From Planoprotostelium fungivorum (taxonomy: Eukaryota; Evosea; Variosea; Cavosteliida; Cavosteliaceae), in the NCBI GenBank assembly GCA_003024175.1, contig MDYQ01000254.1:60041-124040 (forward strand): a stretch of DNA of 64,000 nucleotides, in the 5' to 3' direction. The notes below the pieces were generated by a model, which was not told the DNA's origin, ran no database searches, and saw only the letters and a list, made by a program, of their open reading frames with translations. Both the position numbers and the translations under genes were made by a program. Each line of letters opens with the position of its first letter. Within the stretch, counting starts at the first letter, position 1. Of the stretch, positions 1 to 64,000 are shown piece after piece.

Positions 1-2406
1 TTGTTCGGGTACACCTTCCGCAATGATGGCGATCGTCCTGATCTGCGGTGCTACATCCAACGTCTCGTTTACACTCGCATAGACCGACCGAAACGATGCG
101 AAATTGACCATAACCTATCCTCCTTCACTCTCCTCCCTTCCCTCCCTCTCACCGTCACTTCTGGATGCTTCTGCACCGCTTCTGACATCTTGGAATAGAC
201 TGGTATGAGGATCTCGTTCGTTCCGTAGTAAAACTTTGTAAAGTGGTTGCCACCGAACGGGTAGATGATGGCCGTGACGGACGGTTTAGCTCTGCCACAC
301 ACGTGGTCGAAATCGAGCATGTTCTGACACGCTTTCGCTTGCATGCCGTAGATGAAGGCGGTAGTGTCGGGAGTAAACAGGCCTTCGTATCGAGTTTTCT
401 GCGAGTTCTCCGAGGCGGGGGCGGGTTGGGGTGGATCGGCTACCATGGCAACCGGGGTGGATCTCTCAGAGTGGGCTTGACTCTCGTGGAGCAGCTGCTC
501 CATGGTCTTCTGACCCAAAGCGTACGATACGGCTGAGGTGATGTGAGTCTCCGGGCCGAAGACCTGTCACCGTGAGATCTTTCGTCTCGTTGTAGATGAT
601 CACTTCGATGTGGACTCCGGTAGAACGACCGCATTCGGTCATCATTTGGAGGCCACTCTGGTAGTTGGGACCACCTCTTCGGACGTAGATCTTCACACCC
701 TGCTGGATCAATCGGTCTTGGTACTGTTGAATGGCCCGGATGATTCCTTTGAAGGTCTCGGCGACGTTGGTGAAATTGGCTATTCCTCCACCTGGTTCAT
801 CATCAGATCATCGGATCATCAGATAATCATGACGATCGTGCGCCATCAGCGATCACGATCACGATCAGATCATCGAGATGATTTTGCACGATCAGACGAC
901 TCACCAATGATCAACACTTTGTCTTTCCTCTGATCTACAACACACATCAGGGACGTCCAATATCAATCGTAAAATCACTTCTTGTCATGAGGTCGATAAC
1001 TGTCTTCGCATATTCGTACGTGAGAGACTCGTTGGGGTCGCCGCTGTACTCTCCGTAATTGGCCAATTCTTCTCCGTACCCTAGATCAGAGATGGTGTCT
1101 GCGTAGATGACAGACGCTCCTCCACCGGCTACCATAGTCCACACTCTTCCCTGTTCATGTCATCAGAATCCTCATCGTGCACGATGACATCACGATGAGA
1201 CGATAGAGTGTCATCTCTCGATGATGTCCGTGATGATCGCATCATGATGTCCAAAGGTGATGGTGATGACGATGATGTCACCTCTGAATTAAGAATGGTC
1301 AATTTGAGAGATGCACCGGTCTTGGCATCTAAAGCGGAGATGTATCTCTCTTCCTTGGTCTGCTTTCTACCGAATGGTGCAGGGTACTGGATGTCACCCC
1401 ACCTGTCGCTCATCTCGAAATCTGCCGTCTGGTCCAACTACAACGTGTAAGTCATGAAGGCTCATGACGATGAGGAGACCTCATCACCGTACTCACCTTG
1501 GCTGCCAGATCGATGACGTATATCTGGTCGTCTACAACGACCACGGGATTGATTTCGATGAGGGAAAATCCCAATCTGTATGAATTCATTATTTGTCATC
1601 GCAAATTCGACTCACTCTCGGTAGAAGGTGAAGAGCTTCGAGATGAAGCCCGCCAGTCTCGGTCTCCTCTCTTCAGATACCTGATGGAGCAGCCGCTCCA
1701 TGATCGTCTCCGGATCGATCAGGGACGTCGCGGACACGAAGCATTTCTCGGCCTTAGCGTCAACGTCTCCGACGTCCACGCCTCCTTCGTGGTAGAAATA
1801 GATCTGCAGAGGTCAGTGGATGATGACGGATGATGGATGATGGACCTGATCTCCACCGCGAACCGATGTGATGGACACGTAGTATTCGTCGTGACTGTTG
1901 TGAGGAACGAAAGGCTCGACGATGAACGTATCGAGAGGTCCTGTAGAGGATGAGAACATGATGTGATGGTGTGTCATACCGCTGACGGCTTCGACTTGAA
2001 TCTCTTTTCCCTTCCTCTCTTGGATCCATTGACAAACTTCTGGATAGGTGGCATTCAATTTGACCAGCCCGAGTTTGCCTCTTCTGAAGATGGGTGAGAC
2101 GATGACGACGGGTATAACGTCACCTCTTGATCAGCTGATCTGGTTTAGCCACGAGTTTCGTGTCATTCAACCACGAATTTGATGCGGGCAGATCGTTGAG
2201 GGATGTCTGTTCGTTGATCTGTGGAACCATCAGCCAATTGCCAACAAAAACGAATGAGGTGTTCTCACAGCGACAAATTGTATCGTTCCTAATTCATCGC
2301 CAAAATAACTGCACCATCGTCATAAATCGTTCTCAAAGACATCATACACGTCTCACTTCTTAAGTAACCTCTTTCCGTCGGCTTCTCGTATGGCCTTCTG
2401 TGACAT
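1..2406 (-). CDS. ACLY: ATP-citrate lyase (ATP-citrate synthase), partial
   Basis: Cytosolic enzyme that makes acetyl-CoA and oxaloacetate from citrate, CoA and ATP. The start is the ATG at 2406, followed by [17 protein letters not shown], which matches the family N-terminus. Exons then give the ATP-grasp region with [16 protein letters not shown] (about 1900), [12 protein letters not shown] (about 1390) and [15 protein letters not shown]. Next come [19 protein letters not shown] (about 1110-1140), [15 protein letters not shown] (about 680) and the hinge plus CoA-binding stretch [20 protein letters not shown] (about 330). The last exon, at the window edge, reads [12 protein letters not shown]. 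The catalytic histidine and the citrate-synthase-like C-terminal half lie outside the window. About eight short introns interrupt the visible part. The order is that of the fused animal-type enzyme, not the split plant/fungal A and B subunits, as far as can be seen. The gene is divergent from the next one, with 208 bases between starts. Confidence 0.95.
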
Positions 2407-2614
2407 GGTTGCTGTTGGTTTGTAAAAATATGAGACTTCTTTGTCCAAGCAATTTGCAGTTTTCGCTGCCGTGGATCAAAAAGCAAGGAACGTAATTTTC
2501 CGTTTATCCGGCCAACACATGAGCCGGCCTACGTGGACAACAGATGAATGCATCAATAGATATACAGTAGTAGTGTGTAGAAGCTGATCTCTGGTCTTTC
2601 GTCTGAAGAACTTC

Positions 2615-3517
2615 ATGATTGCGAACACGATTATTCGCAATTTGCTCTCACTTTACAAACACGATCAGATCTGGATGGCCGCGTCGCTCTGTTTCACGAA
2701 AGAACAGCTCACAACTGTTCTGAGAGATTTCGATGCCTTCTTTGGCTCCGATGACACTCACAACAGAGTGGAAAGATTATCGACTGAAATGGCCATTAAC
2801 TCATATGTAGAGGAACAGCAGAAGGCCATCTTCGAAAAGAATGGCATCAATGGTAACCAAGGTCTCATGGATCTATCCAAATGCTTTCAATTGTTCGGAA
2901 GGTGACCTTCTAAACAAGTAACTCCCGTTCAACATCACAGAGACCCCGACGTATCACCACTTCTCAATTTCGTGGTCACAAAGGAAGAAGCTCTGATGGC
3001 CTTTGGAACATCGGGCACCCCCAATCCCATTTTGAAGATGGACTTCAAGACAGCCATAGAGAATTCTCAGAAGCGACAGGCCGTTCGTGAAAATTTTGGA
3101 AAGCTTAACGTAGAACAACAGAAACAGGTGAAGACGTGAACCATCATGATGTGACATCGCCGAGGCTGATCGACACAGATGTTGTTGTCTATGGGACTCG
3201 ATATGGAGACTGTAGAGAAGATCAAAGAAGAGGCTCTGGCCGTTCCTGAATCCCAGAGAGAGATGTACATCCAACAGAGGTGAATGACGATGTTGATGGT
3301 GATTGAAGATCGTGTGCAGATTTTCCGCCTTGACACGCGCAAACGGTGATACCAGTGCACCGACGAGAGCAGTGGAACACTCTCAGCCAGCGACAGGTGA
3401 GGAGGAAAAGGATGTACGAGTTGAATCGTAGCAGAGACCACGGAAATAGCGGCTCCCAAACCAGTGGTTATGCAAGCTCCGAAGCCCTTCACCATGCAGC
3501 CACCGAAACGACTATAA
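2615..3517 (+). CDS. unrecognised soluble protein
   Basis: I do not recognise a family. Start ATG at 2615. Five exons splice in frame across GT-AG introns at about 2904-2950, 3129-3179, 3281-3320 and 3391-3425, giving about 240 residues that end in PKPFTMQPPKRL and TAA. The first exon encodes helices (FTKEQLTTVLRDFDAFFG, then SYVEEQQKAIFEKNG). The middle part is Lys/Glu-rich (KTAIENSQKRQAVRENFG, then LDMETVEKIKEEALAVP). The tail is Pro/Ala-rich. There is no signal peptide or membrane segment, so a cytosolic helical protein is likely. Consistent frame through all exons supports a real gene. Confidence 0.6.
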
Positions 3518-4086
3518 ATGAAAACAGTCTCCCATCATCGCGTTACACCTCGTGCGGCTCTTTCTCTGACGATAGTAGCACCTACTGACAAAGTCAGAGG
3601 TTGCAGGTGGATCTCTTGTGGTTCCAGAATACAGTCACGACCTGTATCATACCATAGTAATAGTCACTGAGTCTCAGCATCAATTGAATACTTTCCACTA
3701 TCGCGTGTGTACAACTACGTAAAAGGATGGATCTCACTGTAGATCTACTGGCATTTCGGTTCGTGGTCCTCCCCACCGCAGAATAATCTGGTAGCCCTAT
3801 CGGATGATCTGACTAGAGAGACTCTTATCGGGCGAAATGCACTTCTTGGTGTGTAGGTTTCTCATTTTTACATGTTCGTGATGGAACCTGATCATGGACG
3901 ATCAACCAATCACACAGTGATCCAGCGTTCTTGGCATCCACCTGGAGAGAGAAGAAAGACAAGGAAAATTTTATCACCCAGGAGACGGCCTGCCCCGCAG
4001 TTCAGACGTGAGTTGTGTTGAATTTGACGTTCTGAGCTGCCTAACATGTATTTGTTTCGGGCTCCCGCATTTTTACCAGGTACAAC
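3518..4086. other. intergenic region, no gene supported
   Basis: 569 bases between two plus-strand genes. Short open frames on both strands lack conserved features and cannot be joined into a convincing spliced gene. A 50-codon frame from 3519 overlaps the upstream stop and looks like chance. The stretch should hold the promoter of the secreted protein that starts at 4087. Confidence 0.5.
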
Positions 4087-6718
4087 ATGAAGAGGGTGGT
4101 ACTACTTCTCTTCCTGGTATGGACTTGTTCTGCCGCCTGCATCGCTCCCATGACGGGAGGCTTCTCGGATACCATCCTGCAGAATGCTCTCAATCAGGTC
4201 GAGATTCGTTTCATCTTCGCGATGGGACTGAAGAGAATAGGGAGGAGTCAACTACACGCTGTCTCTGTGCCAGAACGCAGTTTATCGACTGAATGCCACC
4301 ATCGATTTGACTTCTGTTGGCCAGGAGATATCAACTGAAGGATACCCATCCGGCGATGCTAGAGCGACACTGTTAGTCGCTGGTGCTTTTTCGGTCGTCA
4401 TCAACGGTCACCTCAACAGACAGAAGCTCAGGAACATCCAGGTTCGATTACGATTGACAAATCTCATTCCGCATCACAGTGATTGAGACGAATGCAGGTG
4501 AATGGAAACCGAATCGGCCTGGGAAGATTCGAATCTGGGGGTGCGAACATCGAAGTCGGGGGTAATGTCCAAGGACAAGTGGTGGACAACATCAGATCTT
4601 TCGATCCCAGAGGATGGTCTTGTCTTCACATGACTGAAGGTGGCTGCACGGGTGGATCCATCACAAACAGTCAGATCGGTCCCGCTGGCTATCCCAACGG
4701 GTGAGGTTCGAGACGCGACCATCTCTTCTGAGATGATGTACAGAACTTGGGCTGATGGTATTTCTCTGGCTTGCAGAAATACCCTTGTGGCCAACAACTT
4801 GATCACTGACGCCACTGACGGCAACATCGTCGTCTTTGGTGCACCTGGCAGTCGAGTGAGTATCTTTACCTCTAGAGATGTTGTTCTGCGCTGACGGTGT
4901 ATGACAGATCATCAACAACACGATCATCGTAGACAGCAGAGTGGCTCTGGGTGGCATCAATCTTGTGGACTATGGACCATACAGCGGAGACTACACAGGC
5001 ACAATAATCGACGGCAACACAGTGTGGGCCAGAGGTAACACATTTTACTTTCCATCATCCGCACATCGACACGATGCATGAACACGATCAAAAGATTGAC
5101 CCACTTTAGGAGCTCAAATCAAGGCTGCCATCGCAGCGGGAACGAGAGTGTGGGGTGACACCTCCGGTAATACCAACTTTGGGGCGACGATCACAAACAA
5201 CATCATCAAGGGAAATTACCTCGCCTACGGTATACCCGTGTCCGGCGTCAACAACTTCACCGTTACGAACAACATCTTCAGTGGTAGTTATTCTGGATCC
5301 AAGTGAGTCGCATCATCGCATCATCATCGCATCATCATCACATCACCATCGTTTCACTTCTCACGATGACACAGCGCATACTGTGGAACTCGTGTCACCA
5401 ACGCTCCGCCCAGTGCCATGGTATTCGATCCTCGTTACGTCTCCAATTCCAATCTACAATCTGGTTATATCAAGGGACAGTGAGTGGAGACCCACGGCAT
5501 CTTTTGAAGACTCTTCAGGGTGGATTACTCCATCTGCATCCAGCCCGGAGTCTCTCCTTCTCTCACTTACGTCGCCGGACAATTCTCACTGTCTTCTGGC
5601 CAGTCCATCCAATTGAACGGCTCCACGTTCACTCTGCAGGACAACTGTAACTTTGTCGCTCGTGACGACAGTGGTAAGAATCTGTTGACGTCGTTCTGCC
5701 TCCATTTTATCTCTTTCGCCTGAATCGAAGATAGGAAAAGCACTGTGGGCCAGTAACACGATAGGGTACAGTGGTGAATGTTCGATCTCGTTCAGAGAGA
5801 ACGGCCGCCTTGTTATCTCGGATCTGGGCAATGTGATTCCAATCGGCCTCCCATACGTACTGAACGTATCATCAGGACATCTGGACCTTCCCCAATTACA
5901 CTGGTAATCTATCCGGTGGAGAGATCACCTTCTCCTCTTCTGGCTCCCACGTCACCATCAATGATCCAGCCGATGACATCATATACGCCACCAGCTACGC
6001 TTTTCCCTCGTTCGAACTGTACACGTCTCACTTTATTCATCAGACGGCGACAGACGGCACGGAGTATTATCTCTTCATCGCTCCCAACGGATCCGTCACG
6101 GTCTCCACTGGAGCAGCCAATACCGCTACCGGAAGAATTCTGTGGTCTTCTCCCACTTTCTTCGCGGCCAACTGCAGTCAGCCCTCTCAGTGTCATTTGA
6201 CTCTCCAAGGTACGTAACTACCGTGTGGCACGTTACTTTTGCTTACGTCGTCAGGTGGTGATGGTAACGTCGTCTTGTACAACGACTCGATGGCCCTGTG
6301 GGCCACCGGTGGTGGCGCCTCTGCCGTTCGATTCAATACCTTCCAGGTGACATCAAATTGACAGACGTGTCCATGACTGACAGCTGACAGCCTTATTTTG
6401 AGACCATCAATGCCACGGGCTCGACTCTATTTGCCAGCAGTGATCGATGTGCTGCAAATAATCCCTGCAAGAACAACTTGGTTTGCAACGGAGCATTGTG
6501 AGGAGATAGCGATGGTAGAGACTGAAGGAGAGGATAGTTGTGGAACGCAGGCTTGGGCCAACGGCACCGCTTACACATCTGCACCTGTCGCTGGATTCAC
6601 GAGTGCTTTCACCAGAACAGCCCTCACTAGTTCACCCATCACCACTTCGCCTCTACATGGTAGTGCTGCTTCTCTCACCTTTTCTCTCCTTGTCTTCTGC
6701 ATCGCTTTGTTCTTTTAG
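4087..6718 (+). CDS. secreted beta-helix protein with bulb-type lectin repeats and GPI signal
   Basis: Predicted cell-surface sugar-binding or sugar-processing protein. MKRVVLLLFLVWTCSAAC is a clear signal peptide. Exons from about 4270 to 5310 encode a right-handed parallel beta-helix of pectin-lyase type, with rungs such as NTLVANNLITDATDGNIVV, IINNTIIVDSRVALGG and ATITNNIIKGNYLAYG. From about 5520 two B-lectin (monocot mannose-lectin type) modules follow. Their characteristic strands are LQDNCNFVARDD and GDGNVVLYNDSMALWA. A short Cys-rich stretch (CAANNPCKNNLVCNG) precedes an intron at about 6499-6538. The last exon ends in a Ser/Thr-rich spacer and the hydrophobic tail ASLTFSLLVFCIALFF, a typical GPI-attachment signal. 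Classical pectate-lyase catalytic residues could not be assigned, so enzyme activity is uncertain. AATAAA lies 36 bases after the stop. Confidence 0.8.
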
Positions 6719-6754
6719 AGTATGGACATCAGATGAAACGTTGATGCATCACCG

Positions 6755-6760
6755 AATAAA
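6755..6760 (+). terminator. poly(A) signal AATAAA
   Basis: Canonical hexamer 36 bases downstream of the stop of the beta-helix/B-lectin gene, at the expected distance for its polyadenylation. Confidence 0.5.
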
Positions 6761-7085
6761 TTCACATCCTTCCATATTGAATGCTCAAAGAGAGAATCAT
6801 GTTCGTGGTTCGTCACTTCTTCAACCTCTTCTCAGAATTGTTGTGAGGGGGGATGACTCTTCATTCTAAGAACTAGAATGTTATTCAAAAATTTGTAGAC
6901 ATTTCTTCGCCACACATCGGGACAAACTCATAAGGCCGACTTGTAAGAGGTACGTCTAATTGGATATCTCAACGGTCGTTCGTTCATCCCTTGACCTGAT
7001 TCTTTTCGGACCAACATCAACGCTATCTTCCCCAATTTGATGATATCGGTTGGTCACAGAGACTGACAGAGGGATAGGGTTAAAG
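6761..7085 (+). other. intergenic region upstream of the coiled-coil gene
   Basis: About 325 bases with no supported gene. It should contain the promoter and 5' UTR of the gene that starts at 7086. I see no clear TATA box. Confidence 0.4.
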
Positions 7086-10000
7086 ATGTCGGCGACCCTT
7101 CAGCAAGCAGCTGAAGAACGTAGAAACAAGAAGGAGTCTAAGACAGCACTTCTCAAGACTCTCGCTGACGACGTATGTGATCTATTTCACACGTCGTTTC
7201 ATCTTCTCCCTTCTCACGCTCTTAGGTCCAACGATTAGAGGAAGATATCAATGCCAAACAGAGGAGTACAGAACAGGCAGTTCAATCCCTCGTCACTGAG
7301 TTGTATTCTAAATTGAACCAATCTATAGCAGCGGCAAGAGGTGGATCCGTCATTCTGATGCAAGTTGACACCCCATCCAGATCGTTCGGACAATGGCCTG
7401 GCTTCTCTCAGAACTGAATTGGAGGAGCAGAAGAGCACCAGCATGGAGATCGCTGGTTGGATCAAATCCAACTTGGGCCCGACCCTCGGAAAGGTAATCA
7501 CACACTGACGTCATCTTCTAAACATCACATCAGGTGTCCACCCTCATAGACAACAAGATCTCAAACTCCAGAATTGAGCAGTTAGAAGAAGTCAAGAGTA
7601 GAGAGGAAGGGCTGTGGAGATTATTCGGTACGTTTTATTTCATCTTATTCCTCATCTCACGAGACAAGACAGGAAATTTCAAGTCCAACACGAACTCTTT
7701 CAAGAGGAGTTGAAGAAGGAGCGAGAGGCACAATCTCTATCGAAAGACAAGCTCATCGAGAGGTTGAAATTAGAATTTGAGTCGGAGAAGAAGTCATTCG
7801 AGAGAGTGAGAGCAGACGACTTTGCCAAATTCGAGGCACACAATCGTGAAGTCAAGAAGGTGAGTGCAGAGTACGAATCTTCCGTGAATGCTCCGTGAAA
7901 TCTCAGTGAAAATTCTCACGCATAGAACAGGAGATGGATGCAGAGAGAAAAGTCATTGACATTCAGAGGAGAAAAGCGGTGGAAGAGGGTGTACAACAGA
8001 TACAGATGGAGATGTACAAATTATCCGAACAATTGACCGCGAGCAAAGAGGAGCAAGCTCAATGCGAGAGGGAGAGAAAGTGAGTTGATCGTCTACAACC
8101 CGCCACGGGTCCGTGCGTACGTTACGTCCGCTGAAATTTACAGGAAAATGCAGACGGTACTGACACAAATCGAAGAAGAGAGATTACGCCTCCACAAGGA
8201 GAGACAAGAATTGACTGTGGAAAAGAATAGATTGAACGACAGTCTACAACGACTGGACGCTCTCAGGTCACGTGCCGAAGACGAGGCGCACAAGCACAGG
8301 AACGAGGCCCAATCGTTCGCCGAACGGATCGAAAGCTTACTGTCCAAAGAGAGAGCCCTCTTGGCAGAGGAGAAGGTGGAGTGGCTCGCTGTAGATGGAG
8401 CTGACGGGGTAGGTTCACCTAGAGACGGAGAGGAAGAAGTTGTCCTTGAGAATCGAAGAGGAGACTTCTCTCAGACAGAGCAGAACTCGATTAGAAGAGG
8501 CCAGGTGACATCATCTCTCCCGTATTAAATCCCATTTCTTGTCCTCTTGGAGACGTCGAACTACATCGTTGTAGATTGACACGCGATGCAGGTGGTCTTC
8601 GGAGCAAGAGAGAGTTCGCGTGGCGAAGGACAAGTTGAAGATGAAAAAGTTGAATCTGTTAGATGCAGAGGAGAGGTTGCTGCAGAATCAAGAGAATGTC
8701 AGGAGAGATCGAGCCAAGAACGACGAAGAGAAGGCCAGATCCCTCTCGGAGATCCAATCTGAGAGGAATAAGGTGCGTTGTAGATGGAAGATTCCGAGAA
8801 TTGATCGTGGGTCAGGTGGAGGCAGAGAGAAAATCGGTCGACGAAGACATGAGAAGATTGAAGGAAGAATTATCCCAGAAGAGGTGTGATTTCATTCATC
8901 TACAACGAGGCATGATGACGATCTACAACGCTCGATGTGCTGACTAGACGTCGCAGATTGGAATTCGAGAACGGAAAATTGGAGGAAGAGCGCAAGCGCA
9001 TCCGAGTGAGTTGAATCCATCTACAACGAGCCAAAACGTAACTGTAAGTAGGAAGAAGAGTTACGTATGCAGAAGAGAATCGAAGAGGAGAGGGAGCAAC
9101 ACACACTCACTGTGGAGAGGGAGCAGGCTCTAAAATTAGAACAACTGAAGAGAGAAGAAGAGCTGCAGGCTCTTACAAAGAGGAGACAAGAAGAGAGAGA
9201 AGAAGACAAGAGGAGAGAAGAAGAAGAGAGGAAGAGGTGAACATCCTCCTCCATCATGATCTCATGATCATCACACGTCATAACACGTCATAATTCGTCA
9301 CAGGAGAGACAGAGAAGAAGAAGAGAGGAGAAATCTGCAGAAAGAGATGGAGAGACAGAAGGCTGATCTGGAATCTCAGAGAAGAGAGAGACAAGCGAGA
9401 GAAGAAGTAGAAGAGAGAGAATTCAACGAGAAGATCAACAAATTGGTCTCCATGCGTCAGAAATTATCCGACAAACAGAAGGAAGTTGCCACGGCAACGG
9501 TGAATTTCGACGAGATCTCCAGGAATTTTCCGGAGGTCGCACAGTGGCTGTCAACCAACGGGCTGAAGGAGCTGGGTGATAAGATGATCAGCCAAGGTGG
9601 GATGAGAGATGTCTTACGTATCGTGAGGTGTCTCACCTGTGTAGGGTTTGATACGTTGAGAGCTTTGTGTGATCTGTCGGATTCCGATCTACAGTTCATG
9701 AACGTGAAGGATGCAGCGACCCGAAACAGAGTAAGTCACCATCATCACCATCATCATCATCATCACCATCACCATCATCATCACCATCATCATCACCATC
9801 ATCATCACCATCATCACGATGATGAATGACTTGATCGTCTCCGTGAATTTTCAATTTACGTCCAATCAGGTCCTCCAAGCCACACAACAATTGTCCCACC
9901 AACTGACCGAAAAGAGGGAGAGAGAAGAAGCTCAATCGAGACAGAGAGAGCAAGACAGGAGACGACACATCGAGAGGGAATTCCAAGAGCAGCAAGCGAA

Positions 10001-12893
10001 AGAGAGGAAACTCTTAGAGGACATGCAGAGGGAGAGAGAAGAAGCGAGAGCGAGGAGAGAAGAAGAAGACAGGAAACAGAGAGAATTGTCGAAGGAATTC
10101 GACAGAAAATTCGACGAAGGATGGGCGAAGAGCTTGGAGGAGGCGAAAGAGAGGGAGAGGGAGAAGATTCAGAGAGCAGAAGGTGAGTCCACGTCATCAC
10201 TTCATCCTCCCCAGAATAAAATGAAATAAAACATTGACAATCAATAGCGGAAGAGAAGGCCTCCAAATTAAGAGCAGAAGAGAGGAAGAAGCAAGAAGAA
10301 GAGAAGAAGAGAGAAACGGAAGCTGAGAAGAGGAGAGAGACAGAAATAGAGAGGAAGAGGGAAGCTGAAGCGAACAAGAGGAGAGACGAAGAGAATAGGA
10401 AGGCACACAGAGAAGAGACTGAAGAAGAGGCTCCAAGAGAGAGAAAGCTCAGCCGCGGCGGCGAGATCAAGATCATACAACCCAAGGTGGCTCGTTGTAG
10501 ATCGTCAAATTCCGTCGAAATTTCTCACCCCCTGACAGGTCGTGGGCAGGGCTCTCCCCCAGCCGAAACCTCGATCGGACTCAACTTCGTCGACAACTTC
10601 GTCGACAACTTCTTCCCTCCGTTCGTCCATCGACACGACATCCAGTAGCCCCCTGAAAGTCAGCGAAATTTCATCGGAAACTCCCAAAATAGAATCACCG
10701 CGGAGAACCGAACCCACGAGGCCCGAGCCGTTCGTCAGAGCTGAAAAACCGGTGAAAATTGCGGCCGCCGTGACACCCGATGGCGTGGATGAAGATGATA
10801 TAATGGGAAAGGTAGAAGCGAGGAGGAGAGAGAAGCAGGAGGCCATCACACACGATCACGAGATCGATTTCAGGAACGTCTTGAAGGTGAAGAGTCGAGA
10901 TGGAATGGGAGGCTGAGTGTTGGACAGAAGAAGAACGAAGAGAAGGTGGAGAAGAGTGAAGAGATTAAGCCACAGAAGGTAGAGAAGAAGGAAGAAAAGA
11001 AGGAAGAAAAGAAGGAAGAGAAGAAAGAAGAGAAGAAGGTAGAAAAGAAGGCGGAGAAGAAAGCAGAGAAGAAGAAAGAGGAGAAGAGAGAAGAGAAGAT
11101 TGCCGAGGTAGCGGTCGAAAAAGAACCCGCCGTGGAGAAGAAGGAAGACTCCAAGAACAAGGTGGGAGATCTTCCCGCCATCGAGATGGTTTTGAAATTT
11201 GAATAGGTCAAGGCGGTCGCGCTGCTGAACCAAACGGTGAAACCGAAGGCGGGAGGAAAACCAGATTTCACCAAACCAGCTGCCGCCAAAAATTCCGAGA
11301 AAAAGGAGGCCGCTCCCCGTGCAGCAGAACCGGAAAAACCTCCAGTAGAGATCGTAAGATCTTCCGACCCAGTACATCGTACAGCGGGAGTGAGATTTCG
11401 TCGGAATTTCGTCCGTTCTAATCGCTGTACAGGGTGATGATGATGACATCATCAGTAAAGTAGAGGCGAGAAGGAGAGAGAAGCAAGAGGCCATATCACA
11501 GAACCAAGAGACAGCTCACCAGGTGAGAACGAATCATTGTGTTTTATTCAGCGTCTACAACGTGCCAATAGGTCGACTTCAAGAGCATGCTGAAGAAGAG
11601 AGGAGATGAAGAAGAGACGAAGAAGAAAGAGCAAGCGAAGGAACAAGAGAAGAAGGAACAAGAGAGAAAGAAAGAAGTAGAGAAGGCTGAGCAGGATGCA
11701 AAGAAAGCAGAAGAGAAGAGGAGAGAAGAAGAAAAGGTGATTTATTGTTCATCTACAACGACTGACCCGTACAAGGAGGCTGATGCCAAGGCGAAGAGAG
11801 AAGCAGAAGAAAAGGTAAGTGATGTCATCCATCTACAATGACTAAAGAGATAACAGCTGAAGAAGGAGGACAAATCGAAGAAGGAAGCCGAAGCAAAGGC
11901 GAAGAAGGAAGCAGATGAGAAGGTGATGAGTGATGACGTCATCCATCTACAATCAACCAACTATCTGCAGGCCAAGAGAGAAGCAGGAGAGAAGGCAAAG
12001 AAAGAGGCAGAGGACAAGGTGAGTTCTACTCTATTCGTCAATTCAGACACAAACGATCAACAGGCCAAGAAACAAGAAGAGAAGGAGAAGAAGGAAGCTG
12101 CTGAGAAGGAGAAGAAGGAAGCTGCTGAGAAGGAGAAGGAAGCTGCTGAAAGAGACGACAGAGAGAGAAAGGCAGCCGAAGAAAATGTGAAATAGTGTGT
12201 GAATCTCTCTTCTAATTTGAAAAAGGAAAAGAAAGAGGCTGAGCTGAAATCGAAGAAACAATCTGAAGAGAAGGCGAAGAAGGAAGCTGAGGCTAAGGCT
12301 AAGAAAGAAGCAGAGGAGAAGGTGATCGATGACCTCACGATGATGTAATGTGACATCAATAGGCTAAGAAGGAGGCTGAAGAGAAATCGACAAAGGCGAA
12401 GAAGGAAGCTGAAGTAAAGGCGAAGAAAGAAGCTGAAGAAAAGGTGATAACCTGTTTTAACATTTTTTCATGTTTCTCACCGAAATCAGGCCAAGAAGGA
12501 GGCAGAAACCAAAGCGAAGAAGGAGGCAGAAGAGAAGGTGAGACGATGACATCATCGGCCAACGATCAATCGATTCATCAGGCCAAGAGAGATGCAGAAG
12601 AGAAGGCCAAGAAGGAAGCCGAAGAAAAGGCAAAGAAGCCGGTAAGTCACCTCTCGGTTCGTCTCATCTCATTCTAAATGAGACACAGGTCAACGAAGAA
12701 GCTGATCTCATCACATCGGTCAACTCCATGTTGCAAGGTTCCTCTCTCTCAGCGAAGAAGAAGAGGAGCACCAGCACGACGGCCAACAACCTCTTTGGAG
12801 ATCAACCCAAAAAATCCGCCAAGGCATTCTCCCTCTTCGCCGATGATGACGAGGAGGATGTCACAAAGTCCTCACTGTTTTAATAAAGAAAGG
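7086..12893 (+). CDS. giant coiled-coil protein with SAM domain, two DFRxxL-like motifs and Lys/Glu repeat tail
   Basis: Start MSATLQQAAEERRNKKESK at 7086. More than 20 short introns are read; the product is well over 1,000 residues. Layout: (1) Glu/Lys/Arg coiled coil, 7086-9520. (2) A SAM-like domain at about 9525-9900, read as FPEVAQWLSTNGLKELGDKM, then FDTLRALCDLSDSDLQFMNV, then KDAATRNRVLQATQQL, once a 48-base intron (about 9593-9640) is removed. (3) Basic/acidic coiled coil to 10480. (4) A Ser/Pro linker, then two repeats of a module KVEARRREKQEAI followed by IDFRNVLK or VDFKSMLKK (10780-10890 and 11440-11600). (5) An array of AKKEAEEK-type exons, 11587-12640. (6) A basic/acidic tail ending FSLFADDDEEDVTKSSLF. 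The DFRxxL-like motif resembles actin-binding motifs of myosin light chain kinase, so a cytoskeletal scaffold is inferred, not shown. The stop codon overlaps AATAAA. Confidence 0.75.
9733..9869 (+). repeat. intronic CAT/CAC triplet tract
   Basis: An intron starts with GTAAGTCACCATCATC after the exon end TRNR and ends at ATCAG before VLQATQQL. Most of it is an irregular run of CATCAC/CATCAT triplets (about 9738-9820). It can be read as polyhistidine on + or Asp-rich on -, but sits between splice sites inside the SAM-domain gene. Confidence 0.75.
11587..12640 (+). repeat. tandem array of Lys/Glu exon modules
   Basis: At least seven consecutive exons encode variants of AKKEAEEK (for example AKREAGEKAKKEAEDK, AKKEAETKAKKEAEEK, AKRDAEEKAKKEAEEK). 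Each typically ends with GAGAAG or GAAAAG followed by a GT donor, so the introns are phase 0 and about 35-60 bases long. Symmetric exons with near-identical content point to serial exon duplication or slippage. The encoded segment should be a long charged single alpha-helix or coiled coil. Confidence 0.75.
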
Positions 12894-12897
12894 CACA
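12892..12897 (+). terminator. poly(A) signal overlapping the stop codon
   Basis: The TAA stop (12891-12893) of the coiled-coil gene overlaps AATAAA by two bases, implying a very short 3' UTR. Confidence 0.55.
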
Positions 12898-13042
12898 GCT
12901 GCTTCCACATTTGCACCACTACCATTGTCCCTGACTCCTCTACTGATGAGAACCAGTCCGAGGTCCGTTCATGCCCAATCATTTTAACCCTCTCATTATT
13001 ATCCGAAGACCAGAACGGGGTTGAGGGATTTTACTGCCATAT

Positions 13043-13309
13043 CTAGAAAATACTCTCATCGGTACCCTTTCTTCCTTCCTTAGCCGATGCCACGACCTCC
13101 GGTTGATCCAAGTTCCACAATAAGTAAACTTCACTTGTCTGAAGAGCAGAACCTGCGTCGGTTGCTGGGAGAGAGGCTCGCAGGATGATGGATTTACGGA
13201 CCTCAAGGAGCGCATCACTCACTTCTCCTCTCGGCGTCTGCTGCTCGTCTTCTTTATAAAGGTTCCGCAGATTCATATGCGGAAAGGAGATTCTGTGTTG
13301 GTTGGTCAT
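13043..13309 (-). CDS. small unrecognised protein
   Basis: An open frame of 88 codons starts MTNQHRISFPHMNLRNLYKE. Its centre contains a plausible intron: donor GTGAGTGATG after TPRGE and acceptor CTTCAG before TSEVYLLWNLDQPEVV. Splicing would give about 60 residues ending KEGRKGTDESIF. No family is recognised. The start lies 18 bases from the start of the divergent plus-strand gene, which leaves almost no room for two separate promoters, so it could also be chance. Confidence 0.4.
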   Translation of the reverse strand: MTNQHRISFPHMNLRNLYKEDEQQTPRGEVSDALLEVRKSIILRASLPATDAGSALQTSEVYLLWNLDQPEVVASAKEGRKGTDESIF

Positions 13310-13326
13310 TCTTTTCCTGTACCAAT

Positions 13327-16300
13327 ATGTACCAACTGGTCGGTCTCCTCTTCTTATCCTTGGCTCTCGCCATCAGCGCCGACGTCTATAACGTTGCAAC
13401 GGTGAATGACATCAGCACCGGTGAGGAAGTATCCCTACGACGATGGAGCTGACCTTTGATAGTCTGGACTACTGCGACAAAGAAGGGAGATGCCAACATC
13501 GTCCTTCAAGTCACTGCCCCCCTGTCTTCTTCCACGTTCAAGGCCATCACTTTGAACGGTAATAAGACTGTCTCGGTCACTCTGACTGCCAGCTCCCTCA
13601 CCTCGGTGACCAACGTGTCTCTCACGTTTGCATCGGTCAGTGGATCTGCAACCGTCTCTAACATCAGTTTTTTTGGAGGATTAACCCCCACCACCGGCAA
13701 CATCTTGGTCTTAAACGTTCCAACTGTTACCATCAACAACTGTGCTTTCACCAATGTATTCGTCAACTGTATGTTTCGCATATCATCCGATGGACTGACG
13801 ATATGATGCAGCCCCGATTACCACCACATCTACCACATTCCTCATCACGAACACCTTGTTCACTGGTCTGAACACTAACTATGGTGTCTATCTCAGCTCT
13901 CAAGGATCGTACGAGGCTCGCAACTGCAACTTCACTCAGAACTCGATGAAATACTCCGCTTTCTACACCGTGAATGGAGGAACCACAATCACCATCACAG
14001 ACTCCATCTTCATCGGAAACTCCGTCACCACATCCATCAACCAGGGTGTAATCAACAGAAAGTCTTACCGTTCCGCCACCATCAGAGGTTGCATCTTCTC
14101 ACAGAACAATGGTAATCATCTCCCGTCGGATCACATGATTTCATCTCACACCACACAGTCGCTCGTCTCCTCAGCGGTACTTTCTCTGCCACCTTTTCCA
14201 TCTCCAACTGCAACTTCACGGAGAACATCGCCCTCTACGACATCATCTCCACCCAGACTGGCTCCCCCTCTCTCGTCACCGTTCAGAACGCAAACTTCAC
14301 CTCCAACACCGCCGGCAACATCTTCTACCTCCCGGACACCAAGAGTCAGCTCGTCTTGACCAATGCCATCCTATCTGACAGCAACGTGGGCAGCACCATC
14401 TACACCAACGCCCTGTCCATCCAACTCAACAACGTCGACAATACCGGAGGCTACAACTCTTTCTTTCTCAATGCCGATCGCAGCTCGGCCACTGCCCCAG
14501 TCGGAGCATTCGTCACCGCTCGCAATTCCATCTTCCGCAACGCAGACAACTCTGTCATCTTAACTCGCAATTTCGACAGCCTCAACGTGACCGGCTGCAC
14601 CTTCACCGGCGCCACATTGGCCACCGGAGAATATCCCGTCATTGCAGTGTCCGCCTTCACCGTGTCCGTCACTTCTTCCCAGTTCGACACCATCACGGGC
14701 CCTTACGCCGTGTTCGTCACCGGCTCTTACGTCCTCGGTGCGATCACCCTCGATGGCAACACCTTCTCGAACGTCCAAGTGTTGAACCAGATCTACGGAT
14801 TGACCGCATCCACATCTCAGCTGTCCGTGTCGAACAACCGATTCACCGACGTGCAGGGGGCCATCCTCTACAGCACCGGGAATCAAACTCTCGTTCACGC
14901 CAACGTCATCGTTAACGTGACGTCCAACGGTAACGTCTTCTCTCTGTCGGGAGCCAGTCTCGCTTTCTACGACAACCAGTTGACTGAGGTCACCACTTCC
15001 GGCTGTGGAGTTTCATTCAGAGGAGACGTGGCTGCGTCTCTGATCAAGGTGGACCACGTTGCTGTTCAGGGTTTCAGTGGGTCGGCCACAGTGTGCGTCG
15101 CCGCCAGCACTTCACTCCTCCAATTCTCCGATTCTTCAGTGGAGGCCTCCACTGGATCGGCTCTGTCCGTCACAGCATCTCAAGTCAACGAGCTGAACGT
15201 GTACAACAACGAATTTTCGGTGAGTTCCACGTGACTTTTCGCACTGACGTAGGCAGGGTATCTCCGCTGTCTCCGGCTCTGCTGTCTCCGTTAGCGCTCA
15301 GACTTCGACCGTCACGGTACGATCTACAATGCGACAACATTTCATTAAGACGTGCAGGTCGCCTTCTTCCGCAACAATGTGATACAGAACGTCGCAGCAC
15401 AGAACGGAGGAGCTCTCTCTCTCGCCGGACCAGTACAAGCTGTGACCATCGGTGACTCCATCTTCTCCTTCAACAGCGCCAGCTCTGGTGGTGCCTTCTA
15501 TATTGCCTCTCAGAATCTGGTGTTGATCTCAAATTCCACCATCACGAACAACAACGCCGCCACCGGTGGAGCTTTCACTCTGTCGGGTGCTAGCCTCAAG
15601 GTATATAACAGCCTGTTGCTCGGCAACTCTGCCGTCAATGGTTCTCTCGTCTACGCCACGGCTGCTTCCTCTGTCGATGGGAATGGAAACGTCATCGACA
15701 CGAAGGACATCACCACCGCGTCTGGTTCTCCCCTGACTCTCAGTGGAGACTTCCAGACTACCATCTCCTGTCCCAACGGTACTATTCTTGACAATCCATG
15801 CCACTCACTTTTCTCGCAGGTAACTTGGTCACTTACTCCAACGGAATCAGCTGCGATGCGTACGGATTCGTACCCCCTACCACCAGCTCCACGACTGCCT
15901 CCAACTCCGCCACCGCTGCGCTTACTTACGGTTGCGGTGGTAACACACTTCCGTCGGGATACACTCGTGGCTCCACCACCACTTTTGTCCTTCCGGCCGG
16001 TTACGCTCCCAACCAACCCATCCGTACCTACACGGTCCACGTACCCTCCGATTATACCTTTACCAACACCCCCATTGTCTTCTCTTTCCACGGTGCTACT
16101 CAGACTTCCGCCGTAGAGGAAGATATTTCGAGCTTGTCTACGTCTGGGCTCAAGATCAACAACAGCCCCTTCATCGCAGTTTACCCTCAGGGAGTTGCAG
16201 GTACCAAGGGTACGACGGCCTGGTTGGGTGATTCGAAATGAGACGAAGGAGGGTGGCTGATGAAGGACAGGTGCTCCGTACTCGAACACGAGCGTAGATG

Positions 16301-17012
16301 ATGTCGGTTTCACCCTGCAGATCTTAGACATCCTGAAGAACGATCTGTGTGTCGATGAGAGCAGAGTGTACGCCACCGGTAAGTCCAACGGAGGAGGCTT
16401 CACCAATTATTTGGCTTGTACACCGGTCGCTGCCGCCAAGTTTGCCGCCTTCTCCACGGTCAGCGCCGCCATCTACACCGGTACGTCATTGCGTACACTT
16501 ACCCCTCACCGTACGTAGATTACACTTTCGGACTCGGAAATCTGTGCCAAATCAACCGCGGTATTCCTCTCATGGACTTCCACGGTACCGCCGATGACGT
16601 CATCCCTTACAACGGAGGGTTCTCTAACAACGCCAACATCACCGCCTCCCCCTTCTTCGTCTCCGAATGGGCCTCCAGACTCAACTGTGACCTCACCGCT
16701 TCCACTCTTCAGACCATTGGAGGAGTGAGCTTTTCATCTCGTTCGAGTCGAGGCTGATGCGTTCGACAGGGTGTCGTGAACCAGACCACCTGGACCACCG
16801 GCTGCAGAGCTGGAGCTCAAGTCGTTCACTTCAAGATCCAGGACATGGACCACGCCTGGCCCAGAACCACACTGCCTAATTTGTGCAACGGTTTGGCTGG
16901 AAACAACGACTGTGACCCTACCGTCATCAACGCCAACGACTACATCCTTCCCTTCTTTACTCAGTATCCTCTTCCCTCCACCAATAGTGCAGATCGATTC
17001 ACCACCAACTAG
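13327..17012 (+). CDS. secreted beta-helix protein fused to a CE1-type esterase domain
   Basis: Signal peptide MYQLVGLLFLSLALAISA. Residues encoded by about 13450-15800 form many parallel beta-helix rungs (for example ITDSIFIGNSVTTS, NVTGCTFTGATL, LLQFSDSSVEASTG), pectin-lyase-like and rich in N-glycosylation sites. After an intron at about 15779-15820 the chain continues CPNGNLVTYSNGISC, a Ser/Thr linker, and an alpha/beta hydrolase of the feruloyl/acetyl-xylan esterase or PHB-depolymerase (CE1) type. Hallmarks are FSFHGATQT, nucleophile motif GKSNGGG (about 16380-16400), an acid candidate in FHGTADDVIP (about 16590) and a His in DMDHAWPR (about 16835). All three catalytic residues appear present. 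Likely a secreted enzyme that binds and de-esterifies plant or microbial wall polysaccharide. Frame continuity across the junction argues for one gene. Confidence 0.85.
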
Positions 17013-17486
17013 TTTTGGTTAGATGGATAAACAAATTTCGTGTTTTGTCCGTCCTCCCTCATCTTAAAGTTTCGTTGCTCGATGAGGAATTCTCTATATA
17101 GGCCAGAGATGACCAACCAGTTTTACCACTGTTTAACAATGAGCCCTTTTTGTCTATCAACATTGGCTCATCCTTTGCTCATGCTGGACAAAGTTCTTCG
17201 TACGATCTTGCGACACGTCGATTCTTGGGTCTATACATATTTTGACAACGGCTTCAAATTGTGATGGACAATGTTATTTGACTTTTATCTGTGTCCTTGA
17301 GCCAAATACTTCCACATATATCTGAATTCGTCTGAATTTTTAACCAAACAGACATTTGAAAGACATAAATATGTGTGTCATTGTTCTGAATTCGAATAAA
17401 ACGACAACATAAAGGACAAGAACACAAATGTTTGTCCAGTGCAACTTCACACGTTGGCTTAGTATTATTTCCATACTCCAACAGCG
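17013..17486. other. intergenic region, no gene supported
   Basis: 474 AT-richer bases between two secreted-protein genes on the same strand. Open frames here are short and low in complexity. A TATA-like TCTATATAGG lies at about 17091 but is nearly 400 bases from the next start, so its role is doubtful. Confidence 0.4.
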
Positions 17487-18882
17487 ATGAGAAGCATTAT
17501 CTTCTTAGCTCTCGTCACCCTAGCCATCTCCTACGACCTATCCAATAAGAAAACCATCTGGAACGATGGACTATCTGCACACATTTCTTTAACGCAAGTG
17601 ACTCCACGAACCAGCGGCTACACCATCTCCCCAGCCAATCTATCCTCTTGCGCAGGTTGGGACGCCTGCGATCCCAATAACGCAAATACAAACTATAAGG
17701 TGATCGATCCGCGTGTACGATGTGAATCTGACCACGACACAGAACGAAGGAGTGCCGGTCAACAGCACCTGGTACATCAATTTTGACGATGAAACGTGGA
17801 TAGAACTGTGCATCTGCAAGGGTTATGTGATGGATCAGAACGCCATGGCAAAAGCTCTCTCTTACGTGAGACACCGCCACATCGAGAGACTCAACTTCAT
17901 CGCAACAGGTACCACCCTCCGTGAGAAGTAGCGTCAACCGTGTCACCCAGAGGCCGACCGGAAACGGTGCGGTCACCTTTGGCAATTCGGCGATCTACAA
18001 GGGACAATATCTTCCCGAAGTCTTCGTTCACGAATCATCTCATTCTTTCGATTGGTGAGTCGTGAGAGTCGAACGATGGCTGACTCTGTCAGGTCCAACA
18101 AGGTCTCCAGTCAGGCGGTGTGGCTTAATGCCATCGGTAACGACTCTTGTGTGCCTGATCCATACGCTCGAACAAACGAGGCGGAAGACTTTGCACAGAC
18201 CTCGGTCTTGTATTGATTCCTCACCTATAGTAATGCTGCCGATAAGGTCTTGCAGAACGGAACATTTCAGTGCTGGTCAAGATCGAGACAAGTGGCCAGC
18301 ACTTTCATGCCCTACAACACATCGAGAGAGTTCGATTCAAGAGAGAAGGTGTGACATCACGTCTTCACTGTTCTTCATGGTGACGATGATGCAGGTGATC
18401 ATCACATCGAAGACTTCTGGAGGGCGTCTAAACTATGTGAACACCCAAGTGGTTACCAATTCGACCAACTCTGGAACTTGGCAGTTGGTTCCAGCCAGTA
18501 ACAACTATTACCTGATCTGCGAGAGCGGAGACAAGACCATGAGCTGTCTCGATGCCCTGGGCCAGACTCATTCAAACGACCAACTCTTCATCTATTATCC
18601 CAGAAACGGAGGAATCAACCAGCAGTGGTCCTTCTTCCCGGATGGAAAGGGTGAATTTTGCTTAATTCACATGAAATGGCTTATGTAACGAAAGGTTATT
18701 ACAAGATCGTCAACCGAGCGAACGGTCTGGCCCTCACGAACCGAGGTTGTGCAACGGCGAGTGCATCCACGACTGTTGTCTTTGGTGCAGATGGTACAAA
18801 CGATTGTCTCCTGTGGAAGGTGGTCAGGCCCAATCCTACCACGAGCAAGTCTTCCGTGAAACAGACTGCCACTGCTGTTTAG
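17487..18882 (+). CDS. secreted HExxH metallopeptidase-like protein with ricin-type lectin tail
   Basis: MRSIIFLALVTLAISY is a signal peptide. The N-terminal domain carries VFVHESSHSFDW with the zinc-ligand motif HESSH at about 18029-18043. This resembles the putative metallopeptidase fold of fungal conidiation-specific Con-13-like proteins; that link rests on motif context only. The second half, from about 18390, reads as a ricin B-type beta-trefoil. It shows repeated strands such as YYLICESGDKTMSCLDALG, a QxW motif in INQQWSFFPDG, and YYKIVNRANGLALTNRG. Introns of about 40-50 bases separate roughly seven exons. A peptidase targeted to glycoproteins by its lectin tail is a reasonable inference. 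The third zinc ligand was not identified. Confidence 0.7.
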
Positions 18883-18987
18883 ACCGATGACGATCTACAA
18901 TACACATTCACTATCTAAAAAATCTACGTGTGGTCGTTTCACGAGTACTGACTCTTGCCTCTTCTCTTGTTGATCGCTTTATTTCCT

Positions 18988-21037
18988 CTACAGAGTGTAA
19001 TTGGGTTCGTCTCTTCCTTTGACTCTCAGGTCTTTGAACCATTGCACTAACACTTGATCTTCTTCCTCTTCTTCGGCAAAGCTGTACATCATGTCGATCG
19101 CCTGCTGGTTTCAGGGTTTAACTCTTACACTCTCCTCACCTTTCCTTTTAGCTCTAATTGGATGGTGGGAAGGTTTGGTGTCTCAGCATCTTCTGGCTGG
19201 GACAGTTGGTACAGACAGACTAAACATTTTCTGCACAAGTTTAATTCGATGGAGAATATTCCAAAGTGAAGATGAGGATTTCGACGTTAATGATTCGAAT
19301 CTCAAATACCTCAGAAGGCGGGAATCTTGATAATCGTGATCGCTCGATATGTAAGAACGTAAGACGGTCGTGATGACCGATGCAACTGTGCCCTCCACGA
19401 TGACAGCTTCCTGTGAGATTTCGTATCCAGTTTTCAACCGAATTTCTCACCCCATTCTTCATGGTATCCACCCTCAACGACCAACTGTCCAAATTTTCGT
19501 TACGTCGGGTTACGTCGGACAGTGCGTCCACGATTGGATGACACAACAGTGCCGATTCCTTGTGTACCCCCCGAGAAAATAAAACAAATAAAAGGTTCAA
19601 GAGGGTCCGCAGCCCGTGGGTGTCCGTTGTAGATCGACCGTCTTGGCCTGAATCTCTTACCGCGTTGACGTGACGGTAGTTAACGTGAAGTGTATCGTAT
19701 AGGGTGGAGAAGAGGGTGATGCTGAAGACCGTCGTGGCGGGTACGTCCGAGGGTACAAACTGTAGACATAGATAAATCGTCTGTCTACAACGATGTAGAT
19801 GGAAGCTCACCACGGTCGGTGTGTGGAAATAAGAGTAAACGTAATTCACCACCCCCGTCGTCGTTCTGTCCGGAACAATCTTCTCACTCCTGTGCTGATC
19901 AGCCATCGGAAAAACGGAAGAACGGAAAAACTCACTTGATGTCTCCCATGTCTTCTGCAAGGGTGACGTGTATCAGTTCGTACAATTTACGTAAGACCTC
20001 CGGTTGGTCATTCAACAGGATGACATAAGGATTGTCTCGATCTGCAGGTCTGTAGCTCAGCAGAATGTGGAAGATCATCATGATGTCGATGTGACATGCG
20101 TAAATTACGCTTTCTATGGATAGAACGTGAGCTAAGGTGTCGGCGAGTGACATCTGGTTACGTGTCAGTACGCATCGTGGGAGGATGACTACCTCCATGA
20201 TGTAACGAAGGAATGGATTCGTCTCTGAATTTTCTGTACAGGCACACATGACCAACAAGAGACGAATAGAAGGTGGAATGAGAGCTTCTGCTCGATGATC
20301 AACGTCATGCATTGTGATCAAGATGTAGATACCTCCTTCGATGTTCATGATGCATCGGAGGGTGGAGAGGGTGTTGCTGATGACCACATCGGTGAGAGAT
20401 TTGTCCATGAGAAGAGTGGTGACATCGTAATCTGGGAAAGGGAATTTCCGAGACATCACGCCCCGAATGAGAACACTCAACATCTGTTGGCGATGAGATG
20501 TATGCATGAATGATTCATTCCACCTCCATAGCATGAGATGTGGCAGCTGGGTGATGGGGTCCAGAGATTCTCTCTACGCAGCGATCGTATAGGCGATTAA
20601 GGGATGTCTGATGGAACAAATCAGCGGGAATGATCCGAATCATGATACGACCTTCTTCGACAATAAATACGTTTCGTCTTGTTGGGATAAGAATCTTGAA
20701 ATGATCGAATGATCTGGTCTAAGAAGAAAGAAATCCTCCCAATCGGTCGATGTTGCTGTTCATCCGTTTAGTTATAAATCACTGACGGATAATCTACCTT
20801 TGTCTCCGTACTCCAAGAGACATTCTAGATGATATGCAAATTTAGATTTCAATTGAGAACCAGCGCTGTTTCGAAGAATATTTCGACGATCTGTAGGTGT
20901 TACAAAGATGTTCAGCGAATCTAATCACTCGATATTGGCTCATTAATTCCTACAGGATCCAACAGCGAGGGGTCTTTAGACAATGTCTTCCTCCACAAGG
21001 CTCCAAGTGACGTAGTATTTGCAGTTGTTTCACTCAT
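18988..21037 (-). CDS. unrecognised helical protein (ARM-like character)
   Basis: Start ATG at 21037 gives MSETTANTTSLGALWRKTLS. Introns with CAG acceptors join exons in frame through FKILIPTRRNVFIVEE, MLSVLIRGVMSRKFPFPDY, LRCIMNIEGGIYILITMHD, ILLNDQPEVLRKLYELIHV, GVVNYVYSYFHTPTV and CLVCLYQLSQPEDAETPNL. The end is FKDLRVKGRDEPNYTL and TAG at 18988. The repeated amphipathic helices look like an alpha-solenoid. A relation to the SPIN90/Ldb17 leucine-rich family crossed my mind but no diagnostic motif was found. No signal peptide or membrane span. Tail-to-tail with the metallopeptidase gene, about 105 bases apart. Confidence 0.6.
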
Positions 21038-21221
21038 TCAAGTCTGATCGATCATGGTGATTCTGCTGACACGGCTGTAAATCAATTTGATGCGAATTTC
21101 ATCAGAGATTCATTCATTTATTCGCACGACAACACACTGCGTGTCCATACGATCCAACTGTACAGTGAGAGTCTACCGATCCATCAGTGACGCTCTCGTC
21201 CCTGTGGACTCACCTCCGTCG

Positions 21222-23056
21222 TCATCGTGTGCTGCAGTAGTTGTGGAACATGAGATACACCGGGTGACACTTGCAGACGTTCCAGCTGGAACAATAGAAC
21301 ACCACCGGTAAAGATGTCCTCATGAACAAGATGAGATAAGTCAGGGTGAAGAAGGTGAACAAGAAGATACCAATGCTCTTTCGCCTTCGCTGTGGTTTCC
21401 ACAACTCCACCACCTGTCTTCGTCAGATGAGGTATGGTGAAGGATAGTCTCACCCTTCTCTCCTGTTTCTCTTCGTGGTTCGTGACAATATTGTTGACGA
21501 TGAATTCGAGGGCGAATTGGATGACTGTTAGAATGACCAGACGATTCGTATCGGGTGATACGTAGATGTTCTGCCAGCCTAAATCAAAAGTCTCTCTGGA
21601 ACGCCAGAAGATCAAGAGGAGGAGGGGTTGGAGATAGATGGTGGTGAACTCTACCGTCTGCTCCGTATTCATGAAGGCAGTCTTGATGATCATGTCTCTA
21701 TTTGGGTGAGATGATGTGACAATGAGGGGTTACCTTTCGTATTCGTGTGACGACTTCCTCGCTTCTTCTTCGTAGAGGTAAACATTGGTTGACTGCTTCT
21801 TTCTCTTGATGAAGTACCATATGTTCTGTCGATTATACAGGGTGATTCTACAGACAAACTGTACGAATATCAGAGGGATAGTGCATATAGACGATAGATA
21901 CCACCTCTTCTATGGCTATGCCTAAGCTCATCAACAGTGGATTTTGAATGGAGGACCACGAGTCAACGGGAGTCGATACATCCATGACAGAGAAGACCCA
22001 AAGCCGACCGAAAAAGGCTCCCACGAACTTAAATTCGTCAGTATGATGCGTCTCGCAACGATATCAATGCATTGTGCCATGACATTATGGTGCTATTAGT
22101 GCGAGACGGTTTCATCACCTGAGTTGGCAATAGAAGAGTGGATAGATTCGTCGCGTGTGTCAGCCTGTATTGAAATACCTGTTTCACGTCAGTGTTCAGA
22201 AATTATGACGTCGCTCACCATCCTTCTCTGTATAGTCATCAATGATTCAAAGATGATGGGGTGTATGACGATCCTGATGACAAATCGTAGAACCATATTA
22301 GACTGTTGCCGTTAACATCTCCCATTCACGTCATCGACGTCAGCAAAGATCTCACTTGAAAGTAGATACGGCTGACTCCAATTCCGTATACGACCACCAT
22401 CACAACGGCCGTGCTGATCGGAAACAACATATTGCGCCAAAACCCTACGGCCTCTATAGGAAGACGAGATTTGTACAACATCTGCCTCCTGACATGGTAG
22501 CCGATGGCCCAGAAATTGAACCCGATGCCCACAACGAAGACGAAACTGAGCCAGTAGTAGTAATAATAGATGCCCGATTTGATAAGAGACAAAATCCAGA
22601 CGAAGAGGATCTGTGGATGTCACATCAGAGGTCAAGATGGAATGCGATCTCTCACCAGAATGAGTGCCAGGGGGATTTGTGACCTCACGGCGATCTTGAT
22701 CGTCAAGTCCAGGTCCATTTTATACATAGAATGGTAGTACAGATTGGGTAGTGCCAGCATGGAGAAGATGAAGACCAGAGACGTGTGAACGGTGAAGCCG
22801 TAGAGGTTAAGGAAGACGGGATGCCCATAGTCGTTCGGATCATCGCTCTGAGGTATGTACAAAAGCAGCCAGAAGAAGAAAGCGACAATCGATCCTGACC
22901 TCCCCTTCAATGATTTCGCTCCCGTCACGACTCACCGATCACAAGCGATTCGATAATCATCAGACACACATGCCTCAATATAGACAATTTGGAAGCTGCA
23001 GTCTTCTTAGCCAAAAGTTCTTCCTCTGATACATAAGCCGTCCCCGTCACAGGCAT
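21222..23056 (-). CDS. multi-pass membrane protein of unknown family
   Basis: Start ATG at 23056 (MPVTGTAYVSEEELLAKKT). Exons encode several hydrophobic spans: GSIVAFFFWLLLYI and HTSLVFIFSMLALPNLYY (about 22730-22900); YYYYYWLSFVFVVGIGFNFW and MLFPISTAVVMVVVYGIGV (about 22370-22590); IYLQPLLLLIFW and LVILTVIQFALEFIVNNIV (about 21480-21640); and IGIFLFTFFTLTYLILFM near the end. A basic loop (NIWYFIKRKKQSTNVYLYEE) lies at about 21800. The product therefore has at least seven predicted spans. The last exon ends MFHNYCSTR and TGA at 21222. I do not recognise the family; a receptor or transporter is possible. It is head-to-head with the phosphatase gene, 219 bases between starts. Confidence 0.65.
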
Positions 23057-23275
23057 GACTCCTGCTCAGAATAGCCTGCCTCCCATTCAATGAAATGGTT
23101 GAGAAATTTTAGCGAAGTTTCATCGGGGATCTGTGGGATCTGTGTGTTTTTGACATCTTGATGTTGCCCCCTAAGGCCGAGAAGGAAATGGGGACGCTCC
23201 GATTCAACGAAGAACAGAGGAGAACGAAAAAGAGTCACACGACCCCACACAAACGACAGAAACATCATCATCAAC

Positions 23276-24316
23276 ATGAGCGGGACGAAGAAGGCGGACT
23301 ACAGTGCAGCGTGCAGAGAGTTCGAAGAAGTCCAGGCGACGACTTGTGCGAGCTATGGACAATGCTCCATAGGTAGCGAGACGAGACACGCACACAAGAA
23401 CCGATACTGGGATATCATTCCTCGTAACGACACGCGCGTTCTATTAGAGGCGGATGATGAAGACGAAGACTATATCAATGCCAGTTACATCGATGGAGAA
23501 GAGAAGAAGAGAGAATATATCGCATGTCAAGCCCCACTTGACTCTACGATATATGACTTTTGGAGCATGGTATGGCAGCAGGTGAGATTGACCTCCATGG
23601 AAATAGAGTGGCTAACATTTTCCAAAGATGTGCCCTCTCATCGTCATGCTCACAGCTCTCAAAGAGGGAAAGACGATAAAATGCACCCAGTACTGGCCCG
23701 ACGATGGAACCTGCGCAGCATATGGACCTATCAAAGTCCATCACCGAAAGACTTTCAACCTCAACCCCTTCACATTACGCACGTTCACTCTTCAAAAATA
23801 CGGAGAAGAAGATAGAGAGCTTGTACAGATACAGATGGACACATGGCCAGGTACGTCTTTCCATTTCAATTACTATTTCTCATCAACGCAGATCATGGCG
23901 TACCAACTTGCACGAAAGTCATTCGAGAGCTCCTGTGGTTAATGCAACGAATCAGACAACGATCGCAACTACCAGGACCCGCTCTCATCCACTGCTCGGC
24001 CGGAGTCGGACGAACAGGTGAGATGCCCACACGATCTTCCTCCCCATCTTCTCACATTCAACCAGGATCTCTCATCGCCTGCGACATCATCAGCCAACGC
24101 CTGCGTCAACGAAAGTCTGTAGATGTGAAGCGGACTGTGGAGGGATTGAGAAAACAGAGACCGAAGATGGTTATGACTGCCGATCAATACTATCTCATCC
24201 ACCGTCTGGCCTCAGAGCTGTTTCCATCGCCATCCCAGCCATCGGCCTCATGCTCTAGTGAATCGACGACACCGATGACTATGGAAGCCCAGACGTCTCG
24301 TGTAGATATTGTATAA
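23276..24316 (+). CDS. classical protein tyrosine phosphatase
   Basis: Removes phosphate from phosphotyrosine, probably in the cytosol because there is no signal peptide or membrane span. Start MSGTKKADYSAACREFEE at 23276. Family motifs appear in order: KNRYWDIIPRNDTRVLL, DYINASYIDG, YIACQAPL, DFWSMVWQQ, CTQYWPDDG, then the WPD loop split by an intron (TWP then DHGVP). The signature loop HCSAGVGRTG (about 23990-24018) contains the nucleophilic Cys and the Arg. A Q-loop-like QRPKMVMTADQYYLIH follows. The tail (SQPSASCSSESTTPMTMEA) is low in complexity. Introns fall at about 23581-23627, 23851-23890 and 24018-24064. With the SH2 protein at 39771-42002 it indicates phosphotyrosine signalling in this organism. 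Confidence 0.9.
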
Positions 24317-24626
24317 AGACGACCTTTTTGAAACGCTTCTCTTAAGACACCGGAGAACTCCGTGAACCCCGAGCTCCCTCCGAGGTGACCGTTAGACCAA
24401 CTGACACAAGGAAGACCACTCAATATTTGAATGGACGGTTTGAAGAATATGCAACTGGTGTATTATACATGCACACGAAGAGGATGGCGAAGAGTAGCTG
24501 TTGAGCACCAACTCGATAGGTGGGCAGCCGTTGGTTGACATGTGTGAGAAAAGGAGGAAAAAAAAATAGTTTTCGGTTTAAAAGCGGTTCACATCACCAG
24601 AACACAAACCTTTTCTTCTTCTAAAG
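24317..24626. other. intergenic region, no gene supported
   Basis: 310 bases. The PTP stop is followed directly by AAAG, giving a TATAAAG string that may act as a variant poly(A) signal. The remainder probably holds the promoter of the BAH/AT-hook gene. Confidence 0.4.
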
Positions 24627-25864
24627 ATGAACGAAGAGGTCCAACCTATGTCTACGGACCCCAGCATACAGGCTGAGGTTAGATATATTTGATTCTTCAT
24701 TTAGACGTTTTTTCTGAGAGAAGATTGATCTTGGACATTAGCAGAACAATCAGCTGGTTTGGGGCAACCTCATCAAGGTTCAATACGAATCCGTTCAACT
24801 TAGGGGTCATGTCTATGCGCCTGGAGACACCGTCATCCTCTTTCGCAACGCAGACGAGACACCAGGCGTTCTGATCAAGATCAGCGAACTCTACCAAGAT
24901 GGTAAAGCGGACCGAGTGAGTTGGCGGTTCTAAATGGGAGATTGACTCTCGGTCCAGCCCATGCTCGCCGGCACACGCTTCTACCGGAAGCATGACATTC
25001 CAAACCTCGACGCCGATGCACACAGCATCAAAGATAATGAAGTCTTCGCCTCAGAGCAGACCGAACATTACCCCGTAGCCTCCATCGAGAGACACGTTTC
25101 CATCACCGAGGTGATCTCCATGCGATCCCATCCGAATCACATCTGACTCCTCCAAGGTCGAAGATCACAGCCCTCCCGAGAAATTGGAAGAGTTGAGCCG
25201 CTCTCCAGATTTCTACTACCGATTCTGGTACGACATGCGAGGTATCCCTCAACTATTGGGCCAAGCCCCTCTCGACTTTTACATCCAGCACTTCCACGAT
25301 CGAGAGACGGAGTTCATCTTGGACGAGAGCGTGGACCATGAGTTCATGGGCAAGAAGAGAGGAAGACCTCCTACCACTCCAAAGGAGGGACAGAAGAAGA
25401 GAGGAAGGCCCAGGAAGGACTCGTTACCTCTGCAACAGACTCCCACGAGTATGTCACCTGGTGTCCTCATCAGCCCCGATGGCACACCCATGTCCACAGA
25501 GAAGAAGAAGAGAGGCAGGCCTCGAAAGGTGACCATCTACAACGCGGCTCGCAGACGACTGAAATCTGCCGTCGCAGAACCCCCTGCCTGACCCAAACGT
25601 AATCACCGCGAAGAAGAAGAGAGGAAGGCCCAGAAAGGTGAGAGCCTCTACCTCATCGATGTCTCATGTCTGCGATCGCAGGCCCGCCCCGAAGATAGCG
25701 TCAAGCAGCCTGGAGAGGAGACAGATGAAGGGTCTGAAGGAGAAGAGGGAGAGCAACAAGAGGAGGAGGCCTTTGAGCACCAGGGCCAACCGCAAGTTGT
25801 CGTCGTGCATCATCCCGAGCAGATGCCCCAAGCCGAGTCTAAGCCTGAGACGGCCTCGACATAA
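24627..25864 (+). CDS. BAH-domain protein with AT-hooks
   Basis: Probable nuclear chromatin protein. Start MNEEVQPMSTDPSIQAE at 24627. Exons at about 24750-25110 encode a BAH (bromo-adjacent homology) module: GHVYAPGDTVILFRNADETP, GVLIKISELYQDGKADR, LAGTRFYRKHDIPN, then NEVFASEQTEHYPVASIER. The C-terminal half has at least four AT-hook cores (GKKRGRPPTTP, QKKRGRPRKDS, KKKRGRPRK, and KKRGRPRK near 25620), which bind AT-rich minor grooves. Introns lie at about 25528-25579 and 25637-25681. The final exon is acidic and Gln-rich (DEGSEGEEGEQQEEEAFEH) and ends PETAST. The BAH plus repeated AT-hook layout fits a regulator that reads nucleosomes. No SET, bromo or PHD domain is visible. Confidence 0.8.
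25534..25544 (+). repeat. copy of dispersed CATCTACAACG motif (intron)
   Basis: Lies inside the intron that starts GTGACCATCTACAACG in the BAH/AT-hook gene, seven bases from the donor site. One of many copies discussed in the findings. Confidence 0.6.
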
Positions 25865-25953
25865 ATTACAGATAAATCACAATAAATGTTAAGATCAGGT
25901 GATCATCGCTATAATACCGAGATCTGATTGGGGAAACATTTCATCATCATCGA

Positions 25954-27239
25954 ATGCGTCCGGGGCCGAAGATAAACAATGTGAAGTCTCACATCGCTTG
26001 TCGTGCATGTAGAAAGAGTCACGTATCTTGCGACAATGGTGAAATGTTCAATATCGATTCCATTGATGGAATGTAGAGAGGCCATGCAATAGATGTCATT
26101 CGAGAGGGTTGATCTGTGAGGAGTTAGAATCTATGAGAAAGAAGGCAAAGACATCGGAAGCTCCGAACCAATCGATCGCCGAGCCACAGAATGACTCCAT
26201 CTCTCAAGATCACCGAGATGCATTTCTACAGACACAACCCGTGTATCAACATGCAATGGAGCCTCTTCAGATGAGACATACTCTGACTTTGACACCATCT
26301 GAGAGTGAGCGGATATTTCTCCTTCTTCATTGATACCAACACAGTCGATGAGTGGTCACTCCTATTGGGGTCTAGTCCCTCATCCGGAATCGACATCGTC
26401 TACAGCAGCTCTGCTATGTCCGACGATCAGCCACCATCTCTCTACATCCGACCTCCCAATGAAGTCTTACGCCTGCGCCAGCTCTTGGAGAGTCGGTGAG
26501 ACTCTATCCATCATCACCTTCTTCTTTGATGACACCCAATCAGATTGTGCATCGACAAAGAATTTTTCGTTCTCATCAAACGAACATGGGACATCATCAA
26601 CACGAGAGTCTGCAATTTAGCCCAATTTGTGACTCTAGAACAGAGGAGAAACATGGTCATCAACTGCAGACAGAAACTACACGTGAGATCCCATCTCATT
26701 CGCACCATCATCACCGACGAACAAACAGGAACACACCCAAGCCTATCAACTCTGTCCAACACCGACCATCATCTGGGAGCGGTCTTTACGAATCTTATAT
26801 GTAAACGATGCTTTTAAGAAGATTGTTGATTGGAAAGACCATCCAGTGCCGACAGAGACATTTACAGAGCTGGTGGAGGTGATGGAGGCAGATGATAAGT
26901 GAGAACTGAACCCATCGCAGATGTTGTCTCCATCTTCGGTCAAGATGATGAGATACAATGCAAAGATGTTCTTAGACGTCCAGTGTGACTCGATTAGCTC
27001 TCGTGTTGGATTCAGAAAATTGAACAGCCAAGTGAAGACGGAGATCTTCCTCATTTGATGCTGATGGACGACAGGAAGAAGTCTTTACGGAGGGAAATGG
27101 CATTCTCAGTCTTCTGAGAGATCAACTGAGTCTTCCAGAGTTCTTTGTGTGCCAGTTCATACCTGATCCTCCACCGGACGTGATACCTGAGATCATCGTG
27201 AAGAAAGCCATCGTCAATGGAGGGTGGCAAGGAGAATGA
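25954..27239 (+). CDS. Zn2Cys6 transcription factor with PAS-like domain, copy 1
   Basis: Start MRPGPKINNVKSHIACR at 25954. A Zn2Cys6 binuclear cluster is split by an intron: HIACRACRKSHVSC (CX2CX6C) and PCNRCHSRGLIC (CX2CX6C). A disordered Gln/Ser linker follows, then PPSLYIRPPNEVLRLRQLLE. A PAS-like segment is read as PTPTIIWERSLRILYVNDAF and KKIVDWKDHPVPTETFTELV. Then comes SVKMMRYNAKMFLDVQCDS and the C-terminal GNGILSLLRDQLSLPEFFVC, VNGGWQGE, TGA. The Zn cluster plus PAS layout is like the fungal AcuK/ERT1 gluconeogenesis regulators. It is a tandem paralogue of the next gene, with the same exon structure and about half or more of residues shared. Probably sequence-specific DNA binding in the nucleus; targets unknown. 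Confidence 0.8.
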
Positions 27240-27353
27240 AAGAAATGAAAGACACAACGAGTCTCATGTCTTTATGTCATCGTAAAAATACTAGATGTGA
27301 ATACTCAGGGACCAGTTCCGCGATAAAATCACACAAGACATCACATCACACAC

Positions 27354-28644
27354 ATGCCGCCGGGACCAAAGCAGAATGGAGGAAAACCCAACATCGCCTG
27401 TAATGCATGCAGAAAGAGTCACGTATCATGCGAGCGCGGTGATCTGATACCAGATGTTACCGCGAGTTCATCGGATGCAGAGAGACCATGTAGGAGATGT
27501 CAGTCAAGAGGGTTAGTCTGTGAAGAAGTAGAATCGAAGAGGAGAAAGACACAACAGACATCGCCAGATGCCCCAATCAATTATACCTCCGCACATGTTA
27601 TGAGCGCTCCCTCTGTATCACAAAATGTCTACGCTAATCCTGTGTATCAACAACAACATATTGCGAACATACAAGGGGTCTCAACGGTAGAACGTGAGAA
27701 TGGCTCGAAAACCATCCTTGACAGATGACCAGTCGATGAATGGTCTCTTCTACTGGGTTCGAGCCCCTCCTCAGGGATAGAATTAACATACGCACCTCCG
27801 GTGACCAATGCACAACCCCCATCTCTATACGTCAGACCTCTGGAAGAGACCAAACGTCTTCAACAACTCATCCAAAAGAGGTGATTCCATTCCAATCCAA
27901 TCTAGGATGATGGATGTCTCATATCATAATCACAGGATGGGCAGTCGTCTGACACCAGAAGTTCTTCGGCTCATCGGACGGACTTGGGAGACCATCAACT
28001 CTCGCATCCACGGACTCCAACAATTCGTCACTGCCGAACAGAAACAACAGATGGTCAGCGATTACAAGCAGAGACTTCACGTAAGTCACCCTCTCTCACC
28101 ACCATTGACCCTCACATCAGGAACACACGCAAGCTCTAAAGATATCACCTGCACCGTCTCTCATTTGGGAGAGATCACTTCGCATCTTGTACGTAAACCC
28201 TGTCTTTAAGAAGATAGTCGAGTGGAACGACTGGCCGCTGCCCACAGAAGACTTCACCGAGTTCATGCAGGTAAAAATAGAACCGGCGCGTTGTAGATTG
28301 AGCGAGGGCAGATGCTGTCACCGGTGTCGGTCAGAATGATGAAGTACAACGCGAAGATGTTTTTGGACGTACAATGCGACAGCATCACGACGAGGATCGG
28401 CTTTCGAAGGTTGAACACTGACGTGAGTACTCTCTATACCCTGTGGTCGATTCATCATTCTGATGATGTCGATCAGGATGAAGTGTTTACGGAGGGAAAC
28501 GGAGTCTTGAATGTCATCCGAGACCAATTGGGACTACCCGAATTATTTATCTGCCAATTTGTTCCAGATCCACCATCAGATGAACTCCCCATCGCTGAGA
28601 TGGTGAAGAGAGCCATCATTGACGGAGGATGGCATGGACAATAA
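27354..28644 (+). CDS. Zn2Cys6 transcription factor with PAS-like domain, copy 2
   Basis: Start MPPGPKQNGGKPNIACN at 27354. Zn2Cys6 half-sites are IACNACRKSHVSC and PCRRCQSRGLVC. Between them lies a 42-base GT-AG intron at the same position as in copy 1. It has no stop and is a multiple of three, so retention would add 14 residues between the half-sites. Downstream are SLYVRPLEETKRLQQLIQK, LIGRTWETINSRIHGLQQF, a PAS-like LRILYVNPVFKKIVEWNDWP, and VRMMKYNAKMFLDVQCDS. The C-terminal FTEGNGVLNVIRDQLGLPEL leads to IIDGGWHGQ. TAA overlaps AATAAA. Only 114 bases separate it from copy 1, so a local duplication is clear. Confidence 0.8.
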
Positions 28645-28645
28645 A
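28640..28645 (+). terminator. poly(A) signal overlapping the stop codon
   Basis: AATAAA contains the whole TAA stop (28642-28644) of the second Zn2Cys6 gene. Confidence 0.55.
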
Positions 28646-28730
28646 TGTGTCTTCTACTCGACTTCTTCATCATCTCACCCGAATCACTTTCATCGGCACA
28701 TCATCGGTAGAGTGGATGAACGCAGGAAGA

Positions 28731-28979
28731 CTACAGGAATATGGTAAAGCCAGATTTACATGCTCCATGAGACAGGACTTTGAAAAATATTTGATAAATA
28801 GACGTTGTAGATATAGATTTTTCATCCACCGAACACTTAGAACTGGTTGTAGACTTACCAGTGGACCGGAGAGGAGCTGCAACGGGACTCTTCCGCGAAA
28901 TTCTAGCCCGTTTATCGTACGTAGCGTCGCGTAGGTTTTCACCAAGGCCGTAGAAACCCACAGAAACAACGGAACACAA
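28731..28979 (-). CDS. possible small protein, uncertain
   Basis: A frame starting MCSVVSVGFYGLGENLRD continues with a charged stretch (KRARISRKSPVAAPLRST). It may splice from a GTAAGTC donor (about 28860) to an exon ending KSGFTIFL. The product would be about 55-80 residues with no recognised family. It is convergent with the second Zn2Cys6 gene. Chance cannot be excluded. Confidence 0.25.
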   Translation of the reverse strand: MCSVVSVGFYGLGENLRDATYDKRARISRKSPVAAPLRSTGKSTTSSKCSVDEKSISTTSIYQIFFKVLSHGACKSGFTIFL

Positions 28980-29129
28980 AATGTCGGGCTGTTGGCAGGA
29001 TACAGATGAACGACCTCATACCTCATCAATAGTCGGTTTTCAATATATATTGTAGCTACTACTGTAGATGGGACCGCACACAGTGAGTGACAGCAGAGAT
29101 GAGATGTTAGCTGACAGAGTGGGGGCCAG

Positions 29130-29230
29130 AGGTAGGTAGAGAAGGAGTGTATAAGAAGTCATCAGACGTGTACAGCTATGGACTGCCTTTGTGGTCGATG
29201 GTCGAACAAGATATATCTGAGAAGGTAAAA
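29130..29230 (+). pseudogene. possible remnant of a tyrosine-kinase-like kinase
   Basis: The frame YKKSSDVYSYGLPLWSMVEQ matches kinase subdomain IX (SDVYSYGxxLWxxxEQ) of the TKL group. No catalytic loop, DFG motif or other subdomain can be read nearby on either strand, and downstream frames do not continue the C-lobe. The short match suggests a decayed fragment. The rest of 28980-29570 holds nothing else I can support. Confidence 0.35.
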
Positions 29231-29570
29231 CCTAATGTTTTTACAAATCTGCTCAGTATGCTTGTGGACAGGACGTTACCTGGCGGCAAGAGAGTCCCCC
29301 GCCATGATGACTACAAGTTGGGACACAGGAGTGAGAGCTCTTGTGCTTTCTGCATCGAGCAGTTCACCCTCATATGATTGACGGACTCTCTCTTCAACGG
29401 AAGTACCTGACAAACTGCTGTTACGATATCTGTACCGAATACAGAGTAAGTAATCGCGTTCGTCCCATTCTCTCAAATTCTCTCTGTCTCGAGAATCTCT
29501 CGCGGCACCTCCGGAACTCTTTTTTCTTCCCTCTCTTCCTCATTTTTAGGTAAGCAAGAAACCAATCACA

Positions 29571-30208
29571 ATGCTGCGCACCGTCATCGTCCTCTGCTCC
29601 CTCTTGGCTCTCGTTCGATCCGACTTTTTAGCTCAGGATAGTTTCAATGTCGAGAACTGTGTCGCTGCCAACCTCACGCAATCTTCCTACCTCAGTTTGG
29701 ACCGTTGCACCCCCAGCCTCAACAACGGTTCCTCTCTCAGGGTCGAGCTGAACAGCACCAACTTCTACAACCAGGTCAACTACACCACATCCAACACCTG
29801 TTCTGGTCCTTCCGTCGTACTCGGTAGTACCCAGCGCAGCGACTGTAGCTCACAGACCGTCAACGGAGTTGCTTCCAGCCTCAGAACTGTATCTTCTAGC
29901 AGCTTCACAAGAAAGCCCACTGCCCAGGACCTCGTCCGCCTCAAATACACCTCAGCTGGCTGCACTGGTGCCGTCGTAGAAGTCACCGTCCGATACAACC
30001 AATGCCAAGGGGCGGCTTCTGTTATAGCCTGTGACAGTAACAACTATAAGACCGTCTGTGGAGGAGATGCTGCGAGTGAGGATGATTTGACGTGAGAGAT
30101 GGGACCTGATGTGATGCAGTCGTCAACCCTGCCCCCGGCTCTAGCGCCGTCAGACTTGCCGTATACAACCTTGCCGTGGTCGTCCTCGCATTGGCTCTGA
30201 TGTTCTAG
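29571..30208 (+). CDS. small secreted GPI-anchored surface protein
   Basis: MLRTVIVLCSLLALVRSDF is a signal peptide. The mature part is Cys- and Ser/Thr-rich, with N-glycosylation sites (for example NLTQSSY, NSTNFYNQVNYTTSN) and spaced Cys residues (NCVAAN, DRCTPS, NTCSG, DCSSQ, GCTGA, NQCQG, IACDS, TVCGG). An intron from GTGAGGATGATTTG to TGATGCAG (about 30075-30117) joins a last exon encoding PAPGSSAVRLAVYN and a hydrophobic tail LAVVVLALALMF, typical of GPI attachment. Without splicing the frame would stop at 30095 and lose the anchor. No catalytic domain is recognised. The surface role is unknown. Confidence 0.7.
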
Positions 30209-30526
30209 ACAATGATATAAATCACCGCTCACCGTCTCTCAACACTTCTCTTCCTCTCACGTTTCTATTACGATGCCAAACATCACCATCTGCCTCCATC
30301 ATTGTCTCCAGTAATATAGCGATGTAGAGGAGTGACCACGTGAGCTATTAACTCGCTGGAGAATGAACTGAGTTCGTGCAACCTCATGTTTCTTCTCAAA
30401 ATAAAACAGTTGACGAAAAGTCACCATGGAAATCAATTGTGCTCGTACCTCATCCTCCGTGGATCAGCAAAAAGCTGCGGAAAAGAGTAAAACGATGCGA
30501 TGATCGTCTTCATTTATGTAGGACTC
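30209..30526. other. convergent intergenic region, no gene supported
   Basis: 318 bases between the 3' ends of the GPI protein and the Argonaute gene. AATAAAACAG at about 30400 may serve a 3' end. No coding signal seen. Confidence 0.4.
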
Positions 30527-33500
30527 TTAGGCCATAAAGTATTGATCTCTGACCGCTTCGTGTGCTTCCACTTGTGCTCCAAAGTAAGCCGAAGCTCTCG
30601 CCGCTGCCTTGTGTGCCAGAACGACCGGAACGGGTGCACTCACGCCCTTTGTGCATCCCTGCAATAGGTGGCTGAGAGAATAAGTGAAGTCGATCAGCTG
30701 CTCCATCTGTGCATTCATATCGTTCTTGATGACGTAATAGTGTCCGGGGCGAGCGGTACCCAATCCCGCCAAGTGTGACCTTTGAATTTCAGATGTGATT
30801 TTGGCGGGAACGGCCACTCACCACAGGTAGAAATTGATCCTACCCTTCGGACCTTCGATGTCGACCAAGCTGCGGTCTCCGTTAGGCATGGAGTAGAGGA
30901 CAGTGCCGGGGGGCACGTTGTGCAATCGATTGTCTTTGATTTCGGCCGCTCTAAAGTGGTGTCTCTTCACTACCACGATGAATGTGAGCCTGGGTTTCTT
31001 CAGTCCTGCGGCTGAATAGATCTTCTCCAATTGATTTTCCAGAGGATCAATCTCTTGGCGTTCCAACTGGTAGAGTGTCACATCGTCATGGTTCGTGATG
31101 ATGGAGGTGATGTGATGGAGGTGATGTGATGGAGGTGATGATCACCTCTTCGAACATGCTGTTGGCTACACCGTCTCGGTAGAATAAGATGTGAGTGGGT
31201 AGGGGTCTGTTCTTGTTCCTGTAGTTGGCGAACAATCGATCGACCAAGGCGGAGATGTCTACAAACTCCTTCCTGTGCTCTTGTTTGCTCATGACGGTGT
31301 CGTACTTGACGTAATTATTCTCCCTTTCACGTCCGTCAATCGTTCCATTGTGAATCATCCAATGATGACGCACAAGAGATATTACAATCGATTGAGATAC
31401 GTTCAGATTTGAAGGTCACCTGGAAGCTGTGAGGGCCACTCTCGATTCGATCTCGATTGCATCTCTTCCTTCGTATTGCGTACGGCCGTGACATACATCG
31501 AGTCCCATGACACACAGACCTACGCACGGTCACGATGACTCTGTTGATCTCGTTGATCACCTTGTCCCTGGAAATTGAAGAAGGGGGCGAGATTGTGGTT
31601 GACGGGGGGTAAATTTCGGATGTTGCCAATGATCCAGTTGTGACCGTTCAATCTGGCGTTGATGCTAGAGATGATGTTGGCGTGGACTTGAGGGTTGGTT
31701 ATCTTCTTGGCATCGTAGATGACACATTTGCTGGGGATACCATACTTGGCATCGCAGAGGTATTTGATCTGTCGATTTTGTCATCAACGATCGTGATCGC
31801 CGGCAGACATGATCGATGTTGACGATCGCATGATCATGATCGTGAGATGATCTTGATGACACACACCTCCTTCCACAGATCCGTTCTCTTCTCCCTCAAT
31901 ACGAACAAGATGAATTTGGCTCTGGCTGGATAATGATTGCGAAAGAATTCCCCCAACTGTGCGTCCAAGCTGGTCGACGCGTCACCGTTCGGATTCCATC
32001 TGAAATTGGGAAACGGCATGTTGTTCAGCATCACCCCCGATTCCCTCGCCACACGAACAATACCCGGACAGAACACCTGGAGAAGCTGTCAATCTACAAC
32101 GCTCCTCCTTCCCACCTGCTTGATGGTGTCCATCTCATTGGGCGAGAAACTCTGAAGATTTCCCATGATGGCCCACGGTACTTCACCTCGTTCTTCTCGG
32201 TGAGGTTCGATGAACGTTTTCGACCGCAGGACCCAACCAGCGTCGTTGACTTGCTCGCGGTGGTTTCTACCAAAGAGAGTTTCTCTGGAAGGTAAGACTC
32301 TGGCCTGGCAGGTGGCTGGTGAAGGGTGGACGTTCACGTCGAGTTGTCTGAGGCTGTGAGAGCGACTGAGGGTGTTCGCCACGTACTGATCGAGGGCGGG
32401 AAATCTGATGAATGTGAATGGATGCAGGTGTTGGGTAATGAAACAGATTGTACAGGTGAATCATATGAATGTAATCTTTCACACCTCTCGTGAGGTTTCT
32501 TGCACGCGTGTTTGATCATCGCAGCCGTCTCGTCTCCTTTTCATCTCATCAGTTTTCTACGTCTTTTGTCCAACACACCCGATATGTCCTTTGGAAATTG
32601 ACTGTCTACGACAATCAATAGTTCCAAGGGAAACCAACTATCTTCGTCTTCTCCCTGCCTCTTCTTCTTGACCAGAGCCATAGGTAGATGTGGATATCTC
32701 AGATTGACATTGTATCGCTCCCTGCAATACTGCTCCACGTTCACTTGTCTCCCGTCGTGGGAGAAGCTATGGTCTTTCGGTGTTTTGCCGTAGACGACAG
32801 AGTTTAACTTCATCTTTCGTTTGCTGTAGTCGCAGTAGAAAGTGAGACCGCGGCAGTTTCGATTGACCTGGACTTTTGTAAATGTACAGAGCCAACGGGG
32901 CCGGATCACGAGTAGATTTTAGAGAGGATGAGATGAGAGTGATCGATGATTGATGGATGATGATGACGTGAGAGGTGACCAGTGTGTTCGATGGACTCAC
33001 TTCATTCCACATCCTGTCGTCATCACTTCGATTGATGATGTGATCCACTTGTCGATTGAGTAGGCACGCAAAGTAATCCAACACTCTTCCCCTCCACGTA
33101 GACATCGTCACACACATGTCCACGTTCAGCATGAGGCCCTGCTCATCTTCAGATCCTCTTTGAAACCTCCCACAAGCCTCACCGCTTTCGTGCTGCGAAA
33201 ACTCTGAGTGTTACCAATCCACAGAGACTTGGGTGGAACGAATTTTCTCTGATGGAAAGATGACGATCGCATCGCGATGGGATCGCGAAAGATGGCATTC
33301 TGACGGATGAGTCGATGTTGGGGATGACTGCCGCCGGCATGGTCTACGAAGAGGGAGTAGTTCAACACGGTGTGTAAGAATTGATCGGGTTTGCTGCGAT
33401 CGAAGGAGGTGACCCTCGCCATGATCTGATTGAAAATGAGAAGGATGGAAATGAGGTGGACCGTGATGTGATACCTTGTACCAGAAGGTATCGTCACCTC

Positions 33501-34160
33501 TGAACTCGTAGCTGAGTGTGTTTGGATCTGATTCTAAGGATCGAATGGAATCCAATACGTTCTGAGGCAAAGGCTTCCTGTGTGCGTATGAGAAGATGCG
33601 GATCGTGATCCAGCGTTACACTTCTCTACCGCCCTGCTTGATAAAGTCCTCCTTTGGTTGGATATCTTGCGCTCTCTCGAGCCTGCCGTTCAAGGTGTAC
33701 AGCATGCGACCTCCATCGTAGATGACTCTGATGTTGGAAAACATAGGTGTGGAGAAGAGTCGATTGATGAGGAATTTCTTCTGATCGATTTCATCTGGCT
33801 TCTTGCCCAGAGGTTCGTTGAATCGATTGACAATGGCAACCTGATATGCATATCAAAATGAATGTGAGTTTTGCCTCACAATACCTCGTATTGGGTCACA
33901 TTGTCTAATATCGTCTGGTCGAAGTCGACAGGATATAGGTTGGTGACAATATCTATGTACTCCCGGTGAACTCTGCCGGCACCACCACTGTAAGGAGGTC
34001 TCTGGTAAGCTGAAGGTGCTCCACCTCGATTGTCCCTGTCAAAGCGTTTGTTGCCTCTGTTATCACGGTCCTCCCTCTGGTCCCTCTGTGGACCTCCTCG
34101 TCTGTCGCCGTAATCGTCTCTCGATCGTCTGTCCATGGTCTTTGTGTTTACGAGAGGCAC
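30527..34160 (-). CDS. Argonaute family protein with RGG-rich N-terminus
   Basis: Small-RNA-guided silencing effector. The start is the ATG at 34160 or 34136 (MDRRSRDDYGDRRGGPQRD). An Arg/Gly/Asp-rich leader precedes YIDIVTNLYPVDFDQTILDN (Argonaute N domain, about 33900-33960). PAZ and MID regions lie at about 32100-33500. PIWI-domain motifs follow: IPSKCVIYDAKKI (about 31710), HNWIIGNIRNLPP, VMGLDVCHG carrying the first Asp (about 31490), and HILFYRDGVANSMFEEV carrying the second Asp (about 31180). Next are KKPRLTFIVVVKRHH, GTVLYSMPNG, RPGHYYVIKNDMNAQ and VPVVLAHKAAARASAYF with the terminal His. The slicer tetrad therefore looks largely intact; the Glu finger was not located. Around ten short introns. 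Head-to-head with the glycosyltransferase gene. Confidence 0.9.
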
Positions 34161-34311
34161 AAGTTGTGAGATGAGGTCTGAAGATGAGGTATCTCAATTT
34201 ACAACGCAATTTGGGTTGGCACAGCCCATTATATCGCCGTGCCAATTCCTTCCACCATCGCAGAAACGGCATCACATTGGCTGCACCATCGCAGTTGGAG
34301 CGGGATGATTG

Positions 34312-35804
34312 ATGACGCATCGACCCGGAATCGAAATGATCATGTCGTGAGGATTCTTTGTATCACGATACGATTCTGATTGACTCTCAATAGTTCCATG
34401 ATAACTCGACCGATCGATCCCAATTTAATATCTTCCGAAGCACAGCACACATTCCGAGAGCTCTTCGAAGTATCTTCATTATATCTTGGTTCTTCTCTCT
34501 AATCTTCCTTCCATTTTACTGGTCATCAACGGCACCTACACGGCCGTGGCCTGAATATGGCAATGTACGAGACCTCTCAACCATTCACAACAATCTCTCC
34601 ACCATCAACGCCAAGCACGTTCATCAGTATCTAGATTCTCTACTACTCCCCATCTATAACGGAAACCTCCCACCTCGCATGCGATGTGAAATGATCGATA
34701 TCCAACGATATGCACCCTTAGGAAAGACCAACCTATCCGTCCTCCTCACCGGTAATATGTACAACGAAGACGACATCTTACCCACACAACTGCACGCTCT
34801 AATCGATCTCATTCTATCCCTCCCCCACATCACTTGGGGCATCTCGGCTTACGAATCAGGCACACCACTTCATCGACCGACATCCGTCATCGTCAGAGAG
34901 GTCATTCCTCTTATCTTCGAGAGATTGGGTGTCCCACGAGATCGAATCTTCACCACGACCAACTCGACACGGCCATCGATGAAGGGTGTAAAGACAAGAA
35001 TCCAATCATTAGCCAACGTCCGTAATCACGCCGTCTCACCCCTCTTCTCGAGATCATCCAAGACCCATTACGATCTCTCCCTCTTCTTCAACGACGTCTA
35101 CTTCTGTCCTCGAGACATGATGGAACTCCTCCTCCATCACACCCAGCAGAAGGCACACGTCACGTGCGGCATCGACTGGAAGGACAAGCAGAGATTCTAT
35201 GACTTGTGGGTCGCCAGAGACATATCTGGTGACCTCTTCTCCCCCACCGTCTACGAGGTAGAGCAAGAGTGGAGCTGGGGCCAGTGGCCGAGTTCGAAAG
35301 GAGAACAATTGTTCCGCAATCATCCGCCCAGTAGAATTCGTTACGAATCGAAATTACCCGTACAATGTTACGTGTGTTGGAACGGTGAGTCGACTAATCT
35401 GAAATGTCGACTGAGAGGATGAGGTATTTTGGTCATGGATGCCAAGCCCTTCTATGATGGTGGAGTGAGATTCAGATCACCAAAGAGTGAAGAAGGTGAA
35501 TGTGACGAGGGGGAAGCCAGTCGCATCATCAAAGACTTTTGGGCGGCAGGTGATGATGATGATGATCGTCTCGTCACGACTCACCAGATCAGGTTACAAT
35601 CGAGTTCAAGTACTCCCCAGCGTCAACTTTGCCTATCAATTGGGTCTGGCTGAGTACGTCAGGGGAAAAAACGAACCGGAGAGAAAGTATGACGAGCGAC
35701 TGCTGTCCCCCAACGTCGAATGGCAGCCTGCACCGGAGAAGTCGAGATGCATTGGAGGAAATTATGATTTTGGGTCGAACGATTGGAGGAAGACGCACCT
35801 ATAA
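34312..35804 (+). CDS. type II membrane glycosyltransferase, CAP59/CMT1-like
   Basis: Predicted Golgi glycosyltransferase resembling fungal alpha-1,3-mannosyltransferase CMT1/CAP59. A single N-terminal span RSIFIISWFFSLIFLPFYW (about 34460-34520) would be the signal anchor. Luminal motifs follow: LSVLLTGNMYNEDDILPTQL, YESGTPLHRPTSVI, DLSLFFNDVYFCPRDMMELL with a possible metal-binding Asp, VTCGIDWKDKQRFYDLWVAR, and CYVCWNG. After introns come ILVMDAKPFYDGGVRFRSP, RIIKDFWAAGYNRVQVLPS and FAYQLGLAEYVRGK. The final intron (about 35551-35591) is required to keep frame. The start is uncertain: I favour ATG at 34312 or 34336 with an intron from about 34347 to 34440. The stop is followed directly by AGACG, forming TATAAA. 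Confidence 0.75.
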
Positions 35805-35883
35805 AGACGAGCTGTAAAGAGAGTTGTAACGTGAGGTAATGAATGACAAGTTTATGTAAACAATGTTCGGTCCAGAAAGGTCG

Positions 35884-36369
35884 TCAACTGCTGTAAGAAA
35901 CGACGATCTTGTGGTGACCTTCTCCATCCAAAGACGCACAGGTGAGAGGGGTCTTCACCGAATAACCACAGACGGGTCCATTTCGAGTGGAGTAACAGTG
36001 GTGCAGCACGGTGAACTGTCCGTGGCAGACGGCCTGGCCGAATCCGTTGCTGTCGCACTGGAATTTGAACCGTCCTTTGGCATCGACTGCAACATTCTTT
36101 GCCTCACACCAGAAGTAACCATCTTCCAGGGATGTGAAGGACAGAGAGTCCAACGAGTCGCCCGAGACGTTGTACTTGCGAGGGAAGTTGGTAGTGGAGA
36201 AGCTGGAATGTTTTGTGAAGACGTGGACCTCAGTGAAAGGTCCTTGGTTGAGAGGTCGTTGATGCAGGTGCGAAAGGAGGTCGGGCTGGTCGACGTCGTA
36301 TTGAGTGGAAGCTACCGATACGGAGGCAGCGACGAAGGCAAAGAGACTGAAGAGGAGGATCTGTTGCAT
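35884..36369 (-). CDS. small secreted Cys-containing protein
   Basis: A single open frame of 161 codons. The signal peptide is MQQILLFSLFAFVAASVSVA. The mature domain has six Cys (YFWCEAK, FKFQCDSN, QAVCHGQ, HHCYSTR, PVCGYSV, LTCASLD), suggesting three disulphides. It ends DGEGHHKIVVSYSS. No family is recognised. Predicted secreted; role unknown. The gene is intronless in the coding part, unlike most neighbours. Confidence 0.65.
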   Translation of the reverse strand: MQQILLFSLFAFVAASVSVASTQYDVDQPDLLSHLHQRPLNQGPFTEVHVFTKHSSFSTTNFPRKYNVSGDSLDSLSFTSLEDGYFWCEAKNVAVDAKGRFKFQCDSNGFGQAVCHGQFTVLHHCYSTRNGPVCGYSVKTPLTCASLDGEGHHKIVVSYSS

Positions 36370-36848
36370 GGTACCTGCATCATCTTAGGACCTTGAGTGG
36401 TTAGACGATCACTTGCCGAGAGGGGGAGAGCGGCTGTTGAGCTGTTGTTGCTGTATGGAATGATGAATGCAGGAAAGAGACTGTGTCTTGGAAGTCTGGC
36501 GAATGTATTCGTTTCCGGTCGTGAATTCGTACTCAAAAAAGAACAAAGGTGTTTCACCTTTGTGGCTGTGGACTTCCGAGACGTCTAGGGAGCTCCTTTT
36601 TCTCTTCCTTTCCCCTCACATCTGTGGAGAGAAGCCAATCGGACTGCTGTGTGATCGGTGGTCGTGAGATCCAAGTCGATTGTCATGTCCATGTTCACGA
36701 GGTGAGAGCGGCCAGTTTCCTGTCCATTCTGTCATTCGATACTGTCCTCTGCGTATAAGACCAACGTATCAGGTGAATGAACCTGGAGACGAGCTTGGGG
36801 TATTTAAATGTCATTGGGACAACAAGAGGAGCGAAACAACGATTCTCT
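36370..36848. other. intergenic region, no gene supported
   Basis: 479 bases between two minus-strand genes. Short overlapping frames on both strands share no recognisable domain. It should include the promoter of the small secreted protein. Confidence 0.4.
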
Positions 36849-38296
36849 TTAATAGAAGATTCCCAGGGTCCTGTGAATGGGGATGTGATTCAATTTGTCC
36901 CCCAAGCTCTTCGCCGTGTCCCACAGATAGAAGTCGATGACGATGGAGTTGAGAGGGTGTGATCGATGAGATCCGATGAGTGCAGACATCTTCTCTCTCA
37001 ACATCTGTTCAATGTCAAACGAGCCGTGACGTCACTTCACCTCCACGGCCATGATGGAATTTCCACGAATTTCCACCTCCCTGGGGTCCCCTGGGTAGGT
37101 CGGTGGACCAATCGATTGGGACGATCTACAACTCACCCGGTGGTATGAGGTCACCCCTCCTCAGGTCTTCCATGAGAGAATCGGAATAATTCAGTACACC
37201 AAAGGCCACCAGTATCTAAGAATCTATAAAAAATCGTCCTACAACGTTGTAGATGAATTCACCTGGGGAACTCTGTAATCTGCAAACATGGTGATGCTAT
37301 CGATGTCAGAAAATTCGCCAAAATCTTGGCCTAGGAAACAGGCCCAGATGTCAGCGATGAGAATCTGAGCTCTCTTGTACAGGCAAACTGTTTGGTTCAT
37401 TCGGTGAACGAACGATGTCTTCACCTTTCCTCCCTCGAAAGACACTCTCGTCACGGTACGATGAGAAATTTTTCACAATCGTTCTGAGAAGTTTCTGTGA
37501 ACTTTTTCCCGCCATTTGGATGCAGTTGGAGAATTTCCCGCCAAATTTTTCCATCAGCACTGTACCAGCTTCTCTCAGTACAGTCAATCTCTCGTGAAAC
37601 ATCGGTACATCTCTTCCTCTACACGGTCTGTCGTCTGTCATCATGGCTGCTCTGATGGAGGAGACATCCATAAGCTCACACGAAGATCTGTCTCAATTTG
37701 TGTTCGTCTAATTCGGAGAGGTATTTAGGGTCACAGACGGGAATATCCTTCTGTCGATGCATGAATGGAAGATGTTCATGTGAAGAGATGGGGTGTGTGG
37801 TTGGTTGTCGATACGAATCGAGGAGGAAAACACGATCACCTGTAATGCGGCATTGATCGATGCCACCATGGACCAGTATCCGGTGTATCTGCACGTGTCA
37901 TGGATTTAAGAGGGATTGTGACTCACGTGGTACCATTATATTCCGCTTCATACGCCGGTCTGTCGGGTGATGTCCAGAAGCAAAAGTTGAGCGTATCTAC
38001 CACGAAGATCCTGCATCATGTGTGAGCGAGACACGTTGGTTGAAACAAATACCAGTTAAGAGTGTCTTCATCCATAGTCTTTGGAGTTAACTCGTGTGAT
38101 TTCCAATTCTCCAGACGAAATGATCCGGTCTTGTATGCATCAACCAGCTGAATATATCTTCAGAAACAGACGAATCGATCTTGTTTACCTTCTGAGCGGC
38201 AGAGCCGGACATATCTATCGTGACATGTTCGCTATTCTGTGTTATGAACTTCGCAGACTCGACCACTGGAGATGTATGATCCTCCACGGTCATCAT
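36849..38296 (-). CDS. QNG1: queuosine salvage hydrolase (DUF2419, C9orf64/QNG1 family)
   Basis: Releases queuine from queuosine-5'-phosphate so the base can be reused in tRNA. The start [18 protein letters not shown] at 38296 matches the family N-terminus (SPxxSxxFIxxxSxxVxI). Further exons read [20 protein letters not shown] (about 37950), [19 protein letters not shown] (about 37720), [14 protein letters not shown] (about 37540), [14 protein letters not shown] (about 37470), [16 protein letters not shown] (about 37370) and [17 protein letters not shown] (about 37290). The last exon encodes [15 protein letters not shown], then [11 protein letters not shown] and TAA. All major conserved blocks are present. 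Introns are short; two (about 37120 and 37245) contain the CTACAAC motif. The TAA forms ATTAAA with neighbouring bases. Confidence 0.9.
37240..37254. repeat. palindromic copy of the CTACAACG motif (intron)
   Basis: TACAACGTTGTAGAT is two copies of the dispersed motif fused head-to-head, inside an intron of the queuosine salvage gene. Confidence 0.6.
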
Positions 38297-38532
38297 GGCT
38301 GAAGGTTTGTGTTCGATGTGCATGTGATCACGGATAATTTCGATCGCAAACAACTGACCCGGGACATGGATCACGTGACCTATCAACCCGAAATCCAAGC
38401 TGGACATATCACCGATGAGTGCGCTATGCACTCTCTCTTGTGTCACACTAACGTCAGCAGTGTACACTCCCGCCTGATCTCATGGGAGGGGAGGGACATT
38501 GAAATCACCTTGTCCGTTGATCGCACGAGCGA

Positions 38533-38832
38533 CAGATCGTATCATCAGCCATGCTGTCCTTGGTATGCTTCCCCGTAACAATGTGAGAGACCATTTGACA
38601 AGATGATCCTGATGAAGAACAGCTGAGACACGTGAGAATGGCCAGACAAGTTGGTCTTCGCTGGGTAAGACAACGAACGGAAGGAAAGGGAAAATACAAG
38701 TTTGTGACACGATTGAGAGAGCCCAAGCTGGAGACACCATTCAAGGACAGAGTCGTGAAGAAGAGAAAGCCTCTCCCCACCATCTTCTCTCTCCTGCCCG
38801 AAAAGGTCCAGAAGGCAGCCCTGAAGAAATAA
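38533..38832 (+). pseudogene. deleted duplicate of the uL13m 3' exons
   Basis: Matches 39126-39716 but lacks 2 bases near 38647 and about 289 bases after the equivalent of 39263. It retains HAVLGMLPRNN, the 40-base intron and the C-terminal KKRKPLPTIFSLLPEKVQ. The deletion removes the exon encoding NEHERLVQQTPQMKHISD, so it cannot make the normal protein. It lies left of the single N at 39041 and is probably an unmerged contig end rather than a true second gene. Confidence 0.65.
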
Positions 38833-39040
38833 ATGGATTTTTGATCCTTTTTATTCTTCAGTACAGGGCGAAAGAGTCCAATCTCTCTATTGGAGGTCGA
38901 ACAGCCTCGCGATGAGCTCATCCACTCGCGCGTCGATCTCTTCGTTCCTGGTCGTCTGCCCTCTTTAGTCTCTCTCTTCTCTTCTTCTCTTCTCACCTGG
39001 GCGTTGACGTCGTATGGTGGATTTACGTTGAGATCGAACA
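38533..39040. repeat. duplicated segment, left copy, ending at an assembly N
   Basis: About 508 bases nearly identical to 39126-39924 apart from an internal deletion of about 289 bases and scattered substitutions. It contains the 3' end of uL13m (+) and the last codons of the SH2 gene (-). It ends exactly at the N at 39041. Confidence 0.8.
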
Positions 39041-39041
39041 N
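39041..39041. other. single N, contig join
   Basis: An ambiguous base between the left copy (38533-39040) and sequence that then repeats it. The 5' exons of uL13m are missing here, so the join probably hides lost sequence. Confidence 0.8.
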
Positions 39042-39087
39042 AAAGTGAGTGATCTCCTCTCTTCACGGCCGTTCGATGTTGATGTTT

Positions 39088-39716
39088 GAAGGAAATACCC
39101 GTGGCCGTATGGAAAGCCAACTATCCAGATCGTATCATCAGCCATGCTGTCCGTGGTATGCTTCCCCGTAACAATGTGAGAGACCATTTGACAAGATGAT
39201 CCTGATGAAGAACAGCTGAGAGACGTGAGAATGGCCAGACTCAAGTTGGTCCTCGCTGGGCAAGACAATGAGCACGAGAGATTGGTGCAACAGACACCTC
39301 AGATGAAGCACATCAGCGACGCCTTCTTTCGAGCTTCTTTCAGAGAACCTCTCTTCGATCCTGCCGTCCATGCTGGTTGGTACCTTAAGACTGTGGTGAG
39401 TCAACACACACTCTCTATCTATACACAGATCAACCACCACATCACATCATCACACATCACATCATCACATCATACATCACATCATCATGAACACGTTAAG
39501 ATAGTAGATTGACTTCGATAGGTCGATGCAGACGGAGTATCCGAGATCGTTCCCACACGAACGGAAGGAAAGGGAAAGTACAAGTTTGTGACACGATTGA
39601 GAGAGCCCAAGTTGGAGACACCATTCAAGGACAGAGTCGTGAAGAAGAGAAAGCCTCTCCCCACCATCTTCTCTCTCCTCCCCGAAAAGGTCCAGAAGGC
39701 GGCCCTGAAGAAATAA
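39088..39716 (+). CDS. MRPL13: mitochondrial ribosomal protein uL13m, 5' truncated
   Basis: Component of the mitochondrial large ribosomal subunit. The first visible exon follows an AAG acceptor at about 39091 and reads IPVAVWKANYPDRIISHAVR then GMLPRNN, the hallmark block of uL13. A 40-base intron (GTGAGAGACC to AAGAACAG, about 39176-39215) leads to LRDVRMARLKLVLAGQDNEH and FFRASFREPLFDP. An intron with CATCAC repeats follows. The last exon encodes VSEIVPTRTEGKGKYKFV and a basic tail ending KVQKAALKK. That C-terminal extension is typical of mitochondrial rather than cytosolic forms. The N-terminal half (RNA-binding core) is missing because of the contig join at 39041. TAA lies within AATAAA. 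Confidence 0.75.
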
Positions 39717-39924
39717 ATGGATTTTTGATCCTTTTTATTCTTCAGTACAGGGCGAAAGAGTCCAATCTTTCTATCGGAGGTCGAACAGCCTCGCGATGAG
39801 CTCATCCACTCGCGCGTCGATCTCTTCGTTCCTGGTCGTCTGCCCTCTTTAGTCTCTCTCTTCTCTTCTTCTCTTCTCACCTGGGCGTTGACGTCGTATG
39901 GTGGATTTACGTTGAGATCGAACA
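39126..39924. repeat. duplicated segment, right (full) copy
   Basis: Full-length version of the segment at 38533-39040. The reading frames of uL13m and of the SH2 gene are intact here, so this is the reliable copy. Confidence 0.8.
39712..39717 (+). terminator. poly(A) signal overlapping the stop codon
   Basis: AATAAA contains the TAA stop of uL13m (39714-39716). The stop of the convergent SH2 gene is only about 55 bases away. Confidence 0.55.
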
Positions 39925-42002
39925 GCTGCCCTACGGTTTGGTGGTAGACGGTCGTTATTCCGGTGGCTCTCTCGTGCTTCCATTGCACGAGAGTCTTCAG
40001 AGCCTCCATGCTGTTACTGCTGCCACCTCCGGCCGTTGAGTTCTTCAGTGGCGTCCTATTGTCTCCTCAGATTTGACTCATCATCATGATGGTGACACAC
40101 ATCATCATGACATGTACATGATGATGGTGCGATGGTGACGATGAGAAGATGTTCACCTGAGAGTGTCACCACAGGCTTGAACGACGTCTTTGACGGTGGG
40201 AAAACACACGTCCATTGTATCCAGTCGATACCCTCGTCCGGGTTCGACTACGATCAGCGTGTGGAGAACGCTCTGATCCTCCACGTATGAAATTGCAAGC
40301 TTGCCTGATCATCGTCAACACCATCATGCATCACGATCGTAACACGAAACATTCGATAGAGGATGAATAGAAGATACCGACCTGGATGTGAGGAGAAACG
40401 AACGAGGAAGGTGCCCTCTAGATGACCGTGGAAAGACTCGATGGTCTCCGCACTGCTGATGTCTCCTTCGAAGAACGGCTCGAAAGGCAGTTCGTTCCAG
40501 AACGAGTGAACGAGGAAGAGGCGGTAATAGTCCACCAGCTCCAATAGATTGGGGAAGTGTCTTCCTACAGAAGATTGATCCGTGACGACGAAACCGGAAG
40601 GCTTGTCTGCCTTGATGAGAATGTGATGCACTTCGCGTCCTTCCATGATGAACCCAAGTGCAAAAGCACCTGTGGATGTCAATCGATCGGAGCGAAGAGA
40701 GAGGATCAGTCATGAGAAGGAGAGTGTTCACCTGGCTGTGTAGATGAAAAACGGATGAGGAAAGTGCCGTTGGGCTGATCTCTGAGGAAGAGGTCGGTCT
40801 CTTGACGTGAGATGAAACCGTAGAACCATCTGAGGTCGGTCAGGTGGTGGATGGGTGTTAGAGACTCACGGGCAGCTCATGATGCTCTTCATGTTGCGGA
40901 TGCAGTCGTTGACGGGTCCGAATCCCTTTAGAAACTCTGAGAATTTGTGTTGATTCACGTTACCAGTGTTGGAGTTGTCTGTTTCATTCAGTCACGCGGT
41001 GATGGATCAATCATCTCACCCAATATGTAAAGGAGTACTTTGATCTCATCTTCTCTGAGGTCGAAGAAAGCCTTCTTTCGAGTCCAGCGATGAAGTCGTT
41101 GTGAGAGACGAAGAAATTCTGATCGGATGTGAGGATGGATATGATGGATGACTTACGTCTAACTAAAAGAGAGAGGCCCAGAAGCCCTTTCCGTCTTCGT
41201 CTTCGATCATATACATGAGCTCTTCGTCCGTCTCTTCAAAATTTCCAAAGTTGGCCGTGTTAGGGAGTCCCACGACACCGTTGTACCCCATGGAGGGTGA
41301 TGCGATGTCAAAGGAGGAGGCGGAGTTGGAAATGCTCGTACTGGATTCAGTTCCGGANCATGAGCTCTTCGTCCGTCTCTTCAAAATTTCCAAAGTTGGC
41401 CGTGTTAGGGAGTCCCACGACACCGTTGTGCCCCATGGAGGGTGATGCGATGTCAAAGGAGGAGGCGGAGTTGGAAATGCTCGTACTGGATTCAGTTCCG
41501 GAGGTGCTCTTCGATTCCGCCAGCTTCGCTGCCTTCTCATCGGCCTGGATTGCAGATCAGTTGGATTCTATCGAGAGGATGGTGTACCTTGATGGACTTT
41601 TTCAGCTGCTCGAGTTGTGTATGAACTGAAGAGTTCATTTGTTCCAATTTCCTCCTCAGACGTGTGGAGCCAAAGAATCTAAGCAATGTGTTCCTATTTT
41701 CGAGTTCGTTCAACTCATGATGGTACTGATTCAGTGCGGATTGAAGGCCGAAAAGACGTTCTGCACTGAACTCCTTCTTTGATTTGAGTAATCCGTTGAT
41801 TGTGATTTGAACCAGTTGGATGTTCGTCACAAACTCGGTCACATCCTCTTCTTTCTTTGCCGAGCTAATCTGAGTTAAGATGTTCAGGACTTGGAGGTTG
41901 GTATCTCGACATTTGAGGAGCTCCGGCTCTCCGTTCATTGTTTCTGCCAGGCTCGTCGGTCTGCCGATCCCCTTTGGTACCAAATGCGGAAGTGTCTGTC
42001 AT
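39771..42002 (-). CDS. coiled-coil, EF-hand-like and tandem SH2 protein
   Basis: Phosphotyrosine-reading signalling protein, cytosolic or nuclear. The start is probably ATG at 42002 (MTDTSAF), joined by a 38-base intron to ETMNGEPELLKCRDTN. The N-terminal part is helical (LLKSKKEFSAERLFGLQSAL, ELENRNTLLRFFGSTRLRRK). A Ser-rich linker follows, with a probably false duplication around the N at 41358. An EF-hand/linker-like region reads KKAFFDLREDEIKVLLYIL, then HKFSEFLKGFGPVNDCIRNM. SH2 no. 1 is WFYGFISRQETDLFLRDQ then GTFLIRFSSTQPG and FPNLLELVDYYR. SH2 no. 2 has SFWNELPFEPFFEGDIS and GTFLVRFSSHPG. Both keep the FLxR arginine. The C-terminus is NEEIDARVDELIARLFDLR. The linker-then-SH2 layout recalls STAT and Cbl, but no STAT DNA-binding domain or RING finger is seen. 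Confidence 0.75.
41214..41357. repeat. 144-base direct duplication, copy 1
   Basis: Identical to 41359-41502 except for one A/G difference. It ends at the N at 41358. Both copies encode the same Ser-rich linker of the SH2 protein on the minus strand. Most simply explained as an unmerged contig overlap. Confidence 0.85.
41358..41358. other. single N, contig join
   Basis: Sits exactly between two 144-base direct copies, as expected of a scaffold join with overlapping ends. Confidence 0.85.
41359..41502. repeat. 144-base direct duplication, copy 2
   Basis: Partner of 41214-41357. It continues in frame into the upstream (N-terminal) coding sequence of the SH2 gene. Confidence 0.85.
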
Positions 42003-42424
42003 CGTCTTTTTGTTCTGACCCGGGACACTTTAATAGGGACCGGAGTATAGCGGAACCGGTTCCAGGGTCAAATTGAAAACGCTACTCCACCATCAAAAGC
42101 GTCTCAATGCACGGCCGTGAGTGATGGTATCCAGATGTGATATGGTGCATTGATATACAATCAAGAAGTGTGGTATCAGAGGAACTATGTGATCGTTGCA
42201 TTCTATCCTTTAACCTATGATAGATCCGTATATGGAACAATCGATTGGCCGCATATAAAGCAGGAAACCAACCGAAGATCACCAATGCTGAGGAGAAAAG
42301 AGTTTCACAGATGATGGACATCATCAACAAAGACTATGAATCGAGAAAGAAATGAACAATAGTTGAATCGTGTTTGAACATTCTGTCACTGAATATCTCA
42401 CTGATTCCATCTGACACAGAATCA
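42003..42424. other. intergenic region, no gene supported
   Basis: 422 bases. A minus-strand frame beginning MLMMSIICETLFSSALVIFG is hydrophobic at first but then loses any protein-like pattern. Probably the promoter of the SH2 gene and the 3' flank of the PAAT-like gene. Confidence 0.4.
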
Positions 42425-43262
42425 TCAACCTTTCAATTCTTTAATCAATTGATCGAAGCGTCTATCGATGTGCTCTGTCAACCTCTTCTCCATCTCCCTC
42501 ACACTATCATCCACGATGCTCTTTACCTTGGCTTCGATTTGACTCGTCAACGAAGAGAGGGGAGTCGGTATCGTTCCTCGGTTGTCCGTTGTGTCTCTCT
42601 TGGCCTCTTCTTTCGCCTTCATCGCGAAGTTTGAGAGGTGAACGTTATCTAATAGGCCATTGAGAACCATTGGATCGAGGGATCCGCTGTCGATCGCTTG
42701 TTTCAGTAAGATGTCCATGGGGTTGAACTTTGTGGATGTGATCTCTGTCGTGGCGTTGTCTTTCTGTTAGAGTGTCAGAGATGATTCTGGACGAGTACTT
42801 TCCTCGACGGGGATGGCTTCTGCTCGCTTGATGATGATACGGTGGAGAGTGACTCGACCTTTGTTTCCACACAGAAACTTACCATCTTCAAATCTCCTTT
42901 CATGATGGTGGTCACACCTTCACGTTGAATGTCGTCTCTGATAACTGTGGAATAGTCGCTGTGAATCGATCTCCCTCGCCACCGTCTGCTGCACCGCGGA
43001 AGGTTCCGATATATTGTGCGGTCGTGTAACACTCGATGTTCCTACATGATGATGTGATCATCAAAGAGATGGGCTTCACAAAATTGATCTTCAGAATGCA
43101 GGAACCCGTCCCGGAGAGCTGAATCGAAGTGGAAGTCTTTTCTTCTCCTTCATCGGAGATGATCAGATCGAGGTTCAAAGCGTCGTCTCTCGTGACGAAC
43201 GATGGGTCTTCTACCTTCCAATCACAGGAAGAGATTGAAGCAATGATCGGGTTCGCGTTCAT
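42425..43262 (-). CDS. PAAT-like protein (C10orf88 family)
   Basis: Animal PAAT associates with mitochondrial ABC transporters and helps maintain iron homeostasis; whether this protein does the same is inferred. Start MNANPIIASISSCDWKVED at 43262. The core motif SSCRNIECYTTAQYIGTFRG (about 43000) matches the family block around S-x-RNxExYxxxxYxGTxRG. The C-terminal helix EMEKRLTEHIDRRFDQLIKE (about 42430-42490) matches the terminal coiled coil of the family. Between them is NGLLDNVHLSNFAMKAKEEA. The protein is about 240 residues, shorter than the human one, mainly by loss of the disordered middle. The two conserved blocks in the right order make the call fairly firm. It is head-to-head with SDA1, 90 bases between starts, so they probably share a promoter. 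Confidence 0.65.
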
Positions 43263-43352
43263 GTTGTGTGTCTGCGTTGTAAAATGCCATTCTCAGAAGA
43301 ATGGAAATTGATCCGAAAAAACAGAAGAAAGAAACAAGAGGAGGAAGCAGCG

Positions 43353-46078
43353 ATGACCGATCTCTCAGCGCTGCAGAATCTGTGTAAGAGGGACCCCTCT
43401 GGTTACCGTGAGGAGTTTCTCCTGCAGTTCAAGCATTTCGAGAGTCAGTTCAAGATCTTCCAACTGCAACCCACTGGCGATTTTGAACAATTCCAAGAGC
43501 AGATCACTTTCCTCAGTCATGTGAGTGTCTGACTCTTCCCCAATCCAATGATGTTGATGAAGTGATGTTGTTCATAGGTGGCCGCCGTTTACCCGAAAGA
43601 CTTGGCAGAGTTTCCCAATTCATTGTCACAAGCACTAGAGACGCATTACATGCTTTTGACCCCCTCCCTCCGCAGGGCCATCGTGCAAGCTCTCATCTTG
43701 ATGAGAAACCGAAACTTGATCTCTTCCATCGAGTGAGTCCCTTCGATCAATCATCTCCCCTGACGAACCCAGCATCTTGTCTCTCTTCTTCAAACTCTTC
43801 CGTTGCCCCGACAAGGGACTCCGTGCACTATTACACAAGCACATTGTCAGTGATGTGCGAAGTCTGAATCTCAAGCACAAGAACAACAAGGTGAATGCAC
43901 TCATTCTCCTCACCTCCATCTGACTTCCACAGGTCAACAACGTCTTGCAGAACTTCATGTTCACTCTCATCGGAGAGGTGACCATCAGTGAGATCGCAGC
44001 GAGAAAGTCGATGGAGATCATGATCGAGCTGTACCGAAAGAGAATATGGAACGATGTGAAGACAGTCAACGCCATCTCCACCGGTATCTTTTCAAAGAAC
44101 CCAAAGATCATGACGGCTGCCCTCCACTTCTTCCTCGGAGCTCCCGAGGAGGATCCAGACTCCGAAGATGAAGAGGCCGACAAGGCAGTTCGAGTCAAAT
44201 ATCTAAAGACAAAGATGGTTCACGGTAAGAAGACGAGGTCTAAATTGAAGAAGGCCGAATCCGAGATTAAGAAGGTGATGTGAACGATGATGGAGGTGCT
44301 GATGTAGAATCAGTTGGGGAAGAAGAGGGAGAGAACGAGCCGTATCAACCAAGTCAATTTTCCCGCCATCGAGCTCATCCACGACCCTCAAGGTGAGGAG
44401 GAACTTCCGCGGAACCTCCGAGGGAGATACTGACGTAGCTAGGATTCACCGAGAAGGTCTTTGCCATCCTCAGAAAGTCAAAGGACTCGTTCGACCTCCG
44501 TCTCATGATCATGAACTTCATCTCCAGAATGATTTCGACACACAAACTCATTCTCCTCAACTTCTACCCGTACCTCCAGAAGTACCTCCTCCCCAAGCAG
44601 CAGAGTATCCTCCTCTCCCTCCCTCTCTACATCATCTGTCCTTAACTCAACGTAGACGTGACTTACATCTTAGCTGTCCTTGCCCAGAGCTGCCACGATC
44701 TCATTCCACCAGAAGTCCTCGAGCCAGTCGTCCGCTGCCTCGCCGATCACTTTGTCTCCGATCGATCATCGAACGAGGCCATGTGCATTGGAATCAACAC
44801 CATCCGTGAGATCGGCAGCAGGGCACCTCTATCGATGGAGGCAGATCTGATGCAAGATCTCGTGCAGTACAAGAACCACAAGGACAAGGGTGTCGTGATG
44901 GCCTGCAGGTCTCTCATCAATACAATCAGAGAGCTGAATCCTTCCCTCCTGCACAAGAGAGACAGGGTGAGAGGAGAGGAGAGTCATGTGAACTCACTGT
45001 ACTAGGGAAAAGACACGAAGGACGTGAAAGTCAGAGCTTACGGACAGGTGATGATCGACGTCATACAGTAGACATCGACGATGTCACATTCTCATCGACG
45101 ATTTGAACGGTGGATTGATTTGAGGATTGATTCAAGGATAGGGTGACACTCGATCGGCCATCGAAGGCATGGAGCTGTTGGAAGAGTACTACAAGAACGG
45201 TGGAACCAACGGTTCAGATCTGGATGATGAAGAAGAAGGAGAAGAAGAAGAAGAAGGAGAAGAAGGAGAAGAAGGAGAAGAATCGATGGATCAATCGATG
45301 ACCATGGAGGATGCAGGAGACAGTGATGTGGAGGAGATGATGGAAGGAGATGATGAAGAAGAGGAAGACATGGAAGAAGAAGAGGAAGAAGAAGGAGAGG
45401 AAGAAGAGGAAGAAGAAGGAGAGGAAGAAGAAGAGATGGAAGAGGAGGGAGGAGACGAGGCAGTGAACGAACAGAAGAAGGATGGAGAGTCCATGTTCAT
45501 GAAGTTGGCCACGACACAGGTACACCATCCATACAAGACCACACGTGAAAGAGAGAATGACACAAGATAGGTTCTCAGCGACGAGCAATGGGAGCTCATC
45601 AGAAAGCTGAAATCGAGAGAAGAAGAGAAGAGTAAACCCTCTAAGAAGAGAGCCAGAGAGGACTCTGATGAAGAAGAAGGAAATGGGTTGGGAATACTGG
45701 ACCCCTCCAGCTTGGAACAATTCATCAAGAAGAAAAAGTCCACGAAAGCGGACAGGTGAGATGAGATGATGGGAGGGAGACTGAGTGATGCAGATTGGCC
45801 AAGATCCACGAGGGAAGAAGTGAGCACAAGTCTTCCAAGGCCAACCGTGAGAAGAACGGAGGTACCACGAACAAGGTGAAGAGGTCAAATTCGTCATCCG
45901 AGAGTGTGGGGTCGATGATCTGACGGAATGACAGGAGAAGAACAAGAAGAAGCCCTTCTTGTTGGTATCAAAGAAGAGGGAGATCCAGGCGAAGAACCGA
46001 AGAAGTGCCAAGGATGAGCAGGCTGCCAACACGAAGGTGGCAGACACCATCAGAAGACAGAAGAAATACAAGAGATAA
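43353..46078 (+). CDS. SDA1: SDA1 homologue (60S ribosome biogenesis and export)
   Basis: Nucleolar protein needed for 60S subunit maturation and export. Start MTDLSALQNLCKRDPSGYRE at 43353 fits the family start; an in-frame ATG at 43284 is an alternative. Conserved blocks in order are FLSHVAAVYPKDLAEFPNSL, LLTPSLRRAIVQALILMRNR, NVLQNFMFTLIGEVTISEIA and KSMEIMIELYRKRIWND. Next are VNAISTGIFSKNPKIMTAAL, FTEKVFAILRKSKDSFDLRL, DVTYILAVLAQSCHDLIPPE, EAMCIGINTIREIGSRAP and DKGVVMACRSLINTIRELNP. Then RSAIEGMELLEEYYKNGG precedes a long Glu/Asp-rich stretch (45220-45460). The C-terminus is basic (KKPFLLVSKKREIQAKNR) and ends QKKYKR. Around ten short introns. TAA at 46076-46078. Confidence 0.92.
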
Positions 46079-46146
46079 TCGCTCGAACGTATGGAATCTC
46101 GTTGTAGTGTTGGAAGTAATTTCGCTTTTTCGCTTTTCTTCGAAGG

Positions 46147-47211
46147 ATGGATGGGTTTGAACCATGTCCTGATCGTATACTGAGTGACTTCACTATTGGA
46201 TTCTTCTTGGGATTGATCGTCTATCCGTGGAGACAGAGGAGGTACCTGTGGAGAACAAAGAAACCCGTAAGATCAATGATTTCTGATAATCTTGAAGCAA
46301 TCTAATTATCGGACAGGGTTTCAGGGTCTTAACCTTCTCGAAGAAGTGGTGGCGTCAATTTAAGAAGCCTTTCCATTTTGGAAGATGGCTGGGCCTTCTC
46401 GGTGTTGGATCTTGTGCTATGACTGCTATCAGAGGCACAAACGATCTCTGGAACGGTCCCGTGGGTGCATTTATGATCGGTTTCCTGCGTCCTGAGAGTG
46501 AGATCTTTTCGTCATTGCGAAGACTTTCCTCATCTCGTGTATAGATCGATTTGTGAAACGAATCAAAAAGGGAATCCGTCTGACCCTCATCATCACCGCC
46601 TTCGAGTTCGTCTTTGAACTGTGGGCTCCCTTGAACGGTTACTACGATCCCGCCGTCCACGGAAACTTGTTTACACCGAGAAGAATGTGAGTCAAATAGA
46701 ACGATTCGTCTCGTCATCAGGATGAGATCAACACATCATACATCCGATTGACCCCCAACGATTGACGTTATTTCAAAGGCAAACGGGTGTGAACGAAACG
46801 ACAGGATCTCAATTCACAGAAACTCTCCTTCCCTACAAGTGAGCACTCCTCATTCTCATCGGGTCCGATGTATGGCCATACATCATCATAATCATCACCA
46901 CAAGATCACACCTCTGACGAACATCAAGGTACCCGATATACGATCCACACAGTGCCATGGCTTACGATAACGAGATCGACTTCGCTCAGCAACAGAGAAG
47001 GTGAGTCCACAAATAGAGACCAATAGTCTGATCTGATGATTCCTCAGCACCTTCACGAAGAGGTTCGCTGAGACCATATTGGGACCCATACAACAGAGAA
47101 GAGTGAGTGCAAGCGATCTAAACAATGTCATAGAACTAATTCATCGATAAGGAACCGTGGGACTTGATCATATCCAGCGCCACCACGCCGGTGGAGCATC
47201 CCAACAATTAA
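46147..47211 (+). CDS. Tim17/Tim22/Tim23-like membrane protein
   Basis: Start MDGFEPCPDRILSDFTIG at 46147. Hydrophobic segments are DFTIGFFLGLIVYPW, GRWLGLLGVGSCAMTAIR, NGPVGAFMIGFL and LIITAFEFVFELWAP. The Gly-rich pattern with a conserved Arg (GxxxGxxxxxxxxxR then GxxxG) is that of the Tim17/22/23 superfamily, which includes mitochondrial import channels and complex I subunit NDUFA11. The C-terminal exons are hydrophilic (YPIYDPHSAMAYDNEIDFAQ, then TFTKRFAETILGPIQQRRE) and end PVEHPNN. About seven exons. The specific member cannot be told by eye; an NDUFA11-like complex I subunit is one option. TAA overlaps ATTAAA. Its 3' end is 95 bases from that of TOR. Confidence 0.6.
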
Positions 47212-47306
47212 ATGTGAAACGTCAACGGTTGTTCTTCCTTCGCTCATGATGGAAGTACAACAAGAGAGGGAGGAAAATAAATAGGAAAGTGTGACAAGGT
47301 CTTGTA

Positions 47307-50300
47307 TTACCAGAAGGGACACCATCCGATGTAACACTGACACAAGTTTTCGTGCGACGTCGCTTGGTTGATGAGCCTCTGCACTTGCTCGGGAATGTCC
47401 AGCGTCTCCGTACCAAAGTCCCTCCCCGTCAGCTTCTTGTTCACTCGACTCATGACCTGCACCTCTCTCAGTCTCTCTCTCCTTCATCATCATGTTGACG
47501 ATCATCACCTGCAGTGCCTTTCGGTTGATGACTTCAGAGTTGCCGAGCTGTGCATCGTACGTGCCGCTCTCTTCTTCGCTGTGTGGCTGCGAGTTGGCCG
47601 TTCGATCGATTCCGTCCGAAGCGTTGAGCCGGCTGCTCGCCCCGCTCGTGGCATCTGCACCATCTCATCAGCCAACGTGAAGAAGATAAGAATCACCTGG
47701 TGAAGTGGTCGTGATCAATCTCCAATTGATGATGGGATCGTGAACAAAGGCCTCTAAGACGGCCATGAGTGATTCCTTGTTGTCTCTCATCACTCGCATG
47801 ACGCTCTCGCACGTGCAGCGGAAGGTACCTTCTATACCGGACACCTCCATGGCCTTGATGAGCATGCGAGTGAGACGGAAGGGAATCTTCTCGGGGTACT
47901 TGTCACGGTGTGAAGCGACCTCGAAGCACTCTCCGAAATCAATGTGGATGACTGCTCCGGTGTGACGATCGAGCATCAAGTTGCTGGGGTGGCGATCGCC
48001 TAATCCCAGTATGTATCCCACCATGCTCATCACACCGAGCGACCTCGTGTAGTTGGTTCTTCTGTCTAACCACATCTGCATTGTCGTTCAACATTCAATC
48101 GATGTGATGAGTGAGATTGATGTGATGAGTGAGGTTGATGTGATGAGTGAGATTGATGTGATGAGTGAGATTGATGTGATGGAGGGGTGTTCACCTCGGA
48201 ATTGGATGACTTGAGCCACAAGATCCTCTCTAAATCGCTTCCGTTCGTGCTCTCCAGAGCGAATTGGAAAGATTCAACCTTTTGCATGAGGGTGAGGTTA
48301 TCGTACTGCAGCTCTGGAGCCTTCTGCATCATCAACCTGCGTGCGTCAGTCACATCGAAAACTCCACGGTTTCTATCATCTTCACCTGTGCTCGATGTTG
48401 GTCCAGATCTTTCTCGACTCTCGATAGTCTCGAATGAGTTGATGCAGCGTGTCACTGTGTGGAACCCAACCAATGAGGCCAGAATTGGGGGACAATGGAA
48501 TGACAGAATACCTCTGGATGTTGAGATGGTTTTTCGATGTTTCGTATTCCGTGGCGAGGAGTGTGTTGACTAAGCCGAACAGCTGCATGACCCTCTCGTC
48601 TTGTCTTAAATCTTCGTGGCCTGCGTGTGGTGAGTTTCGTCAGTGTACAAGTCTCACCTTTGAGTAGGAATTGGTACTCTGCATTGTCCGAGCCGTTTAC
48701 GATGCACTTTCTCGGTCTCTGCTTCGATGGAATGACGACTAAGGTGGGGTGGAACGATTTGATTCGAACGACTGGTCCGTGAGTACGATAAGTGCCTGGG
48801 ATGATGGCTTCTAGATTCTGTGCGTTCAACAACTTTGGTGACACCTGATCGTCTGTCATCTTCCGTACGTCTTTACATTCTACACCGTAGACGTGTTTGT
48901 CTTTGTATTCTAAATGATAGAGCACGAGAGGGTTCTATATGTTCTATATCGTGACACTTTCACGGTGGAGGATGAAAAGACATCGATGATACGTTACCTG
49001 AGATAACTCCAATGTGGTGATCTGGTGGACTTGCTTTGTCAATCTCCTGAACACTTGATAATACAGATCCCACGCCGTGTTCAACTCGTTCGGTCTCCTC
49101 GTTCTCTCGTACCTCTACCCCACCATCAATCTACAACCTGCCACTCCCCCTCACCTTGACCCTCTCGTAAGCATCTTGCAAGTCCCTGCCGTAAGCTTGC
49201 TGGAAGGCGACTTCTCTCATCGTCTCCGGTCCCTTCTCCAGCATCTCGTGGAGCGGCTTCAGCGTGGCCAGCATTCCCTCAGGATTCTTATCTCCAAAGC
49301 AAGTCCTCGAGGCTTCCTCTATTCCCTCGTGCCACATCTCGTGCCACAAGATACTGGCCCGTACCAATTCGTTTGAGACCAATTGGGACTGCTCCACTAA
49401 GCGTGGAGAATGTTTCTTCATCTTCTCGATGACGGCGACGGCACCGGAGACTCGAAGGGAAGAGTGTGATTTCGATGCGACTTGGAGTGGATAGACGAGT
49501 GCCTGCGGGTGAACTTTTCCGATGGACGTCAAGAGATCGTTGATTAATCTCCTGATCTGGACGACGGAGACGTGGATTCGAGCGATGATCTGCGGTATGA
49601 CCTATTCTCATCAGCTCCCATCTCATCATCACATGATGATAAAAGATAAAAGAATGTCATCAGCTCCCATCTCATCATCACATGATGATGGTGAAGACGA
49701 GAGGGTGTCATCAACGCCATCTCATCGTTGCATGATAAAAAAAAGAAAAGTATCACCTGCAACCAGGTATCGACGGAAACGGTTGCGAATCCATCCATGA
49801 GGGCACTCTCCACTTCTCTCAGGTTTCCATACTTGAACCACAGATTGAGTAGACGCAGAAGATCTTGCAGGCTGTGTGCCGGACCCAGGGCGATGGAACG
49901 GAAGAAACCAGTGATGGCTGGGACGAGGTGCTCGCTGATCTTTCTTCTGTACACGGCCCCTCCCTTCTCGTAGTAGCTGATCGATTCATAATTACTGAGG
50001 GCCCAACCGTGCCATGCCTTGTACCAGTTGCTGTCGTATTCGATGGCCCCCTAATGATTCGATCAGTTGATCGATTTGATGTGATGTGATGATGTGATGT
50101 GATGTGATATGATGATATGATGTGATGTGATGTGATGATATGATGTGATGTGATGTACTCACTTGGAACGAGTTGATGATGGATGGGATGGTCGAGCTGT
50201 CCAAGCCTTCGAGCTGTGTGTGCCACTCTCCCAACTTGAGGAAGACTCTCGATTGGATGCTGTTATCATTCCTCACCGGTGCGAATCTGTTCACCATCAG

Positions 50301-53300
50301 CACACACAGAGGTGACGACAAAGACGATAAGACTCACCTCTTCAGATATTCAAAGGCTGTCTTCTGATTTCCTGCGTCCCAAATGTGTTTGATGTAACCA
50401 AAGACAACTTTAGGATGAGCGTTGGGTATGGTGAGAGGATTGACGATTTGATTTCCCTGCCCACCCACATCGAGTAGATTGATCACCGTCTTGTGAGATA
50501 GATCTAATCTGCCGTTGCGTCGACACAGAGAAGAGAACTTGATCCAGCTGTCGACGTTATCGAGGGGGGACAGCACGAGCGATCGAACTCTCAAGATCTC
50601 TTGCCACGTGTCGATCTTTCTCTCGCAGCCGGCGAGTCTCTGCTGCCAGTTATCCAATATAGTCTGTCTCCTCTCTGGATATTGCTTGTACGATATGACC
50701 TGGATCGCGTCACCTCTTTAGCTTCCCACTTCGGTCACCTCCTCCAATTCGGCCAGCTGCTGGACTCGCACGATGACATCATAAGCTCTCGAATAGCTCT
50801 CACCCAAGAGGGCGGACAGCTCCGTGTCCAATTGTTTTCTCGTCGCATCGATGTAGTCTTGTGCTTCAGAAAAGTTTTCGTCGTGGATGGCGATGACGGA
50901 GCGGAAGAAGCCCCACTCTACGCTGGTTCTCTCTACCGCAGCGCTGTACATGTTGAAGAGCTCCCAATTGCCCGTGCTCCATGCACCGAAGGAGATGAGA
51001 GGGGCTGCCTTCTTCTTCAGAGCACTGTTGTTACCTTCCCAGACCTAGTAGAATGAGTTTCATCGTTCTATCGAATGAGTTTGTCGAGATGAAAGGATTA
51101 TCTTGGAGATGAATTCGATGATATTATAGAATGAACGTTCTATTGAATGATGTACGTGTGGACGTGTGAGATGCATGGTAGATGATTCGACGTTCACCTC
51201 CTGTGCCAAGTGTTGTAACTTGTCCCATTCACCGAGGGCGTGGAGACATCTCATCTTCCCCAACATGATGGACGGATCGTCCGAGGCGTTCTTCTTCTCG
51301 TAAGCGGCGAGGGCAGAGTCCCACCTCTGAAGCTTCTCGTACCAACTTTCCTTCAGCTGCACGTTGTAATTCTTCTGAGCGAAAGTCAAGATACCGAGGG
51401 CAGCCTCCGGTAGCTGCAAGTGATTGTAGATGGCGATCAATGCTTCGATGGATGGTAGTGGTGACGATCTGAATTCCATCTCCTTGTAGTGCAATGCCTT
51501 TGCAAAGGCGTGACACTTTTCCGCTAATTGTCCCAACGTCTTTGGATCGATCGGGAGCGGCTTCTCGTCTTGCTCCATGAACTCTGCCAGATTGAGTAAG
51601 ATCTGTAAGATCTCCTGCGGGACGTTGGGTGAAGAGAGTGCGGTCTCCAAAGATAAGATGAGCTCATTCTGGTACTGTTCGGGCAGTTCAGACCAGCAGG
51701 AGACGAACCCCGCGTTGAATAATTCCTTCACGAGAGGATGGTAATCGTTTGCAACGGAGATGCAAGAGCGGAGGGCGGGAGAAGGTGATTCCCTCAACAG
51801 AGCGACGGAGAATTGTCTCAGCCATTCGAGCCAATCTTCCTTTGTCGACCTCTGTGATACCTCCCAGGCTCTTCGGAGGTTGTGTTCGTTCAGTTTGATC
51901 TTCCTCACGGTGTCCAGAGGTTGGTCTTCCAGGTTGATGTCTGAATTCTTTCGATCGATGGAGTTGTCGCGGTTCATCCATTCGGATGTCTCCGTCTTTG
52001 TGTCGTTGGAGAGGTAGTGCTGGATGAACTGATCGTAATCGGATGTGATGTGACTGGGGATGTGTTGACGAGTGATGGCCTTTCCTACGTGTGGAGCGAA
52101 CATCTCGTAGTCTCTACCTGTCATCGAGTGAGACATCACGATGATGATGTGATGTGCAACTTGATTTAATGTGATGTGATACTTGATGGGATGTGATATT
52201 TGATGTGATTTCATACGTACCCAGTTGTTTGGCGATGACCAGAATGGCCTGCAGGATGGAAGGCTGCAGATCAGGTGAAGATACATCCAGCAGCCGAATG
52301 AGTGGATTCAATATCCTAGATGCTTGATTCGACACGTTGAACTGATGAGACAGACGAATGAGAGTATTGAGTGCGTGCTGTCTCAGCACACTGGCTGATT
52401 TCTGTGGTGCATCGTTGTACTCGCAGATCTTGACTACGGCGGGTATGACCAAGTGAATGTAGTCTTCTAAGTTGTTTCCAAAGACGATGAGAGCGTGAAG
52501 AGCTCGTACGACTGCCTCGTGACTCTCGTGTTCGTGATGGAGGACCTTCTACCTTTAGTTTCCCGTGTGATGTGATGTGATATCGATTCTTGATGTGATG
52601 TAGATCGATCTTTGATGTGACTCACAGATAAGATCTTAGGCAACAGATTGGGTATGTACAGTTTGAATTCGTCCGACAGAGCACTGGAGATCTCTTCGAT
52701 GACTCCGATGATGTGAACGAGATTGAAAGGTTGCCAGTAGTCTTGAATCAACGTGAAGATATCAGGGAGGTAGTCCTTGATGTGCTGCCTGACTCTCGCT
52801 ATGATCTGTCCCAAGTTCTGAAACAAGACCGTTCTGAACTCCGTATCACACGCTTTCATCACTTGGACGAATGGAGGCATGATCTGCAGATGGATCGTCA
52901 ATCGAGGTCACATCGTCGATGTGTGCGTCGTCACCTGGGGTAAGAACTGGATGGATTTGATGCCGAGACTCTTGATGATGAACATGAGGGCGTGGATGAC
53001 GAGATTGCGGTACTGAGACAGCGATGGATCTTTCAGTATTCGCATGAGGGAGGCAATGGTGATGGTGGGGTAATATTCCTCCATGGAAGGTGACAGATGT
53101 GTCAGTGCGTCCGTGATACCATCTCTCTCGGGTGTCTTCACTGTCTTTCCCGTGCCGAGAGCGTCTTCTTCTTCTTCTCTTCCCTCCAAAGTCAATTGAT
53201 TGATCCTCTGCTTGTAAGGGTCTAACGCTCCGATGATGCCGAAAGCTTTGATGACCTAGTGCTTGTCATTCTCTTGTTCTGATGTCGATCACACCTCCAG

Positions 53301-56163
53301 ACGGATGGTTGGATTCGTCTCGGTTTGGATCTCAGTGAGGAGAGTGTCTAATAGTTTGGGCCAATCGGTGAATGGTTTGATGACGTAGCCGGTGTGTCCG
53401 GCCAGCTGTCCCAACGTACGTATGGCGACCTGTCAGATTCAGTTCTCCGCGAGATTTCCCTCGATATTCTCACCTCTCTCTTCGAAGGAGAAGATTGATC
53501 CTGCAGAGTTTCGATGATGAGAGGCATCAGCTCGACGATGTGTCCCTTTAGATATTCTGCAGTGACGGCTGCCAATTGCCCGACAGTAGACAGAGCGGCG
53601 GAGGACACGGCTGCGTCACCTTCTCTCAATTTAGGAAGGAGAGCTTTCATGAGAGGCTCCACGTAAGGCTTCACGAGGTGGGGTGAAAACTCGATGAGAA
53701 TTCCCAGCATTTTAGAAGATTCTTCCTTCGTACGAGAGTCACCCGAGTGCTCTGATGCCACGTCAGATGGACGCATCTACAACGAGCCTCACCCAATTGC
53801 GTCAATAATCGAATCAAAGTCTTTCTCAGAGAAGGTAAGACGTGGGCGGGATTACAATGAGCCAATCGACACAATATATCCAACGCGATCTGTCTGATCT
53901 CAAACACTTCATCGTTCAACGCGATGAAGAGAGATCTGTACCGCCGTCAACGCATCGTTCTCCCTTCACTCTCACCTCAAGTTGTTGGCTTGAGCCAAGT
54001 GATGGTCGAACGTGGGCAACATAGATTTGAGTACGGTGAGTCGGATGTCTGTGTCTGGATCTGCTATGGCCACCGCGATCAATTTCTCCAAGATTTCACT
54101 GACGACAATGCTGTAGTACCTCCCCTCTACACCCTTCTCCCTGCGCCACGTCATCACATTGTCACGTGACTTGATCGTCTCACGTTGGTGCGGCCATCAG
54201 CTTGCAGCAACACAGGGCGGCTTCTTTTCTGATCTGGGGGGACGTGTCTTTCAGATAGTGAACGATGTTGGTCCTCAGCATCTCCGTTAACAAGTGAGAT
54301 TCAAACTCGAAGGAACCTGAAGAGTCAGCGAAAAGTCGTGGGATTTCGCATACCCAAGATGCGTAGAGCGAGGGCGGTGATGCGGTCTTGATCTTCCTTC
54401 GACGTCGTTGTAGATGAAGCGGGGGTGGGGGGTACGTTGGACTGTACCTTCCTCCTCCATTTGGCGGGAGTTCCAGGGTAATAGAACAATTTTCCCGCCA
54501 AAGTCATGGACAGGAGGTCCAACAGCCTCTCTTGAATTTCCGCCGAAATTTCGGGTATGGACTTTGCGATGTTGGACAGGGCGATCGTGAGGCTCTGAGA
54601 CAGTCCGCAGGCAAATATGGGATCTAACAGATCGTAGACAGAGTCCCTCAGTAATCCACCCACCGCTTCACTCATCATGGAGACACAAGTGACAGCCTCG
54701 GGGGCACAGCTGACACCTTGTCGACGTCACGATTTTTGTCGACACCCTATCATCACCTTTCACTTTGGGCGTGAGACCAACTCTCGCGGATGCCATGATC
54801 TGATCGATGTAGGGTGTGATGTTCTCTCGGCTGATGACTGCCATCTGTCATCCATTCAGTGAACGAATCGATGATAGGTGATTAAGACATTGATGAATTG
54901 AACTGACCTCCCCGATCGATATGAATGCGTGTGGTCTGGCGTCAGAATCTTTCTTCGACAAGCTGATGAGATAATTCATGGAGAACTCGAGATGGTTCTT
55001 GTTATACTCTTCGGGGTTGAACGCCGCCAGCTTCGGTATCACCATGGTGACGGTCTTACGAATCAATTTGTCTCTGCTGTCCCTGTACTTGAACACCGTG
55101 ATCACCATGTCGTTGTATCTCTCCTTTAGAAACTCCGATCCACTGTGTTTGAACAGAGCACCGACCACCATCAGTGATGCGTGGATGGACTCTGGCGTAG
55201 AAAATTTGTTGAAACCCTTGTTGACCTGCACGCGTTCATTTCACCTTCTACCTCCTTCCCGTCACCTCTTCGTAGATCTTCTGGTACCACTGCAGACGAA
55301 AACGATTTTCACGCTCGGAAATGAGTTGTAGAGCGGCTTCCAGTGCTTCTACTGCACACTCGCGTATGGATGGTTTGGGGTCACGCAGGGCAATCCAGAC
55401 GAGGTCGACGAAGGAAGAGACGTAGCCGTAGAATAGAGTCGGTGACTTTAGGGCGAGCTCTCTGCGTGAGATGAATGGATGGGATGATGGATGATGGAGA
55501 TCACCTGAGGATGAGACACGCTGCATGTCTCTTGCCCTCATGTCTTTCGGAGACCTGTGATGGTGTCAGTCGTGATGGGGAAGATGCAAGATGGACGGAC
55601 CTGCAGCCACTCGAGAGCCCTCTGCATGTCGAATGCAACACATTCTGCCGTGATGGTGGAGCCGATGCAGGACATCTGACCGATGGCCTTCGCCGCCCAA
55701 CTCATGACTTGTTCATCATTGCTCTTCAGACCGATGCGGTAGTAGTTGGCTAAGACACTCGTATAATCATCATAAGCCACCTGAGAGGTTCAGAACGGGT
55801 GAAACGGAGGGGTCTACCTCGATGAGTCTCTCGACTGACATCAGAGCTCCGACCCGCTCAGAGTTGTTGGGAGAATGGATCAGATTCCAAATGTGTGTCT
55901 TTAACAGTGCTTTCAACCATCGGTTATATGCTTCTGTAGAGAGTTCTCTCGATTTACTCAATACCTGGCTCACGTGAGCAGATATCATCGAGATATATAT
56001 GACTCACATAACTCCGCAGAGAATTTGCAGCAGCGTATTTAACATCTTCGTCAACCCTTTCAGAGATGAGTTTGTTGGAATGTCAGTTGTGATATCAATT
56101 GACTCACTTGGTTCTCAAATCATTGAGAATGCTTGCCAACGTTGAATCAGCAAGTGTCTCCAT
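47307..56163 (-). CDS. TOR: serine/threonine kinase TOR (PIKK family)
   Basis: Master regulator of growth in response to nutrients. Start [19 protein letters not shown] at 56163. HEAT repeats fill about 52000-56163 (for example [51 protein letters not shown]). The FAT region is at about 49500-52000 ([33 protein letters not shown]-type repeats). The FRB domain at about 49160-49400 reads [20 protein letters not shown] and [15 protein letters not shown]; the Ser of the EEASR motif, needed for rapamycin-FKBP12 binding, is present. The kinase core shows [16 protein letters not shown] (catalytic loop, about 47970-48030) and [13 protein letters not shown] (about 47930). The FATC end is [19 protein letters not shown] then [11 protein letters not shown] and TAA at 47307. 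It has some twenty introns, several with GATGTGATG repeats. All signature domains are present, so a functional kinase is expected. Confidence 0.97.
48101..48182. repeat. 18-base tandem repeat in a TOR intron
   Basis: About 4.5 copies of GATGTGATGAGTGAGATT with one variant (GGTT). It lies between kinase-domain exons of TOR. Confidence 0.8.
50060..50160. repeat. GATGTGATG microsatellite in a TOR intron
   Basis: Irregular tandem GATGT/GATAT units in an intron of the FAT-region part of TOR. Shorter GATGTGAT-rich tracts recur in other TOR introns (52140-52215, 52560-52620). Confidence 0.75.
53774..53784 (+). repeat. copy of dispersed CATCTACAACG motif (TOR intron)
   Basis: On the plus strand inside a minus-strand TOR intron, so the motif is not tied to the transcribed orientation. 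Confidence 0.6.
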
Positions 56164-56552
56164 GTGTGGTTATATACATATATATGTGTTCCTTCGGTGA
56201 TGATGATGCATCACCTCGAGGACAAATCCCGTTGTAGAACAACACAATTATTTCATCTCGCACGGTACAGACACACTGACGAATCCAAGCGCGATTGCCG
56301 CGATTGCCTTGGCAATGTAAGCTTCTTCCTCTCCTCCGTCGTCACAAAAGTCTCTCACATAAGATTCACGTCACAAACGTACAATAGCCAAGTTTTTGTA
56401 TTTAAATTGCGTGAGACCACAACACAGGAGGGCTGAGAGTCTGGATATGAGAGTGAGGAAGTCACCGATCCGCTACGTTGACGGAGGTCTGCACATCCCG
56501 AAATCGCCGTTCAATATCCGTTGTCGAATTGTCATAAACCATCCAACAAAAC
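56164..56552. other. divergent intergenic region between TOR and the NmrA-like gene
   Basis: 389 bases that should hold both promoters. A TATATACATATATATG run lies at about 56172. No coding region supported. Confidence 0.4.
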
Positions 56553-57639
56553 ATGGCAAAGCTAATCGTAATCATAGGAGTCACCAGTGCTCAGGTACGT
56601 ATCCATCTCATCACAATCTCAGTCTTATTTAATGATATCAGGGCGGTTCTGTGGCCCGCACTTCGCTCAACTGCCGGACTGGCGCGTCCGAGGAATCACG
56701 CGCAATCCTTCCAGCCCTGCTGCGAAGAAACTTGAAGAAATTGGAGTCGAGATCGTTCAGGCCGATGCAGATGACAAGCATTCTTTGATCGACGCATTCG
56801 TGGGAGCGAATGTCATCTTTTTTCCAACACAGACTACTTCGCTCACCTCTTTCACGTGCTAAACCCTGCCAACCTACCAGAGGGCCAGACATCATGGCAG
56901 TACGCTTTGAGACGAGAAACTGAGCAAGCGATCAACATCGCAGAGGCAGCAGAGACTCCCTCCATCCTCAAGACTCTAGAACGTTTCGTGTTCTCCTCCA
57001 TCGTCAGTGTCACGAAATGGAGCAAAGGAAAGTATACTCAGGCATACCACCAAGAAGGCAAAGAGGAATCAGTTCGTCAGATCAGAGAGCGCTGCCCCGG
57101 AGTGTCTGCCGTGATGAGCTTCGTTTACCTCGGAACATACGTCAACAATTGGAGATTCGCAGCTGTGATGGGACCTCAGAGACAACCAGACGGCAGCTTC
57201 ATCATGACGCGAAACACTCCTGCTCACCTCAAGTTGCCGCACGTTGTGGCAGAGAGGGACACCGGTCCGTACGTCAGAGCACTGGTCGATATGGAACCAG
57301 GCAAGAAAGTGTTTGCTGTGTCCGAGTACATGAGTTTCACCGATTTCATGGAGCTGTGGGGACAACATCACAGAGTCAAAGCGAGCTACCGGGAGATCAG
57401 CACGGCTGAGATGGTGAAAGACATGCCAGAAGTCATGGCGACGGATTTGGGGCAGGCGTACGATTTCTATCACGAGTTTGGATTCACCGGGGGAGACCCT
57501 GAGGTGTTGGAACGAGAGCAGGTGAGGTGAAACATTGTGTGAGATCTGATGGAGATAGATACCGGTGAAGGTGGAAGTGACGTCGATGGCGGACTACATC
57601 AAGTCGGAGGATTGGTCTCAGATTATCAATGCTAAATGA
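56553..57639 (+). pseudogene. NmrA-like NAD(P)-binding protein, with two apparent frameshifts
   Basis: NmrA family proteins are Rossmann-fold redox sensors of the atypical SDR class. Start MAKLIVIIGVTSAQ at 56553, then an intron (56595-56640). GGSVAR is in one frame but FAQLPDWRVRGITRNPSSPA is in another, a one-base shift near 56666. The frame then runs through KLEEIGVEIVQADADDKHSL to NVIFF. It shifts again at a six-T run near 56818, before NTDYFAHLFHVLNPANLPEG. After that it is open: RFVFSSIVSVTKWSKGKYTQ, MSFVYLGTYVNNWRFAAVM, MEPGKKVFAVSEYMSFTDFM, ending SEDWSQIINAK. Coding quality on both sides is high, so these may be sequencing errors (one is in a homopolymer) or a very young pseudogene. 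Confidence 0.7.
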
Positions 57640-57724
57640 TGAAATATAATCTACGGTTCAAACTGTTTATTGTGACTCCATTCTTAATGGAGGAGATGAG
57701 TCCCATCGTCTCATGAAGAGCAAC

Positions 57725-59140
57725 TCATCCCATCATCAACATCGACATCACGATCAGCACGATCGTGACATCGTATACGCCACTTGCGGACCCCTGCGCA
57801 GTCGTTCCGGCGTGATAAGATGTAATCGTGCTCTCCGTTACGTCCCCCAATGGATGCTCCCTCCTGTACTCCTCCACATCTTCTTGCGAGAGAGTGTACA
57901 TCAGCGTACCGTATCCCAATTGATCATAGTTGCCGCCTCCTCCTCCCAAATCAAGTCCTCCTCCCTCTGGCTGTCCCAATTGAGCAAACTGGGTCGTCCA
58001 GCGGCAGGGGAGACCTTTGTAGACGGCGTAATGTTGGTAGAGGAGGGTCCAGATGGGTCTTGGATTGGGTCCTCTGGAGTCTTGTGATATGATTGACTGG
58101 TTGTAGTCGACGGAAAGGTAAGGGGTGTAGGGGACGTCGTAACCCAGATTGTATTTGGAGAAGTACTCTGCACCCTTCAGGATGAGGTTATCGTTGGCGG
58201 AGAACAGATCGCGTCCTGATGATGCAAGATCAGAGATGGTGTAAGATTGTATGATGGAAGAAGGAGGAAGGATGATGGGCCGGCTCACTTGATTGAAGGC
58301 CATCTGTGCAATCGATTGTAACAAGGCAAGATCTAGCTGACTGTGACCTTGGTCCCTCCACTCTTGCAGTTGACGCACCATCATCTACATTGTAGACCTT
58401 CCAAAGGGTGTTGTGTCAAGTTCCCATACCTTCTCCGTTGTAAGCATAATCGAACATGGTTTGATTGTCCTGAACAGTGTGAGACCATGTAGATGGGAAG
58501 GTGAGGAGAAGGTACCGTGAGAACCCCAATGGTCATCATAGAGGCTGTGTTACATAGGTCCCAATTCGCCCAGTAACGATATACATCTTGCCCGTTGTGG
58601 TGATCCAGAAAGGCCTATCATCTCAGTCGGTTTCTCTTTAGGATGTTACCTTATTCATAGGGTAGAAGACCTCCAACAGCATCTTTTGGAATTGTTGCAG
58701 ACCAGTCCAGCCATTGTAACTCCTCAATAGCTCTGCAGATTGTGCAAAGGCATAACCGTATATTCCTGATTCGAGATACTTGTCACTGGTTCCGTTGATC
58801 AGCTGCAGTGAAGAGGACCAAGTGTCCAAAATGCGACCGGCAGCTTTTGCATGTGAGACATTGCCCGTGACGGTCCAAGATAGGGGATATAGAGGAGCAG
58901 GTAGTTCTGTTGACCAACGGTGCCGCAATTGATGAAAGATGTGTTTCGGGGGACGTAATTCGAATTCCTCATGTGTTGAGACAAGAGAACCCAGCTGCCA
59001 TTCCATGGTGCTTTGTTGGCAAGGACGTGTCGTCTGACTCTGGCTAGATCAGAAGAAGTATGCAGTAGACCTGGGTGGACGAAGGTTGCACTTGTACTGG
59101 ATAGAGAACAACAGAAGATGAGACAGAGCACGGCAAGCAT
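57725..59140 (-). CDS. secreted, GPI-anchored alginate-lyase-like protein
   Basis: Predicted surface polysaccharide lyase of the alginate lyase (PF05426-like) alpha-barrel type. Signal peptide MLAVLCLIFCCSLSSTSATF; upstream in-frame Met codons exist. FVHPGLLHTSSDLARVRRHV then NKAPWNGSWVLL is the typical start of the domain. Downstream are NVSHAKAAGRILDTWSSSL, GYAFAQSAELLRSYNGWTGL, DHHNGQDVYRYWANWDLCN and EWRDQGHSQLDLALLQSIAQ. These carry the conserved NWD/H and QLDLAL helices. A Gly-rich loop follows (EGGGLDLGGGGGNYDQLGYG). The tail GVYDVTIVLIVMSMLMMG suggests GPI anchoring. Fungi and amoebae have similar proteins; substrate unknown. It is convergent with the NmrA-like gene, 86 bases apart. 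Confidence 0.75.
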
Positions 59141-60290
59141 AGTGATCTTCAGAGAATGGCAACACTGAATGGTTTGACTGCATAAAACCACCAAGGAATG
59201 CAAAATCATCAAGATGCAATAGATAATTTTGGATGCATGCCCTACCTATTCCTGAGTTGTAGATAAAAGCACCCCCTTTTACTCTCTGGACATCAGCAAG
59301 ACACGACACAGCAATTGTCTGTTTGCACAGATAAATGCTAAAATCAACTCTTAATATCAGACCATTGAGAAAAAACAACAACGCGTAGGAATCAGCAAAT
59401 GCCAAAGAGCACCTAATTGATAAAGTTTTACAACTTTGATGATCTGTTATGCAGAACTGGTGAAGCAAGATGCAATTGAGAGGCAATATTGCAAAATATA
59501 TATGCTTTCCTTCTTTTATCTGCCATTTTGATCATGTGATTTGGGGTTTCTGGTTGGTGCCATCCATTTAGATCACTAATTTTTTCGCTGTGCATTTTCC
59601 AGTAGTCAGAAGAGAAGTGATCAATCGTCAATGCACTATTTCACTACCAACTGGAAAACCCAAATCACAATGTGTTAAAAACAACTTATCTTCAATTGTT
59701 GAAATTGACAGTAATCTACATGTCCAAAACTCTTTTGATGCAGAAAATATGACTAAAAATGACAAAACTTCTCAATTACACATGCAAAACATACAGAAAA
59801 ATACTCAAAAATCGAGCTGTCCACGCACGCACAGTGGGGGTTTTTGTCAAATTTTCTATGTTCAGGTTCAGGTTCAGATATCAGTTGACCCCGTTAGGGG
59901 CTACTAAGCCATTGCTGGCCAACTGATAGCTTTGAACTCTTCTCAACAACAAGGGGTCAACTCCCCCCAGTTGATTCAGGGACCCCACATCACCCAGGCA
60001 AAAATCTTAACCATATCAGAAGAATAGCCATACCCTCCCAGTACCTCAACTCACATGTATCTCTTTTGCTACTTTTTTTCGGGTCTCCCCACTGGACTGC
60101 AGAATAAAATGAAAGGTTTGGACTATTGGGGGAGAGCCTATCATATGTTTTGTCCGCTGTTTAGCTCTTTGTCAAGCTAATTCTGAACAATCAATTGACC
60201 ACTCATTTAATTAATATATGATAGCGAATATTGTAGCTGACCATGATGCATATTTTACAAAAAAATATAAGCATATATTGTTTGTTTTGT
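59141..60290. other. AT-rich region, possible retroelement 3' flank
   Basis: About 1.15 kb distinctly richer in A/T than the rest of the window. Open frames on both strands (for example minus NGWHQPETPNHMIKMADKRR at about 59530) match nothing I know. Since the LINE lies just to the right on the minus strand, part of this is probably its 3' UTR or other element debris. No host gene supported. Confidence 0.4.
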
Positions 60291-61820
60291 TCTCTTCTTT
60301 TTTTGTGATCATGTCGTCTATAATCATTGGCATGTGATCTAACATGGAAGAACTTTGTTGTGAGTCCTTTTGCCTCTATTCTCTCGATTGCTTGTTTTAT
60401 TTCTATCTTTGTATTGCCATTCTTTTGTGTTCGTAGGGTTTTCTCTTTTTGGAGCCTGCCCTTATTGCAGAAAAGGACGCTATTGAAGCTGTCTGAATAT
60501 ATTGTGAGATTGTGGGCTGCACCTGTGTGTGTAATTGCACGTAGGATTTCATGCAGTTCTGCGTGATTGATCTCTTATGCTCCTGTTATTCTTCTTCCTA
60601 CATTCATCTCATCATGCCCAATGACTGCCACGCCATAGCTTGCTATTCCTTTGTACAGACTTCCATCTGTACATATCTCCAGATGTTCTGGGCTCTCTAT
60701 TCTTGTATTATGCGACTCAAATTGAACTATTTTACGTATTGCTTTCTGTAGTTGGAAAGTCCATTTGTTGTATTTCTTGCTGTCTGCTGGAAAGTTCATA
60801 TTTATCTTATCAATCTCGTTGGTAGTGATCACTCTATCACCTCGTATGAGCTGTTCTATGTATAGAATTCCGTATCTCTTCAATGCCTTCTCTGTTTTGG
60901 TATCTGTGCTTACTCTGTCTATGGTGTCTGTTCGGTTTGCCCTCACGTGAGGCCGAACTGTTTTGCTGTCATTTCTACTTCTATTGCCTTTGCTATTCTA
61001 ATGTTGATATTTACTGCCGGATTGTTCATTGTTTTGTCTAGCAAGTATCCAAAATACTTAGCTGTGGCTTTGCTGTATAGGCTCTGAGTAAGCTTTATCA
61101 GTGTGTGGATCCAATCCTCCAAGCTTATTCAGTTTCATTGTATGCTGGGCTCTATAAGATATTGTAGAGAGTCCAATTGCGTTAATTACTTCCACTTTCT
61201 GATTCAATGTAAGTTTCTTCTCTGCTAGCGCCCTGTTTGTTATACTCATAAATCTTTGAATCAGGAGTTCAATCTGTTTGTCCCAGTTCATTTTTAAATT
61301 TGTTGTCCATCCCAGTATTGTAAATAATCCATTTGCTCCTTCCTTTCTTATATCTGTCCCTCGAGTTTTGATGTCTCCTGGTTCTCCTCTTAGCCAATGG
61401 TATGAGCTTTTGTTTTCGTTGATTGTAATATTGTTGTGTGTACAGAAATCGTTCACTTTCTTCATTACCTCCTCCATACCTTCTCCACTCGCTGCCACCA
61501 ACGTTAGATCATCTGTATACGCTATCAGATTGACCAACAACGACGCCAATCTATAGGGGCTTTTGTTCTTTTCCAGCCACTCGATCATAGGGTTAATGAA
61601 CAAGAGATTAAGTGGGGGTGAGATGATATTGCCTTGTCTCAGACCTGCCTCTATACTGATCTCATCTGTTAATCCATACCTGTCTGCAGTTGCGTTTTAT
61701 TTCCATCATCATATCTATGTCATTGTTGTGCAGCCCATACGCTTTTGCTATGTCCAACAGTGTTATGTGTATATTCTTGTCAGTTGAGAGAGCGTTGTTT
61801 GTCATTGATGAACAGAGAAG
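60290..61820 (-). mobile_element. decayed non-LTR retrotransposon (RT and RNase H)
   Basis: Minus-strand reading gives a LINE-type reverse transcriptase, in order: LLDIAKAYGLHNNDID (palm A, about 61750), GLRQGNIISPPLN, LIAYTDDLTLVA (catalytic YxDD, about 61520), and KKLTLNQKVEVINAIGL. An RNase H domain follows, with EICTDGSLYKGIASYGVAV (about 60640-60700), HAELHEILRAITHTG, NLTIYSDSFNSV and FFHVRSHANDYRR. Carboxylates of the RNase H site are present. The frame breaks at least at about 61700 and 61090 and a stop lies near 60950. The 5' part of the RT and any endonuclease are absent. RT followed by RNase H is the order of I/Tad-like clades. Non-functional copy. Confidence 0.8.
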
Positions 61821-62850
61821 AGATGCCTTCGCTAGGGAATGGAAAAGAGGGAATCATTCTGTGGATCCACAACATATTGAATCGAGAGGTGTGTAGAACA
61901 GAGATTCTCATCTGACCCTCTCAGATCCTCCTTGCCTTATCGTTTGGGGAGCGCGAAAATCTTCACGAAATTAGACCTTAAGGACGCTTATTGGCTGATT
62001 TGTATAAGAGAAGGCGACGAATGGAAAACAGCATTTCGTACACGTTACGGTCTGTTCGAGTACTTAGTAATACCATTCGGTTTGTCGAATGCTCTGGGGA
62101 ATTTCCAAGCGTACGTACACAGCTGCTTCTCTGATATGTTGGACCGATTTGTGATCATCTACCTCTATGACTTCTTGATCTTCAGCAAATCTGAACAGGA
62201 ACATATCCAACACGTCTCACTTGTATTACAACGAATGATAGAGAAGAAGCTATTCTGTAACCTAAAGAAGTGTCAATTCCACACAACTCGAGTGGAATTC
62301 TTAGGGTACAATATTTCACCCCTGGATTACACATGTGTCCAGATCGTATCAAATCGATACAGGACTGGAAACCTCCTACAAATGTCAAGGAAACACAGTC
62401 ATTCCTTGGATTCTGTAACTTCTATCGTAATTTCATTCCGTATTATTCGACCCTTTCATCACCATTATCCAATCTCACCCGTAAAACGGTTGCTTGGGAA
62501 TGGGGGACAGTGCAGCAGAAAGCCTTCGACGATCTCAAAGCGGCTTTTGCATCTGCAGACGTGGTCCGTCATTTTGACAATACTTTGGATCTGGTCCTCA
62601 AGACAGATGCATCAGATTTTGCCATCTCTGGCATCCTCTCACACCAGACGGATTGCGCCCAATCTCCTCCACGCCACTCACCATCTATACTGATCATGAA
62701 AATTTGAGATGGTTCTCTTCTAAACAACACCTGAATCGACGTCAGATACGTTGGTCGCAATTCCTTGCAGAATTCAATTACAAATTGATCCATCGTCCTG
62801 GCAAATCGAATGTCAACCTTAAGAACAATAAGGAAATAACTTGTTGAATA
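61820..62850 (+). mobile_element. Ty3/gypsy LTR-retrotransposon pol remnant
   Basis: Plus-strand RT of the Ty3/gypsy type: KIFTKLDLKDAYWLICIREG, TRYGLFEYLVIPFGLSNALG, then IIYLYDFLIFSK, FLGYNISP and ETQSFLGFCNFYRNFIPYYS. RNase H follows with LKTDASDFAISGILS and YTDHENLRWFSSKQHLNRRQ, then HRPGKSNV. The active site reads YLYD, so the first Asp of the usual YLDD is lost. The frame shifts near 62325 and a stretch between the RNase H blocks is missing. No gag, protease, integrase or LTR is visible. A dead fragment that abuts the LINE remnant. Confidence 0.85.
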
Positions 62851-63078
62851 TGTAAAATGATCTTTCTATGAATTTTCACAGATCACGTGACGGAGCTAAA
62901 ACGACCCCTCTCAGACAAACACGTACACATCTTCATTTATATTAGCATTATCCATGGTCACAGGTGTTATTGGCTCAGTAAGTGCTGCCTCAAAAGCTTT
63001 TTCTACATCTTTCTTATGGATGATTTGCGCGAAGTGGAAAGTAACAGACTCTCTTCCGAGGGCCCAGAGTGCGCCTGA

Positions 63079-63755
63079 TCATCCACTGACGATTGTGGTG
63101 ACAGGTGCAACGTACGTCGCCCATCCGCCACCTGATTTCTGAGCCGTCTCTTTTGTTTGGAGGAAAGTGAAGACGCTTGAGGTGGCGGTTGTGATGAAGA
63201 CTACAACGGATCCAATAACCACAGCCATTTGCGTTGTTGGATAATTGACTAATTAATAAACATATAAAATATGATTTGGGTGATAGTCACCTTTTTGGGC
63301 AGCAAGGGCGTCCATAAAAGCTTGAATTGTCTCTCGGTTAACTATAAGTATATCAGATATAATATACACACAAGAATTCTGATATACATAAGACAAATTT
63401 TCCATGGAATTTTCCGGTCACGTAACACAGCCCAATCGACCCCTCTGGCCGCCGCTATGCGAGCTAGAGCCTGAGAGGCCCGTAGAGCCCCATAGAGGCC
63501 CTGAGGACACCGCGACGAGAATAAAGAGAATAAAAAGAGGAATAAGAAGGGTCGACACTCACCGGCGGCTACTTGGGCAGTCTGGGCGGAAGGAGGTGAG
63601 TATCTGGTCACCCTATTCTGTAGATCAGGCAGTAGAAGGATAGTGGCACACTGATCCTCTGTCTGGGTCCCAATGAATACATAGTATGTTTCTTTCTTCT
63701 CATCAGAGATTGGGAGATTAGAGACGGCTGTTACCAGTTGAGCTCGAGAAGTCAT
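63079..63755 (-). CDS. small single-span membrane protein, unrecognised
   Basis: Start MTSRAQLVTAVSNLPISDEK at 63755. The first exon continues YYVFIGTQTEDQCATILLLP and ends QTAQVAA. A 220-base intron, longer than usual here, joins VNRETIQAFMDALAAQK. A second intron joins the last exon: MAVVIGSVVVFITTATSSVF, then TFLQTKETAQKSGGGWATYV and APVTTIVSG. The hydrophobic stretch VVIGSVVVFITTATSSVFTF gives one membrane span. Size about 130 residues. No family recognised. Consistent splice frames support a real gene. Confidence 0.5.
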
Positions 63756-64000
63756 CTACAGACATCATCAGAAATGCAGGAGAACATGAACAATCTTGAG
63801 AAGTCGAGACCAAAAGCTTGGATTGATCGTGATGAATTACTTTTAGATGGCTGGAGGTGGCGGTAAACGGCGAGGAGGTGATGTGCAGGTGATATGGTCG
63901 AGAACTGGTTAAGTTAGAAGCTGAAAGATGAAACAAGAATGATGGAAAGAAGAGTCGGAAGTGATTACTTACCTGTGGAGCTCAAAATAAACGAGTGGAC
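63756..64000. other. right-edge flank, no gene supported
   Basis: 245 bases upstream of the minus-strand membrane protein gene, probably its 5' UTR and promoter. Only short frames present. Confidence 0.3.

What the first reader, a model, noticed from the sequence alone, without database searches (positions are those of the whole stretch)
8091..58397. Dispersed short motif (A/G)TCTACAAC(G) concentrated in introns, in both orientations
The string ATCTACAACG, near variants or the reverse CGTTGTAGAT recur about 25 times: near 8091, 8567, 8897, 8920, 9018, 10493, 11551, 11751, 11831, 11944, 15321, 18896, 19625, 19783, 25534, 28289, 28803, 32091, 37123, 37240, 49128, 53774, 54406 and 58382. A given 10-mer is expected about 0.1 times on both strands of 64 kb. 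Nearly all sit in introns or intergenic DNA, on either strand relative to the gene. Several are fused head-to-head (37240-37254; 19783-19800; 8561-8576; 58382). Orientation independence argues against a plain branch-point signal. A mobile-element footprint, intronic enhancer or protein-binding site are options.
Basis: partly seen in the sequence, partly recalled or inferred. Interest (0 to 1): 0.72.

Follow-up and report, generated by a model that had tools for sequence, protein, structure and literature searches.

The report
Intron-only DNA motif inside long genes
In this amoeba-like genome a ten-letter DNA word recurs about eight thousand times and, in the part examined, sits mostly inside tiny introns deep within genes and in either direction, which looks like landing sites for an unknown DNA-binding protein.

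Summary
ATCTACAACG (M1) occurs 16 times in the window and 7,984 times in the 36.9 Mb genome, against 62 for the reversed control. The palindrome TCTACAACGTTGTAGA occurs 681 times, control 0. A self-trained gene finder on 264 kb (906 introns, median 44 nt) puts 87 of 107 exact sites in introns (17% of bases), 18 in coding, 2 in intergenic DNA. Sites are single or head-to-head pairs at one spacing, in both orientations, rare within 700 bp of the start codon (11/342 introns), commoner beyond (87/564). Paralogous introns at one position carry the site in different orientations and places, or lack it; flanks are no more alike than shuffled ones, which disfavours introner copying. A second intron motif, TGACGTCA, comes in pairs spaced by whole helical turns in 46 of 50 listed cases. 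Best reading: double-stranded DNA binding sites repeatedly gained in gene-body introns. The binding protein and its effect are unproven. My literature searches listed no description (listings partly capped).

The parts
588..597 (-). M1 site (exact ATCTACAACG), predicted intron 564-603
8091..8100 (+). M1 variant (2 mismatches), intron 8080-8143
8561..8576 (-). M1 head-to-head pair (CTACATCGTTGTAG at 8561), intron 8505-8591
8776..8785 (-).
8898..8907 (+). M1 site exact, intron 8884-8956
8921..8930 (+). second M1 in the same intron, 23 bp downstream in the same orientation (within the 21-24 bp peak)
9019..9028 (+). M1 site exact, intron 9006-9051
10493..10502 (-). M1 site exact, intron 10487-10549
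11553..11562 (+). M1 site (G at first base), intron 11523-11571
11751..11760 (+). M1 site exact, intron 11737-11772
11831..11840 (+). M1 variant (1 mismatch), intron 11815-11856
15322..15331 (+). M1 variant (1 mismatch), intron 15317-15357
19625..19634 (-). M1 site exact, predicted intron 19571-19660
19783..19800 (+). M1 head-to-head pair GTCTACAACGATGTAGAT, intron 19760-19810
25535..25544 (+). M1 site exact, intron 25529-25577
28289..28298 (-). M1 site exact, intron 28271-28311
28803..28812 (-). M1 site exact, predicted intron 28794-28861
32092..32101 (+). M1 site exact, antisense in an intron of the Argonaute-like gene (intron low end 32077 or 32086, depending on the model)
37124..37133 (+). 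M1 variant (1 mismatch), intron 37091-37136
37239..37254 (-). M1 head-to-head pair, perfect CTACAACGTTGTAG core, intron 37216-37262
49129..49138 (+). M1 variant (1 mismatch), intron 49115-49154 of a gene that looks like TOR (named by eye)
53775..53784 (+). M1 site exact, intron 53752-53792 of the same gene
54406..54415 (-). exact 10-mer in predicted coding sequence (Ser-Thr-Thr codons); taken as coincidence, not a functional site
7506..7513 (.). second intron motif M2 TGACGTCA, intron starting 7494
11934..11941 (.). M2 TGACGTCA in intron 11923-11970, next to an M1 variant at 11945
37027..37034 (.). M2 TGACGTCA in the intron starting 37005

Best explanation
ATCTACAACG (M1) is the binding site of a sequence-specific protein that recognises double-stranded DNA, alone or as a head-to-head dimer on the palindrome ATCTACAACGTTGTAGAT. 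Selection repeatedly creates such sites inside pre-existing, very short introns in the interior of transcription units, because introns are the non-coding DNA available there. SHOWN (on gene models predicted ab initio): over-representation, concentration in introns, both orientations, two discrete site classes, rarity in the first 700 bp and near the gene end, variation among introns at homologous positions, no similarity beyond the motif above shuffled flanks. INFERRED: that a protein binds, that it binds DNA rather than RNA, that selection is the cause, and that its job is in the gene body. My preferred but weakly supported effect is marking long transcription units or suppressing spurious initiation inside them, which would explain why sites near promoters are avoided. 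The companion motif TGACGTCA, with its whole-turn spacing, would serve a second, bZIP-like protein in the same compartment.
For: Genome count 7,984 vs 62; palindrome 681 vs 0. 87 of 107 exact sites in introns, 18 coding, 2 intergenic; with the intron model stripped of k-mer memory 71 are in introns (12.9% of bases), 32 coding, 4 intergenic. Within-intron dinucleotide shuffles: of 790 introns, 62 hold GTTGTAGA against 0.2 expected and 36 hold TCTACAAC against 0.4. Of 120 intronic TCTACAACG sites, 75 have 0-3 of 7 second half-site matches, 1 has 4 and 44 have 5-7: two classes, not a decay series; CTACA and TGTAG half-sites within 20 bp in introns face each other at one spacing in 34 of 36 cases. 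Sense and antisense both occur (23 and 47 single sites). Single-site introns show no RNA folding signal (z -0.13, SE 0.15, n=44). Distance from start codon: 11/342 at 700 bp or less vs 87/564 beyond, Fisher p 1e-9; logistic coefficients for both gene ends exclude zero. Kinase paralogs: at a position shared by 18, six carry M1 (7-mer CTACAAC on either strand), as palindrome, sense site or antisense site overlapping the 3' splice site. TGACGTCA pairs: 46 of the 50 listed (319 genome-wide) lie 10, 11, 20, 21 or 31 bp apart, where 6 of the 31 allowed spacings count as whole turns (p 2e-28). The genome encodes bZIP domains (8 matches).
Against: No binding, expression or chromatin data; no relative genome, so conservation at orthologous introns was not tested. 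Single sites are biased 2:1 to antisense (47 vs 23, p 0.006; for CTACAACG sites not abutting TGAC/TGAT still 35 vs 20, p 0.06), which a purely DNA-level site does not predict. Introns found in only one paralog carry M1 more often (11/36 vs 19/136, p 0.027), so some link with intron gain is not excluded. At the position shared by 18 paralogs, two of the 3'-end sites have the same surrounding letters and may be inherited rather than regained. M1 same-orientation pairs peak at 21-24 bp (50 of 100 listed, of 359), not sharply at 21, and the list includes tandem arrays and coding repeats. The helical phasing is for M2, not M1, and some M2 arrays look like expansion of a 10-bp unit, which would give 10-bp spacing without any protein. 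Gene models are ab initio, 865 of 906 introns are GT-AG, and a branch-point-like [CT]T[GA]A[CT] is found in only 37-38%.
Confidence: 0.6

Rival explanations
1. RNA-level intronic splicing element: M1 in the pre-mRNA is read by a splicing factor (or two factors, one per orientation) that helps define these very short introns.
For: Concentrated in introns; antisense bias 47:23; antisense copies often abut a branch-point-like TGAC/TGAT (21 of 56 single antisense CTACAACG sites against 3 of 23 sense) and 10 introns end exactly in GTTGTAG.
Against: Both RNA strands are enriched although they are different RNA words; distance from the 5' splice site ranges from 3 to 62 nt; first introns, which must be spliced too, seldom have it (2 of 111); donor and acceptor letters of M1 introns look like those of other introns.
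Confidence: 0.17
2. Introner or other mobile-element footprint: introns (or the motif) were copied into genes as mobile units.
For: Unshared introns carry M1 more often (11/36 vs 19/136; 22/126 vs 6/80 in a second set); two introns of different genes share about 30 bp around M1.
Against: Of 346,528 intron pairs, 86 match at E 1e-5 or better (24 of them M1-M1), 12 end to end, 3 of those M1-M1, one within a single repetitive gene; flanks outside M1 are no more alike than shuffled flanks; the 30-bp extended pattern has 3 genome copies at up to 3 mismatches; M1 introns are about as long as others; sites differ in orientation and place among introns at one position; 2 of 107 intergenic.
Confidence: 0.08
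3. Self-complementary hairpin that folds short introns.
For: Paired M1 introns fold better than shuffles (z -1.38, n=26) and so do TGACGTCA introns (z -1.05, n=38).
Against: Single sites are the majority (75 of 120) and show no folding signal (z -0.13, n=44); introns without these motifs show none (z -0.05, n=534) (introns of 34-60 nt only).
Confidence: 0.04
4. Selfish or recombination-driven spread: the site is copied by biased gene conversion, or is a meiotic hotspot motif like the CRE-type M26 site of fission yeast (recalled), without benefit to the gene.
For: Thousands of copies, variation among homologous introns, CRE-like companion motif.
Against: Would be expected in intergenic DNA too (2 of 107); rarity near both gene ends is not predicted.
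Confidence: 0.07
5. Ordinary base composition or chance.
For: None found.
Against: Reversed-pattern control 62 vs 7,984; intron shuffles 0.2 vs 62.
Confidence: 0.005

Closest known systems
Periodic An/Tn Clusters (PATCs) of C. elegans (PMC7725773, abstract and outline seen)
   [quoted passage not shown] that PATCs are abundant in introns of germline genes is recalled.
   Different: PATCs are AT periodicities; M1 is a 10-bp word with a palindromic form in 44-nt introns; no silencing data here.
Intron-mediated enhancement (PMC12055998, abstract and outline seen)
   Same: Introns influence gene output.
   [quoted passage not shown] M1 is rare in the first 700 bp.
Introners (PMC9860276, abstract, outline and three sections read)
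   Same: Sequence shared among many introns in either orientation, genic bias.
   Different: Introners were defined by similarity reaching near both intron ends; M1 introns in general share only the motif, and differ in it at homologous positions.
CRE / bZIP sites (TGACGTCA; recalled)
   Same: The second intron motif M2 is this palindrome, and bZIP domains exist in the genome.
   Different: Known CREs act mainly in promoters and enhancers (recalled); here 60 of 72 lie in introns. M1 itself matches no site I know (recall, no database of sites was searched).

Membership tests
Introner-derived introns | similarity between introns extends to near both exon-intron boundaries, in families of four or more (criterion from PMC9860276) | tested here: not met
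   833 introns all against all with my approximation of the criterion: 12 end-to-end pairs, 3 of them M1-M1; no flank similarity above shuffles
Introner-derived introns | whole introns present or absent between strains, with target-site duplications | not testable with these tools
   no relative genome held
Spliceosomal branch point or splice signal | fixed strand and position relative to splice sites | tested here: not met
   both strands, start 3 to 62 nt from the 5' splice site
Double-stranded DNA protein-binding site | occurs in both orientations; discrete monomer and dimer forms with fixed spacing | tested here: met
   (occurrence only, not activity)
Double-stranded DNA protein-binding site | helical phasing of neighbouring sites | tested here: inconclusive
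   seen for TGACGTCA (46 of 50 listed pairs); M1 same-strand pairs peak at 21-24 bp with array and coding contamination
Double-stranded DNA protein-binding site | a protein binds it | not testable with these tools
   needs extract or expressed protein
Intron-mediated enhancement signal | concentrated in promoter-proximal introns | tested here: not met
   11/342 at 700 bp or less from the start codon vs 87/564 beyond
RNA hairpin element | folding energy below shuffles at all copies | tested here: not met
   single-site introns z -0.13, SE 0.15
CpG methylation beacon | CpG depletion as a trace of methylation | tested here: not met
   CpG observed/expected 0.93 in introns, although cytosine-methyltransferase domains are present (5 exon matches on two contigs)

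The most novel reading that the evidence does not exclude
An intron-confined cis code: this protist writes a small vocabulary of palindromic double-stranded DNA sites (M1, TGACGTCA, perhaps GAAATTTC and TCACGTGA) into its 44-nt introns to label the interior of long genes, so that dimeric DNA-binding proteins can distinguish gene bodies from promoters and ends, and introns are kept partly as the only place where such labels can be written.
Probability: 0.3. Interest if true: 0.88.

Novelty: new variant of a known kind. Interest (0 to 1): 0.7.

Why it matters
Why eukaryotes keep many very short introns is a long-standing question. Here about one predicted intron in nine (98 of 906) carries a specific word that occurs on either strand, is rare near gene starts and differs among introns at homologous positions. 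That makes a function of introns as DNA, not only as spliced RNA, directly testable by binding assays and intron editing in a unicellular organism.

Tried and rejected
Fungal origin: suggested by a CAP59 hit; set aside by eye because of the overall gene set. Branch-point, hairpin, introner and composition readings: tested and rejected or disfavoured. CpG methylation: no CpG depletion. Rfam on the window: no match at gathering threshold. Gene-level clustering: dispersion not significant (p 0.14); adjacent M1 introns 20 vs 15.2 expected (p 0.065). M1 and M2 are independent of each other across introns (odds ratio 1.0). AGACCCAC and AGGCAAAG, also over-represented, lie mostly in predicted coding sequence (38 of 41 and 29 of 32), AGACCCAC almost all in one frame, so I took them for protein repeats. 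Duplicate-segment comparison: two pairs are 99% or more identical and uninformative; in one pair at 90%, two of the three CTACAACG sites seen are unchanged, too few to test and not placed in introns. 18S-based identification of the organism: not completed.
Full report
OBSERVATION. The window holds 16 exact ATCTACAACG (7 plus, 9 minus) and 29 TCTACAAC; CGTTGTAG is its most over-represented 8-mer, 25 against 1.2. In the whole assembly (36,859,091 bases, 471 contigs) the 10-mer occurs 4,011 + 3,973 times and the reversed control 35 + 27 times; CTACAACG occurs 14,371 times, control 2,122. In 264 kb (200 kb of contig C1 plus the window) ATCTACAACG is the most enriched 10-mer, 107 against 1.5.

WHERE IT SITS. 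No annotation or expression data exist here, so I wrote an HMM gene finder and trained it on the 264 kb. It converged on 115 genes and 906 introns, median 44 nt, 865 of them GT-AG, most donors GTGAG-like; a branch-point-like [CT]T[GA]A[CT] was found in only 37-38%. A check: the Argonaute-like gene, with its 14 predicted introns removed, aligns with human Argonaute-2 from residue 228 to 884, E 5e-50. With this model 87 of 107 exact sites are in introns, 18 coding, 2 intergenic, while introns, coding and intergenic make up 17, 58 and 24% of bases (binomial p 1e-47). Because an intron model could learn the motif, I decoded again with a memory-less intron composition: 71 intronic (12.9% of bases), 32 coding, 4 intergenic. 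In dinucleotide shuffles of 790 introns, 0.2 hold GTTGTAGA against 62 seen, and 0.4 hold TCTACAAC against 36.

ANATOMY. For 120 intronic TCTACAACG sites, the next seven bases match TTGTAGA in 0-3 positions at 75 sites, 4 at 1 site and 5-7 at 44 sites (perfect palindromes are counted once per strand). Hence there are two classes: single sites, and head-to-head pairs. Half-sites CTACA and TGTAG within 20 bp in introns face each other at one spacing in 34 of 36 cases. TCTACAACGTTGTAGA occurs 681 times genome-wide, control 0. Single sites occur sense 23 and antisense 47 times; among CTACAACG sites part of this bias comes from antisense sites that abut a branch-point-like TGAC/TGAT (21 of 56 antisense, 3 of 23 sense), but 35 vs 20 remains without them (p 0.06). 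Position within the intron is loose. Compared with other introns more than 700 bp into genes, M1 introns have similar length (45 vs 43 nt), phase, splice-site letters and exon sizes; the last exon base is G in 79% vs 64%. In introns of 34-60 nt, single-site introns do not fold better than shuffles (z -0.13, n=44), paired ones do (z -1.38, n=26), those with TGACGTCA do (z -1.05, n=38), introns without these motifs do not (z -0.05, n=534).

COMPANIONS. Introns are also enriched for other 8-bp palindromes: TGACGTCA 50 vs 3.1, GAAATTTC 21 vs 0.6, TCACGTGA 20 vs 2.7, CAACGTTG (the M1 centre) 18 vs 0.4; in total 250 vs 142 in introns and 283 vs 240 in intergenic DNA. TGACGTCA (M2) occurs 4,581 times, control 561, and 60 of 72 local copies are intronic. 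Of 319 close TGACGTCA pairs in the genome (control 0) the 50 listed are spaced 10 (24), 11 (5), 20 (2), 21 (13), 31 (2), other (4): mostly whole turns of the DNA helix, as expected for proteins binding one face of double-stranded DNA (p 2e-28 against equal use of the 31 allowed spacings). A caution: some arrays look like repeats of a 10-bp unit. Same-strand M1 pairs (359, control 10) are 21-24 bp apart in 50 of the 100 listed, but that list contains tandem arrays and coding repeats.

PLACE IN THE GENE. M1 is found in 11 of 342 introns at 700 bp or less from the start codon and in 87 of 564 beyond (p 1e-9); in first introns in 2 of 111. It is also rarer near the gene end; both distances matter in a joint logistic fit (0.72, 95% 0.48-1.03; 0.39, 0.18-0.64). 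TGACGTCA (11/342 vs 41/564) and GAAATTTC (2/342 vs 26/564) follow the same trend.

EVOLUTION. No relative genome is held, so I used paralogs. Among the 14 best-scoring paralog pairs of the 264 kb, introns at shared positions often differ in motif content. I then fetched 33 kinase-domain loci; 30 gave a usable protein and, with two C1 genes, made 32 sequences and 172 introns after filtering (M1 here is the 7-mer CTACAAC on either strand). At 18 positions shared by three or more paralogs, M1 is present in some members at 9 and in all members at none. At the position shared by 18 paralogs, 6 introns carry M1: two as pairs, one as a sense site near the 5' end, three overlapping the 3' splice site. 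The simplest reading is repeated gain in an ancestral intron, although two of the 3'-end copies have the same surrounding letters and may be inherited. Against a simple picture, introns seen in one paralog only carry M1 more often, 11/36 vs 19/136 (p 0.027), and 22/126 vs 6/80 in the other set (p 0.06); these counts are not phylogenetically independent.

MOBILE-ELEMENT TEST. Using my approximation of the published introner criterion (similarity reaching both intron ends; PMC9860276), 12 of 346,528 intron pairs match end to end, 3 of them M1-M1, one within a single repetitive gene; 86 pairs match at all, 24 of them M1-M1. Flanks outside M1 are no more alike than shuffled flanks: 2 of 1,850 comparable pairs reach 60% identity, 1.0 expected. 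The one striking extended match, about 30 bp, has three copies in the genome, one of them with three mismatches. Introner copying is therefore unlikely as the general source of M1, though individual introns may have been copied.

INTERPRETATION. Both strands, monomer and dimer forms, lack of RNA folding at single sites, whole-turn spacing of the companion motif and varied placement in homologous introns fit binding of double-stranded DNA by dimerising proteins, under selection acting in gene interiors. Why interiors only is inferred: sites that suppress initiation, or that mark elongating regions, would be harmful near promoters and could only be written in introns elsewhere. The genome has bZIP domains that could read TGACGTCA (8 matches); nothing found identifies the M1 reader.

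ORGANISM. Not named by any search. Genes that look by eye like TOR, telomerase and LRR receptors (only Argonaute was tested), 37 Mb and short dense introns suggest an amoebozoan; Protostelium aurantium (deposited as Planoprotostelium fungivorum; PMC10639083 passages; taxonomy) is a guess from recall.

LITERATURE. Searches listed no paper whose title or abstract start describes this motif; several lists were capped (20 of 48, 8 of 8, 20 of 36, 25 of 37, 1 of 1, 12 of 13, 12 of 77 shown). One search was a search on introners (20 of 29 shown). Papers opened: PMC10639083 (passages), PMC9860276 (term search, abstract, outline, three sections; it has no mention of Protostelium or Amoebozoa in the main text), PMC7725773 and PMC12055998 (abstracts and outlines).

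CAVEATS. Introns are ab initio; no RNA data. Some contig segments are near-identical copies (L066/L067, L068/L069, 99% or more), so genome counts include duplicated sequence. Intron confinement was measured on 264 kb, under 1% of the genome, not on all 7,984 copies. Spacing tallies rest on the first listed matches.

Noticed in passing
genome-wide; window 7506, 11934, 37027: A second intron-concentrated palindrome, TGACGTCA, whose close pairs are mostly 10-11 or 20-21 bp apart.
   Followed up: yes
264 kb sample (C1:140001-340000 and window): GAAATTTC and TCACGTGA are also enriched in introns over shuffles, with GAAATTTC again rare near gene starts.
   Followed up: partly
264 kb sample; L040: GGCGGGAA / TTCCCGCC, which resembles an E2F site (recalled), is over-represented (43 vs 4.8); the gene finder of 43 coding, but several lie in predicted introns, three in one intron of L040, so the model may miscall others.
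   Followed up: partly
introns of the 264 kb sample: ATCACATC is enriched in introns mainly in the sense orientation (58 sense, 8 antisense), unlike M1.
   Followed up: no
L062, L063, L065 (C8:38995-39104, C40:42766-42842, C49:132864-132961): Short tandem arrays (units of about 17 to 23 bp) in which the units carry M1.
   Followed up: partly
window 61058-62693: Two reverse-transcriptase ORFs lie side by side on opposite strands (Pfam RVT_1), probably retrotransposon remains; described only.
   Followed up: no
window 30527-34136 and 47307-55841; C1:143520-147874: Argonaute-like, TOR-like and telomerase-like (both by eye) genes, each intron-rich with M1 in some introns.
   Followed up: partly
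L066/L067, L068/L069: Contig segments 99% or more identical: uncollapsed haplotypes or recent duplications in the assembly.
   Followed up: partly
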